Below are positions 1 to 43,707 of a stretch of 43,707 nucleotides of DNA, piece after piece (within the stretch, counting starts at the first letter, position 1; every line of letters starts with the position of its first letter). Origin of the DNA: a virus. The notes below the pieces were generated by a model. It did no database searches, was not told the DNA's origin, and saw nothing but the letters and a program-made list of their open reading frames with translations. The position numbers and the translations under genes are program-made. Where the stretch lies: IMG/VR virus record IMGVR_UViG_3300030060_006398, positions 7,256 through 50,962 of that record; one strand, given 5' to 3'.

Positions 1-338
1 TAGAATTATTAATTTATTTAGATTGTAAAAAAAGATTTACACGACAAGAGTTTATAGATGGAGTTTACACTTATTCATGGGATAAACTAAGATGGGACAG
101 GTTAAGAAGTAAAGGTTGGATTGACGTATGGAGACATAGAAACAGAACAACTATAAAATACTCTGTATTTAAAACTTCTTTTAAGTGTTCACAACTAATA
201 AGCAGAATATATAGAATACTTTTAGGTGAAGAAGATCTACCAACATCTGAACGTAGTATATTTTACAATAATAAATCATATACAGATAAAGTTTACAATA
301 AAGCTATTGATGATATGATAAAAGATAAAGACAGATAA
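1..338 (+). CDS. Partial hypothetical phage protein (C-terminal 111 residues)
   Basis: The reading frame is open from the left edge (codons begin at base 3) to a TAA at 336-338, so the start lies outside the window. The visible part is basic and probably mixed alpha/beta. Recognisable stretches are RFTRQEFIDGVYTY, LRSKGWIDVW and ISRIYRILLGEEDLP, followed by a lysine-rich tail. The WDKLRWDRLRSKGWIDVW part could be a small winged-helix-like nucleic-acid-binding region, but I see no diagnostic motif. The next gene starts two bases after the stop, so it belongs to the same transcription unit. The frame is unambiguous and the codon use matches the rest of the window. The function is unknown, and the DNA-binding idea is only a guess from its basic, aromatic character. 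Confidence 0.75.
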   Translation, partial: ELLIYLDCKKRFTRQEFIDGVYTYSWDKLRWDRLRSKGWIDVWRHRNRTTIKYSVFKTSFKCSQLISRIYRILLGEEDLPTSERSIFYNNKSYTDKVYNKAIDDMIKDKDR

Positions 339-339
339 T

Positions 340-1095
340 ATGGCATTTAAAATGAAAGGCCCTTCAACTCACAAGGGGACATTAAGACATAAGTTAGAAT
401 TAAGTATGGCCAAACCAGCCCCACTAAAAGTTGACCATGATTTAGACGTATCTTTACGTCAAAAAAAATTAGCTGAAAAAGAAGAAGAGCAAAAAAGAGA
501 AAGAGCAAGATTAGGTGAAAAAGAGTTTGATAGAGCTGAAAAAAGAAAAAAGAAAATAGAAGAAAGAGGTAAGAAAAGAGGTACTAGCAAAGAAAAGATT
601 GAAAAAAGAAAAGCTAGAGCAGAAAGAAGAAGTGAGAAACGTCTTGAAAGAAAAAGCGAAAGAGCTAGAAAAAGAATTAAAAAAACACAAGGTAAACTTG
701 CAGAACAAAAAGCAAGAGATTCTAGAACACCAGAACAAGTTGCCGCAGATAAAAAAGCAAGAAGAACAAAAATAGCAGATTCAATAGAGTATTTATTTTT
801 AGATGGTGCAAGACCAGATGACAGGCAAGCCGCTAGAGAGGCAAAAGAAGTTGAACTTGCCCAAGAAAAACAAAAACTAAAAAATAAAAAAAAGAAGCAA
901 GATGATATAGTTGAAGAAGACAAGTCTGTTATGGATAAAATTGAAGATAAGTATAAAGATCCTGCAATGTATCAAAACAGAGGTGATCAATATAAAAACT
1001 ATACTGAAGATGAATATGCTCAAGAAGCTAAAAGACAGCAAGAGATATTTAACAAGACAAATAAATGGGACTGGAGAAACGCACCAAAAAAATAA
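340..1095 (+). CDS. Lysine/glutamate-rich helical protein, candidate virion or DNA-associated protein
   Basis: This is a 251-residue protein with an extreme K/R/E composition. The N-terminus reads MAFKMKG, then KPAPLK at about residues 25-30, a relative of the SPLK/SPFK peptide found in several other proteins here. Residues 40-130 are almost entirely charged and should form a long single helix or coiled coil. A second region (about 140-200) ends in a K-rich run, and the C-terminus is polar with a WDWRNAPKK end. There is no signal peptide or membrane segment. The start is ATG two bases after the preceding stop, and the next gene begins three bases after this stop. It resembles small, highly basic proteins found beside structural genes in marine phages and could be packaged or DNA-binding. 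I do not recognise a named family. Confidence 0.7.
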   Translation: MAFKMKGPSTHKGTLRHKLELSMAKPAPLKVDHDLDVSLRQKKLAEKEEEQKRERARLGEKEFDRAEKRKKKIEERGKKRGTSKEKIEKRKARAERRSEKRLERKSERARKRIKKTQGKLAEQKARDSRTPEQVAADKKARRTKIADSIEYLFLDGARPDDRQAAREAKEVELAQEKQKLKNKKKKQDDIVEEDKSVMDKIEDKYKDPAMYQNRGDQYKNYTEDEYAQEAKRQQEIFNKTNKWDWRNAPKK

Positions 1096-1098
1096 TAT

Positions 1099-1476
1099 AT
1101 GGCATTTAAACTAGGAAGTGAAAGTAGAAAAATAAATTACGGTTCAGCTAAAAACCGTTTTGACAGTAAAGACGATGCATCAATACCAGGAACACCTGTT
1201 ATTAGAAAAAAGCTAGAAGGCGGTATAAAAGCAGAGGCAAATATAGATGGTAGTATATATTTAGATCCATCTGTAAAACCAGGTAGTCAAGAAGAAAAAG
1301 CTATACTAATGCACGAGATGCAACATATAGTTGATATGAAAACTGGTAAGTTATCTTATACAGACGATACACTTACTTGGATGGGTCAGGACTATGAAAG
1401 AAAAGATGGGATGATAAATTATCAAGGTAAATTTTATCCTGAAGGACATTACTCATTACCTTGGGAAAAACACTAA
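1099..1476 (+). CDS. Small zinc-metallopeptidase-like protein (HEMQH)
   Basis: This 125-residue protein contains the zincin signature HExxH as HEMQH at residues 72-76, preceded by the hydrophobic AILM. That is the expected helix of a zinc peptidase, in which E73 would be catalytic and H72 and H76 would bind zinc. Downstream, a Tyr/Trp-rich segment ends in PEG...LPWE, and E123 or H117 could be the third ligand. The N-terminus MAFKLG resembles the MAFKMKG start of the gene before it. There is no export signal, so it would act in the cytoplasm or inside the virion. It is very short for a metallopeptidase and is probably a minimal catalytic domain. Candidate roles are processing of virion precursors or of host proteins. 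The motif is seen directly; activity is inferred. Confidence 0.7.
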   Translation: MAFKLGSESRKINYGSAKNRFDSKDDASIPGTPVIRKKLEGGIKAEANIDGSIYLDPSVKPGSQEEKAILMHEMQHIVDMKTGKLSYTDDTLTWMGQDYERKDGMINYQGKFYPEGHYSLPWEKH

Positions 1477-1478
1477 AT

Positions 1479-1922
1479 ATGAAAGATAAAGATAAAGGCG
1501 AGGGTTTCATGCATCCCCCTTATAAAAAACCAGTGGGGCCAACAGAAAAACCTCATTACGTTCATGGATATAAAAACTTTAAATCTAATATAAAATCAAA
1601 TCATCCGTCTAAAAGAAAAGTATTTAAAGACGGTCCTAAAAACAGAATGCACTATGATAAAAGCGCTTCACCTAACAAAATGGGTGAATACTCGCCTTTT
1701 AAAATGAAAGGCTTTTCTGGTTTTGGAAACGCATCTCCAAACAAGTATACAATGAGTAAAGAGACACAAAACAAAACTTATACTGGAAAAGGAACAGCTG
1801 GTGAAAAATTTGCTAAAAATTACGCTAAAAAATTTAAAACTGTTAAAGGTGCTGTGAGTGAAATAATACCACTTGGCAAAGCAAAGAAAACAGTTAAAGT
1901 TATAAAAGGTATAATTAATTAA
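1479..1922 (+). CDS. Basic Ser-Pro/Lys-rich small protein with SPNK/SPFK motifs
   Basis: The product is 147 residues from the ATG at 1479; an upstream in-frame TTG at 1461 lies inside the preceding gene and is less likely. The protein is strongly basic and low in complexity in its first two thirds. It carries SPNK, SPFKMKG and SPNK within about 35 residues near its middle, the densest cluster of this peptide type in the window. The last 45 residues (KFAKNYAKKFKTVKGAVSEI onward) could form an amphipathic helix. It has no membrane segment or enzyme motif. It sits three bases after the metallopeptidase-like gene and seven bases before the holin-like gene. It may be packaged, DNA-associated or a processed precursor. 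The function is unknown. Confidence 0.7.
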   Translation: MKDKDKGEGFMHPPYKKPVGPTEKPHYVHGYKNFKSNIKSNHPSKRKVFKDGPKNRMHYDKSASPNKMGEYSPFKMKGFSGFGNASPNKYTMSKETQNKTYTGKGTAGEKFAKNYAKKFKTVKGAVSEIIPLGKAKKTVKVIKGIIN

Positions 1923-1929
1923 AATAAAA

Positions 1930-2316
1930 ATGTTAAATAAAATATTATCAGCAGGCGCTGGAGAATTAATAAAAAATGTAGGTGGAGTTATAGATAACCT
2001 ACACACATCAGCTGAAGAAAAGTTAGAAGCTGAGCACAAAATAAAACAACTCATTTCTAATTATGAAGTAGAGATGGAAAAACAAATAACTGAGAGATGG
2101 AAAATGGATATGCAGTCAGACTCTTGGTTAAGTAAGAATATCCGACCGTTAGTATTAGTATTTTTAGTAGTAGCAACAGTATTACTAATATTTATTGATG
2201 CTGGAGCTATTAGCTTTACAGTACAAGACAAATGGACAGACTTATTACAATTAGTATTAATAACTGTGATCGGTGCTTATTTTGGCGGTAGATCACTAGA
2301 AAAAGTAAAAAAATAA
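1930..2316 (+). CDS. Holin-like membrane protein (3TM/GTA holin family)
   Basis: This 128-residue protein has a glycine-rich amphipathic N-terminal helix (1-25), a charged helical linker (26-68) and two clear membrane segments at about 72-90 and 103-119. It ends in a basic tail (RSLEKVKK). The SWLSKNIRPLVLVFL stretch followed by IGAYFGGRS is the arrangement I associate with the Holin_3TMs/GTA-holin family, whose members form inner-membrane lesions at lysis. The next gene starts immediately at the stop. No endolysin is recognisable nearby, which weakens the lysis assignment. Members of this family are often found in structural clusters and not beside a lysin. It could instead be a structural membrane-interacting protein. 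Confidence 0.7.
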   Translation: MLNKILSAGAGELIKNVGGVIDNLHTSAEEKLEAEHKIKQLISNYEVEMEKQITERWKMDMQSDSWLSKNIRPLVLVFLVVATVLLIFIDAGAISFTVQDKWTDLLQLVLITVIGAYFGGRSLEKVKK

Positions 2317-2745
2317 ATGGCAAATTCAACAGAAGTAAATTATGGCTTTGGCCAAATGGGTAGCGGTCATATCAAAGCAGCAGCTAGCGTTCTTGCACCT
2401 CCACACGGTAGAGTTATAGTAGCTATAACAATGTTAGATGCAGTAAAGTTTGACTCACTAGTAGCTGACGATAGCGGCGCCTCTACACTTGTAGATCAAG
2501 CAGCTGGAACTACAACAGGATCTGGTATTCCAATTGAAGATAAAAGAGGTGATGGTATTGCTTATTTTGGAACACAAACTCAAACAAGAGCTAATGGTTT
2601 AGATGCATCTGATAGCTCAGTAGAAAGTGTTGTTGTAGCTAATACAGTAGAGTTTCCAAAAGGATTAACTATATACGGTAGATGGACTAGTGTATCTTTA
2701 CAAGCAGACTCAACTCACGGTATTATTTGTTACTACGGAGAGTAA
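2317..2745 (+). CDS. Beta-rich phage structural protein, possible capsid decoration or fibre component
   Basis: This 142-residue protein is rich in Gly, Ser, Thr, Ala and Val, with alternating hydrophobic strands (RVIVAITML, SVVVANTVEF) and no charged helices. That suggests an all-beta fold. The ending FPKGLTIYGRWTSVSL resembles a conserved C-terminus in small structural proteins of many marine phages. No signal peptide or cysteine pairs are present apart from a single Cys near the end. The start ATG directly follows the holin-like stop (no gap), and the stop overlaps the next start by one base. It may decorate the capsid or form part of a fibre. The structural role is inferred from composition and position. 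Confidence 0.6.
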   Translation: MANSTEVNYGFGQMGSGHIKAAASVLAPPHGRVIVAITMLDAVKFDSLVADDSGASTLVDQAAGTTTGSGIPIEDKRGDGIAYFGTQTQTRANGLDASDSSVESVVVANTVEFPKGLTIYGRWTSVSLQADSTHGIICYYGE

Positions 2746-3437
2746 TGTTAGGATTAGGAAATAGTTTAACTTCAACATATCCTGGCGGGTGGTCACCAAC
2801 AAGTCTAGGTAGCAAGCTAATACATTGGTATAAGTTTAAAACTGGTATAACAACAACTACGGTGAGTGGTACAGATGGACTTATAACACGATGGGCAGAT
2901 CAAAAAGGTAGTAATAATATGGAGCCTGAAGTTATTAATAATGGTGCTGTTATGCCTATATTAGATTCTGACGGTTCTGTAAAGTTTTCAGGAGCAGACG
3001 ATGTATTAGTATTTGAGACAGATTTAAGTTTAGGTAAGTTTGCAATATACGGAAGATTTAAATCTAGTAACTTTAATGATCGTTTTTTGCAAAAATCAGA
3101 TGGTAATGAGTTTTTAAAATTTCAAAGTACAACACAGTTTAAAGTACAACCAGGTGGTAGTAGAAAAGATATGACTATATCAGGAGATGCTGGTTTAGCT
3201 AACGATACAAAGTTTACAGCTGGATTTGAAAGAGATGCAGATGGAGATATATTTGCTTTTGCAAACCGTTTTGCATCATCAACAGATGCTAATGAAGCTA
3301 TTAGTAACACAACAGATGTTCAAGAAATTTCATCAGACAGTCCCGGTACTCTTCATGTATACGAGTTTGTAGTATGTAATGACTCGCTAACCGCAGCAGA
3401 AAGATTAGAAATTAACGCGTACTTAGACGCAATATAA
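2745..3437 (+). CDS. LamG/ConA-like beta-sandwich protein, possible adhesin or decoration protein
   Basis: The product is 230 residues from the ATG at 2745, which overlaps the previous stop as TAATG; a longer in-frame extension to 2727 uses a weaker start inside the previous gene. The order is a short Gly/Pro-rich N-terminus (GGWSPTSLGSKLIHWYKF), then a beta-rich body with DQKGSNN and FSGADDVLVFE segments. It closes with LTAAERLEINAYL, the typical end of concanavalin A-like/LamG domains in phage and bacterial surface proteins. Such domains bind carbohydrate, so it may contact host polysaccharide or decorate the head. There are no catalytic residues to suggest hydrolysis. The fold assignment is by pattern only. 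Confidence 0.6.
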   Translation: MLGLGNSLTSTYPGGWSPTSLGSKLIHWYKFKTGITTTTVSGTDGLITRWADQKGSNNMEPEVINNGAVMPILDSDGSVKFSGADDVLVFETDLSLGKFAIYGRFKSSNFNDRFLQKSDGNEFLKFQSTTQFKVQPGGSRKDMTISGDAGLANDTKFTAGFERDADGDIFAFANRFASSTDANEAISNTTDVQEISSDSPGTLHVYEFVVCNDSLTAAERLEINAYLDAI

Positions 3438-3457
3438 TAACAATTAAATAAAATAAA

Positions 3458-3748
3458 ATGGCAAAAACTAAAAAAGAAGAATTAGTAGACTTAAAACCTG
3501 AAAAGGTAACTGACGAACAACTAAAGAAAATACAAAACGTTGTAGATAGAATAAACCAAACACAAATGAATATTGGTCAACTAGAATCACGTAAACATCA
3601 GGCTTTACATTATTTAGCAGGAGTAAACGATGAGCTAGCATTAATACAAAGTGAATTAATGGAGGCTTACGGTACTAACGATGTTAATATTCAAGATGGT
3701 TCTATAAATTATCCGAAAGAAAATGGCGAAGCTAATAAGAAAAATTAG
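3458..3748 (+). CDS. Small coiled-coil protein
   Basis: This 96-residue protein has a lysine-rich start (MAKTKKEEL) and a long helical segment from about 20 to 72 with heptad-like hydrophobic spacing (VVDRINQTQMNIGQLE). It then turns into a polar tail containing DVNIQDGSINY. It is cytosolic with no enzyme motif. The leader (3438-3457) is A/T-only apart from one C and lacks a Shine-Dalgarno sequence. The 3' end overlaps the next gene by 26 bases. The heptad pattern recalls prefoldin-like or small scaffold/chaperone helices. Its neighbour two genes on looks like a co-chaperonin, so an assembly-helper role is possible but unproven. Confidence 0.65.
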   Translation: MAKTKKEELVDLKPEKVTDEQLKKIQNVVDRINQTQMNIGQLESRKHQALHYLAGVNDELALIQSELMEAYGTNDVNIQDGSINYPKENGEANKKN

Positions 3749-3944
3749 TGTAGGTAAAGACTACAAGAACGACGCTATGCACTATGCTGTTGGTCAAGAA
3801 GTTTACGGTGGTCATACTATTTGTGATATATTAGAGGAAGAAGATAAGTATTCTATTTATATTAAAAAAGGTAAAAACGTGTTACCATGGAAAGACTTTA
3901 ACAAAAACATGGCTATATCTATAGAATATAACTTAGAGTACTAA
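3723..3944 (+). CDS. Small conserved-type hypothetical protein (73 aa)
   Basis: This 73-residue basic protein begins MAKLIRKISVGKDYKNDAMH and is predicted to be mostly beta-strand, ending in ISIEYNLEY. Its start lies 26 bases inside the preceding gene and its stop overlaps the next start by one base (TAATG), so it is translationally embedded in the operon. There are no cysteines beyond one, no membrane segment and no catalytic motif. Its similarity of tone to small structural-cluster proteins of marine phages supports reality over an artefact, as does the overlap architecture. The function is unknown. Confidence 0.6.
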   Translation: MAKLIRKISVGKDYKNDAMHYAVGQEVYGGHTICDILEEEDKYSIYIKKGKNVLPWKDFNKNMAISIEYNLEY

Positions 3945-4534
3945 TGAAAAGTGTTTACAACTACGTTGTAAAACCAAAAGGAGATAGATATAATAATAAC
4001 AAAAAAATTGGTGATAAAGAATTAATACTTAATACTAATATATCCAACCACCAATATACTAACAGACAAGCTCAAGTTATATCTACACCTATAATTGGTA
4101 ATACAGAAATAGAGCCAGGTGATGACGTTATAGTTCACCATAATGTTTTTAGAAGATGGTACAATCAACACGGCGAAGAAAAAAATAGTAAAAGCTATTT
4201 TAACGACGATACTTATCTCATAACACAAGATCAAATATTTTTATATAAAAGATTTTGGGAGTGGAAAACAATACCTGGTTTTTGTTGGGTAAAACCTATA
4301 AAAAGTTTTGATAAGTTTAATGTTGATCAAGAGCAGCCGCTAATGGGTATTATAGAGTATGCTGATGGCGTGTATAACAAAGGCGACTTGGTTGGCTTTA
4401 CACCAAACAGTGAATACGAGTTCGTAATAGACGGGCAGAAATTATATCGAGTATATACTAAATTTATTACAATTAAATATGAATATCAAGGAAACGAAGA
4501 AACTTATAATCCAGGCTGGGCACAGAGCGGTTGA
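3944..4534 (+). CDS. Likely tandem GroES-like co-chaperonin protein
   Basis: This is a 196-residue protein with two apparent GroES-like beta-barrels. The first (about 25-102) has EIEPGDDVIVHHNVFRR followed by a return strand ending ITQDQIFLYKR. The second (about 112-180) has CWVKPIKS, MGIIEY, GDLVGFTPNSEYEFVIDG and KLYRVYTKFITIKYE. That order (KP, G-I/V, GD-V-F, E-x-x-IDG, Y-RV, I-x-I) is the one used by GroES and phage co-chaperonins such as T4 gp31. Such proteins cap GroEL and help fold the major capsid protein. Neither copy is a perfect match, and the mobile loop that contacts GroEL is not obvious. The C-terminus (ETYNPGWAQSG) is an extension. It lies directly upstream of the terminase genes. 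Confidence 0.5.
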   Translation: MKSVYNYVVKPKGDRYNNNKKIGDKELILNTNISNHQYTNRQAQVISTPIIGNTEIEPGDDVIVHHNVFRRWYNQHGEEKNSKSYFNDDTYLITQDQIFLYKRFWEWKTIPGFCWVKPIKSFDKFNVDQEQPLMGIIEYADGVYNKGDLVGFTPNSEYEFVIDGQKLYRVYTKFITIKYEYQGNEETYNPGWAQSG

Positions 4535-4757
4535 AGAACTTATTAATGTAGCTAAAGAAAAGATTATTACTAATACAGATGATGATGTTTCTGCTGATAG
4601 ATTAAAAAATGCTGCAGCTACTAAAAAGCTAGCTATATTTGACGCTTTTGAAATACTTAATCGTATACAAGAAGAAGAAAATATTTTGCAAGGTAAAGAT
4701 TCTGAAGATAAAAAAGATAGAGTATTTAAAGGATTTGCTGAAGGAAGATCAAAATGA
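4479..4757 (+). CDS. terS: Probable small terminase subunit
   Basis: This 92-residue helical protein includes SADRLKNAAATKKLAIFDAFEI, a helix-rich segment, and ends in a charged tail. It overlaps the preceding gene by 56 bases in another frame, and its TGA overlaps the large-terminase ATG as ATGA, indicating translational coupling. Position directly before the large subunit, small size and all-helical character fit a DNA-recognition terminase subunit. A classic helix-turn-helix is not evident, and the protein is shorter than many TerS proteins. It contains no internal methionine, so the start at 4479 is the only ATG choice. The assignment is mainly contextual. Confidence 0.5.
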   Translation: MNIKETKKLIIQAGHRAVEELINVAKEKIITNTDDDVSADRLKNAAATKKLAIFDAFEILNRIQEEENILQGKDSEDKKDRVFKGFAEGRSK

Positions 4758-6973
4758 TTTACGAACAAACATTAATAAAAACAATAGAACCTATAAAAAA
4801 GACTACAATTAGTAGACTTAATAAGGGTAAAAAATGGAAATATGGATACAATAAAGAACATGATATCGTGGTTATCTCAAAAACTGGACAAATCGGTGAA
4901 GTGGTTGAGATACAAAATTTGCACATTGCACTGCCAAGAAGACCAGTGCAAATGTACACACATGAGTTAAAAAAGTGGGTAAAATTTGATACACCGAAAG
5001 AGTTAAATAAATTAAAAAATATATTTGACTGGAGAGCATATCCTGAAGAAGCAAAAGATCAGTGGTATGATTATATAGACGAAGAGTTTAAAAGAAGAGA
5101 TGAGGGTTTTTGGTTTATGAACAAAGATAAACCAACATACATAACAGGTACGCATTATATGTATTTACAATGGAGCAAAATAGATGTAGGTGCTCCTGAC
5201 TTTAGAGAGGCTAATAGAATATTTTATATATTCTGGGAAGCTTGCAAAGCAGACAAAAGAAGTTATGGTATGTGTTACCTTAAAAATAGACGTAGTGGTT
5301 TTTCGTTTATGTCTAGTGCTGAAACAGTTAACTTAGCCACTCTTGCAAGTGATAGTAGATTTGGAATACTATCTAAAACAGGTGCTGATGCTAAAAAAAT
5401 GTTTACAGACAAAGTAGTACCAATTAGTATTAACTATCCGTTTTTCTTTAAACCAATACAGGACGGTATGGATCGTCCTAAAACAGAATTAGCATATAGA
5501 GTACCAGCAAGTAAATTTACTCGTAAAAAAATAACTGCTAATGAACAAGTTGAAGAACTTGAAGGTTTAGACACAACTATTGACTGGAAAAATACTGGTG
5601 ATAATAGTTATGACGGTGAAAAACTAAATTTGCTAGTGCATGATGAAAGTGGTAAGTGGGAAAGACCTGATAATATATTAAACAACTGGCGAGTTACAAA
5701 AACGTGTTTGCGGTTAGGTAGTAGAGTTGTTGGTAAGTGCATGATGGGATCAACATCTAATGCTTTAGACAAAGGAGGTGATAACTTTAAAAAATTATAT
5801 AATGCTTCAGATGTTACTCAAAGAAACCGTAATGGACAAACAAAATCTGGTTTATATTCTTTGTTTATCCCAATGGAATGGAACTACGAAGGATTTATTG
5901 ACGAATACGGACATCCAGTGTTTGATAATCCAGACGATGATGTACTCGGACCAGACGGTGAATTAATAGATTTTGGAATAATAGAACACTGGCAAAATGA
6001 AGCTGATGGTTTAAAACAAGATCATGATGCTTTAAACGAGTTTTATAGGCAGTTTCCAAAAACAACAGAACATGCTTTTAGAGATGAAGCAAAAGGAAGT
6101 ATATTTAACTTAGTAAAAATATATGAACAAATAGATTACAACGAGGAAATGGCTAGAACTCTAGGTGTTACTCAAGGTAATTTTCAATGGGTAGAAGGTG
6201 TTAAAGATACAAGTGTTATTTTCTATCCAGATAAAAACGGAAGGTTTAAAATTAGCTGGGTACCACCAGTAAGTTTACAAAATAATGTTTACTTAAAAAA
6301 CGGTATAAGATATCCAGGTAACGAGCATATAGGTGCTTTTGGTTGTGACTCGTATGATATATCAGGAACTGTTGATGGTAAAGGTTCTAAAGGCGCGTTA
6401 CACGGTTTAACAAAGTTTAGTATGGAAGAAGCACCTGCTAACAGTTTCTTTTTAGAATATTTAGCTAGACCACAAACAGCTGAAATGTTTTTTGAAGACG
6501 TGTTGATGGCATTAGTATTTTACGGTATGCCAATGTTAGCAGAGAATAATAAACCTAGACTTTTGTATTATTTAAGACGTAGAGGTTATAGAGGTTTTAG
6601 TATGAATAGACCAGATAAAGTTTGGAATAAATTATCTGTAGCAGAAAAAGAAGTTGGTGGAATACCTAACTCAAGTGAAGATATAAAACAAGCTCATGCG
6701 GCTGCTATTGAAATGTATATACAAAATCATGTTGGCATGAAGCAAGATGGAACGTTTGGTAGTTTATATTTTAATGCAACATTAAACGACTGGTCTAGAT
6801 TTGATATAAATAGAAGAACTAAATTTGATGCTTCTATAAGTTCTGGTTTAGCTATAATGGCAAACAACAAACACTTGTATGTTCCAAATGCAAAAATTGA
6901 AAAACCTTCAGTAAGTTTAAATTTTGCTAAATATAGTCAAAACGGTAATATGAGTAGAATAATTAAAAATTAA
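4754..6973 (+). CDS. terL: Terminase large subunit (DNA-packaging ATPase/nuclease)
   Basis: This 739-residue protein should cut concatemeric DNA and drive packaging at the portal. The ATPase half shows a deviant Walker A (KNRRSGFS, residues 177-184), a Walker B (LNLLVHDE, 291-298, acidic pair D297/E298) and a coupling motif GSTSN (332-336). The RNase H-like nuclease half starts with the strand FGCDSYD (D532). Further acidic residues follow in FFEDVLMAL and PMLAENNKPRLL. Length is somewhat above the usual 450-650 because of an N-terminal extension of about 110 residues. The start overlaps the small subunit stop, and the portal gene begins two bases after its end. This is the most secure phage hallmark in the window. 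Confidence 0.93.
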   Translation: MIYEQTLIKTIEPIKKTTISRLNKGKKWKYGYNKEHDIVVISKTGQIGEVVEIQNLHIALPRRPVQMYTHELKKWVKFDTPKELNKLKNIFDWRAYPEEAKDQWYDYIDEEFKRRDEGFWFMNKDKPTYITGTHYMYLQWSKIDVGAPDFREANRIFYIFWEACKADKRSYGMCYLKNRRSGFSFMSSAETVNLATLASDSRFGILSKTGADAKKMFTDKVVPISINYPFFFKPIQDGMDRPKTELAYRVPASKFTRKKITANEQVEELEGLDTTIDWKNTGDNSYDGEKLNLLVHDESGKWERPDNILNNWRVTKTCLRLGSRVVGKCMMGSTSNALDKGGDNFKKLYNASDVTQRNRNGQTKSGLYSLFIPMEWNYEGFIDEYGHPVFDNPDDDVLGPDGELIDFGIIEHWQNEADGLKQDHDALNEFYRQFPKTTEHAFRDEAKGSIFNLVKIYEQIDYNEEMARTLGVTQGNFQWVEGVKDTSVIFYPDKNGRFKISWVPPVSLQNNVYLKNGIRYPGNEHIGAFGCDSYDISGTVDGKGSKGALHGLTKFSMEEAPANSFFLEYLARPQTAEMFFEDVLMALVFYGMPMLAENNKPRLLYYLRRRGYRGFSMNRPDKVWNKLSVAEKEVGGIPNSSEDIKQAHAAAIEMYIQNHVGMKQDGTFGSLYFNATLNDWSRFDINRRTKFDASISSGLAIMANNKHLYVPNAKIEKPSVSLNFAKYSQNGNMSRIIKN

Positions 6974-6975
6974 GT

Positions 6976-9381
6976 ATGGCAGAATCAGTTATAAATAGAC
7001 ATTTTCCTAGCCAAGTAGTTAGTGACTTAGAAAAAATGAGTTATGACTATGGTATGAAGGTTGCAAAAGCAATACAACACGAGTGGTTCTCAAAATCATA
7101 CGGTGCTAGCGGTAGATTCCGTAGCAATATCTCAAAATTTCACAAACTACGTCTATACGCTCGAGGCGAACAATCAGTACAAAAATATAAAGATGAGTTG
7201 TCTATAAATGGTGACTTAAGCTACTTAAACCTAGACTGGACACCAGTTCCTATTATACCTAAGTTTGTAGATATAGTTGTTAATGGTATGGCTGAAAGAC
7301 TGTTTAAAGTAAAAGCATATTCACAAGATCCTTACGGTGTTGTTAAGAGAACAGAGTATATGCAAAACATTGCAAAAGATATGAAGATGAAAGAGTTTCA
7401 TGACTTTTGTTTAGAGAACTTTCAAATACCATTACAATCATCTGATTTAAAAGAGCAAATACCAACTACAGATGAAGAGTTTAAATTACACATGCAGCTT
7501 AGTTATAAGCAAGAAGTTGAACTTGCAGAAGAACAAGCTATAGAAACTTTATTAAGAGGTAATAGGTATAACTTAACAAAAAGAAGATTTTATCAAGATT
7601 TAACAGTGCTAGGTATTGGTGCTGTAAAAACAGGTTTTAACACTTCTGAAGGTGTAGTTGTAGACTATGTTGATCCAGCTGATCTTGTTTATTCTTACAC
7701 AGACTCTCCATACTTTGAAGATATATATTATGTTGGTGAAGTAAAGTCAATACCAATAAACGAGCTTAAAAAACAGTTTCCTTATTTAGACCACGAAGAA
7801 CTAGAGCGTATTGCAAGAAGTAGCTCTAGCACTTATGGTAACTACTATAGAAAGTCAACAACAGAAGATCATGATAATAACAAGGTAGATGTTCTTTATT
7901 TTAATTATAAAACTTATATGAATGAAGTTTATAAAATTAAAGAAACTGGTACAGGTGGTAAAAAAGCTGTTAAAAAAGATGATACATTTAATCCACCTGA
8001 AGGGTTAGAAGGTAAGTATGATAAAGTTTCTAAGTCTATAGAGTGTTTGTTTGAAGGTGTTTACATAATGGGTACCGATAAGCTTGTTAAGTGGGAAAGA
8101 GCTAAAAATATGATGAGACTTAAAAGCGATTATACTAAAGTAAAAATGAATTACAGTATAGTTGCTCCGCGTATGTATGAAGGTCGTATAGAGTCGCTTG
8201 TAAGTAGAATAACTGGTTTTGCTGACATGATACAACTTACACATCTTAAAATACAACAAGTTTTATCTAGGTTAACTCCTGATGGTGTTTTCTTAGACAT
8301 AGACGGTTTAGCAGAGGTTGATCTTGGTAATGGCACAAACTATAATCCACAAGAAGCGTTAAACATGTTCTTCCAGACTGGTAGTATAGTTGGTAGATCA
8401 TTTACACAAGATGGTGATCAAAACCCAGGTAAAATACCTATTCAAGAAATACAAAACGGATCTGGTAGTAATAAAATGCAACAACTAATAGGTACATACA
8501 ATTATTATTTACAAATGATAAGAGATGTTACTGGTTTAAATGAAGCTACAGACGCTTCGACACCTGCAGAAAGATCTTTAGTTGGTGTACAAAAATTAGC
8601 AGCTGCAAATAGTAACACAGCAACAAGACATATAATGCAGTCTGGTTTGTTTTTAACAGCTGATGTTGCAGAGCAGTTGTCACTTAGAATATCTGATATT
8701 ATAGAATATTCACCAACTAAAAAAGCTTTTATTGAAGCTATAGGTGCTCACAATATAGCTACGTTAGAAGAAATGTCAAACTTGCACTTGTATGACTTTG
8801 GTATATTTTTAGAATTAGAACCAGATGAAGAAGAAAAACAAATGCTTGAAAATAATATTCAGGCAGCGCTAGCACAGCAAGGTATTAACTTAGAAGATGC
8901 AATTGATTTAAGACAAATTAAAAATGTTAAACTTGCAAATCAATTATTAAAACTTAGAAGAAAACAAAAAGAACAAAAAGATCAAGACAATACACTTGAA
9001 CAAACAAGAGCGCAAGGTGAATCTCAAGAACGAGCAGCTGCAGCACAAGCTAAAGCTGAAGTTGATAAAGGTAAAGCTGCTATTGAAAACCAAATAAAAC
9101 TTGAGAGTATAAAAACAGAAGGAAAGTCTCAATTATTAAAAGAAGAAGCAACAATAAAAAGAGACTTAATGGAGTTAGAGTTTAATCACAACATGCAACT
9201 AAAACAATTAGAAGCTAAAACTAAAACGGAAGGTCAGATATTAGCTGAAAACCGTAAAGATGATAGAACTAAATTACAAGCTTCTCAACAGTCTGAAATG
9301 ATTGAACAAAGAAACAATAAACTTCCAGCTAAAAACTTTGAAACAAAAGATGATGCACAGCTAGGAAGATATAACGTGTAG
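6976..9381 (+). CDS. Portal protein
   Basis: This 801-residue protein lies between the large terminase and the scaffold/major capsid genes, the standard portal position. The N-terminal half contains WTPVPIIPKFVDIVVNGM and MAERLF, a pattern common in portals of marine podoviruses. The centre has the helix-rich stem-like region and YSIVAPRMYEGR. From about residue 620 to 780 it becomes a long Q/K/E-rich coiled coil (EQLAKAQ-type composition with Ala-rich AAAAQAKAEV). That extended C-terminal barrel/crown helix is longer than in P22-like portals and may project into the capsid. It would form a dodecameric ring for DNA entry and exit. The A/T-rich leader following it precedes the scaffold gene. 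Confidence 0.85.
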   Translation: MAESVINRHFPSQVVSDLEKMSYDYGMKVAKAIQHEWFSKSYGASGRFRSNISKFHKLRLYARGEQSVQKYKDELSINGDLSYLNLDWTPVPIIPKFVDIVVNGMAERLFKVKAYSQDPYGVVKRTEYMQNIAKDMKMKEFHDFCLENFQIPLQSSDLKEQIPTTDEEFKLHMQLSYKQEVELAEEQAIETLLRGNRYNLTKRRFYQDLTVLGIGAVKTGFNTSEGVVVDYVDPADLVYSYTDSPYFEDIYYVGEVKSIPINELKKQFPYLDHEELERIARSSSSTYGNYYRKSTTEDHDNNKVDVLYFNYKTYMNEVYKIKETGTGGKKAVKKDDTFNPPEGLEGKYDKVSKSIECLFEGVYIMGTDKLVKWERAKNMMRLKSDYTKVKMNYSIVAPRMYEGRIESLVSRITGFADMIQLTHLKIQQVLSRLTPDGVFLDIDGLAEVDLGNGTNYNPQEALNMFFQTGSIVGRSFTQDGDQNPGKIPIQEIQNGSGSNKMQQLIGTYNYYLQMIRDVTGLNEATDASTPAERSLVGVQKLAAANSNTATRHIMQSGLFLTADVAEQLSLRISDIIEYSPTKKAFIEAIGAHNIATLEEMSNLHLYDFGIFLELEPDEEEKQMLENNIQAALAQQGINLEDAIDLRQIKNVKLANQLLKLRRKQKEQKDQDNTLEQTRAQGESQERAAAAQAKAEVDKGKAAIENQIKLESIKTEGKSQLLKEEATIKRDLMELEFNHNMQLKQLEAKTKTEGQILAENRKDDRTKLQASQQSEMIEQRNNKLPAKNFETKDDAQLGRYNV

Positions 9382-9408
9382 ATTTATTAATTATTATTAT
9401 ATTATATT
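9382..9408 (+). promoter_or_regulatory. A/T-only leader before scaffold gene, shared with 12180-12205
   Basis: The intergenic stretch contains TTATTAATTATTATTATATT followed by ATATT and the ATG, with no Shine-Dalgarno sequence. It is nearly identical to the leader in front of the gene at 12206, and both genes continue ATGGC(T/A)AAAAA. The match suggests a shared translation-initiation or promoter element. Bacteroidota usually use A/T-rich leaders instead of Shine-Dalgarno pairing. Whether it starts transcription cannot be told from the sequence. Confidence 0.45.
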
Positions 9409-10632
9409 ATGGCTAAAAAGAAAAAAGAAGAAGTAGTTGAAGAAACTACAAAACAACCAAAAGGTAAAGAAACAAAAGGTGATGTTACCAAGGTTAAAAC
9501 AAAAATGAAAAAACCAGCTAAAGAGATAGATAATATCACTAAGGTTGATTTAAAAAATCCAATAAAAAAAGAAGAAGATGCCGTTCAAGAGCAAAGCACA
9601 AATGAGATTCCTGTACGCGACGAATCCGAAACTAGCAAAGAGGTACTCGAACAAAACGTCGAAGCAACAGATGAAAAACCTACCGGAGAAAGCAACACCG
9701 TTCAAGATGAAGCCGCACCCGTTATCGAGGAAATAACAAATGAAGAAAAGGTAGAACAAGTAGCAGAAAAAGTAGAACAAGCTATTGAGGTTGCAGAACA
9801 AACTGGAGAGCCTTTACCAGAAGGTATACAAAAAGTTGTAGACTTTATAAATGAAACAGGTGGTGATTTAAATGATTATGTTAAGCTTAATCAAGATTAT
9901 ACAAAACTAGATAATCAAGATTTATTATTTGAATACTACAAACAAACAAAACCTCATTTAAATAACGAAGAAATAAACTTCATGATGGAAGATCAGTTTT
10001 CTTATGATGAAGAAGATGATGATGAAAAAGAGGTAAGAAGAAAAAAATTAGCGTTAAAAGAGCAAGTTGCCGACGCTAGAGCCCATTTGGACAGGCAAAA
10101 GTCCAAGTATTATCAAGAAATTAAAGGCGGGTCAAAGCTTACTAAAGAGCAGCAGCAAGCTATTAATTTCTATAACGAAGCACAGCAAACAGCAAAATTC
10201 GAGGAGGATGTTACTAACAAGTTTTTAGATAAAACAAATAGATTTTTTGGAGATCAATTCAAAGGTTTTGAATATAATATCGGCGACAAGAAATTTAGGT
10301 TAAAAGTTAGTGATGTTGAAAAAGTTAAAAAATCTCAGCGTGACATAGATAATTTTATCTCAAAGTTTGTAGACAAAGATTATAACATGACTGATCCAGG
10401 TGGATATCACAAAGGGTTATATACGGCTATGAATCCTGATCTTATTGCTAATCATTTTTACGAGCAAGGTAAAGCTGACGCGTTAAAACAAAGCGTTGAC
10501 GAAGCTAAGAACGTAAGCATGACGCCTAGACAAACAATGGACCCTAATGTAAATGTTGGTGGTTTAAAGTTTAGAGCATTGGATAATGATTCTGCTAATG
10601 ACTTCAAATTTAAAATTAAAAACAAACGTTAA
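9409..10632 (+). CDS. Probable capsid scaffolding protein
   Basis: This 407-residue highly charged protein sits between portal and major capsid, where phages place the scaffold. It has a lysine-rich start (MAKKKKEEVVEE), an acidic low-complexity segment (about 45-140, including EKVEQAIEVAEQ), and an acidic DEEDDDEKEVRRKK switch near 205. A long helix follows (KLALKEQVADARAHLDRQK), and the basic C-terminus ends FKFKIKNKR, a usual capsid-binding feature of scaffolds. No protease signature is seen, so cleavage would need another enzyme. Bases about 9598-9735 use C-ending codons (CGC, GTC, CTC, CCC) unlike surrounding genes. It could alternatively be a packaged internal protein. The call is mostly from position and composition. 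Confidence 0.7.
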   Translation: MAKKKKEEVVEETTKQPKGKETKGDVTKVKTKMKKPAKEIDNITKVDLKNPIKKEEDAVQEQSTNEIPVRDESETSKEVLEQNVEATDEKPTGESNTVQDEAAPVIEEITNEEKVEQVAEKVEQAIEVAEQTGEPLPEGIQKVVDFINETGGDLNDYVKLNQDYTKLDNQDLLFEYYKQTKPHLNNEEINFMMEDQFSYDEEDDDEKEVRRKKLALKEQVADARAHLDRQKSKYYQEIKGGSKLTKEQQQAINFYNEAQQTAKFEEDVTNKFLDKTNRFFGDQFKGFEYNIGDKKFRLKVSDVEKVKKSQRDIDNFISKFVDKDYNMTDPGGYHKGLYTAMNPDLIANHFYEQGKADALKQSVDEAKNVSMTPRQTMDPNVNVGGLKFRALDNDSANDFKFKIKNKR

Positions 10633-10649
10633 ACTTAAAATTATAAATT

Positions 10650-12134
10650 ATGGCAATTAATCCAGGTCCTAGTTTGAACAGCGTTTTAGCTCCAAAGCAA
10701 CAAACGTTACGTGAAAACTATATAGACTTTACGAGCGCTGACACTAAAGGTTGGGCTCAACAGTATTTACCAGACCTAATGGAGAAAGAAGCTGAGGTGT
10801 TCGGACCAAGAACTATTTCAGGTTTCTTATCACAAGTTGGGGCTGAAGAATCTATGTCTGCTGATCAAGTTATTTGGTCAGAGCAAGGTAGATTACATTT
10901 ATCTTACAAAGGTACAGTAGTAGTAGCGGGTAACGTTACTGGTTCTGATAACACAGGTAAGTTTACAGTTACTAAAAACATTGACGGTGTAGCAGCGACT
11001 ACTCACGGTGTTAGAGTAAATGACACGGTTATACTTTCTAGTAACAATACAGTTATTAAAGCATTAGTAACAGAAGTTTCAGGTTCTGACATTGAAGTTC
11101 GTCCTTATGGTGCAGCTGATTGTACAGGTCTTTCTACTGTAGCAGATGCTACAACATTATTAGTTTATGGTTCTGAATTTGGTAAAGGAGTTAAATACTC
11201 TACAGCTGCAGGTGCTGTTGATAGCGCTGAAGGAAGAGGTGCTAACGAGCCACAGTTCAAATCATTCACTAACAAACCAATCATTATAAGAGACTACTAC
11301 GAAATATCAGGTTCTGATACAGCTAGAGTTGGTTGGGTTGAAGTTGCTGGTGAAGAAGGTCAATCAGGTTACTTATGGTACTTAAAAGCTGAAGCTGACA
11401 CAAGAGCGCGTTTTAATGATTATTTAGAAATGGCTATGCTTGAAGGCGAGCTTGGTGTACATGGTACTGATAAGGTTGAAGACTTCTTAGGTACAGCTGG
11501 TGATTCAGTTGGTACAGAAGGTTTATTTGCAGCTATCGAAGATAGAGGTAATATAACTACTGGTGTTAGCGGTACTAACGCAGCTACTGATTTAGCTGAG
11601 TTCGATGCTATCTTAGCTGAGTTTGATAAGCAAGGTGCTATTGAAGAGTACATGATGTTTGTTAACAGATCTACTAGCTTAGCTATGGATGACATGTTAG
11701 CTTCAATGAACTCTTACGGTGCTGGTGGTACTTCTTACGGGGTATTTAATAATTCTGAAGATATGGCACTTAATTTAGGTTTCTCTGGTTTCAGAAGAGG
11801 TTCTTATGACTTCTATAAATCTGACTTTAGATACTTAAATGATTTAGCTACTAGAGGTGGTATTAATGCTACAGCTGGTTCTGCTGCTATCAGAGGAGTT
11901 ATGATACCTGCTGGTACATCAACAGTTTATGACCAAATGTTAGGAAAAAATCTTAAGAGACCTTTCTTACATGTACGTTATAGAGCTTCTCAAACTGATG
12001 ACAGAAAAATGAAAACATGGGTTACTGGTTCGGTTGGTGCTGCTACTACAGCATTAGACGCGATGCAGATTCACATGTTATCTGAAAGATGTCTAGTTAC
12101 TCAAGGTGCTAACAACTTTATGTTAATGAAGTAA
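10650..12134 (+). CDS. Major capsid protein (HK97-fold expected)
   Basis: This 494-residue protein follows the scaffold and precedes a strong terminator. Codons are biased to GGT, GCT, TCT and GTT, as in highly expressed genes. An N-terminal arm (LAPKQQTLRENYIDF) leads into a helical P-domain start (KGWAQQYLPDLMEKEAEV). Residues about 85-175 form a beta-rich insertion (VVVAGNVTGSD ... LLVYGSEFGKG), probably surface-exposed. The remainder (FKSFTNKPIIIRDYYEISGS onward) is the core ending in AMQIHMLSERCLVTQGANNF. The fold is expected from context; I cannot align it. The likely co-chaperonin upstream could assist its folding. No cleavage site is obvious. Confidence 0.85.
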   Translation: MAINPGPSLNSVLAPKQQTLRENYIDFTSADTKGWAQQYLPDLMEKEAEVFGPRTISGFLSQVGAEESMSADQVIWSEQGRLHLSYKGTVVVAGNVTGSDNTGKFTVTKNIDGVAATTHGVRVNDTVILSSNNTVIKALVTEVSGSDIEVRPYGAADCTGLSTVADATTLLVYGSEFGKGVKYSTAAGAVDSAEGRGANEPQFKSFTNKPIIIRDYYEISGSDTARVGWVEVAGEEGQSGYLWYLKAEADTRARFNDYLEMAMLEGELGVHGTDKVEDFLGTAGDSVGTEGLFAAIEDRGNITTGVSGTNAATDLAEFDAILAEFDKQGAIEEYMMFVNRSTSLAMDDMLASMNSYGAGGTSYGVFNNSEDMALNLGFSGFRRGSYDFYKSDFRYLNDLATRGGINATAGSAAIRGVMIPAGTSTVYDQMLGKNLKRPFLHVRYRASQTDDRKMKTWVTGSVGAATTALDAMQIHMLSERCLVTQGANNFMLMK

Positions 12135-12149
12135 GCATTTATATATTAA

Positions 12150-12180
12150 GGATCGAGGCTTCGGCCTCGACCCTTTCTTT
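12150..12180 (+). terminator. Rho-independent terminator after major capsid gene
   Basis: A perfect 7-bp stem TCGAGGC/GCCTCGA (12153-12159 with 12164-12170) closes a TTCG tetraloop, extended by two G-C pairs after one mismatch, and is followed by CCTTTCTTTT. UUCG loops are exceptionally stable. It lies 16 bases after the capsid stop and would insulate or stabilise the capsid transcript. Confidence 0.85.
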
Positions 12181-12205
12181 TATTAATTTTATTATATATT
12201 ATATT
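12180..12205 (+). promoter_or_regulatory. A/T-only leader after terminator, shared with 9382-9408
   Basis: The 26 bases TTATTAATTTTATTATATAT plus TATATT end at the ATG of the next gene. They match the scaffold leader almost base for base. Lying right after a terminator, this copy is a good candidate for a promoter that restarts transcription, though no textbook Bacteroidota -33/-7 pair can be fixed. Confidence 0.45.
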
Positions 12206-13018
12206 ATGGCAAAAAAAACAAAAGTAGAGGTAGAAGAACCTCAAGTTAAAGAAACGGTAATAGAAAAAGAGTTACCAATAGAAACCCCAAAAAATACTTG
12301 GGAAATAAAAGATAGATTATATTTGTTAAAAGGTAATAGAAAACCTATAACTTATATGATAAAGTCCGCAAACATATATTGGTTTGATGAAACAAAAGGT
12401 CACGAAAGAGAACTTAAATATTGTGAAAACCAACAAACACCGTTTGTAGACGAAATGAAAGGTGATCAAAGATTATCACATATAATTTTTAGAGATGGTA
12501 ATTTATTTGTACCTAGAGAAAAAACAGTTTTACAAAAAATGCTTTCTTTGTACCATCCTTCAAGAGATGGAATATACGAAGAGTATAAACCTGTTAAAGA
12601 AGCAGAAGATCAAATGGAAGTGTTAGAAATGGAAGCAGATGCATTATTAGCTGCTAAAAACATGGATATTGATATGGCAGAAGCTATTATGCGTGTAGAA
12701 AACGGTTCTAAGGTAGCAGAGATGAGTTCTAAAGAACTTAAACGTGACTTACTTATATTTGCTAAGAAAAATCCTAAGTTATTCTTAGATTTAGCAGATG
12801 ACGAAAATGTTATGTTAAGAAACTTTGGTATTAGAGCTACAGAAACTGGAATATTAGGTTTGTCACCTGATCAAAGATACTTTGTTTGGAGAAGTAACGG
12901 TAGAAAGATAATGACAGTACCTTTTAATGAACACCCATATTCTGCGCTAGCACAATGGTTTAAAACTGATGAAGGTATGGAAATATATTCTAATATAGAA
13001 AAACAGCTTAATCAATAA
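12206..13018 (+). CDS. Conserved structural-cluster protein, function unknown
   Basis: This is a 270-residue protein. It has a low-complexity charged N-terminus (MAKKTKVEVEEPQVKE), a globular part from about 30 to 120 (TWEIKDRLYLLKG, ITYMIKSANIYWFDE, TPFVDEMKGDQRL) and a helical middle (ALLAAKNMDIDMAEAIMRVE). It continues with MSSKELKRDLLIFAKKNPKLFL and a C-terminal domain with a WRSNGRKIMTVPF strand pair. I recall similar proteins just downstream of major capsid genes in marine phages, but no function is known to me. The leader matches that of the scaffold gene, and a hairpin follows the stop. A virion or assembly role is plausible. No catalytic motif is visible. Confidence 0.65.
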   Translation: MAKKTKVEVEEPQVKETVIEKELPIETPKNTWEIKDRLYLLKGNRKPITYMIKSANIYWFDETKGHERELKYCENQQTPFVDEMKGDQRLSHIIFRDGNLFVPREKTVLQKMLSLYHPSRDGIYEEYKPVKEAEDQMEVLEMEADALLAAKNMDIDMAEAIMRVENGSKVAEMSSKELKRDLLIFAKKNPKLFLDLADDENVMLRNFGIRATETGILGLSPDQRYFVWRSNGRKIMTVPFNEHPYSALAQWFKTDEGMEIYSNIEKQLNQ

Positions 13019-13027
13019 CAATAATAT

Positions 13028-13052
13028 GTGATCACTCCTATGGAGTGGTCAC
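13028..13052 (+). terminator. Stable hairpin, probable terminator or RNA processing element
   Basis: The sequence forms an 11-bp stem (GTGATCACTCC paired with GGAGTGGTCAC, one G-T wobble) with a three-base TAT loop. It is followed by TATTTAAAAT without a long T run, so it may be a weak terminator or an mRNA-stabilising hairpin. It lies nine bases after the stop of the preceding gene and 18 bases before a small gene. Confidence 0.7.
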
Positions 13053-13070
13053 TATTTAAAATACAATTAT

Positions 13071-13238
13071 ATGGATAAAAACAAATCAAAAGGATTAGGA
13101 GATACAATAGCAAAATTTACAAAAGCAACTGGAATACATAGTTTAGCTCAAATGGGAGCAAAAGCTATGGGTAAAAAAGATTGTGGTTGTAAAAAAAGAC
13201 AACAAGCATTAAACAAAGCTTTCCCTTATAAAAAATAA
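13071..13238 (+). CDS. 55-residue basic CxC protein
   Basis: The open frame ATG-TAA encodes 55 residues beginning MDKNKSKGLGDTIAKFTKAT and ending CGCKKRQQALNKAFPYKK. A CxC pair (C38, C40) in a basic context could bind metal. It lies between a hairpin and the first connector gene, with five bases to the next start. The central helix LGDTIAKFTKATGI is amphipathic. The composition, A/T-rich leader and spacing match the neighbouring genes, so the gene is real despite its length. I recall similar short CxC proteins at this position in other marine phages. The function is unknown. Confidence 0.65.
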   Translation: MDKNKSKGLGDTIAKFTKATGIHSLAQMGAKAMGKKDCGCKKRQQALNKAFPYKK

Positions 13239-13243
13239 ATATT

Positions 13244-13984
13244 ATGCCGGTAAATATAGATACAGTATATCAAACAGTACAAGCTTTAGCTAACAAAGAA
13301 CAAAGAGGTTATATTACACCTCAAGAGTTTAACTTGTTTGCTAATCAAGCTCAACAAGATATTTTTGAGCAGTACTTTTATGATATAAACGCTTTTAGAG
13401 AGCAAAGACCTCAAGATTATGAAATAGGTGATTCTGTATCTCATATATTAATAAAACTAAGACCTTTTTACTCTATTCAACCTTTAGGTTTTGGTGGTGC
13501 TTTACCTGGTAACCCAGACGCGGTAAGAGGTAAATTATTTTATAATCATGGTGCTACTAACTTAGGAACTAGAGAAATGAAAGAGTTAAGTGGTCCTGAA
13601 GAGCTATATAACATTAGACAGTCAAGATGGCATAATACTAGTGAAGCAGGTGTTTTTTATTTTAAAGAATCGTGGGGTAAAATTCAAGTTTGGACTAGAT
13701 CCGGTAACGAATTAAGACAGCTTCCAGGTAGTGAATATCCTGTTAGACTTAGACAAGAAGTTGTTACTGGTAGACCAAGACTTGTTAACTGGGGATATGT
13801 TGTTGTAAATGAAGAAGCTGTTTACGATCCTGGCTCAAGTACAAACTTTCAATTACATCACTCTGAACAACCTGACTTAGTTATAAAAATATTAACAATG
13901 GCTGGTATATCAACAGAAGACGCTGCTTTATTCTCAGCGGCAAAAGGCGAAGAGCAATTAAACTTACAACAAGAAAATAAATAA
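13244..13984 (+). CDS. Head-tail connector protein
   Basis: This is a 246-residue protein. It starts with an alpha-helical segment (VYQTVQALANKEQRGYI, FNLFANQAQQDIFEQYFYD), which looks like the helical bundle found in connector proteins. A beta-rich part with repeated aromatic strands follows, and it ends in TEDAALFSAAKGEEQLN. It is followed two bases later by a larger adaptor-like protein. In P22-like and crAss-like phages the genes after the capsid encode adaptor rings that bind the portal. The assignment is by position and helical signature; no enzyme motif is present. A tail-completion role is the main alternative. Confidence 0.6.
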   Translation: MPVNIDTVYQTVQALANKEQRGYITPQEFNLFANQAQQDIFEQYFYDINAFREQRPQDYEIGDSVSHILIKLRPFYSIQPLGFGGALPGNPDAVRGKLFYNHGATNLGTREMKELSGPEELYNIRQSRWHNTSEAGVFYFKESWGKIQVWTRSGNELRQLPGSEYPVRLRQEVVTGRPRLVNWGYVVVNEEAVYDPGSSTNFQLHHSEQPDLVIKILTMAGISTEDAALFSAAKGEEQLNLQQENK

Positions 13985-13986
13985 AT

Positions 13987-15354
13987 ATGGCCAACAATTC
14001 TAACTTAATAGCAAGAGGTGGAAGTGGAGCAGTAACAGATCCTGTTTACTACAATAATCCATCGTTATACGGTAATTATCAATATATAACATTAAAAGAA
14101 ATAATAGGTAATTTTACTGCTGTTTATGTTGGTGCAAACAAAGTTTTTGAAAACTTATTAGACGGAGATATAAATTATCATGCACATAGAGCTTTACAAG
14201 AGTTGTCTTATGATACTTTAAAATCTTGTAAGTCACAAGAAATTATATTACCATCTTCGTTACAAATGCCATTGCCTGCTGATTATATTAATTATACAAA
14301 AATAACTTATTCTGATGCAAATGGTATAGAGTGTATAATATATCCTACTAGCAAAACATCTAATCCAAACACAATACAGCAAGATGCAGATGGTAATTAT
14401 TTATTTAGTAACATGGGTACTGGTACAGGAAGAAGATCTTTGTTACAAGATAACAACAGAAAACCAATGGCGCATGATAACAGAATTGGAGATGGATATC
14501 GATTAGATAATAACACTGACTTTGGTTGGGAGTACGATCAAAACATAGGTTGGTTAATGAAAGGTAATTATAGCGGTCCTTTTAGATTAAGAGAAACATT
14601 TAAAAGACTAAACGACACAACAACAGGTTCTGATCCAATGCCAAATGTATTAAACGAGCCTTATTTAACAAACGGCATGGCTGTTTCAAGTTTTATGTTT
14701 CAACATGGTACTGTATTAGAAAATGTTACTAATGTAATAGAAAACACGTATAGCTGGGGCAACACTTATTATACTGAGTTTTATTTGTCTAAACCAACTG
14801 TTGCGGCATCAATTAATAATCATCCAAATCCTTCAAAATCTGTGCCAGCAATGCTGTATATGGAAATTGACGATAGAGATAATACAACTGTAGGTAAATA
14901 CAAAGCTAGCACTAGTAATTCTGTTAGTGTTGATCAATCAACAACTACAAACTTATCTGTTGATGCTGATAATTATTTTTTAAATACAGGTCAAAGATAT
15001 GGTTTAGAACCACAATATGCTCAAGCCAATGGTTCTTTTTATATAGACAAACACAAAGGTATAATTCATTTTAGTTCTAACTTAAACGGTAAAACAATAA
15101 TATTACATTATTTAAGTGATCACCACGGTCATGGCAGTGAAGCTGTTGTACATAAGTTTGCAGAAGAAGCAATGTACAAATGGATAGCTTACGGTTGCGC
15201 ACAAGCAAGAACAGATGTACCAGAAAGTATTATACAAAGATTTAAAAGAGAAAAGTCTGTAGAGACTAGAAAAGCTAAAATAAGATTATCAAATATTAAA
15301 ATTGAAGAAATCTCTCAAACAATGAGAGGCAAAGCTAAATTTATAGACCACTAA
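13987..15354 (+). CDS. Tail adaptor/tail tubular-like protein (P22 gp4-like tendency)
   Basis: This 455-residue protein has an N-terminal domain of the kind seen in tail-tubular/adaptor proteins of crAss-like and P22-like phages. It shows YITLKEIIGNFTAVYVG, then a basic helix with HAHRALQELSYDTLKS, then QEIILPSSLQMPLPADYINY. The middle (about 140-290) is a variable Gly/Asn-rich insertion. The C-terminus returns to helices (AEEAMYKWIAYGCAQARTDV) and a basic KREKSVETRKAKIR segment. Its position directly before the hub protein fits a ring below the portal. There are no catalytic residues, so a peptidoglycan hydrolase activity as in some gp4 relatives is not supported. The call rests on recalled family layout. 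Confidence 0.6.
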   Translation: MANNSNLIARGGSGAVTDPVYYNNPSLYGNYQYITLKEIIGNFTAVYVGANKVFENLLDGDINYHAHRALQELSYDTLKSCKSQEIILPSSLQMPLPADYINYTKITYSDANGIECIIYPTSKTSNPNTIQQDADGNYLFSNMGTGTGRRSLLQDNNRKPMAHDNRIGDGYRLDNNTDFGWEYDQNIGWLMKGNYSGPFRLRETFKRLNDTTTGSDPMPNVLNEPYLTNGMAVSSFMFQHGTVLENVTNVIENTYSWGNTYYTEFYLSKPTVAASINNHPNPSKSVPAMLYMEIDDRDNTTVGKYKASTSNSVSVDQSTTTNLSVDADNYFLNTGQRYGLEPQYAQANGSFYIDKHKGIIHFSSNLNGKTIILHYLSDHHGHGSEAVVHKFAEEAMYKWIAYGCAQARTDVPESIIQRFKREKSVETRKAKIRLSNIKIEEISQTMRGKAKFIDH

Positions 15355-15357
15355 AAT

Positions 15358-18282
15358 ATGCCTGAATTAAAACGTACCTTCACCGGGGGTAAAATGGAAA
15401 AAGATCTCGATGAGAGAATTGTTCCAAACGGTGATTACAGAGAAGCTTTAAACATTGGGGTTGCAACTTCAGAAGATTCTGATGTGGGTGCTGCCCAAAA
15501 TATATTAGGTAATATAAAAGTTTCATCTGCAGTATCATCTAGAACTTATTCTGGTACTATATTTGGTAATGAGCATATCAACGGTTGGAATCCCAACTTT
15601 ACAACCCTTCAAAACGAACAACTAAAAACCTCCGCTGGTAAAGAAGGGTTTAACTATCATATCACACAAACAATAGATCCACAAACAGATATGTTGTATA
15701 GATTTATTCATACCGCAAATCCTTCAGAAGGTATTTGGATGGATCGTATAATTGAATATGATACCAGTAAAAACTTAGACGATCCTTGGGAAGACAAGGA
15801 AAGTGCTATAATGATAGATATATTTAAAGTAAGAGATATAATAACTAACCACGACTGTATATGCCCTGGTTCTAATAAATCAATGATACAAGTATCTAAA
15901 AACGTAAACCAGTTAAGATGGGGTATGCGTGTTGAAGGTACTGAAATAAATCCAGATGTTACAATAGAACATATAGATTATAATACTGGTTGGATAACTT
16001 TGTCTGAAGCTATATGGTCTGGTAATCCACCTAATCAAATACCACCTATACCTGGTAATTGTGTTCAATGTCAATACTGTAATACAAGTATAACTTTTTA
16101 TGGTGATAGAAACTTAGAGTTTGGTAATGTAGAAAAGCTACATAAAATAACAGGTGTAAATGTAATTGATGGTATGATATTTTGGACAGATGATGTTTCT
16201 GAGCCAAAAAAAGTAAATATAGAAAGATGCAAATCTGGATCAACACAATGTCCTATTGGTAGAGGTACAGATAAAATTGATGACTTTAATCAACATACGT
16301 TATTAATGGTAACACAAGATAACGAACTAGAAAGAGTTGATACATGTACTAAAGATGAATCGTTTTGTCCACCAATAGGTTGTATGGACGATGGTAATCA
16401 ACCTTGGTCTTTATACCCTGGTGATCCAAATGCTACACCACCAATACCTGGAACGCCTGCCATAACATTTGACCCAACAGCTTTGTTTCACGATCAAAGC
16501 ATGTGTTGTTATTTTAGTGGCTGTACTGATGACACTATAGATAGTGAAGGTAATTATTTATATTGTAACTACGATCCTAATGCTTGTATTGATGATGGAT
16601 CTTGTTGCGCTAAATGTGGTTGTACAGATCCAACAGCTTGTAATTATGATCCTACATATTGTCATGATGACGGTTCTTGTGTATATGGTGGTTGTCAAGA
16701 TGCTGAAGCAACAAACTATGATCCAAACGCTGAGTGTCATGATCCAAACGCTTGTATATATAAATATTCTTGTGCACCTAGCGGTTATCGAGATAATGAT
16801 TGCGATAGACTTGTGCCTGACACAGAGTCATTAGGAACTTTTGGTTTTACATACAGCACATATCCTACAAGTACAAATAACCCATATTATGATATAAACT
16901 TTTATGTTACTGATGGTTTAGAAGGAAGTACTTATCAAAACCTAGGTAATAACACTGTTGCTTTTGGTGGTCTTGGTAGAGCTTCTACAGTTAGAGGTAC
17001 TACTAAGATGGCTGGTATACTTAAAGGTGCTTGGTTATACGGTGAGTCTGGTAATAAAAACTTAGCAATAGGTAGTTTAGCTATTCAAGAAGAAATACCA
17101 AATGTAACTTGGAACGATCCTGGTGATCCTGGTTCAACAGATGGTGAGTGTACTTATCCAATTGATCTTAACGACTACACATTAGGTTACAATATAGATA
17201 GATCTTGTAAGTATATAATAATAGGTGGTGTTTGGCGTAATATAGATGGTAAAAATTATAACGATTGGAATACTAATAATAAACTTGGTTATGACTTTGA
17301 TTTAACAACGGGTGCTAATTCATCTACACATCCTGGTCCTGGTTATTGGCCAACATCACAACATAAATATAGAGATGTTACCGGTATCGCATACTGGCCT
17401 TGGGAAATGTTTGAAAGTTCTGTTTGTTTTGGTGATTGTCCAAATACTTATATAGGTCAAGCATTAGGTTCTGCTGGTTATCAATTTGGTGGTAACACGT
17501 ATACAGATATGGTTAACTGGCTAAGAGATAATGGTTACGATGGTAATGGTCCAAGTATCGGTGCACAATTTGGTGGTAATGATCCTGTGGCTGGTCAAAT
17601 TAACCACTTATACCAAGAGTATCATGGTCTAGGAGCTTTCATGGGTACTATGACAGCTAGTGATTTTAAAACTTGGGTAATAAATGGAAGACCACAAACA
17701 GGGCCACAGCCTAATGGACCAAACATTAACTATAATGATGTAATGTGGCCTGGTGCTTGGTTTGGTGGAAATACAAACTCAGGAGATCCTATATATAATT
17801 ATGGTTCTTATCCAGAGGTTAATATTAGCGATGACATGGCAACTCTTTGGAGTAAAGTAACAAATAATGGTATTGGTTGGGCTGTAAACGGTGCTGGTGA
17901 TTTACCTATTCTTGGTGAGTGGATATTTGGAGATAATGCTTGTGGTTGTGATAATTGGAATTTAAACCCAACATGTGTTGTAGATCCATTAGGTCCTTAT
18001 GATAGTTTAAATGATTGTCAAAACTGTGCTACTTGTGGTTGTAACCCAAACAATGTATCTTATGAGTGTGTAAAAGGTAGCTGTGTACAAATAGCTGGAC
18101 TTGGCGGTCAATACTCAACACTAGCGCAATGTCAAGCGGTTTGTATACCAAACGTTGGGGCTTTTATAACAGATCTTGGAGGTGGTGGTAATATTGGCAC
18201 TAGTACAGGTACTCCGCCTAGTACGCCTAACAATGATATTCCTACTACAGATAATAATATGAATAACAATATGTATACTTAA
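15358..18282 (+). CDS. N-terminal half of a split tail-hub (stabilisation-type) protein with Cys-rich modules
   Basis: This 974-residue protein begins with the marine-phage hub signature RTFTGGKMEKDLDERI, then PNGDYREALNIGV and VGAAQNILGN (to about 52). The hub core continues with KITGVNVIDGMIFWTDDV and SEPKKVNIERC (263-290). From about 388 to 472 a Cys/Asp-rich module appears (GCTDPTACNYDP type, CIDDGSC). A large Gly/Asn/Trp-rich part follows, and two Cys motifs near the end (YECVKGSC ... LAQCQAVC, 902-929) resemble those in the next gene. The usual continuation (LEKHMSVIRKGP) is in the next reading frame, so I read this as half of a split protein. It probably forms the tail hub below the adaptor. 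The next gene starts two bases after the stop. Confidence 0.6.
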   Translation: MPELKRTFTGGKMEKDLDERIVPNGDYREALNIGVATSEDSDVGAAQNILGNIKVSSAVSSRTYSGTIFGNEHINGWNPNFTTLQNEQLKTSAGKEGFNYHITQTIDPQTDMLYRFIHTANPSEGIWMDRIIEYDTSKNLDDPWEDKESAIMIDIFKVRDIITNHDCICPGSNKSMIQVSKNVNQLRWGMRVEGTEINPDVTIEHIDYNTGWITLSEAIWSGNPPNQIPPIPGNCVQCQYCNTSITFYGDRNLEFGNVEKLHKITGVNVIDGMIFWTDDVSEPKKVNIERCKSGSTQCPIGRGTDKIDDFNQHTLLMVTQDNELERVDTCTKDESFCPPIGCMDDGNQPWSLYPGDPNATPPIPGTPAITFDPTALFHDQSMCCYFSGCTDDTIDSEGNYLYCNYDPNACIDDGSCCAKCGCTDPTACNYDPTYCHDDGSCVYGGCQDAEATNYDPNAECHDPNACIYKYSCAPSGYRDNDCDRLVPDTESLGTFGFTYSTYPTSTNNPYYDINFYVTDGLEGSTYQNLGNNTVAFGGLGRASTVRGTTKMAGILKGAWLYGESGNKNLAIGSLAIQEEIPNVTWNDPGDPGSTDGECTYPIDLNDYTLGYNIDRSCKYIIIGGVWRNIDGKNYNDWNTNNKLGYDFDLTTGANSSTHPGPGYWPTSQHKYRDVTGIAYWPWEMFESSVCFGDCPNTYIGQALGSAGYQFGGNTYTDMVNWLRDNGYDGNGPSIGAQFGGNDPVAGQINHLYQEYHGLGAFMGTMTASDFKTWVINGRPQTGPQPNGPNINYNDVMWPGAWFGGNTNSGDPIYNYGSYPEVNISDDMATLWSKVTNNGIGWAVNGAGDLPILGEWIFGDNACGCDNWNLNPTCVVDPLGPYDSLNDCQNCATCGCNPNNVSYECVKGSCVQIAGLGGQYSTLAQCQAVCIPNVGAFITDLGGGGNIGTSTGTPPSTPNNDIPTTDNNMNNNMYT
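16519..16773 (+). repeat. Cys-rich GCTDPTACNYDP-type module in hub protein
   Basis: Residues 388-472 contain three imperfect units with the pattern C-x-D/Y-DPxA-C-x-DDGSC, for example GCTDPTACNYDP and CIDDGSC. The unit is typical of marine Bacteroidota surface proteins. It is likely disulphide-rich, and its aspartates could bind calcium. Confidence 0.75.
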
Positions 18283-18283
18283 T

Positions 18284-21200
18284 ATGAAAAAGAGTTCACC
18301 TTTAAAATACGATGCGCCAATGCAAGGTGGTAGTTCAACATATACACCTTTAGATACTAGCACTTCAACGGTAGCTTCGGATAGTTCATACGCTGCAAAA
18401 TCAAGGCCTTCTACCGGTGACTGTCCTGTTTTTCCAACGTTATGTAATCCTGTTTTTGTATTAGAAAAGCACATGTCCGTTATAAGAAAAGGACCTACTA
18501 TGCCACCTACACTTGAAATGCAAAGTGTTAAAGAAGAGACAGCTGCAGTATCTGGTGATCCAGCGAGAGGTAAAGTTAGTGCTAAATTTAGTGGTGAAAG
18601 AATGTGGGGTTCTTGGAACTTTTGTAACTTTCCACAACCTTGCAACGTTAGTTATTCACCTAACACAAGAGGTACAGCGTTTGACGCTGAAGATATAAGT
18701 TTGTTTTACCACCCAGATAAAACACATAAAAAACAAGGTGACAGACTTGTTATACCTATAGATATTAGTCAAACAGGTGAAGACTGGAGTGTAAATGATA
18801 AATTAAGAATAGAACACGAATACACTGATTCTTTAGGCTTTGTTAAAATAGCTGTAGCTACAGTTAGTATTGACGGTGTAGATTATATAGGTAAACCTTC
18901 TAGTGGTAGTACACTAACTGGTTATTCACAACTACCACAATTAGTAGCGCAAGGTTTAGCGCCTGGTGATTGTAACGGTATATGGGGTACTTACTCTGGT
19001 AATACTGATAGATACGTTTATACAACTATAATTACTATTACTGGTACTTTTCCTAAATATCCAGTAAAAGATGATTTTGGCATGCCTACTGGTGAAGATA
19101 TTTACAATGTAAATCTTATTCAGGATCCACCAATGTTTCAAAAGAAGTTTCCTAGATTTGCTTATAGATATAAATATGAAGATGGTGAATACTCTGTATA
19201 TTCGCCTTTTTCAGAAATAGCTTTTATACCAGAAACATTTGATTATCTACCTAAAAAAGGTTATAATCTAGGTATGGAAAACGCTTTAAGAACATTAAGA
19301 ATAAAAGATTTTATACCTAAAGATATACCAGAAGATGTTATACAAGTTGATATACTTTACAAAGAGTCAAACTCACCTAACGTGTATACTGTTACATCTG
19401 TAAAAAGAGATGATTTACCTCAAGATGGTTTATCAACAAAACCTTGGGAAACACCTGGTACTGGAGATAACTTCGGTAATTATAAAGTAAAATCAGAACT
19501 AATACATCAAGTCGTACCGTCAAATCAATTACTAAGACCTTGGGACAATGTTCCTAAAAGAGCAAGAGCACAAGAAATAACAGCTAATAGATTAATATAC
19601 GCAAACTACGTACAAAACTATAATGTTAAAGATAAGTTTAACGACACCGTTGTACCTAAGTTTTCTACAATGGTAGAGCAAATAGATCACTCTTTAAACA
19701 CTACAGCCGCTGCAGGCCCAAAACTAGGTGAACCTGCTAAGTCGTTAAAATCAATGAGAACATACCAGCTTGGTATTGTATATAGAGGTAGATATGGTAG
19801 AGAAACACCTGTACTAACAGATAAAACAGGATCTTTTAAAATTGATAAAGATTATGCTGTAACTCAAAATAGATTACAAGTACAAATGAATTCTAACCCA
19901 CCTTACTGGGCAGAGTCTTATACTTTCTACATAAAAGAAACTTCTAACGAATACTATAATTTAGCAATGGATCGTTGGTACGATGCAGAAGACGGTGGTA
20001 TATGGTTATCTTTTCCATCAGCTGAAAGAAATAAAATATCAGGACGTTTAGGAGATGAATCAACAACAACACTTATACTAAAGAAACAACATGATTCACA
20101 TGTGTTTACTGGTGAAAAAATAAGATACAAAGTTTTAGCAGTTCAAGATAATGCACCTACGTTTATAAAAACAGATCTTAAATATTGGGGCTCGCTACCT
20201 ATGTGTTTACCGCCTCCTGGTTGGGGTGATATTGGTAATTGGGATTCTGGTATGTTTTATCCATCAGGCCTTCCTTTACCTAACCGTATGTTTATTGATA
20301 TTATAGCTGAATATTGGGATCAGTCTGTAATGAGATCTTTAAGTGGTAGAGATGGTGCTCAAATAAGAGTAATACAAAGTGCTGGTCAAGCGTCTGCTTA
20401 CAACTCTGGTATGACAGATTCTACTAATAAATCAAACTGGTATAATGTTGCTAATATAGAGTATATTGGCGCTCCACCACAAACTTTTGAAGAGGCTATT
20501 GAAGATCCAGACACTGGTGTGGTAACAACAACTGAGGTTGAAGAATCTGGTGGTCCAGTTCAACTTGTTAGAGTTAGTTTAGAAAAAGCTTTTGGTGAAG
20601 ACGTTGGTTTTGCTAAACCAGAATACAATGATTATTTTAATCAACCATCTAACTCTATTTTAGATAAAGGCATATCAATAGAAGCAAGAACAAAAGATGT
20701 AAAAGATAAAGCTCAATTTGAAGGAAGATTTTTTGTAAAAGTATTAAGAGATTTTAATATAGAGCAAAACATTGTAAATCCTCAACAAGAGTTTTCTGAA
20801 AAATACCAAGTATTAGAAAGTAAAGATTTAAGATATATAGCTGCTGCTCATCCAGGTCTACAAGACTGGAACAATAGTTCTACTTATTTTGTAAGCATTG
20901 GTCAGGAAGATATAAGTTCATTTGGATTAGCTGGATCAAAGTTAGCTGAAGTTAGTAGTTTGTCAGAAATACATGCTAATAAAGGTTGTCATTATTTAGA
21001 TATTAGCGGCGCTGCTCAAGTAACACCTGCAGCTGGTGGTCCTGGTAATAGATGGCCTATGGGTCCTGGTGATCAAACAGATGGTACTTATGGACCGAAC
21101 GTTTCATCTTTTTACTGGGGAACAAAATACGCTGACTTTTTAGACAGTAGTAACGAGTGGCCAGATGAACAGCCTGTTAGCACACAGTATGATTGGCCTA

Positions 21201-24200
21201 GTTATGGTGTTGGTTCTTGGAATCCTTATATGTGTTATAATGATTGTGATGGTAGCGGTCAACCTGCAGCTGGTCAAATGTATGCTCACAATATAATTGG
21301 TAACACAACACCACATCCTTATCATTCTGGTACAACTCCTTCAACGTTAGGTTCAAGAAAAAGAGATGTTAGTAAAAATGGTATTGTACATTTGCACGAG
21401 GCTATAAGTTTTTTTGCAACACTACCCCTAAACAATTACGATCCAGGATCTACTTTTGGTAATGACCACTCTTATCTTGATGGTGCAAACCCTTATAATT
21501 TACCAGCTATATGGGGAGATCAAAGCGATTTACTAACAACACCTCCAGTTTGGAAGTCTGGTACAGCTGAAAAATTAAGAGAAGACTGGTATTATTTATG
21601 GAGAGGTAGAGATGTGAACAAAGATGAAAGATGGCCACTAGGTAGATTTCATCCTAATAGATGGATAATAGATAAAGCTGGTGCAGCTAAAGGTTATTCT
21701 GGTAATGGTGTTTGGGACGATGGTAACGTTGGCTATATGGATGTTTCTTATTGGGGTATAGGTAAAGAAACAGAATATAATAGAAAGCAAAACCACGCTG
21801 AATTATTTGGTCTTAATCACCCAACAGAAGTGTCTTTTGCTAACGCAATAAGTACAGTTGGTACTCAGTTTAGATTTAAACAAGATCCAGATCAAGTAGT
21901 TTATACTATAACAAATGTAGAAGTAAACGATAATGTTTGGAATTATGAAGTTTTTCATGGTGGATACGGAACAACTAACGACGATGGTAAGACATGGAAC
22001 GGAGGTAGTCAGTTAGGTAGAAAACATCCACCTGTATGGGGAGGTGAAGATGCAGATTCACCGCTTTACGGTGGTAAAGCTTTTATATCTGATTTATTTA
22101 GTAAATCTAAAAAACTAACTGGTGGAGCTCCATATAACAAAAGAATAAGATTTACATTAACATTAGATAAAATAGTAGGTAGAGAAGGTGGTTCAGGTTT
22201 TCATCCTATAACTAATCACGTAGACGCGGCTGGTGTTTCAAATATAAAGAGTGGTAGAGGTTATTATGCTACTGATTGCTCATCTGGTCATGTTACAACA
22301 GCTAAAGGTGGTACACCACCAAACCATGAGTTTTTTAATTTAAACAGCTATTGGAATGCAGCTGATAATGCTGGTGGTGGGTTTAGCTCACAGCCAGATG
22401 ATATTAGTGATACTTTTTACACAAATAATCCAGATGCTTATATTGGTTTACATGAAAGAGGATTAAACGAAACAACTATAGAGATTGTTACACCTTACAG
22501 AGGTGACGAAGGTGAAAGTGAAAGAATGAGTACTAATCCTGCTGTATGGGAAACAGAACCTTCAGAAGATGTTGGATTAGATATATACTATGCGGCTAGT
22601 CCTACGTACCCTGTAAAAATACAAAGATTTAGACAAGAAACAGATAAGTTATTTGATGCCTCTGGTTATCCTGATTACTATGGCGCTAATTGGTATGATT
22701 ATGGTCTTAGAGGTGAAGAAATAATACCTGTTGGCTCTGATTTTGAGCCATTAAATAATTCAATATCAACAGTTCCTGCCGCTGCTAAAATATGCGCGGT
22801 ACAAAACAATACTATATGGTTAAAACCAATAGCTGGTAGTGGTGTAGATTCTGCTTTTCAAGATGTAAATGGTAATGATATAAACATAGATTTAGGTTGT
22901 CAAATAAAAATATCACATCAAGGTGAAGGTACATATTATGGCGCTGCTTATGATAGAGAAGAAATATATCTTGAAGTAACAAAACAATTAGCTAAAAATG
23001 CTTATCAAGTAGAAATAAATACACATGCTGCAAAAAGACAATTAGGTTATTTTAATTGTTATTCATTTGGTAATGGTGTTGAATCTAACAGAATAAGAGA
23101 TGATTTTAATGCTGTTCAAATAGATAAGGGAGTTAAAGCTTCAGCACCTTTAGCAGAGCAGTATAAAGAAGAAAGAAAAGGTAGTGGCTTAATATTCTCT
23201 GGTATATACAATTCTACTAGTGGTATTAATAGAACTAATCAATTTATACAAGCAGAACCTATTACAAAAGATTTAAACCCTGTAAACGGTTCAATACAAA
23301 AACTACATACTAGAGATACAGACTTGTTAACGTTTTGTGAAAACAAAGTATTTAAAATATTAGCTAAAAAAGATGCTTTGTTTAATGCTGATGGCAATAC
23401 TAATGTAACTTCTAATCAAGCTGTTCTTGGACAAACAATACCATTTACAGGCGAGTATGGTATATCTAAAAATCCTGAGTCTTTTGCATCAGAATCATAT
23501 AGAGTTTATTTTGCTGATAAAGCAAGAGGAGCTGTATTAAGATTATCAAGAGATGGTTTAACTCCTATATCTGAAGCGGGTATGAGAGATTGGTTTAAAG
23601 ATAATTTAAGATTTGCATCTTCTATTATAGGTAGCTACGACGATAGAGAAGACCAATACAATATTACTGTAGAAACTAGAGATCAAGATGGTAATGACAA
23701 GGCTTATACTTTAAGCTGGGTTGAATCTAAAAAAGGTTGGGTTAGTTTTAAATCTTTTATACAACAAGGTGGTATTAGTCACAAAAACATTTACTACACT
23801 TTCCCTTCTAATAAATACAATTATAGAAATTATGAAGATCCATGGGGTGTTAATTATTATTCTCCTGGTCAAGGTAGAGCTGAAACATGGCAACATCATT
23901 TAGATTTAATTATAAAAAGAGATGTACAAATTTCTTCATCTTCAGCTAATAATATAATTGTTGTTTCAAACGGTTTAGGAACTTTAGTACCTGGTATGAA
24001 CGTAGAAGGAAATGGTATATATATAGATACTATAATAAACGAAGTAACTTGTACTGGTCAAACTTGTACTGTAAAATTAAACAAAGCTGCTTGGGTAGAA
24101 AATGGAAACGTTATAACTTTTACTACAGCAAGAAATAGTTTTTATGGTAACAATGAACATTATTCTTCTGTTAAAGTATTGTTTAACAAAGCACAGGGTA

Positions 24201-25891
24201 TTGTAAAAAGATTTAAAACGTTAGATTACGAGGGTACTCAAGCTAAAATAATACGAAGAGATAATAATAATCATATATTAGAAGGCCAAAATCTTGGTCA
24301 AATATACTACGATAACGTTGCTAAAAAAGGTTGGTATGTAGAAAATATGTTTACTGACATGCAAGAAGGTAGAGTACCTGAGTTTTTAGACAAAGAAAAC
24401 AAATGGTATAACTTTATTAGAGGTTACGAAGATGCTGGTAAACACGATGAAATAGATACTAGTGAGTTTTCATTACAAGGTTTAGGAAGAGCTGATGTTG
24501 GAGAAGAACCACCTCCGCCACCACCACCTCCACCACCGCCAAACTTCACATTTGATTGTATTGATGGTAATTGTAAAGTTAATCCTACTGGTAACGGTCA
24601 GTACAACGACTTAGCAACTTGTCAAGCTAATTGTGGTCAAGTACAGCCTTCATTTGACTGTGTTGATGGTGATTGTATAGATCCAGGTACTGGCATGGGT
24701 CAATACACAACATTAACAGATTGTGAAGATCAATGTGGTAATATTCCACAAACATGGGATTGTGTAGACGCAGGAACAAGTAACGCTCTCTGCGTAGAGC
24801 GATATGATGGTAGTGGACAATTTACTAACCTTGGTGATTGTTGGAACAACTGTAGTAATCAAGTTATATCATTCAACTGTGTATTGTATCCTGCAAATAC
24901 AGCCCCTGATTACTACACTGTAGATACTTATTTATGTGAAGATCCTGGTGATGGTAGTGGTACTTATACTAGTATGTCAGCTTGTCAAAATGCTTGCGTT
25001 GCACCTGAAGATACTTATGATTGTATAGCTGGTCAAGGATGTACTATTAATACAAATGGCACTGGTTTTTACACTGGACCTACAGCATTACAAGATTGTA
25101 CTGATGATTGTAATCATTATTGTGATTTATCTGCTGGTGGTTTAGGTTGTAATCAACAAGGCGTTGGTACTCACGTTGGCTCGTCTTGCGATCCAGCTAC
25201 TTGCAGACCTACGTCTAACAGTGAGACATATCATTTGTTCTGCCACTGGGATCAAGCAGGTAATTATGGTACATTGTATTATATTGATCAAACAACATTT
25301 GACAATCAATGTTTACCAGTGATTGGCCATGCGTCAGGACCTCAATTTAGTATAGATCCACAGTCTGCTTTTTATGTAGACTCAACTGGAGCTTGTTCTA
25401 GGTATATTGGCGCTTTAACTAATATGCCAACTCCTGTGGCAGGAGATTATATAACACAACCTGGTCCTTACAACAATCCGGTTACTTATTACTATGAGCC
25501 TACTGGTAATAATACTGGCTGTTTACTTCACCCTCATTACTCAAACCAAAACTATTACTTTGCTCCAACTCAAACTATGCCTAGTAGTTGTCAACAGTGT
25601 GATCCACTATTTGATCCTCCTAGTGGAGACGGAGGTTTTACTGATGGTCCTGAAGCTCTAGTACAACCTCCTCCATCTACAGACGGTAGATCTATTGATC
25701 CTGTTAAAGACAAAGGTAATTATAAAGGTGATACAGTTGTTGAAGTAAAAAATAAGCATCAAGTAACAGCAGAAATAAAACCTATAACGTTGGCTGAAGG
25801 ATCAATAACTAGAGAAACTGTTAGAAGAGATACAAGTAGTTTAAGGTCTTTTTCAGAAGATATTAACAGTGATAACCTAAGAACATATTAA
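18284..25891 (+). CDS. C-terminal half of split tail-hub protein with polyproline and Cys-rich array
   Basis: This 2535-residue protein starts MKKSSPLKYDAP (SPLK motif). The LEKHMSVIRKGP segment (about 59-71) normally continues the hub family begun in the previous gene. The core ends with RDWFKDNL, GSYDDREDQYNITV (from 1783), WQHH (1869-1872), TLDYEGTQA and GWYVENMFTDMQEG (from 2016). After a run of 11 prolines (2076-2086) comes an array of five Cys-rich units (2090-2276), then a 250-residue Cys/Pro-rich tail. Length greatly exceeds an ordinary hub. The structure implies tail-tip surface contact. The split could be a real two-subunit hub or a programmed frameshift; no obvious slippery site was found. 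Codon use is uniform with neighbours. Confidence 0.6.
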   Translation: MKKSSPLKYDAPMQGGSSTYTPLDTSTSTVASDSSYAAKSRPSTGDCPVFPTLCNPVFVLEKHMSVIRKGPTMPPTLEMQSVKEETAAVSGDPARGKVSAKFSGERMWGSWNFCNFPQPCNVSYSPNTRGTAFDAEDISLFYHPDKTHKKQGDRLVIPIDISQTGEDWSVNDKLRIEHEYTDSLGFVKIAVATVSIDGVDYIGKPSSGSTLTGYSQLPQLVAQGLAPGDCNGIWGTYSGNTDRYVYTTIITITGTFPKYPVKDDFGMPTGEDIYNVNLIQDPPMFQKKFPRFAYRYKYEDGEYSVYSPFSEIAFIPETFDYLPKKGYNLGMENALRTLRIKDFIPKDIPEDVIQVDILYKESNSPNVYTVTSVKRDDLPQDGLSTKPWETPGTGDNFGNYKVKSELIHQVVPSNQLLRPWDNVPKRARAQEITANRLIYANYVQNYNVKDKFNDTVVPKFSTMVEQIDHSLNTTAAAGPKLGEPAKSLKSMRTYQLGIVYRGRYGRETPVLTDKTGSFKIDKDYAVTQNRLQVQMNSNPPYWAESYTFYIKETSNEYYNLAMDRWYDAEDGGIWLSFPSAERNKISGRLGDESTTTLILKKQHDSHVFTGEKIRYKVLAVQDNAPTFIKTDLKYWGSLPMCLPPPGWGDIGNWDSGMFYPSGLPLPNRMFIDIIAEYWDQSVMRSLSGRDGAQIRVIQSAGQASAYNSGMTDSTNKSNWYNVANIEYIGAPPQTFEEAIEDPDTGVVTTTEVEESGGPVQLVRVSLEKAFGEDVGFAKPEYNDYFNQPSNSILDKGISIEARTKDVKDKAQFEGRFFVKVLRDFNIEQNIVNPQQEFSEKYQVLESKDLRYIAAAHPGLQDWNNSSTYFVSIGQEDISSFGLAGSKLAEVSSLSEIHANKGCHYLDISGAAQVTPAAGGPGNRWPMGPGDQTDGTYGPNVSSFYWGTKYADFLDSSNEWPDEQPVSTQYDWPSYGVGSWNPYMCYNDCDGSGQPAAGQMYAHNIIGNTTPHPYHSGTTPSTLGSRKRDVSKNGIVHLHEAISFFATLPLNNYDPGSTFGNDHSYLDGANPYNLPAIWGDQSDLLTTPPVWKSGTAEKLREDWYYLWRGRDVNKDERWPLGRFHPNRWIIDKAGAAKGYSGNGVWDDGNVGYMDVSYWGIGKETEYNRKQNHAELFGLNHPTEVSFANAISTVGTQFRFKQDPDQVVYTITNVEVNDNVWNYEVFHGGYGTTNDDGKTWNGGSQLGRKHPPVWGGEDADSPLYGGKAFISDLFSKSKKLTGGAPYNKRIRFTLTLDKIVGREGGSGFHPITNHVDAAGVSNIKSGRGYYATDCSSGHVTTAKGGTPPNHEFFNLNSYWNAADNAGGGFSSQPDDISDTFYTNNPDAYIGLHERGLNETTIEIVTPYRGDEGESERMSTNPAVWETEPSEDVGLDIYYAASPTYPVKIQRFRQETDKLFDASGYPDYYGANWYDYGLRGEEIIPVGSDFEPLNNSISTVPAAAKICAVQNNTIWLKPIAGSGVDSAFQDVNGNDINIDLGCQIKISHQGEGTYYGAAYDREEIYLEVTKQLAKNAYQVEINTHAAKRQLGYFNCYSFGNGVESNRIRDDFNAVQIDKGVKASAPLAEQYKEERKGSGLIFSGIYNSTSGINRTNQFIQAEPITKDLNPVNGSIQKLHTRDTDLLTFCENKVFKILAKKDALFNADGNTNVTSNQAVLGQTIPFTGEYGISKNPESFASESYRVYFADKARGAVLRLSRDGLTPISEAGMRDWFKDNLRFASSIIGSYDDREDQYNITVETRDQDGNDKAYTLSWVESKKGWVSFKSFIQQGGISHKNIYYTFPSNKYNYRNYEDPWGVNYYSPGQGRAETWQHHLDLIIKRDVQISSSSANNIIVVSNGLGTLVPGMNVEGNGIYIDTIINEVTCTGQTCTVKLNKAAWVENGNVITFTTARNSFYGNNEHYSSVKVLFNKAQGIVKRFKTLDYEGTQAKIIRRDNNNHILEGQNLGQIYYDNVAKKGWYVENMFTDMQEGRVPEFLDKENKWYNFIRGYEDAGKHDEIDTSEFSLQGLGRADVGEEPPPPPPPPPPPNFTFDCIDGNCKVNPTGNGQYNDLATCQANCGQVQPSFDCVDGDCIDPGTGMGQYTTLTDCEDQCGNIPQTWDCVDAGTSNALCVERYDGSGQFTNLGDCWNNCSNQVISFNCVLYPANTAPDYYTVDTYLCEDPGDGSGTYTSMSACQNACVAPEDTYDCIAGQGCTINTNGTGFYTGPTALQDCTDDCNHYCDLSAGGLGCNQQGVGTHVGSSCDPATCRPTSNSETYHLFCHWDQAGNYGTLYYIDQTTFDNQCLPVIGHASGPQFSIDPQSAFYVDSTGACSRYIGALTNMPTPVAGDYITQPGPYNNPVTYYYEPTGNNTGCLLHPHYSNQNYYFAPTQTMPSSCQQCDPLFDPPSGDGGFTDGPEALVQPPPSTDGRSIDPVKDKGNYKGDTVVEVKNKHQVTAEIKPITLAEGSITRETVRRDTSSLRSFSEDINSDNLRTY
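24509..24541 (+). repeat. Eleven-proline run (hub linker)
   Basis: Eleven consecutive CCN codons encode prolines 2076-2086. A stiff polyproline II linker would hold the following Cys-rich array away from the hub. Such a run also needs efficient EF-P-assisted translation. Confidence 0.9.
24551..25111 (+). repeat. Array of five Cys-rich units (DCxxGxC ... CxxxC)
   Basis: Residues 2090-2276 hold five related units of about 28-40 residues, such as FDCIDGNCKVN ... LATCQANC and FDCVDGDCID ... DCEDQC. Each has four cysteines in the order C-x4-6-C ... C-x3-C, except that unit 4 has a longer gap between the first two. Units diverge in spacing, so they are old duplications. A copy also sits at the end of the preceding gene (902-929). 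Confidence 0.75.
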
Positions 25892-25892
25892 T

Positions 25893-27422
25893 ATGGCAAA
25901 TATAGTATTAAGATCAAAATTAGCGAATAGTAATATAATAGTAGAAAATAAAATTATTACTACACCTGTAAAAAAAGAAACTGTGCAAATGAATATCATA
26001 GCTAAACAAGGTTATTCAGTAAAAGCAGAAGATTTTACTCATGGTCTTTTACCACAAACTATTAGATCAATTAATTTTAACAACTCTGATAACGGTGTTA
26101 TAGCTACGGTACATCTTAAAAAAGAAATGCTAGATAACAAATATAGAATTATATATTTACCTATTAGCGCACAAACAAGACCAACAAGATTACATTTAAG
26201 TTTAAAAGAAAACCTTGTTGCTGATGCTACTCTTTTAACAAACTTTGAAACTTCTTTATCGACATCAACTATAGATAATAAGAATACTTACAGTACAGAC
26301 ATACACTTTAACACTAAAACACTTTTATTTAAAAGAACTTTTTATTTAACCGAAAAAGAACGTTTTACTATTATGCCTAGTTATGAAATAACAGGTGACA
26401 CTAGTAAGTATATTGTAGAAGAAAAAATAATTTACAAAGGACAAGATGTTGCTGGTAAATCATTTACTGTTTATTATCATGCGCCAAGTGACTCTCTTGA
26501 AAGTGAGATAAATGAAGAAATAACTTTCACGGTTAGAACAACTGTTTTAGCTGAAGAGCCTGGTAATAAAGTAGCAACAAAAAAAGAAGAGTATAAAATA
26601 TATTCTTTTGATAAAGGTAGAAATGTTGGCCCTCAAGGTGGTGTTAGAAAAATAAGAGTTAATGGTGTTCCTGGAACTCCTTTTAAATTGCTATTACAAG
26701 ATTCAGATAAAAAAACCTACAATCCTAAAACAGGTACTTACGAAGCTGGTGGTGGTATAATTGAAGGTGTTATACCAGCTGCAAAACCAGAATTAGGCTA
26801 TGGTCAGTATATAGCTTCTATAAAAGTACCAAGATCAACAACTGCTGTTAGTTATTCTGATAGACTTATATCAGACTTACCTGTAGATCACAAAGCAATA
26901 AAAAGTACTACAGACGCTAATGTTCAGTTATCTGGTCAATCAGTTATAGAAGAAACTGTTGTGGCTCCAGAAACAAGAATAACTATAACTTTTGATACAA
27001 CTGGTGGTTTTGCAACGAGGTTTGAACCTGTTGTTTTAGGTCCAGGTTTAAATGGTCAGCAAGCAGAAGTAGAAGCAGATAATTATCACGGAAGAGAGTA
27101 CTACAAGTTTCAAATTAAACCGTCTAACCCTGACCACTCATTTACCTTACATAGACAACCTAATGATCCACAACTTGGGCAGTTTGTAGAATTTGATAGT
27201 GGTGATAAATCAACTGCAGCTACTAGTACTGGTGCTGAAATTACTAGCGATTGGCAAAGGTCAGAAGATCCTGAAACATCTTCACTATCTCTTACAACTA
27301 CTTTTTATATTGATGATAGTGCAAAAATTATTCATGGAAATATAGTAATTGGTAGTGCTACGTTTGGCCAAGCAGACAATACATATTCTTTAAAATTATT
27401 AAACTTTATAACACCTTCATAA
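25893..27422 (+). CDS. Beta-rich structural protein, possible tail or fibre component
   Basis: This 509-residue protein is almost entirely beta-strand-like, with alternating hydrophobic segments throughout (SLSLTTTFYIDDSAKI, LLQDSDKKTYN). It has no cysteine-rich motif and no membrane segment. It lies directly after the hub protein (start one base after the previous stop) and before a small beta protein. A receptor-contact or tail-surface role is plausible. It could also stabilise the tail vertex. No enzyme motif is seen, so it is not an obvious depolymerase. Function by context only. Confidence 0.55.
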   Translation: MANIVLRSKLANSNIIVENKIITTPVKKETVQMNIIAKQGYSVKAEDFTHGLLPQTIRSINFNNSDNGVIATVHLKKEMLDNKYRIIYLPISAQTRPTRLHLSLKENLVADATLLTNFETSLSTSTIDNKNTYSTDIHFNTKTLLFKRTFYLTEKERFTIMPSYEITGDTSKYIVEEKIIYKGQDVAGKSFTVYYHAPSDSLESEINEEITFTVRTTVLAEEPGNKVATKKEEYKIYSFDKGRNVGPQGGVRKIRVNGVPGTPFKLLLQDSDKKTYNPKTGTYEAGGGIIEGVIPAAKPELGYGQYIASIKVPRSTTAVSYSDRLISDLPVDHKAIKSTTDANVQLSGQSVIEETVVAPETRITITFDTTGGFATRFEPVVLGPGLNGQQAEVEADNYHGREYYKFQIKPSNPDHSFTLHRQPNDPQLGQFVEFDSGDKSTAATSTGAEITSDWQRSEDPETSSLSLTTTFYIDDSAKIIHGNIVIGSATFGQADNTYSLKLLNFITPS

Positions 27423-27423
27423 T

Positions 27424-27813
27424 ATGCCAATAATAAACTTATCTTTTGAATTTGATTTAAATGTATCTGTACAGCCTACGGATATATTATATATTGCTTT
27501 GTGTAACGCGCAAACAAATAATCAAGCTGGTACAAATCATCAATCAGCGTTTGATACTAAACCAGAAGCCTATGGTATAATAGTTGGTGTTGATCATGAT
27601 AATAATTTAATATGGGTAGATACAGATGGTTATATTGTATCTCCTCATAATAGTACAATAACACAAGGACATTATTTATTTTTTAGTAAAGATAGAAGAG
27701 CTAATACGTCTGGTATAATAGGTTACTATGCTGAAGTTGAGTATAGAAATTATACTAAATTACAAGCTGAAATGTTCGCTACAGCAACCGAATTTGTTGA
27801 AAGTAGTAAATAA
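27424..27813 (+). CDS. Small beta-rich structural protein
   Basis: This 129-residue protein reads LSFEFDLNVSVQPTDILYIAL, then SKDRRANTSGIIGYYAEVEYRN, and ends in FVESSK. Predominant beta-strands and position after another beta-rich tail protein suggest a virion component. A similar C-terminal phrase (GYYAEVE) occurs in recalled marine phage proteins near internal virion genes. There are no cysteines beyond one and no membrane segment. The next gene starts 42 bases later after a short A/T-rich gap. Function unknown. Confidence 0.55.
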   Translation: MPIINLSFEFDLNVSVQPTDILYIALCNAQTNNQAGTNHQSAFDTKPEAYGIIVGVDHDNNLIWVDTDGYIVSPHNSTITQGHYLFFSKDRRANTSGIIGYYAEVEYRNYTKLQAEMFATATEFVESSK

Positions 27814-27855
27814 ACGCTAAAAACTGTAATAATATGAATAACAAATATATATAAA

Positions 27856-28830
27856 ATGTTAGATAAAAACGGTAATAAATTATTGAAACCATCTCCTCTT
27901 AAAATTTTTAAGAAGGTTGGTCGATTTTTATTTGGAGATAATAGAGACAAGAAAGAGGCTGCTGGTAAGCTAAAGAAGCAACAAGAAGCTCTTAATAAAA
28001 TGACGGAAGACTTTTCTAAGATTGACACGTCAAATCCATTTAAAAACGCTGAAAATGCTTTTGCAGGTTTAGAAAATAAAATGTCTAACTTAGACAATGT
28101 ATATGATAAAGCAGAAAATGTTTACGAAGGTAAAATGGACAATGCTTTTGAAGGACAGAAAAATGCTTATGCCGGCATGAAGAATAAGTTTGAAGACATG
28201 GAAAATGCCTTTGAAGATCTTACCGTCAACACACAACAAGCTGAGTTTGAAGCTCAACAAAATCAACAGAACCAAGCAAACATAATGGCACAAATGAGTG
28301 GTGCTGCCGGTGGTTCTGGTATTGCAGCGCTAGCACAATCTATGGCAAATCAAGGTGCTTTACAAGCACAAAAAGCCTCTGCTAGTATTGGTGCTCAAGA
28401 AGCGCAGAATCAAAAAATGGCTGCTCAAGCTGAAGAAAAAATTAACATGGCTACTGCTGAAGAAGGTTCTAAAATTCAAATGGCACAAGCTGGTGAACAG
28501 TCAAGACTTGATACTCAAAAACGTCAAGCTGACATGGATATACAAAATAAAGTTCTTGATGCTGATAACGCTTTACAGTCACAAAGATTAGGTGAAGCGT
28601 CTAAACTACAAATGGCAGAAGCGCAGCAAGCTAGTAACTTACAAATGGCAGAAGCACAAGGGGAAATGGATGTGCAAAAGTTAAAAGGTGATGGTGCAAT
28701 GTGGTCTGCTGGTCAAGAAATGGAAAAACAAAAAACAGTTATGAATATGCAGATGAATAAAATGAAAGTAACTGGTTCTGAAGCAAACGCTCCTAGAGAC
28801 AAAGGTTTCCTTGGAAGTTTATTTGGTTAA
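27856..28830 (+). CDS. Internal virion / ejection-type protein with helical repeats
   Basis: This 324-residue protein starts with LLKPSPLKIFKK (the SPLK motif) and is otherwise Ala/Gln/Lys/Glu-rich helix. Residues 55-125 contain repeated N-A-[FY]-x-G units (NAFAGLENKM, NAFEGQKNAYAGMKNKF). A segment SGIAALAQSMANQGALQAQKAS follows; I recall it as common in internal virion proteins of marine podoviruses. The second half is a Gln-rich coiled coil ending FLGSLFG. It probably assembles inside the head and enters the host with the DNA, as T7 gp14 does. A chaperone-like or scaffold role is an alternative. No catalytic motif or true membrane segment was seen. Confidence 0.65.
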   Translation: MLDKNGNKLLKPSPLKIFKKVGRFLFGDNRDKKEAAGKLKKQQEALNKMTEDFSKIDTSNPFKNAENAFAGLENKMSNLDNVYDKAENVYEGKMDNAFEGQKNAYAGMKNKFEDMENAFEDLTVNTQQAEFEAQQNQQNQANIMAQMSGAAGGSGIAALAQSMANQGALQAQKASASIGAQEAQNQKMAAQAEEKINMATAEEGSKIQMAQAGEQSRLDTQKRQADMDIQNKVLDADNALQSQRLGEASKLQMAEAQQASNLQMAEAQGEMDVQKLKGDGAMWSAGQEMEKQKTVMNMQMNKMKVTGSEANAPRDKGFLGSLFG

Positions 28831-28853
28831 AATAATAAAACAAAGTATTTAAT

Positions 28854-30245
28854 ATGAATGGTAATAACGCTAATTTAGGAAAACAAGCTCAAGAAAAAAA
28901 TCAAAAAAATCAAGGTATGATATCCGCTGGTATGGATATATTATCTGAAGCAAAAAGAAGATTAGCTTGGGAAGAAGTACAGCAAGAAGCTTTGTCTATA
29001 GAGCCAGAGCAAATGCAAATTAGAAAAGCTATAGACCAACAATTAAGACATAATCAAAAAGAAATGTTAGGTAGAAAAGGTATTATAGATGAACCTGGTA
29101 TTGATGGTGTTGGTAATGCTGATGTTTTTAAAGCGTCTTTGTTCAAACAATTAAAAGAAATGAACGACAGAATGTATGACGCTATACAAATGGAAGATGA
29201 TGAAGAGCAAGAGATGTTAAAAACTAAATTAGCTACATTAAAAACGAACATGGATAGATTTAGAGAAGAAACTCAACAGTTTTTTGAAGATCATTTTTCA
29301 CCAGATAATTTTTTATCTAAGTCATGTTCACAGCAGCAGTTGAGCTACGGTACTCAGATATATTGTAAAAACCCTGATATAAAAATGGTACACGCTACAA
29401 AAACAGATGTACTACAAGGTGAAAGAGATGCTTATGGTAAGCCTGTTGTAGAAGATCAATGTTATGCTATTGTACAAAACATGAAAGGTGAGTTTGTAAT
29501 GGTAGATGTTATACAAGGAAACAAAGACATGTATCTTGTTGATATTACTAAAGCTATGGAATACTTAGGTTATATACAAAAATATTCTGATCAAGCAGCT
29601 CAAGCTAGACAATCTAAAAATGTAACAAAAATAGATTTAGGAGCTATAAACTATAATATAGACCAATTCTTTGGTAGTAATGACGGTACAGCAAACAAAA
29701 CACAAGACAGATTAGTTTTACAGTTTGCATGGGATACACACTTGTTAAAAGATGGTAGTAGTTTTAGAAGACATTTATATGAGCACCCAAAAATTGAAAA
29801 CCTAAACTATGGTGAGTTTGATTTTGAGTCAATGGAGTTTAGTGCACCACTAGGTCCTGGTGATGAAAACTATTGGTATGATAATATAGATGGGCAAGAT
29901 AAGTTAAGAATGGTAGATGCTATTTGTAATCAAGATAATCCTTTCTTTGATATAAAACTATTAAGAACATTAGTAAAAGAATATTACACTTATAGAATAG
30001 AAAATACTTGGTGGAAATCAATGGGCTATGATGAAGGTAGATTAGAAATAATGAGGTTAAAACAAAACGAGCTTAGAGCTCAAAGATTTAAAATGGCTAA
30101 AGCAGAAGCTGCTCAAAAAGGTCAAGAACAGTTTACTTTTGATGGTAAGATAATGGAAACTGGAATTAATGTTGAAAAACAAAGAAAAGAACAAGAGGAA
30201 AACATAAGGGATAAAAATCCTAAACCTATAACTCCAATACAATAA
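28854..30245 (+). CDS. Probable internal virion protein, function unknown
   Basis: This is a 463-residue protein. A charged helical N-terminus (KRRLAWEEVQQEALSI) leads to a helical region (LFKQLKEMNDRMYDAIQME). It continues into a globular middle (about 150-370) with aspartate-rich turns, and the C-terminal helix is basic (KQNELRAQRFKMAKAEAAQ). It lies between the SPLK-bearing ejection-type protein and the giant polyvalent protein, in the ejection module. The function is unknown; position suggests a packaged component that partners the giant protein. It has no signal peptide, zinc motif or nucleotide-binding motif. Confidence 0.55.
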   Translation: MNGNNANLGKQAQEKNQKNQGMISAGMDILSEAKRRLAWEEVQQEALSIEPEQMQIRKAIDQQLRHNQKEMLGRKGIIDEPGIDGVGNADVFKASLFKQLKEMNDRMYDAIQMEDDEEQEMLKTKLATLKTNMDRFREETQQFFEDHFSPDNFLSKSCSQQQLSYGTQIYCKNPDIKMVHATKTDVLQGERDAYGKPVVEDQCYAIVQNMKGEFVMVDVIQGNKDMYLVDITKAMEYLGYIQKYSDQAAQARQSKNVTKIDLGAINYNIDQFFGSNDGTANKTQDRLVLQFAWDTHLLKDGSSFRRHLYEHPKIENLNYGEFDFESMEFSAPLGPGDENYWYDNIDGQDKLRMVDAICNQDNPFFDIKLLRTLVKEYYTYRIENTWWKSMGYDEGRLEIMRLKQNELRAQRFKMAKAEAAQKGQEQFTFDGKIMETGINVEKQRKEQEENIRDKNPKPITPIQ

Positions 30246-30246
30246 T

Positions 30247-33200
30247 ATGCGTAAACCTTCTCCTTTAAAACATAAAGAAGCGGCAAACGAGCCTTTACAC
30301 ACTACTCTTACAGACAAAGAGCACCAAGAACTGCATAATAAAAGTAACGTTCATGAGTCTGAAGATAAGAATATAATAGACCAAAAAGAGCAAGATCAAA
30401 AAGAATCTAGAACTAAAGGCACTGATATAAATGTTTTGTATGATAATTACTTAGACAACCCTGAGGTTATAACAAAAGACGAGCTTCATGAAGGCGATAT
30501 GTTTGATGATGCTGAAGATCGTATGGTTATCAACCTTAGAAATAATAAGACTGTAAAAAATCTTAATATAAAAGTTGAAGGTCCTGATGATGATGACAGT
30601 TTAGATAGAGTTGGTAGACATGACCATGTTAGATTAACAAATGAATATGGAAGAACTCTTCTTATTAGAAAAGACGATCCTAACTATTTAGATAAAATAA
30701 ATACGTTTGCAAAACTAACAAGAGGTACTAGACTTAGAACTGCTGTTGATGAAGCAGAGAAAAATGGTGGTACTATTGATAAGACTATTCCTGTTATTAG
30801 AAATGGTAGACCTGTAAAATGGAAAGACGTAACTAAAGAAGGTAACGAACAACTATATAATAGTCTTACAGAAGGAGAAAAACTAAGACTAGCAGATCAA
30901 GAAACAATTACAGGTTTTGAAACTACATTGTTAAATTTAAAAAACAACAACAATAGGTTAAAAGACGAAACTACAAAAAACGGTATTACAAAAGAAGTAT
31001 ACGAAGCTGGTAGAAAAAAAGGTGAGTACAATAATTATAAGTACAACTTTAATACTGGTTTGTATGAAGAAGTTAAAGATAATGGACCTGTAGTAACAAA
31101 TATAAAAGCTGAGAAAAAAGAAAAAGAAGATCAAGGCGATTACGTTAACACAACAGCTAATGATGGTAAGTCTTACAAAAATAGAAAGTCTTATATAAAA
31201 GACGAAAAAATAAAAAACGAATCAAAGGTACTTAGAGAAATTAGTTATAATGAAGGTCGTGAACCTGGCGAGTACTTTCAAACAAAACAAGAGTGGCTTG
31301 ACTATAAACAACAACAAGCAATAGAAGGTGGACCCGCAGGTATGTTAGGCTATGATCCTGAAGCTTTAGAAAAAGAGTGGAACGAATTAGTTGCTAAAGA
31401 AGAAAGTAAAAATACTCAACTTGTAAATGCAAAAAACAAACAAGCTGAAAACGAACAAGTATTAGACGAAATACTGTCTGCAGAGACTAATGACGACTGG
31501 AGATCAATGTTTTTTAACTTTGGTGAAAATGAAAATCTAGACTTTGGTATGTTAGACGATCAAGTTAGAGAGGCTATATTAGACATTGTTAACGATCAAC
31601 AATACAAAGCTGCTCAATCAAAAGGTATTGGAGGTACAAGTATAGGAGAGGGAACTTTAGATTTTATAACTGGTTTAAATTTAAAAGAAAAAGAAGATAT
31701 ATTAAGGCAAGCTAGAACTATTGTTTTTCAAAACAACGCAGATAAAATACTAAAAGAAGATGCTGAGTATCAACGTGAACAAGAAGATTACTTAGAAGAA
31801 GTTTCAAAGTTTAACACTGAAGCAGATTTAGTAACGCAAGGTATAGAAGAAAACACACAAGCGCTTAAAGAAGGTGGATATATAGATAGAGTAAATGTTT
31901 TAAATCAAGAACGTGAAGATCTTGAAACAGACTTTAGAGCATTACAAGTAAAGTTTAATGAGATAGGTGATGTTGATGAAAACTCTTCCAAAGAAGAAAT
32001 AGAAGCTTACAATTTACTGGTTGCTGAGTTTAACAAACTAAAAGTAAGAGATGACGCTTTACAAAACAACGAGCTAAACAAAGATCCTGAGTATCAAGCT
32101 TTAATAAAAAAAGGTCAAGACTTAGAAAGAAGAAGAGAAGCCTTAATAGCAAAACAACCCGTTATAGATGCTCAAAAAACACAACTAGATCAATTTGCTA
32201 CAGCACATAATGCTTTTAAAGAAACTGTGTTTTCAGAGTTAGGTTATAGCGTTATGGATAATAGTTTTGAAAACGCTTTTGAAAGAACAGAAGAGATAAA
32301 CAATTTTAAAAACCATCTTGTTGATAACCACGGCACTTTAGGTAAAATTATGGATGTTGGCCTTACGTTTGCTGATGGTATGTTAAAAATGCAAGCGTTT
32401 AATAAGATGTTAAAAAACCCTTATGTATTGTCAATAGTTGGTGGAGCTGCTGCAGGTGGTAACTTAAGAGAGATGGTAGAAGGAAAAGAGATTTATGGTT
32501 TAGATGATGTTATATTTGATGGTCTTGCTAATTTTTCTAAAGCAGAAATATTCCCTACGTCTGAAGATGAATCAGGTAATATAACAACTGGTAAACAAAC
32601 TTTTACTTTTAATGGCAAAGAGATAGTTGCATCATCACCACAAGAGGCTTTAGAAAAAGCTAAGAAAATAGATGATACAGCTACACTAGAAGATATACAA
32701 GCTAAAAAAGGTATTGGTGCTTTTTTTGATGGAGCAGCGTGGAATATAAACGGTTACTCTGCTGGAAAGACTATAGCTGAGATGCTACCTTATTCTTTGA
32801 TTATAGCTAGAGAACTACCAAAAAAATTAACTGTTGCAGCTAGAAGAAAAATGGTTCAAGGTGGTGCTAATATAAAAAACAAGCAAGGTGTAAAATCTTT
32901 AAATGCTAAAACAATATTAGGTACTATAAACAATAAATACTTATTGTCTGATAAAGGTAGACAAGCTATGTCTATGGTTAAGGCTACGTATAGAGTTCAG
33001 TATGTAGAAGAAATGGCACAAGCAAAGAGTTTAGGTTTAACAGGTGTACAACAACATGCTTATGCAAATGGTATGACGCTAGCAACTGGTATAGCTCAAT
33101 CAATCATGCCTGATTCTAACTTTTTTGGTAGAGGCGCTGGTAAAAAATTATTACAAGATTTTACAGAAAACCTAAGTAAAACAGCTACAAGGGCTGGTAT

Positions 33201-36200
33201 GAAAAAAGCTACTAATACGTTTTTTAAAAATCTAGCATTAGAAATTGGTGAAGAAGAAGTTGAACTTGTAATGAGAGATATAGTTAGCTCTTCTATGCTA
33301 GCTAGTCATAGTCCTGAGTTTTTTGACATGGAAGTTCAAAGACAAACTCTAATGGGCACATTGTTATTATCTGGTAGTATGGGTAGTGTCGGTGTTAAAA
33401 ATGATTACGAAGCAACTAGAGACAGAGTATATGCTGAATTTAAAGAAAAAGGTTACAATGCTATAAAAGATATAGACACTGATATAGAAGTAACTGATAA
33501 AAAAATAAAAGAGTTAGAAAAGAAAAACGACAAAGTATCTATTGAAACAAGTGAAAACTTAAAAGAAGCTAAAAAAGAACTAGAAGCAGCTAGACAAGAT
33601 GCTATAGATATTGTTACAGCTATTAATGTTTCACCAAAAAGCGTAACAAACGATCAAATAGAAAATATTGTTAAGAAACAAAAGTTAATGAAAGAAAAAG
33701 AAGGTAAAGATCCTTCTGCTATAAAAGATATAAACGATCAAATAAAAGTACTTAACAATAAAATAGAAAACTCTACAGTAAAACAAAACCAAGAGTATAT
33801 ATACGAAAAGCTATTAAAAAACTCTATGAAAATATCTAAAGGTTTAGGTATAAAGTTTAATGAGTCTAGACAAAAAGGATATGAAACAGCTGTTACAAAA
33901 GAAGATGCAAGAAGAAAAGAATATAACGAAGCAAATGGTTTAAATCCTAAAGATAAAAATTATAGAAAGCCTGTAAATAAAGACGCGCCTGGTTTTATAA
34001 CTGATATAGGTGATGGTCAGCAAATGATATTTATTAACAAAGACAATGCTAAAAAGAATAGAAATTTTGCTGTAGCTCAACACGAGTTATTACATGGTGT
34101 GTTAACAGAAACTTTTAAGAAAAACCCAAAAGCAATAACAGGTTTGTCAAAAGCATTAAGAGGTCATTTAACTAAAGACAAAATGTTTAGTAATTATGTT
34201 GACGCTAAGATGAGGTCTTATGAAGGTATACAATCTATTGAAAAAGATGAAGAGCTATTAGCTGTTGTTTCTGAAGCTATAACACAAGGTCATTTAAAAT
34301 ACGACTCAGGTTTTATGAGCAAGATCGGTGACGGTCTTAGAGCTGTTGCTAGAGAGTTTGGTTATAACTTTAAAATAAAAGATGGCAGAGATGTTTATAA
34401 TTTCCTTAGAGATTATAACAAAGAAGTTTCAAGAGGTAGACTTAGTAGAGGTATGAACAGAATAGCAATACAAGGATTTAAAAAAGGTGATATTGCTGAT
34501 ACTTTATTAGAGGAGCAGGACGCTAACGTACAAGAACCTGCTAGAGAAGAAGATGATAGTGTTAGACAAATGGAGTCTTTACCTATATATCAAAGAGTCG
34601 ATAAGATATATACTGATAATAAAGCTGATTGGAAAGATGAGTTTAAAAAGAAAAGACTAGCTCAACAAATGGCTTATGAGTTTGAAGGAAATGTTATAGA
34701 TAGGCTTAAAGATTTAAAAGGATTTGGTAAAGAAGAAAAACAAGATATAGCTTTAGACTTTATAACCTCACAAACAAGAGGTTTGGCTGGAGTTATAGAA
34801 GGTTTTGATCAAGATAGACTTATTAATAAGAAAACAGGTGAGCCTTACGAAAGTGTTAGTGCTTATTTACTACATACTTTACCTAGTGGTAAGTCTTTAT
34901 TAGACGCTAGGTTAATGGAGTTTTATCAAAACGATCCTAAATACTCTAATATAATACAGTCTTTATCTGAAGAGGCAACTCAGAAAAAATTTGAAAAAGA
35001 ACAAAAGCAAGGTATATCTGGTACACGACAAGAAAAAGAAGCCATAAGATTTAAAATAGCAGATAGACTTGGTCCAAAAGCTAAATCTGTAGCTAAAAAA
35101 GTAAGATCAATAATATCAACAACAGATGCAAACGGTAACACTGTATTAAAACCAGAGTATAGAGGTAAAAATATAAAAGAATTAAGAGGTGTTGTTTTAT
35201 CAGAAGTGCAAGAACTATTTGGTATAAAACCAAAGCCTGGTAACTTAACAGCGCCTGATATTAAAAACGCTCAATTTTATATTGCTAAAAATGCACCAGC
35301 GTTATGGTTGATGCTACCAGAAGGTTACACAGAAGGTGGTACGTCTACAGGTGTAACATCTGTTTTAATGACAGAAAGACCTACAAAGAAAAACAAACTA
35401 AAAGAAATACAAGATGTATTTTATACTAAGAGCGTTGTAGCTAAAGCAAAAAGAGATTCTAAAACAGGAGAGTTAATTGTAGAAGAAAAAGCTAAAAGAC
35501 CAGTTAACTTAGAAGTTCAAAAGAAGAGAACTGATATTAGCATGGCTGATTTTAAATCTGTGTTTGGTATAACAGAACGTGGTGAACAAAATCTTTATAA
35601 GAAAGAAACTAATACTAGCTCCAGAATAAGAGCTTTAGTTTCTGAAACAGAGCGAATGATAGTTAATCAAGTAGCTAGAGAGATTGATCCTACACAAGCA
35701 ATGCTGGCAGACGGTATAAGCAGATCAATGTATTCAAATGCGTTTAATAATTTAGATGTACAAGTTCAAGCAGATATATTTAGAGGTTTAGATGCTGTAG
35801 ATACAAAGCTTAACGTTATAGATATAACAAATGAAGATGAAGTTAATAGAGTACTAGACGAAGCTTTTGCTGGTGTAGATAAAAAGATAATAAACAAAAT
35901 TAAAAAAGATATAGGTTTAGGTGTAAGAGGAGCTAAACTAGGAGCATATAGACAGTATAAGAAAACATTAAACGCTTATGAAGCGTCTGGTAAAACTTAT
36001 GACATGTCTTTAATACAAAAAATAGCACAGAACTTTAGAAAAGCTATAGTAGATGCAGAAAAGAATTTAGCTAATACATTAGGTGTTAAATCTTGGAACG
36101 GTAAACCAGCAACAAAAGCAAATCTGTTTCAGTCTAACGAAGAAAGTGCAAACTTGATAAATACAGCTAGACAAGACATTACATCACAAGTAGCAGAAAT

Positions 36201-39200
36201 GAAAGCAGAGGTTGACGCTGGTACTATGACAGAGTTTGAGTTTTTGAAAAACATTGTTTTAATGAACGGTATGTACGCTCAAGCTTCTAAAATGAGTGAT
36301 GGAAGATTTAGTAACGACGAGCCTGGTGGTAAAGTTTATTATAACAAAAAAAATAAAATAGGTGGACAAAGAGGTCAAGTTGTTAATAACGCGGCTGATT
36401 GGGTTGCGCTTGTTAATGCTGCTAGTAGTGATGTTATATTACCTACAAATGAAAAAGGTTTAATAGATAAAAAAGCTTTAGTTGCAAAATATGGTTTTGA
36501 TCCTAAGCTATTAAAAGATAAGTCTGTTGATGTTTTAAGTGAAATTGAAATAGACAGTGATGGTAACATGACGTTAACAACAGAAGCTGCTAGAGAAGAA
36601 CAAGCAATGCTAGCTAGAAAACTAGTTAAACGACAATTACAACATTGGCAAAACAGAATAAATGACGATACCGATGCTTTTAGCGAGGTTGATATGTTAA
36701 TGCAATTTTATAGTATGATGAGTGGTATGGAGACGCCACTTAGAAAAGGAGCTATGATATATGGTATTGCTGATGGTGCTATGAATATTCCTAAAACAAA
36801 ACAAGGTAAAGATTTAGAATACGATCATGCTAAACCAGCGCATGAGGTTATGAATAGAATAGCTAACATTGTTGCAAACAACCCACAATCAAGATGGGAT
36901 AAAGAAATAGATAAAGTATTTGCAGACTACATAGTTAATATAATACCTAAAAAAATGGATACAGCTGTTAAAGAACAAGGAAGACAGTCTGTAGTACAAG
37001 AAGGATATGTTGATGGTGATAATACTTTTACGCAAATAATGGCAAGACTATTTGCGGCAGATACTAGGTATCATCCTGAAATGGTGCCAATAACAAGTAT
37101 TAGTTCTAAAGATAAAGGTAGACGTTGGGGTGAATCGTTTGTTGCTTTAAGAGATAATATCTTAACAGAAACTCCAGCTAGAATAATGCAGTCTAGAAAA
37201 ATTAACGATGCTATTAAGTTAAACAGACAAGGACGTGTTAATCCTAGAGGTATGTCTACTTTTGATTTTGATGAAACGTTAATAGATAAAGGTGAAAACT
37301 TTATTATAGCTAAGAAAGGAGATGAAGAAGTTAAGATTAGTTCTGGTCAATGGCCAATACAAGGACCAAAGTATGCAGAACAAGGATATGATTTTGACTT
37401 TAGCGATTTTACAAATGTAAGAGGTGGTATTGAAGGACCACTATTACAAAAAATGCGTAATCAAATTAAAAAGTTTGGACCTAAAAATGTATTTGTTTTA
37501 ACAGCAAGACCTCAGGAAAGCGCATCAGCAATACACGCTTGGTTAGAATCAAAGAATATAAAGATACCTTTAAAAAATATAACTGGTTTAGGTAATAGTA
37601 CTGGCGAGGCAAAAGCTGTTTGGATGTTAGAAAAGTTTTCAGAAGGATATAATGACATGTATTTTGTTGATGATGCTTTACCTAATGTTGAAGCTGTTAA
37701 AAATGTGTTAGATCAACTAGATATTAAATCTAAGGTTAGACAAGTTAGAACAATGGAAAGCGCAGCTTTAAACGAAGACTTTAATATTATACTAGAACAA
37801 GCGTCTGGTGTTGGTAGAGAAAAAAGGTTTTCACAAGCAAAAGCTGAACTAAGAGGTAAACGTAAGGGTAGATTTAAGTTTTTTATTCCAGCGTCAGCAG
37901 AAGACTTTAATGGCTTATTATATGCTATGTTGCCTAAAGGTAAAAGAGGAGAAAAGGCTTATGAGTTTTTTAAGAAAAATTTATTAGATCCGTTTGCTAG
38001 AGGTGTAAATGAATTAAACGCTGCTAAGCAAAGAATAGGTGATGATTACAAAGCTTTAAGAAGAGCAATGCCAGATGTTCGTAAAAAGTTATCTAAAAAA
38101 ATAACTGGTCAAAAAGATTTTAGATATGCTGATGCTGTAAGAGTTTATTTATGGGACAAGGCTGGCTATACTGTTCCAGGTCTTTCAGAAGCAGATAGAA
38201 AAAATTTAATTGATACTGTTATAAAAGATGAAAGACTACAATCATTTGCAGATGCTTTAGGCTTGATATCAGCAAGACCAGAAGGTTATACTGAACCACA
38301 AGAGTATTGGTTAGCTACAAATATACTAGGTGATTTAAGTGATGCTGTTGATAAAATAGGTAGAAAAGAATTTTTAGCTGACTGGATACAAAATAAAAAT
38401 GAAATATTTACTGAAGAAAACTTAAATAAACTACAAGCCGTTTATGGTCCTAAATATGTAGAGGCACTAAGAGATATACTTTACAGAATGGAAAACGGTA
38501 CTAACAGACAAGAGCGTACTAGTAGATTAGTAAATGCTTTTCAAAACTGGGTTAACAACTCTGTTGGTGCTATCATGTTCTTTAACGCAAGATCTGCTTT
38601 ACTTCAAACGTTATCTTCTGTTAACTTTATAAATTGGGGTGATAATAATATATTAAAAGCTGGTAAAGCTTTTGCTAATCAACGACAGTTCTGGAAAGAC
38701 TTTGCAACATTGTTTAACTCTGATATGTTAAAACAAAGACGTAAAGGTTTAAAAACAGATGTTAATTACGCTGAACTAACAGAAAGTGTAGGTAGATCAA
38801 AAAATCCTGCAATGGCTGCTTTGAATTATTTATTACAAAAAGGTTTTTTACCTACGCAAATTGCTGATAGTTTTGCAATAGCTAGTGGTGGTTCTACGTT
38901 TTATAGAAATAGAATAAACACATACTTAAAACAAGGTATGACACAAAAGCAAGCTGAAGAAACAGCGTTTAAAGATTTTCAGCAAATAGCAGAAGCAACA
39001 CAACAGTCTTCTAGACCTGATATGATTTCACAGCAACAAGCCTCACCATTAGGTAGGTTAATACTTGCTTTTCAAAACACACCTATGCAGTATATGCGTT
39101 TAACTAAAAGAGCCATGCAAGATCTAGCTGCAGGACGTGGCGATTGGAAAACACATGTGTCAAAAATATTGTATTACGGTGCTATTCAAAATTTAATATT

Positions 39201-40140
39201 TATGTCTTTACAGTCCGCATTGTTTGCTTTAGCATTTGATGATGACGAAGAAGATGAAGAACAAAAAGCAAAAGACAAAGAAAAGAAACAAGTAAGAATA
39301 CTAAACGGTATGCTTGATAGTATATTAAGAGGTATGGGTATTGGTGGTGCTGTGGTTGCTACTGTAAAAAACATGTTAATAAAAATTGGTGAAGAAGAAC
39401 AAAAAGACTGGAATAAAGATTTTGATAATGTAGTTATTGAAGGTTTACAACTATCACCACCAATAGGATCAAAGGTTAGAAAACTTAGAAGCGCTGGTAA
39501 GTCTTATGATTACAACGAAGAGGTTATAAAAAGAATGAATAAGTTTGATATAGAAAATCCACTTTACGAAGTTATTGGTAACATTGTATCGGCAACTACT
39601 AACATACCTTTAGATAGAGTTGTTAATAAAACTAAAAACATAAAACAAGCTCTTAACGATCAAAATGAAGCTTGGCAAAGAGTTGCTCTTATACTTGGTT
39701 GGCAAAGATGGGATCTTGGTATGGGTAAACCAGAAGAGGTTGAAATAGTAAGACAAGAAATAAAAGAAGAAAAGAAAGCTGCTAGAAAAGAAAAAGCTAG
39801 AATAAAAAGAGAAGAAAAGAAAAAGCAGCAAGAGATAGAAAACCAAAAGTTAATTGAAGAGAATATTAAGAAACAAGAGGAAGAAAGAAAAAAGTTAGAA
39901 GAAGAAAATAAAAACAAACCAAAAGAAGAAAAGAAAGAAGTTACTTGTGCTGCTGTAAACAAACATGGCAAGCGTTGTGGTAATAAAGTTGTGCCGGGTA
40001 AAAAGTTCTGTACTATTCACGAAAAGGTAGAACAAAGAAAAGATGGTGCTAAATCTCAATGCAAAGCTATTAAATCTAATGGCAAAAGATGTAAGATGCA
40101 AACCTCTTCAAAAAGTGGCTATTGTTATTACCATGATTAA
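30247..40140 (+). CDS. Giant 3297-residue polyvalent ejection-type protein (metallopeptidase, HAD, zinc-finger domains)
   Basis: The protein begins RKPSPLKH and is mostly helical and charged. A zinc-metallopeptidase motif HELLH lies at 1279-1283. A complete HAD phosphatase fold follows near 2340: nucleophile motif FDFDET (D2340, D2342), LTARP (T2419), K2456 and FVDD (D2475/D2476). A hydrophobic segment lies at 2979-2997. The end carries two zinc-binding motifs, C3234/C3244/C3255/H3258 and C3272/C3282/C3293/H3296, after a charged coiled coil. Large multi-domain phage proteins are usually ejected with the genome (polyvalent type, as described for T7-like gp16 analogues). It probably crosses the host envelope and acts on host targets. 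The start is ATG two bases after the previous stop. No transglycosylase motif was identified. Confidence 0.75.
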   Translation: MRKPSPLKHKEAANEPLHTTLTDKEHQELHNKSNVHESEDKNIIDQKEQDQKESRTKGTDINVLYDNYLDNPEVITKDELHEGDMFDDAEDRMVINLRNNKTVKNLNIKVEGPDDDDSLDRVGRHDHVRLTNEYGRTLLIRKDDPNYLDKINTFAKLTRGTRLRTAVDEAEKNGGTIDKTIPVIRNGRPVKWKDVTKEGNEQLYNSLTEGEKLRLADQETITGFETTLLNLKNNNNRLKDETTKNGITKEVYEAGRKKGEYNNYKYNFNTGLYEEVKDNGPVVTNIKAEKKEKEDQGDYVNTTANDGKSYKNRKSYIKDEKIKNESKVLREISYNEGREPGEYFQTKQEWLDYKQQQAIEGGPAGMLGYDPEALEKEWNELVAKEESKNTQLVNAKNKQAENEQVLDEILSAETNDDWRSMFFNFGENENLDFGMLDDQVREAILDIVNDQQYKAAQSKGIGGTSIGEGTLDFITGLNLKEKEDILRQARTIVFQNNADKILKEDAEYQREQEDYLEEVSKFNTEADLVTQGIEENTQALKEGGYIDRVNVLNQEREDLETDFRALQVKFNEIGDVDENSSKEEIEAYNLLVAEFNKLKVRDDALQNNELNKDPEYQALIKKGQDLERRREALIAKQPVIDAQKTQLDQFATAHNAFKETVFSELGYSVMDNSFENAFERTEEINNFKNHLVDNHGTLGKIMDVGLTFADGMLKMQAFNKMLKNPYVLSIVGGAAAGGNLREMVEGKEIYGLDDVIFDGLANFSKAEIFPTSEDESGNITTGKQTFTFNGKEIVASSPQEALEKAKKIDDTATLEDIQAKKGIGAFFDGAAWNINGYSAGKTIAEMLPYSLIIARELPKKLTVAARRKMVQGGANIKNKQGVKSLNAKTILGTINNKYLLSDKGRQAMSMVKATYRVQYVEEMAQAKSLGLTGVQQHAYANGMTLATGIAQSIMPDSNFFGRGAGKKLLQDFTENLSKTATRAGMKKATNTFFKNLALEIGEEEVELVMRDIVSSSMLASHSPEFFDMEVQRQTLMGTLLLSGSMGSVGVKNDYEATRDRVYAEFKEKGYNAIKDIDTDIEVTDKKIKELEKKNDKVSIETSENLKEAKKELEAARQDAIDIVTAINVSPKSVTNDQIENIVKKQKLMKEKEGKDPSAIKDINDQIKVLNNKIENSTVKQNQEYIYEKLLKNSMKISKGLGIKFNESRQKGYETAVTKEDARRKEYNEANGLNPKDKNYRKPVNKDAPGFITDIGDGQQMIFINKDNAKKNRNFAVAQHELLHGVLTETFKKNPKAITGLSKALRGHLTKDKMFSNYVDAKMRSYEGIQSIEKDEELLAVVSEAITQGHLKYDSGFMSKIGDGLRAVAREFGYNFKIKDGRDVYNFLRDYNKEVSRGRLSRGMNRIAIQGFKKGDIADTLLEEQDANVQEPAREEDDSVRQMESLPIYQRVDKIYTDNKADWKDEFKKKRLAQQMAYEFEGNVIDRLKDLKGFGKEEKQDIALDFITSQTRGLAGVIEGFDQDRLINKKTGEPYESVSAYLLHTLPSGKSLLDARLMEFYQNDPKYSNIIQSLSEEATQKKFEKEQKQGISGTRQEKEAIRFKIADRLGPKAKSVAKKVRSIISTTDANGNTVLKPEYRGKNIKELRGVVLSEVQELFGIKPKPGNLTAPDIKNAQFYIAKNAPALWLMLPEGYTEGGTSTGVTSVLMTERPTKKNKLKEIQDVFYTKSVVAKAKRDSKTGELIVEEKAKRPVNLEVQKKRTDISMADFKSVFGITERGEQNLYKKETNTSSRIRALVSETERMIVNQVAREIDPTQAMLADGISRSMYSNAFNNLDVQVQADIFRGLDAVDTKLNVIDITNEDEVNRVLDEAFAGVDKKIINKIKKDIGLGVRGAKLGAYRQYKKTLNAYEASGKTYDMSLIQKIAQNFRKAIVDAEKNLANTLGVKSWNGKPATKANLFQSNEESANLINTARQDITSQVAEMKAEVDAGTMTEFEFLKNIVLMNGMYAQASKMSDGRFSNDEPGGKVYYNKKNKIGGQRGQVVNNAADWVALVNAASSDVILPTNEKGLIDKKALVAKYGFDPKLLKDKSVDVLSEIEIDSDGNMTLTTEAAREEQAMLARKLVKRQLQHWQNRINDDTDAFSEVDMLMQFYSMMSGMETPLRKGAMIYGIADGAMNIPKTKQGKDLEYDHAKPAHEVMNRIANIVANNPQSRWDKEIDKVFADYIVNIIPKKMDTAVKEQGRQSVVQEGYVDGDNTFTQIMARLFAADTRYHPEMVPITSISSKDKGRRWGESFVALRDNILTETPARIMQSRKINDAIKLNRQGRVNPRGMSTFDFDETLIDKGENFIIAKKGDEEVKISSGQWPIQGPKYAEQGYDFDFSDFTNVRGGIEGPLLQKMRNQIKKFGPKNVFVLTARPQESASAIHAWLESKNIKIPLKNITGLGNSTGEAKAVWMLEKFSEGYNDMYFVDDALPNVEAVKNVLDQLDIKSKVRQVRTMESAALNEDFNIILEQASGVGREKRFSQAKAELRGKRKGRFKFFIPASAEDFNGLLYAMLPKGKRGEKAYEFFKKNLLDPFARGVNELNAAKQRIGDDYKALRRAMPDVRKKLSKKITGQKDFRYADAVRVYLWDKAGYTVPGLSEADRKNLIDTVIKDERLQSFADALGLISARPEGYTEPQEYWLATNILGDLSDAVDKIGRKEFLADWIQNKNEIFTEENLNKLQAVYGPKYVEALRDILYRMENGTNRQERTSRLVNAFQNWVNNSVGAIMFFNARSALLQTLSSVNFINWGDNNILKAGKAFANQRQFWKDFATLFNSDMLKQRRKGLKTDVNYAELTESVGRSKNPAMAALNYLLQKGFLPTQIADSFAIASGGSTFYRNRINTYLKQGMTQKQAEETAFKDFQQIAEATQQSSRPDMISQQQASPLGRLILAFQNTPMQYMRLTKRAMQDLAAGRGDWKTHVSKILYYGAIQNLIFMSLQSALFALAFDDDEEDEEQKAKDKEKKQVRILNGMLDSILRGMGIGGAVVATVKNMLIKIGEEEQKDWNKDFDNVVIEGLQLSPPIGSKVRKLRSAGKSYDYNEEVIKRMNKFDIENPLYEVIGNIVSATTNIPLDRVVNKTKNIKQALNDQNEAWQRVALILGWQRWDLGMGKPEEVEIVRQEIKEEKKAARKEKARIKREEKKKQQEIENQKLIEENIKKQEEERKKLEEENKNKPKEEKKEVTCAAVNKHGKRCGNKVVPGKKFCTIHEKVEQRKDGAKSQCKAIKSNGKRCKMQTSSKSGYCYYHD

Positions 40141-40189
40141 AAAACACAAAAAACAAGTGATTTTACATAAAAGGAAAAGATTTTAAACA

Positions 40190-41281
40190 ATGAAAAAATT
40201 ATTAATATTACTAGCGACTATTTTAATGGCGTGTTCAACACCAAAAAAATGTTGTGCTCAAGATAAAATAGATGTTAAAAAACTATTAAAGTTTTCTACG
40301 TTTTATGCTGCTGTAAATGGCGGTACATCTTTATCAGATGTTAAAGTTTTTTCCGTTGATAATGGTTTATCAACACAAACTATTTCAACTCCTTATGATT
40401 ATAATTTTACTATTGGACTTCGTAAGATAGCTAGATTTGGATACGAAAACAAAGCGCAAACGTTTTATGATGGCACAGAGTCTAATTACAGTGACGCAGC
40501 AACTGTTGGTAAGGTTAGAGGAGTTGAATACTTATTTGAAGTAGATTATAAACGGCAAGAAGGTGTAGATTATATGGATCAGCATCACTTTGTAAGATGG
40601 AGCTCTGATGATGGTTGTCCAGACGAAGTGTGTATAAACTTTTTTGCTTTTAAAGTAGAGTACTTACAAGATGGCTTTGCAGATGTAGAATATTTTGAAG
40701 CGTCGGAAAGATATAGACAACGTAGAGGTAAAAACTTATCTTGGAATATTGGGCTAGTACATAGGCTAGCGGAGCCGTACGGTTATGATCCTTTAGCTAC
40801 TTGGATGCTAGATAATGGTAATATACATTATACATATCTAGCAATACAAGAAGGTTACAATATAGACGTTCAGAATAGCCAATACTTTGATCCTAACGGG
40901 GTTTTAGTTGCAACTAGTCCTGAAGTATGGGAAGCTGTTGTAGTGCCAGAGATGCTGTCTAATTACGTTGCTAAAAAAAGAAATGAGTTAGATAGAGTCA
41001 TACAACACTCAATAGTTTTTGGCTTTGATTATTATAAATATACAAAGAAAAACTGGTTGCATGCTTGGGGTAATTTAATGCCTTATCATTACGATGATGG
41101 TAGCGAGTTTTCATATCATAACTATATAGAAGACGATCAATGGTACGATTATTCTTTTGGTTTAATATATGGAATAAAACAAAATAAAAACTTAGGATAT
41201 TTTGTTGAAGGTAAATACAATAAATACTGGAATCGTGAGTGGTACGATTTTAAAGTAGGAATGAATTATACAATATTTTAA
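40190..41281 (+). CDS. Exported outer-membrane-like protein (possible lipoprotein)
   Basis: This 363-residue protein has a classic Flavobacterium signal peptide (KKLLILLATILMAC, lipobox LMAC with C15), then a Cys-rich start (STPKKCCAQ). The rest is rich in Tyr/Asp and alternating strands and ends in GMNYTIF, a terminal aromatic as in outer-membrane proteins. No enzyme motif was recognised. It follows the giant protein by 49 bases and heads the accessory module. It could change the host surface (superinfection exclusion), serve in lysis, or be a virion-associated outer-membrane component. The signal is seen; the outer-membrane location is inferred. Confidence 0.65.
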   Translation: MKKLLILLATILMACSTPKKCCAQDKIDVKKLLKFSTFYAAVNGGTSLSDVKVFSVDNGLSTQTISTPYDYNFTIGLRKIARFGYENKAQTFYDGTESNYSDAATVGKVRGVEYLFEVDYKRQEGVDYMDQHHFVRWSSDDGCPDEVCINFFAFKVEYLQDGFADVEYFEASERYRQRRGKNLSWNIGLVHRLAEPYGYDPLATWMLDNGNIHYTYLAIQEGYNIDVQNSQYFDPNGVLVATSPEVWEAVVVPEMLSNYVAKKRNELDRVIQHSIVFGFDYYKYTKKNWLHAWGNLMPYHYDDGSEFSYHNYIEDDQWYDYSFGLIYGIKQNKNLGYFVEGKYNKYWNREWYDFKVGMNYTIF

Positions 41282-41282
41282 A

Positions 41283-41564
41283 ATGGCAAAAGAATTAAAT
41301 GAAGATACTGGATTTACTATCAGTATAAAAACAATGATAGCTGTAGGTTTTGCTATGGCAACTTTAATAGGTATGTGGTTTACACTGCAAGCAGATATTG
41401 CTGAAGCAAAAGAATTACCTGCTCCACCTGACCCAGAAGTAACTCGTATGGAGTTTGATATGAAAGATCAAATGATACGTAATACTATTATGACTACACA
41501 AAAAGATGTAGAAGAAATAAAAGTTACGTTAGAAAAAATAGAAGATAAATTATATAATAGATAA
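41283..41564 (+). CDS. Single-span membrane protein with coiled coil
   Basis: This 93-residue protein has one hydrophobic segment (about 17-34, MIAVGFAMATLIGMWFTL). A Pro-rich hinge (LPAPPDPE) and a heptad-like helix ending VTLEKIEDKLYNR follow. It starts one base after the outer-membrane-like gene's stop and lies before a thioredoxin-like gene. It could be a spanin-like or holin-accessory protein linking membranes, or an inner-membrane anchor. The orientation is uncertain because both flanks are charged. No lipobox was identified. Confidence 0.6.
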   Translation: MAKELNEDTGFTISIKTMIAVGFAMATLIGMWFTLQADIAEAKELPAPPDPEVTRMEFDMKDQMIRNTIMTTQKDVEEIKVTLEKIEDKLYNR

Positions 41565-41569
41565 ATTAA

Positions 41570-41932
41570 ATGGAAAAATCTGAAATTGGCTGGCCACAAT
41601 ATATTCTTTATTTATTTGTAATGATATTTGTGTTTCTTGCCAGCACAGCGTTTGGACAAATAGAAGTAAAACATTTTAACGCAGAGTGGAATAAAGCCAA
41701 TGATGTTTCTTGGTATATGGACTTAGACGACTGTAAAACTATAGGCCATACAGATATAGCTAAGAATGCAGACGCTGCAAAAAAATATAAAATAGCAGTT
41801 GTACCAACTATAATTATATTTAAAGACGGTGAAGAGGTTGCAAGGTTCCAAGCAGACTTATCATTTAAAATGGTAGCGACAAAAGAAGAGGTACAAGAAG
41901 AAATAGATAATCAATTAATGAGCGATTTTTAA
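41570..41932 (+). CDS. Exported thioredoxin-fold-like protein lacking CxxC
   Basis: This 120-residue protein has a hydrophobic N-terminal segment (11-27) followed by a signal-peptidase-like site (STAFGQ). The body follows the thioredoxin layout: strand VKHFNAEW, helix region, then KIAVVPTIIIFKDGEEVARFQ with the cis-proline P79. The active-site position reads FNAEWNKAND, with no CxxC, so redox activity is unlikely. A lone C55 remains. It may be a periplasmic binding or chaperone protein. It is flanked by membrane and basic proteins. The fold resemblance is good, but the function is unknown. Confidence 0.65.
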   Translation: MEKSEIGWPQYILYLFVMIFVFLASTAFGQIEVKHFNAEWNKANDVSWYMDLDDCKTIGHTDIAKNADAAKKYKIAVVPTIIIFKDGEEVARFQADLSFKMVATKEEVQEEIDNQLMSDF

Positions 41933-41933
41933 T

Positions 41934-42311
41934 ATGGGATACGTACAAAAAAATAATCCATTTTCAATTACAAGTTGTGGTAGACGTAGAACGTTTACTC
42001 AAGGTGGTGGACCTGGTAATGATAGAACAAAAACTAGTCCGTTTAAAGCTACGCCTGCCTGGACAAGAAAAGAAGGTAAAAATCCTACAGGTGGTTTAAA
42101 CAAAAAAGGTAGAGATGCATATAAAAGAGATAATCCAGGTAGTACGTTAAGTGCACCTGTAACAAAAGATCCTTCTAAATTAAAAAAAGGTAGTAAGGCT
42201 GCTAATCGTAGAAAATCGTTCTGTGCTAGAATGGGTGGTATGAAAGGACCAATGATGAAGGACGGTAAGCCAACAAGAAAAAAATTAGCTTTAGATAAAT
42301 GGAACTGTTAA
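41934..42311 (+). CDS. Small basic protein with SPFK motif and GLNKKGRDAY block
   Basis: This 125-residue strongly basic protein contains TSPFKATPAW (the recurrent SPFK peptide). It also has WTRKEGKNPTGGLNKKGRDA and a C-terminal block NRRKSFCARMGGMKGPMM ending in DKWNC. This order recalls a domain catalogued as DUF6321 (I cannot verify it here). The start is one base after the thioredoxin-like stop, and the gene ends 13 bases inside the PAP2 gene. It has no membrane segment. It may bind nucleic acid or be packaged. Confidence 0.65.
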   Translation: MGYVQKNNPFSITSCGRRRTFTQGGGPGNDRTKTSPFKATPAWTRKEGKNPTGGLNKKGRDAYKRDNPGSTLSAPVTKDPSKLKKGSKAANRRKSFCARMGGMKGPMMKDGKPTRKKLALDKWNC

Positions 42312-42826
42312 AAGGTTTTCCTGTTAAAAAATACTTAGATAAAAAACCTCCTAGTGATAATTCATTTACCACTATGCAAGAGGTAAAAGATCTAAAAAAA
42401 ATACCTATGAACAAAAAGTTCATAAAAGAAAAAGATGATATTGAAAAATCTTTTGCTTCTATAGTTGATGACAAAGAGCTTGTGGGACAGTTAATGAAAG
42501 AGTCTGTTCCTATTATAACAAAGATAAAAGAACATCACAATAGACCTAGGCCTAAAAAAATAGCTAAAAAAATGGGTATAAAAATGAAAGACATTGAAAT
42601 GCCTTCAATGAAAACACCATCGTATCCATCTGGCCACTCAGCGCAAGGAACGTTGATAGGTTTAGCTTTAAGCAAAAGACACCCGGCAAAGAAGAAGGAG
42701 TTAATGAGTATGGCTAAAAACATATCTGATAGTAGAAATGTAGCACATGCACACTATAGATCAGATTCTTTATTTGGTATAAGACTAGGTAAAGATATGT
42801 ATAAATATATAAAAGATAAAGTATGA
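42299..42826 (+). CDS. Soluble PAP2-family phosphatase
   Basis: This 175-residue protein has all three PAP2 motifs: K75-x6-R82-P83, PSGH (110-113) and SR-x5-H-x3-D (S145, R146, H152, D156). These residues form the phosphate site of the acid phosphatase/vanadium haloperoxidase superfamily, where H152 is the nucleophile and H113 the acid. No membrane segments are predicted, so it is a soluble member instead of a lipid phosphatase of the six-span type. It could dephosphorylate small molecules or an undecaprenyl-type substrate with loose membrane contact. The start at 42299 overlaps the previous gene. The stop overlaps the next start as ATGA. Confidence 0.85.
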   Translation: MELLKGFPVKKYLDKKPPSDNSFTTMQEVKDLKKIPMNKKFIKEKDDIEKSFASIVDDKELVGQLMKESVPIITKIKEHHNRPRPKKIAKKMGIKMKDIEMPSMKTPSYPSGHSAQGTLIGLALSKRHPAKKKELMSMAKNISDSRNVAHAHYRSDSLFGIRLGKDMYKYIKDKV

Positions 42827-42987
42827 GAAATAAACCATTAAAAGGATTACTTCCAAAAGAAGAATCCCCGTTAAAAGCAAAACTTAGTGAAGGTTGTAAA
42901 AGCGCAGCTAAGAAAAAATTTAAAGTATATCCATCTGCGTATGCTAATATGTGGGCTTCTGGTCAACAGAAAAAAGGTAAGTGTTAA
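42823..42987 (+). CDS. 54-residue basic SPLK protein
   Basis: This small gene overlaps the PAP2 stop as ATGA and its TAA overlaps the next ATG as TAATG. It encodes 54 residues beginning MRNKPLKGLLPKEESPLKA, with GCKSAAKKKFKVYPSAYANM and QQKKGKC following. The YPSAYANMWASGQQKKGKC end is a repeated phrase in small marine phage proteins, by recollection. It carries the SPLK peptide at residues 15-18. The overlapping architecture supports a real gene. Function unknown. Confidence 0.7.
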   Translation: MRNKPLKGLLPKEESPLKAKLSEGCKSAAKKKFKVYPSAYANMWASGQQKKGKC

Positions 42988-43358
42988 TGGATTTTTATAA
43001 AACACTTACAGATAAATTTAAAAAAAATAGTCCGCTACCTTGTTGGAAAGGTTATGAACGAGTACCAGGTACTGCACAAGGTGCAAAAGGTAGTTGTCGT
43101 AAATCATCGCCAAACAAAGTAAAACAAACTGGTGGTGGTACTAAAAAAGTCTGTTTGCCTAAAGCTAAAATTGCAAGCATGAGTAGCGCTGAAAAGAATA
43201 AAGTTATAGCTGCAAAACAAGCTGCTGGTAGAGCTGGTAAATACAAAAGATCTAGTAGTAGTAATGTTACCGGTACAAAGAGTGATGGTTTAAGAGATTG
43301 GGTAAAACAAGACTGGAGACAAGTAGGTAATCCTTCAAAAAAATGTGGAGAAGCATGA
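42987..43358 (+). CDS. Basic small protein with CWKGYERVPG and SPNK motifs
   Basis: The product is 123 residues from the ATG at 42987 (an in-frame GTG at 42981 lies in the previous gene). It carries NSPLPCWKGYERVPGTAQG and KSSPNK near the start, a Ser/Lys-rich middle, and the end DGLRDWVKQDWRQVGNP followed by KKCGEA. The end recalls DUF5872-type phage proteins (not verified). It is basic with no membrane segment. Its TGA overlaps the next start as ATGA. It may be a processed or packaged peptide. Function unknown. Confidence 0.7.
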   Translation: MDFYKTLTDKFKKNSPLPCWKGYERVPGTAQGAKGSCRKSSPNKVKQTGGGTKKVCLPKAKIASMSSAEKNKVIAAKQAAGRAGKYKRSSSSNVTGTKSDGLRDWVKQDWRQVGNPSKKCGEA

Positions 43359-43707
43359 AAAAATTATTATTATTATTATTTATTCCAATACTATCGTTTG
43401 CACAACCAGGCCCTAACTGTGTGCCAACTACAATTGTAATAAACTTAGATCAATATCAAAGTGAAACTAGTTGGGGTATTTACGACACTTCTGGTGCATT
43501 ATTAACATCTGGCTATGGTTATGGTTCTCAACCTGATTATGCTTCAGTAGTGGAGCAGAGATGCTTGCCAGAAGGCGATTTAACGTTTATTATATATGAT
43601 TCTTACGGTGATGGATTAAATGGTGCACTTTGGGGTGGTTTAGATGGCTCGTATTACGTTATACAATGTAACGACACATTAGTATATGGTGACGATCCAG
43701 CTTTTGG
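43355..43707 (+). CDS. Partial secreted flavobacterial-type surface protein
   Basis: The ATG at 43355 overlaps the preceding TGA, and the frame runs off the right edge (117 complete codons). A signal peptide MKKLLLLLFIPILSFAQ is followed by a domain with NLDQYQSETSWGIYD, then ADYASVVEQ-like strands and DSYGDGLNGA ... GSYYV. The DSYGDG motif is characteristic of Bacteroidota extracellular beta domains, often in proteins with C-terminal secretion signals. The C-terminus is missing, so the secretion type is unknown. It supports a flavobacterial origin and suggests a phage-encoded surface or adhesion factor. Confidence 0.7.
   Translation, partial: MKKLLLLLFIPILSFAQPGPNCVPTTIVINLDQYQSETSWGIYDTSGALLTSGYGYGSQPDYASVVEQRCLPEGDLTFIIYDSYGDGLNGALWGGLDGSYYVIQCNDTLVYGDDPAF

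Follow-up and report, generated by a model that had tools for sequence, protein, structure and literature searches.

The locus analysed here, a window of 43,707 nucleotides (positions 7,256 to 50,962 of IMG/VR record IMGVR_UViG_3300030060_006398), raises the question of why proteins of quite different size and kind carry the same short peptide, and what that peptide might do. An earlier note on this DNA had listed S-P-[L/F/N]-K or close relatives in at least eight unrelated proteins, placed the motif within the first 15 residues of three large genes, and proposed a sorting, packaging or processing tag, with chance in Lys/Ser/Pro-rich proteins as the alternative. Translation located the motifs at the genes named, with SP[LFN]K at nine sites (Table 1). 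In the three genes concerned the motif does begin at residues 5, 13 and 5, while the word large is loose for gene 27856, whose product has only 324 residues. KPAPLK (gene 340) and SPLP (gene 42987) are also present; both lie outside SP[LFN]K and were left out of the counts.

Table 1. Genes of the window that bear on the proposed tag, with coordinates of the motifs.
Gene	Coordinates	Strand	Product	Motif or start
340	340..1095	+	251-aa Lys-rich protein	start MAFKMKGPSTHKGTLRHKL; MAFKMKG at 340-360
1099	1099..1476	+	125-aa HExxH metallopeptidase-like protein	start MAFKLG
1479	1479..1922	+	147-aa basic protein	SPNK 1668-1679 (residue 64); SPFKMKG 1692-1712 (SPFK, residue 72); SPNK 1734-1745 (residue 86)
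9409	9409..10632	+	presumed scaffold, between portal and major capsid protein	conserved C-terminal FKFKIK at 10603-10620
10650	10650..12134	+	presumed major capsid protein; phrog_13704, virion structural protein	
15358	15358..18282	+	first part of split muzzle-like protein	
18284	18284..25891	+	second muzzle-like part	own N-terminus MKKSSPLK; SPLK 18296-18307 (residue 5)
27856	27856..28830	+	324-aa protein, internal-protein position	SPLKIF near N-terminus; SPLK 27892-27903 (residue 13)
30247	30247..40140	+	3,297-aa protein	start MRKPSPLK; SPLK 30259-30270 (residue 5)
41934	41934..42311	+	DUF6321 protein with N-terminal extension	SPFK 42036-42047 (residue 35)
42823	42823..42987	+	54-aa protein, phrog_27331	SPLK 42865-42876 (residue 15), before KVYPSAYANMW segment
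42987	42987..43358	+	123-aa basic protein	SPNK 43107-43118 (residue 41)

When the 33 proteins of the window were shuffled 1,000 times at constant composition, composition could be rejected as the source of the motif. SP[LF]K occurs six times, in six of the 33 proteins, against a shuffle mean of 0.29 and a maximum of three, and the wider SP[LFN]K nine times (mean 0.42, maximum 3). Within the first 15 residues four SP[LF]K stand against a shuffle mean of 0.009, while the SP dipeptide alone is not enriched (29 observed versus 36 in shuffles). The chance alternative of the earlier note is thus excluded, and the excess, at N-termini as well as overall, is strong. The whole 50,962-base record holds 19 SPxK where 3.4 are expected, and nine further copies come from the 7,255 bases to the left of the window. 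The nine SP[LFN]K of the window (four SPLK, three SPNK and two SPFK) have nine different codon spellings and thus do not represent a DNA repeat. An SPTK at residue 579 of the portal (gene 6976), absent from the list of the earlier note, is ordinary; of 22 related records, 16 have SP[TA]K in this conserved portal segment.

The tag extends beyond SP[LF]K and has a companion part, MAFKMKG, which opens gene 340 (similar starts occur in relatives L153 and L266) and of which 140 distinct starts were found in IMG/VR relatives. Among these 140 the Gly wobble position is free, and an A-rich stretch precedes the gene starts. The free wobble, together with the differing codon spellings, led us to reject a DNA repeat or shared regulatory DNA, and the tags are preserved at the level of the peptide and not of the DNA.

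Recurrence was assessed in records found by their terminase, independently of the tag (1,089 distinct ORFs, those of at least 60 aa falling into 146 families when clustered on residues 26 onward). AF.M, KM.G, FK.K and SP.K rank first to fourth of 4,473 XY.Z patterns near the N-termini of these families. FK[ML] lies within the first nine residues in 20 families versus 3.2 in shuffles (maximum 9), and SPxK within the first 25 residues in 16 families versus 5.2 (maximum 9), or 13 versus 5.1 (maximum 12) when the window's own record is left out. Since internal windows hold SPxK in 8.3 families on average (maximum 13), part of the 16 N-terminal families is background. Chance from composition is rejected in these families as it is in the window: the tags recur at the N-termini of unrelated proteins far above chance. 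Of the terminase-anchored loci, 20 extend at least 5 kb upstream. The strict FK pattern marks a gene in only seven of these 20, and the hit in one of the seven, a tail fibre starting MANEFKVKKGL, is a false positive; three of the 20 have a protein with SPxK in its first 30 residues. NPF was also considered as a general tag and rejected (three families versus 4.0 expected in the terminase-anchored set); MAYxQxNNPF-type leaders recur on three cargo domains. Altogether 254 distinct tagged proteins, from loci partly selected by the tag, form 129 families with a median length of 120 aa.

Terminase, portal and capsid-protein homology places the window with the phage group of the Flavobacterium elemo and Cellulophaga phages (L001, L003-L006), whose terminases are 32-65% and portals 26-50% identical to those of the window, as are, at 26-48%, the capsid proteins of four of the five, none being found in L006. 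A terminase search of a phage collection returned Flavobacterium, Cellulophaga, Tenacibaculum and Maribacter phages, with no Crassvirales by name among the matches listed. Genes of the window's phage group are present in 111 of 139 tagged loci and its capsid-protein family in 26 of 27 large tagged records. The tags thus occur in phages with one common capsid-protein family, which is weak evidence for capsid binding because the records of one phage group share a whole late module. Named relatives with 26-48% identical capsid proteins have practically no tags, although FKMK starts the scaffold-position protein of one of them, elemoE. Controls comprising named relatives, crAss001, a pelagiphage and T4-like phages gave none or one; in these controls the tags were not seen to be general, either in the wider phage group or among marine phages. 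The excess in related phages is strong in uncultured marine relatives and absent from named ones. Genome contigs yielded 27 stretches with the MAFKMKG DNA pattern, and an ORF containing the peptide was listed for 12 of them (at the protein start in two, L289 and L297, and internally in ten), so that no host was assigned from these contigs. Judging by the relatives and by the A-rich stretch that precedes the starts, a marine flavobacterium is the probable host.

The explanation that we favour, albeit tentatively, is that SPxK and MAFKMKG belong to one short N-terminal tag, which may load unrelated proteins into the phage particle. The tag would be unfolded and exposed, dock inside the procapsid or the portal region and bring its protein in at assembly, and the loaded proteins would exit with the DNA upon infection. 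SPxK may serve as a second or alternative docking element, being the sole tag on the 27856 protein, the giant 30247 protein and the second muzzle part (gene 18284). Of the roles suggested in the earlier note, a shared tag is upheld by the N-terminal bias and by the motif-blind set of relatives, and packaging is favoured over processing, which gains no support. Packaging is favoured by SPx[KR] at the internal-protein position and, weakly, by the co-occurrence with one capsid-protein family. Gene order and visual inspection gave the 27856 position in 26 of 44 records, the region being missing or unlisted in the remaining 18. The 26 N-termini so obtained include ten with SPx[KR], versus 0.32 in 2,000 shuffles (maximum 3), and eight with strict SPxK.

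Matches of some tagged proteins also speak for loading. A DUF6321 gene lies between the scaffold and capsid genes of pelagiphage HTVC131P, and DUF6321 is annotated as structural protein in cyanophage S-B43. Left of the window, L088:2452-3204 (SPMK) matches phrog_6121 (virion structural protein) and phrog_4287 (DNA ejection protein), and, more weakly and via its S74 end, tail-fibre families. Homologues of the 42987 protein in L024, L032 and L034 have SPTK. Searches of Pfam and PHROGs gave no match for the 27856 protein, the phage-collection search none for the 28854, 42987 and L088:3215 proteins, and a scan of viral contigs no relative of the 28854 protein. Several observations count against loading: SPx[KR] is absent from most equivalents of the 30247 and muzzle proteins and from 16 of 26 proteins at the 27856 position, virion homologues are mostly without the tag, and the tagged metallopeptidase lies near the holin, in addition to the low number of terminase-anchored loci with a tagged gene and the near lack of tags in named relatives.

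A more specific guess is that FKMKG mimics the tail of the presumed scaffold, the conserved FKFKIK, and would use the same docking site. The scaffold role of gene 9409 is proposed because of gene order and shape (its product has no match in Pfam or PHROGs), as the major capsid label of gene 10650 is because of gene order. FK[MFILV]K at the C-terminus is confined to the presumed scaffold, one family of the 146, where 38 of 55 proteins have it. At N-termini it occurs in 18 families and in internal windows in 1.0 families on average (maximum 3); the looser [FL][KR]-hydrophobic-[KR] lies in the last 16 residues of 59 of 62 scaffolds. In 21 records chosen for MAFKMKG or SPFKMKGF, where FK counts are partly circular, 11 of 21 scaffolds end in FKxK and three other families have one such protein each. 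Both the scaffold tail and residues 1-26 of the 1099 protein are of low confidence in structure models. Plain strands also show the FKxK pattern, so that the likeness may be coincidental. The fullest form of the loading explanation, which we consider doubtful, is a portable code in which MAFKMKG and/or SPxK can be added to any gene and, by mimicry of the coat-binding scaffold tail, would bring well over 100 different small proteins into the head, to be delivered to the host.

It is unlikely, though the best placed of the other accounts, that the tag has a lysis or envelope function, its cationic amphipathic N-terminus sending small basic proteins and the peptidase to the envelope at a late stage of infection. 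Tagged ORFs in loci with a terminase lie mostly upstream of it (144 of 1,908 ORFs, versus six of 677 downstream), in the region with the holin (PF11351) and the metallopeptidase, and the latter supplies 21 of the 40 tagged proteins of the terminase-anchored set, more than any other family. Its start lies a median 786 bases from that of the holin (101 loci), a proximity suggestive of a function in lysis or in the late cell. F[KR][LMI] stands at the start of 91 of the 101 distinct homologues, and 99 have the HExxH active-site motif of a gluzincin-type metallopeptidase, the best fold matches being selecase and abylysin (E 0.1-0.2, with no match at E 0.001). This account leaves unexplained SPxK at the 27856 position, on the giant protein and on the muzzle half, as well as the scaffold likeness. 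Of 28 records with a tagged metallopeptidase, moreover, ten have a further candidate lysin (M15 or DUF5675), so that the metallopeptidase need not be the lysin; counted per record, it occurs in three of six DUF5675 and seven of seven M15 records, and the idea that it and the DUF5675 lysin are mutually exclusive was dropped.

Slightly less likely is a role of SPxK in DNA binding, by which Lys-rich proteins would neutralise the packaged DNA, in the manner of the SPKK motif of sperm histones, where S-P-x-K is repeated in basic chains (PMC9903204). The Lys content of tagged proteins is indeed twice that of the rest (16.7% versus 8.6%), and the Lys/Ala-rich chain of L088:3215-4189 carries seven SPxK. 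The third position is, however, L, F, N or T, and basic in none of the ten SPxK of the window, for which reason the SPKK motif was rejected; a single copy near the N-terminus of huge proteins would also be unlike DNA compaction. We regard it as improbable that gene shuffling left the tags behind, small new genes having recombined onto a ready-made start region whose peptide does little: 101 of the 129 tagged families are singletons and MAFKMKG sits exactly at gene starts after the A-rich stretch, but the free Gly wobble and differing spellings argue for selection on the peptide, and the distance from SPxK to FK varies. Least probable of all is a processing signal for a phage or host protease, which would fit the N-terminal position and a tagged metallopeptidase within the same gene cluster but not a motif that is also found at residues 35-86 and that one protein carries seven times.

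If loading into the particle is correct, the tag would allow the proteins that a widespread marine phage group injects to be recognised from sequence alone and offer a route to the anti-host functions of 129 mostly unnamed families. It would further provide a short peptide with which foreign proteins could be loaded into phage heads, and indicate that scaffold tails and cargo tags can converge.

Neither MAFKMKG nor DUF6321 gave a match in open-licence PubMed Central papers, and none of the titles and abstracts listed there on capsid targeting or N-terminal tags describes this tag. Several known systems nonetheless invite comparison. Muzzle and cargo proteins are described for crAss001 (PMC10172136), and the window has a candidate muzzle-like protein (PF25731, E 2.1e-6; PF25729, E 1.7e-4, both below the curated cut-off) followed by genes in place of the cargo proteins. 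The crAss001 stretch (L132) gave no capsid or portal match by tblastn at E 1e-3, and its examined region has no tag enrichment. In SPN3US and phiKZ-like phages, N-terminal segments of head proteins are proposed to target ejection proteins to the prohead (PMC5694885). Those propeptides are cleaved by the prohead protease and several exceed 100 residues (one has 20), whereas the tags here are short and are not known to be cleaved. In T4, the CTS is a short N-terminal peptide common to the otherwise diverse small internal proteins IPI-III and Alt, as set out in PMC3012670 and PMC5694885. Here too the same short N-terminal peptide is found on unrelated proteins, in another phage type and with another sequence, the putative tag being two-part and spread over 129 families. 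The T4 CTS consensus is of the MKTYxEF type; by inspection, the window and its relatives instead start MAFKMKG or carry SPxK. DUF6321 cargo in T4-like phages has a T4-like start that is clear in one and weak in two of nine loci, and the idea of the same cargo domain with the T4 CTS was therefore set aside as weak. Finally, the MuF polymorphic toxins of Bacteroidales prophages combine diverse C-terminal parts with an N-terminal part that they share and that is hypothesised to target the capsid (PMC11699363). The tagged proteins share this arrangement, with a short linear peptide where MuF is a large domain.

The recurrent peptide, seen as SPxK (S-P-any-K) and as an FK tag (a MAFKMKG-like protein start), is real and N-terminal. 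When the 33 window proteins were compared with 1,000 rounds of shuffling, SP[LF]K was found in six copies in six proteins (0.29 in shuffles, maximum 3) and SP[LFN]K in nine copies in seven (0.42, maximum 3), while four SP[LF]K fell within the first 15 residues against 0.009 in shuffles; SP alone showed no enrichment in these proteins. The full IMG/VR virus record (50,962 bases, of which the window is bases 7,256-50,962) holds 19 SPxK against 3.4 expected, including seven on a 324-residue Lys-rich protein left of the window and one, also to the left, on a protein whose C-terminus resembles S74 (PF13884, E 0.0019, short of the cut-off). A single SPTK in the portal was rejected as a tag copy, since portals conserve it (16 of 22 related records). 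MAFKMKG opens gene 340 and MAFKLG opens 1099 in the same small-gene cluster, and 1479 contains SPFKMKG; a further case is MTEYSPFKMKGF at position 4201 of L088, the locus left of the window.

For a wider test, proteins of at least 60 aa, from records chosen by terminase only, were clustered on residues 26 onward into 146 families. FK[ML] occurred within the first 9 residues in 20 families, against 3.2 after shuffling (maximum 9) and 0.7 in internal windows (maximum 3); for SPxK within the first 25 residues the count was 16, against 5.2 after shuffling (maximum 9) and 8.3 in internal windows (maximum 13). When each family was represented by one protein drawn at random, the values were 18.9 against 1.2 for FK[ML] and 9.7 against 1.3 for SPxK, and exclusion of the window's record left SPxK in 13 families against 5.1 (maximum 12). 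Scoring of all 4,473 XY.Z patterns found in residues 2-25 placed AF.M, KM.G, FK.K and SP.K at ranks 1 to 4, indicating that the tag is not a picked pattern, and 40 FK-tagged proteins still split into 17 groups under looser clustering. Of 20 loci anchored on the terminase and reaching at least 5 kb upstream of it, seven carried a strict FK tag, a false one included, and in three SPxK lay within the first 30 residues.

Not every member of the phage group has the tag. Among 261 ORFs on six stretches from five named relatives there was one FK start, MFKMKLEG, on the elemoE protein in the scaffold position, and N-terminal SPxK was absent; neither feature was found in crAss001 (32 ORFs), a pelagiphage (53), a T4-like phage (98) or eight cyanomyovirus loci (84).

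The sequences indicate that the recurrent peptide is selected as a peptide. No two of the nine SP[LFN]K copies share a codon spelling, and in 140 distinct MAFKMKG starts the Gly codon is unconstrained at its wobble position (0.06 bit of information), other wobbles vary, and F/S, P/S and F/L/M/Y are favoured at residues 8-10. The A-rich stretch upstream of these starts fits translation starts in Bacteroidota. The MAFKMKG DNA pattern was found in at least 119 stretches in IMG/VR and, in genome_contigs, in 27 stretches from diverse bacteria and one archaeon. Of 139 loci (those first retrieved in two pattern scans, plus L055), 111 contained genes of the phage group to which the window belongs, and across all loci 254 distinct tagged proteins formed 129 families, 76 of the tagged set also having SPxK within the first 60 residues. 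AMKMKKE-like repeats were observed on long tagged proteins (L247:437-1696, L143:3600, L189:816-1799). The recurrent peptide was found in a group of uncultured marine phages with a common capsid family: of 27 tagged records, which we picked from the longer contigs of the same two pattern scans, 26 carry a member of the capsid-protein family of the window (53-75% identity), the sole exception being a record of 119,995 bases.

Only a few of 84 tagged representatives had Pfam matches; at E 0.01 or better these covered 11 families, namely DUF6321 (three members), Peptidase_S74 (one) and others that were single and mostly weak. PHROGs gave some tail-fibre, baseplate and structural families, with one member each. 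At least one FK match is false, that on a tail fibre starting MANEFKVKKGL. DUF6321-like sequence occurs in 467 phage records, chiefly cyanophages and pelagiphages, and the leaders in front of the DUF6321, KVCLPKAKIASMS and KVYPSAYAN segments differ between phages (for example MAFKMKG...SPLK, MAYxQxNNPF and MPGSPxQN). The MAYxQxNNPF-type leader recurs on DUF6321, KVCLP and PSAYA proteins (L183, L224, L233 and other loci).

The window encodes a podovirus-like late module, the terminase of which is 65% identical to that of an uncultured Manatee Spring phage, 45% to those of Flavobacterium elemo phages and 32-38% to those of Cellulophaga and Tenacibaculum phages.

Late-module genes of the window
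Feature	Position
Large terminase	4754
Portal	6976
Presumed scaffold	9409
Presumed major capsid protein	10650
Muzzle-like proteins	15358 and 18284
Protein in internal-virion-protein position	27856
Late-module gene between 27856 and 30247	28854
3,297-residue protein	30247 (30247-40140)

At the 27856 position, SPx[KR] stands at the protein start in 10 of 26 records, against 0.32 in 2,000 shuffles (which reached 3 at most), strictly as SPxK in eight, and in none of the internal windows of these proteins; in several records it abuts a hydrophobic or basic stretch (SPLKIFKK, SPLKIFGAIGG, SPAKLFPV, SPARFLGA, SPTKFLGN). Several corresponding late-region proteins of Cellulophaga phage phi18:3, matched by gene order only, are annotated as detected in virions by MS/MS. 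The muzzle-like protein of the window is split near its start (15358-18282 and 18284-25891), and MKKSSPLK forms the new start of the second part; in the listed relatives the muzzle start (GKMNKDLDERL) stands at the head of a single ORF some 1,400-3,500 residues long, a number of these ORFs being broken further downstream (e.g. records G002 and G008). The 30247-40140 product carries C-terminal repeats that resemble zinc fingers (DUF5763, E 7e-5, short of the cut-off).

Further genes of the region include a PAP2-type phosphatase among the tagged small genes (42299-42826; PF01569, E 2.7e-9); in L183:4173-5039 one ORF unites the 42987 domain with a PAP2-like part that falls slightly short of the cut-off (E 5.8e-6). 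A thioredoxin-like protein with a hydrophobic N-terminal stretch is encoded at 41570-41932 (PF00085, E 5.9e-6). Phage-encoded GroEL-like (L088:4842-6404; PF00118) and GroES-like (6391-6651; PF00166) genes adjoin the tagged cluster just left of the window.

The observation that still weighs most against a pure cargo tag is an HExxH metallopeptidase. It accounts for 21 of the 40 tagged proteins in the terminase-anchored set, more than any other family, and 91 of its 101 distinct homologues start with F[KR][LMI]; the first 26 residues of its model are of low confidence and the body is better modelled. Since a holin (PF11351) lies near it, the tagged metallopeptidase may serve lysis. A record-level count places it in 28 of 44 records, and 10 of these 28 also contain a candidate lysin, M15 (seven) or DUF5675 (three), so it is not the sole candidate lysin there. 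This small HExxH family, represented in the window by 1099-1476 and without a clear solved relative, is a candidate new lysis or virion peptidase.

The N-terminal FK tag also resembles the C-terminal FKFKIK-type tail that the presumed scaffold keeps ([FL][KR]-hydrophobic-[KR] in 59 of 62, or 58 of 61 with the distant phi38:1 protein excluded). FK[MFILV]K occurs at the N-terminus in 18 of 146 families and at the C-terminus in the presumed scaffold alone; in tag-selected records, 11 of 21 scaffolds end in FKxK, as does one member each of three other families. This likeness is suggestive because in P22 the scaffold C-terminus binds coat protein (PMC9965877); it is weakened in that FKxK is also a plain strand pattern.

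By analogy, the best reading, to which we give tentative preference at slightly less than even confidence, is a virion-loading tag working like the capsid targeting sequence (CTS) of T4, the N-terminal peptide of its internal proteins. The tag would load its proteins into the virion in the manner of the CTS; the two differ in sequence.

Follow-up and report, generated by a model that had tools for sequence, protein, structure and literature searches.

The locus described here raises the question of what a phage uses a single 3,297-residue protein for, and whether the protease, phosphatase and zinc modules initially read into it are genuine. The window, i.e. the whole 43,707-nucleotide stretch that was analysed, comes from a virus record of 50,962 bases. 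The giant protein is encoded by one uninterrupted, ATG-started open reading frame (ORF) at 30247-40140(+), which contains no internal stop and occupies 22.6% of the window, so the claim of a single giant gene filling over a fifth of the window is confirmed. Its placement after virion genes is also borne out: the giant is the last gene of a crAss-like virion block that runs in the order terminase, portal, structural proteins, two muzzle-like genes, several small genes, giant.

4754..9381 (+): terminase large subunit and portal (phrog_6681, 1e-170; phrog_6547, 7e-151)
15358..25891 (+): two muzzle-like tail proteins, 974 and 2,535 aa (crAss_MUZ, 2e-6; crAss_MUZ_C, 1.7e-4; phrog_14478, 1.9e-108)
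27856..28830 (+): probable internal virion protein, 324 aa, with SPLK at aa 13; conserved neighbour
28854..30245 (+): 463-aa protein directly upstream of the giant, a probable partner
30247..40140 (+): polyvalent giant protein gene, 3,297 aa (ORF plus homologues)

The window terminase shares 65% identity with its counterpart in an uncultured Manatee Spring podovirus and 32-45% with those of Flavobacterium elemo, Cellulophaga and Tenacibaculum phages. Judged by this protein, the phage carrying the giant is podovirus-like and its nearest cultured relatives infect Flavobacteriia. The surroundings of the giant are conserved, with homologues of the gene two places upstream in 114 loci and of the gene directly downstream in 83 loci. 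The downstream gene (40190-41281), whose homologues adjoin giants in those 83 loci, starts with a lipoprotein-like signal peptide (MKKLLILLATILMACS). The muzzle-like genes at 15358-18282 and 18284-25891 adjoin and correspond to the N-terminal and C-terminal portions of a single muzzle-type family (crAss_MUZ, phrog_14478), as though one gene had been divided. Elsewhere in the window, an ORF of 125 aa at 1099-1476 has weak matches to Peptidase_M91 (0.001) and eCIS_core (0.008), and the protein at 41934-42311 matches DUF6321 (3.9e-21) and several phrog families of unknown function.

Sequence searches of Pfam, PHROGs, NCBIfam and PDB with the whole protein gave nothing beyond the terminal zinc units, and tblastn with the 3,297-residue query against 50,697 phage records gave no match. 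Searches with the C-terminal and HAD sections yielded 149 and 226 confirmed candidate stretches, respectively, and 80 loci were kept from each. From these loci, 137 distinct complete giants were read, nearly all in marine IMG/VR contigs; close homologues of the window giant all come from metagenomic contigs. Complete giants are 2,135 to 4,311 aa long (a split gene in locus L097 excepted) and share a collinear order: a variable N-terminus, a zincin domain, a variable middle, a HAD domain, a helical C-terminal domain of ~650 aa and an optional CCCH part. Conservation is limited to the two enzyme domains and the C-terminal part. In the window giant, the parts are as follows.

30247..33813 (+): N-terminal part (aa 1-1189), variable and charged; no homologues are detected over most of it, with almost no coverage ahead of aa ~1150
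30259..30270 (+): SPLK N-terminal peptide (aa 5-8)
33814..34506 (+): zincin-like metallopeptidase domain (aa 1190-1420), from alignment, invariant residues and a weak Peptidase_M78 match
34081..34095 (+): HELLH metal-binding motif, residues 1279-1283; E1336, the third ligand, is encoded at 34252-34254
34507..37197 (+): variable middle part (aa 1421-2317); over the zincin-middle alignment, homologues are 11-25% identical to the window giant
37198..37746 (+): HAD phosphatase domain (aa 2318-2500) with complete catalytic residues; DUF2608/HAD-clan, fold nearest MDP-1
37744..39756 (+): conserved all-helical C-terminal domain, the family core (aa 2500-3170); model pLDDT 80.6, BFVD matches
39181..39237 (+): moderately hydrophobic helix (aa 2979-2997), mean Kyte-Doolittle 1.56
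39946..40020 (+): CCCH zinc-binding-like unit 1 (aa 3234-3258), spacing C-x9-C-x10-C-x2-H
40060..40134 (+): CCCH zinc-binding-like unit 2 (aa 3272-3296), spacing C-x9-C-x10-C-x2-H

A set without bias for the enzymes is provided by 70 giants chosen by the C-terminal domain alone. HExxH is present in 69/70 of them, the strict HAD motif I pattern in 48/70 and motif IV in 54/70, the latter two counts being low because the patterns are narrow. By profile, a HAD domain is found in 126/137 complete giants and none is detected in the other 11/137, so the domain is not essential to the scaffold.

Several departures from the common layout were seen. The first ~50 aa of the homologues (L084-L243) fall into several unrelated, interchangeable types, one of which resembles the N-terminus of the giant in MW202828. 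The idea that these N-terminal modules are tags common to other virion proteins was rejected, for they have only one non-giant match, an adjacent ORF with the appearance of the lost front part of the shortened L101 giant. In L097, the gene is in two pieces (4280-7699 and 7715-11890) with the break separating the zincin part from the HAD-C-terminal part, which, if the assembly is right, suggests that each half can function on its own. Three kinase-bearing giants (L264, L275, L278) have frame breaks early in the C-terminal domain that may reflect a frameshift, a gene split or an assembly error.

The peptidase motif reported initially is present at residues 1279-1283. About 0.02 HExxH motifs would be expected from the composition of the giant, and the H, E and H together with a downstream Glu (E1336) are invariant in 60/60 aligned homologues and 122/122 HMM-aligned matches. 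Zincins carry HExxH with a third Glu ligand on a following helix, and the model of the giant has helices at the site. The AlphaFold model of the zincin-middle region is of mixed confidence (pLDDT 71.5, pTM 0.43), and a PDB fold search with it gave no significant match. The conserved HExxH...E arrangement is strong evidence that the site is functional; at the level of sequence, the zincin active site is intact.

The HAD domain was likewise annotated correctly as intact. Its motifs are D2340-F-D-E-T, L-T2419-A-R, the Lys of GEAKA (2453-2457) and V-D-D-A (2474-2477), and 113/114 homologues that cover the seven catalytic residues (D, D, T, T, K, D, D) have the canonical one at every position. DUF2608, which we take to be a family of the HAD clan, is matched in 26/29 members (best 1.7e-5). 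The model is Rossmann-like, and its nearest PDB folds are MDP-1, Ceg4 and Lem4; the MDP-1 match has a probability of 0.99 and an E-value of 0.12, the best of the PDB E-values, which are not significant alone. The domain thus combines DxDxT, a motif II T/S, the Lys and the DD of a HAD phosphatase on a Rossmann-like fold. As judged from these residues the phosphatase site is intact, and phosphatase activity would be expected of it. In bacterial genomes, the HAD profile finds only nine metagenome-assembled contigs, which are probably viral sequence.

Within the giant family, identity over the C-terminal ~650 aa is about 50%. By sequence, this domain has no convincing match in Pfam or the PDB, LPD models included, and one weak, unnamed match in PHROGs (3e-4). 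Its AlphaFold model retrieves four close family members and then more than 50 viral proteins (E 6e-14 to 1e-3), mostly giants. Several of these fold matches, with E-values of 1e-13 to 1e-4, are annotated as large polyvalent protein-associated, ART-PolyVal or MuF-C proteins or, in one case, as the structural protein of Gundel_1. The hydrophobic segment noted in the initial annotation exists (aa 2979-2997) and lies within a predicted helix of this domain. It is weakly hydrophobic and not conserved, a comparable stretch scoring above 1.6 in 6/114 homologues; with so few homologues as hydrophobic there, the name transmembrane segment is unwarranted, and that reading was dropped. The two terminal CCCH motifs are where they were claimed to be, at 3234-3258 and 3272-3296. 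Their match to Pfam DUF5763 (E 7e-5) scores 22.7 bits, below the cut-off of 26.3, so the pattern is similar and falls short of membership. Terminal CCCH parts occur in 43 of 137 complete giants.

The SPLK peptide at residues 5-8 is real and is not specific to the giant. In residues 2-25 of 1,630 nonredundant proteins from the giant loci, SPLK was observed 22 times, where the remaining sequence of these proteins predicts 0.55; observed and expected counts are 19 and 0.5 for SPFK and 13 and 0.6 for SPMK. SP[LFM]K is found on many unrelated protein clusters and on only a few giants; it is strongest on the second gene upstream of the giant (27/140 versus 0.1 expected). The carriers of SPLK in the window are the 2,535-aa muzzle-like protein (18284), the 324-aa protein (27856) and the giant (30247). 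Variants are seen at 340-1095 (PAPLK) and 41934-42311 (SPFK). SP[LFM]K possibly serves these viruses as a signal for sorting or packaging.

Taken together, the zincin, HAD and CCCH units lie in a single ORF, which gives at least two unrelated activities in one polypeptide, and they do so in a portal- and terminase-encoding phage among virion-gene neighbours. Among 18 relatives scanned, two contain LPD14 and one a glucosaminidase. The Pfam LPD models do not match the window giant, and a resemblance to LPD38 was not supported, since neither the giant nor the C-terminal-domain members match Pfam LPD38. The fold, HMM and LPD14 links nevertheless place the giant among polyvalent proteins, although it has no LPD match itself. 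The initial description of a polyvalent protein with protease, phosphatase and zinc modules is therefore supported, with both active sites conserved family-wide and links to known polyvalent proteins through fold and LPD14.

The reading that we consider the most probable, with some reserve, is that the giant serves a podovirus-like phage as a polyvalent cargo protein, with a helical core, a self-cleaving zincin, a HAD cargo enzyme and a CCCH pair. The conserved helical C-terminal domain would be the structural core that places the giant among internal virion proteins. The giant would be packaged and ejected with the DNA, which fits its position at the end of the virion block and its annotated relatives, and it may counter host defences. 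The zincin probably processes its own polypeptide: most likely it would cleave the giant in the capsid or after entry and release working pieces. HAD would be the constant cargo enzyme, dephosphorylating a substrate in the freshly infected host; a nucleic-acid end or a nucleotide is weakly favoured as that substrate because relatives insert a polynucleotide-kinase/zeta-like kinase. Zinc binding is probable for the CCCH pair, which may also contact DNA.

Alternatively, the giant could be mainly a structural ejection protein that forms a helical conduit for DNA entry (like T7 gp16 or crAss gp45), its zincin being an assembly maturation protease only and HAD a passenger. This account, which we regard as unlikely, draws on the mostly helical prediction for the giant, on its position as the last gene of the virion block after the muzzle and small internal-protein-like genes, and on a core domain that is universal while HAD is sometimes missing; it is at odds with a HAD active site that is strictly conserved wherever present and with relatives that add enzyme modules (kinase, glucosaminidase), as effector-type polyvalent proteins do. 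The size and position of the giant also resemble those of cargo RNA polymerases, but a virion RNA polymerase like N4 vRNAP or the crAss RNAP subunits is hardly credible: no RNAP match was found in Pfam, PHROGs or the PDB, and the catalytic motif DxDGD, presumably the signature of the crAss-type RNAP, is present in only 10/137 homologues and absent from the window giant, which largely refutes this reading.

A further alternative concerns the HAD domain itself, which in some relatives (L103, L139, L146, L150 and L154, from two sublineages) is interrupted between motifs I and II by a P-loop kinase of ~190 aa. HAD could be an end-healing 3'-phosphatase, with the nested domain as the 5'-kinase, that repairs nucleic acid cut by host defence. 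The best PDB matches of the kinase point this way: a single-sequence search gives the CthPnkp kinase at 6e-4 (the entry listed as 'Metallophosphoesterase', which we take to be the Clostridium thermocellum Pnkp 5'-kinase), and T4 Pnk follows at 0.05. An ATP-dependent DNA ligase gene, present in most relatives tested, is also in its favour. The same kinase, however, matches zeta toxin (Pfam Zeta_toxin 4e-11, alongside AAA_33 at 7e-17; PDB 9e-4 by profile), and the T4 Pnkp phosphatase is not significantly related to the HAD profile (PseT; probability 9.9%). A kinase scan found 26 loci (L256-L281), all with the kinase inside giants and mostly nested in HAD; it can instead directly follow the zincin (L276/L278) or occur where no HAD is detected (L272/L273), and this varied position marks it as a mobile module. 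The window giant lacks the kinase and so is no T4-type polynucleotide kinase-phosphatase. Nesting fits a kinase-phosphatase without proving one, and we hold the end-healing role to be improbable.

Equally doubtful is the scenario in which a virion-delivered, nested kinase-in-phosphatase repairs host RNA or the incoming genome during the first minutes of infection, the zincin freeing the enzyme from its carrier. Neither RtcB nor a T4 Rnl1-type ligase was found in the 20 records searched (the Rnl1 search having no positive control), and the PF09414 matches overlap the DNA ligase; RNA repair thus failed the co-occurrence test. The proposed 'takeover or anti-defence' function, of which RNA repair was one version, found no direct support, and no substrate or partner turned up. 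The kinase-in-HAD relatives do offer a concrete hypothesis for the HAD substrate, and the conserved, expressible phosphatase and protease pair under our preferred polyvalent cargo reading provides a test of what giant injected proteins do.

The giant family, common in marine viral contigs, is large and mostly undescribed, and it belongs to the already known "polyvalent protein" kind (Iyer et al. 2017, PMC5512222). Polyvalent proteins are likewise multi-domain giants that join a zincin-like metallopeptidase to other enzymes in portal/terminase phages with virion-gene neighbours, and LPD14 and glucosaminidase recur in relatives of the window giant. Unlike them, its C-terminal core has no convincing Pfam LPD match by sequence, and the main text of PMC5512222 makes no mention of a HAD phosphatase as the near-constant component that it is here. 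Closest to the core is gp74 of Tenacibaculum phage Gundel_1 (Pachyviridae), labelled 'structural protein' in GenBank, which shares the C-terminal domain by HMM (33 bits) and fold and has an HEFGH zincin site; in it, no HAD but a weak GNAT match is detected, and its gene precedes the terminase. Flavobacterium phage elemo gp18 (3,694 aa; found by the zincin HMM at 34.5 bits) and the MW202828 giant (3,859 aa) are zincin-bearing and likewise last in the virion block, but have no detected HAD and no significant BLAST similarity to the window giant. The crAss001 cargo proteins (gp45-gp50) are also large and stored in the virion, where cargo amounts to about 5.5 MDa in cargo zones (PMC10172136), and muzzle-type tail genes are found in the window as well; that cargo includes an RNA polymerase, whereas none is detected in the window giant. 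Phage P1 DdrB and the phage N4 virion RNA polymerase, too, are large packaged proteins with a zincin domain, joined to partner domains that differ from those of the window giant; DdrB is cleaved prior to packaging, and N4 vRNAP enters the virion intact (PMC5512222).
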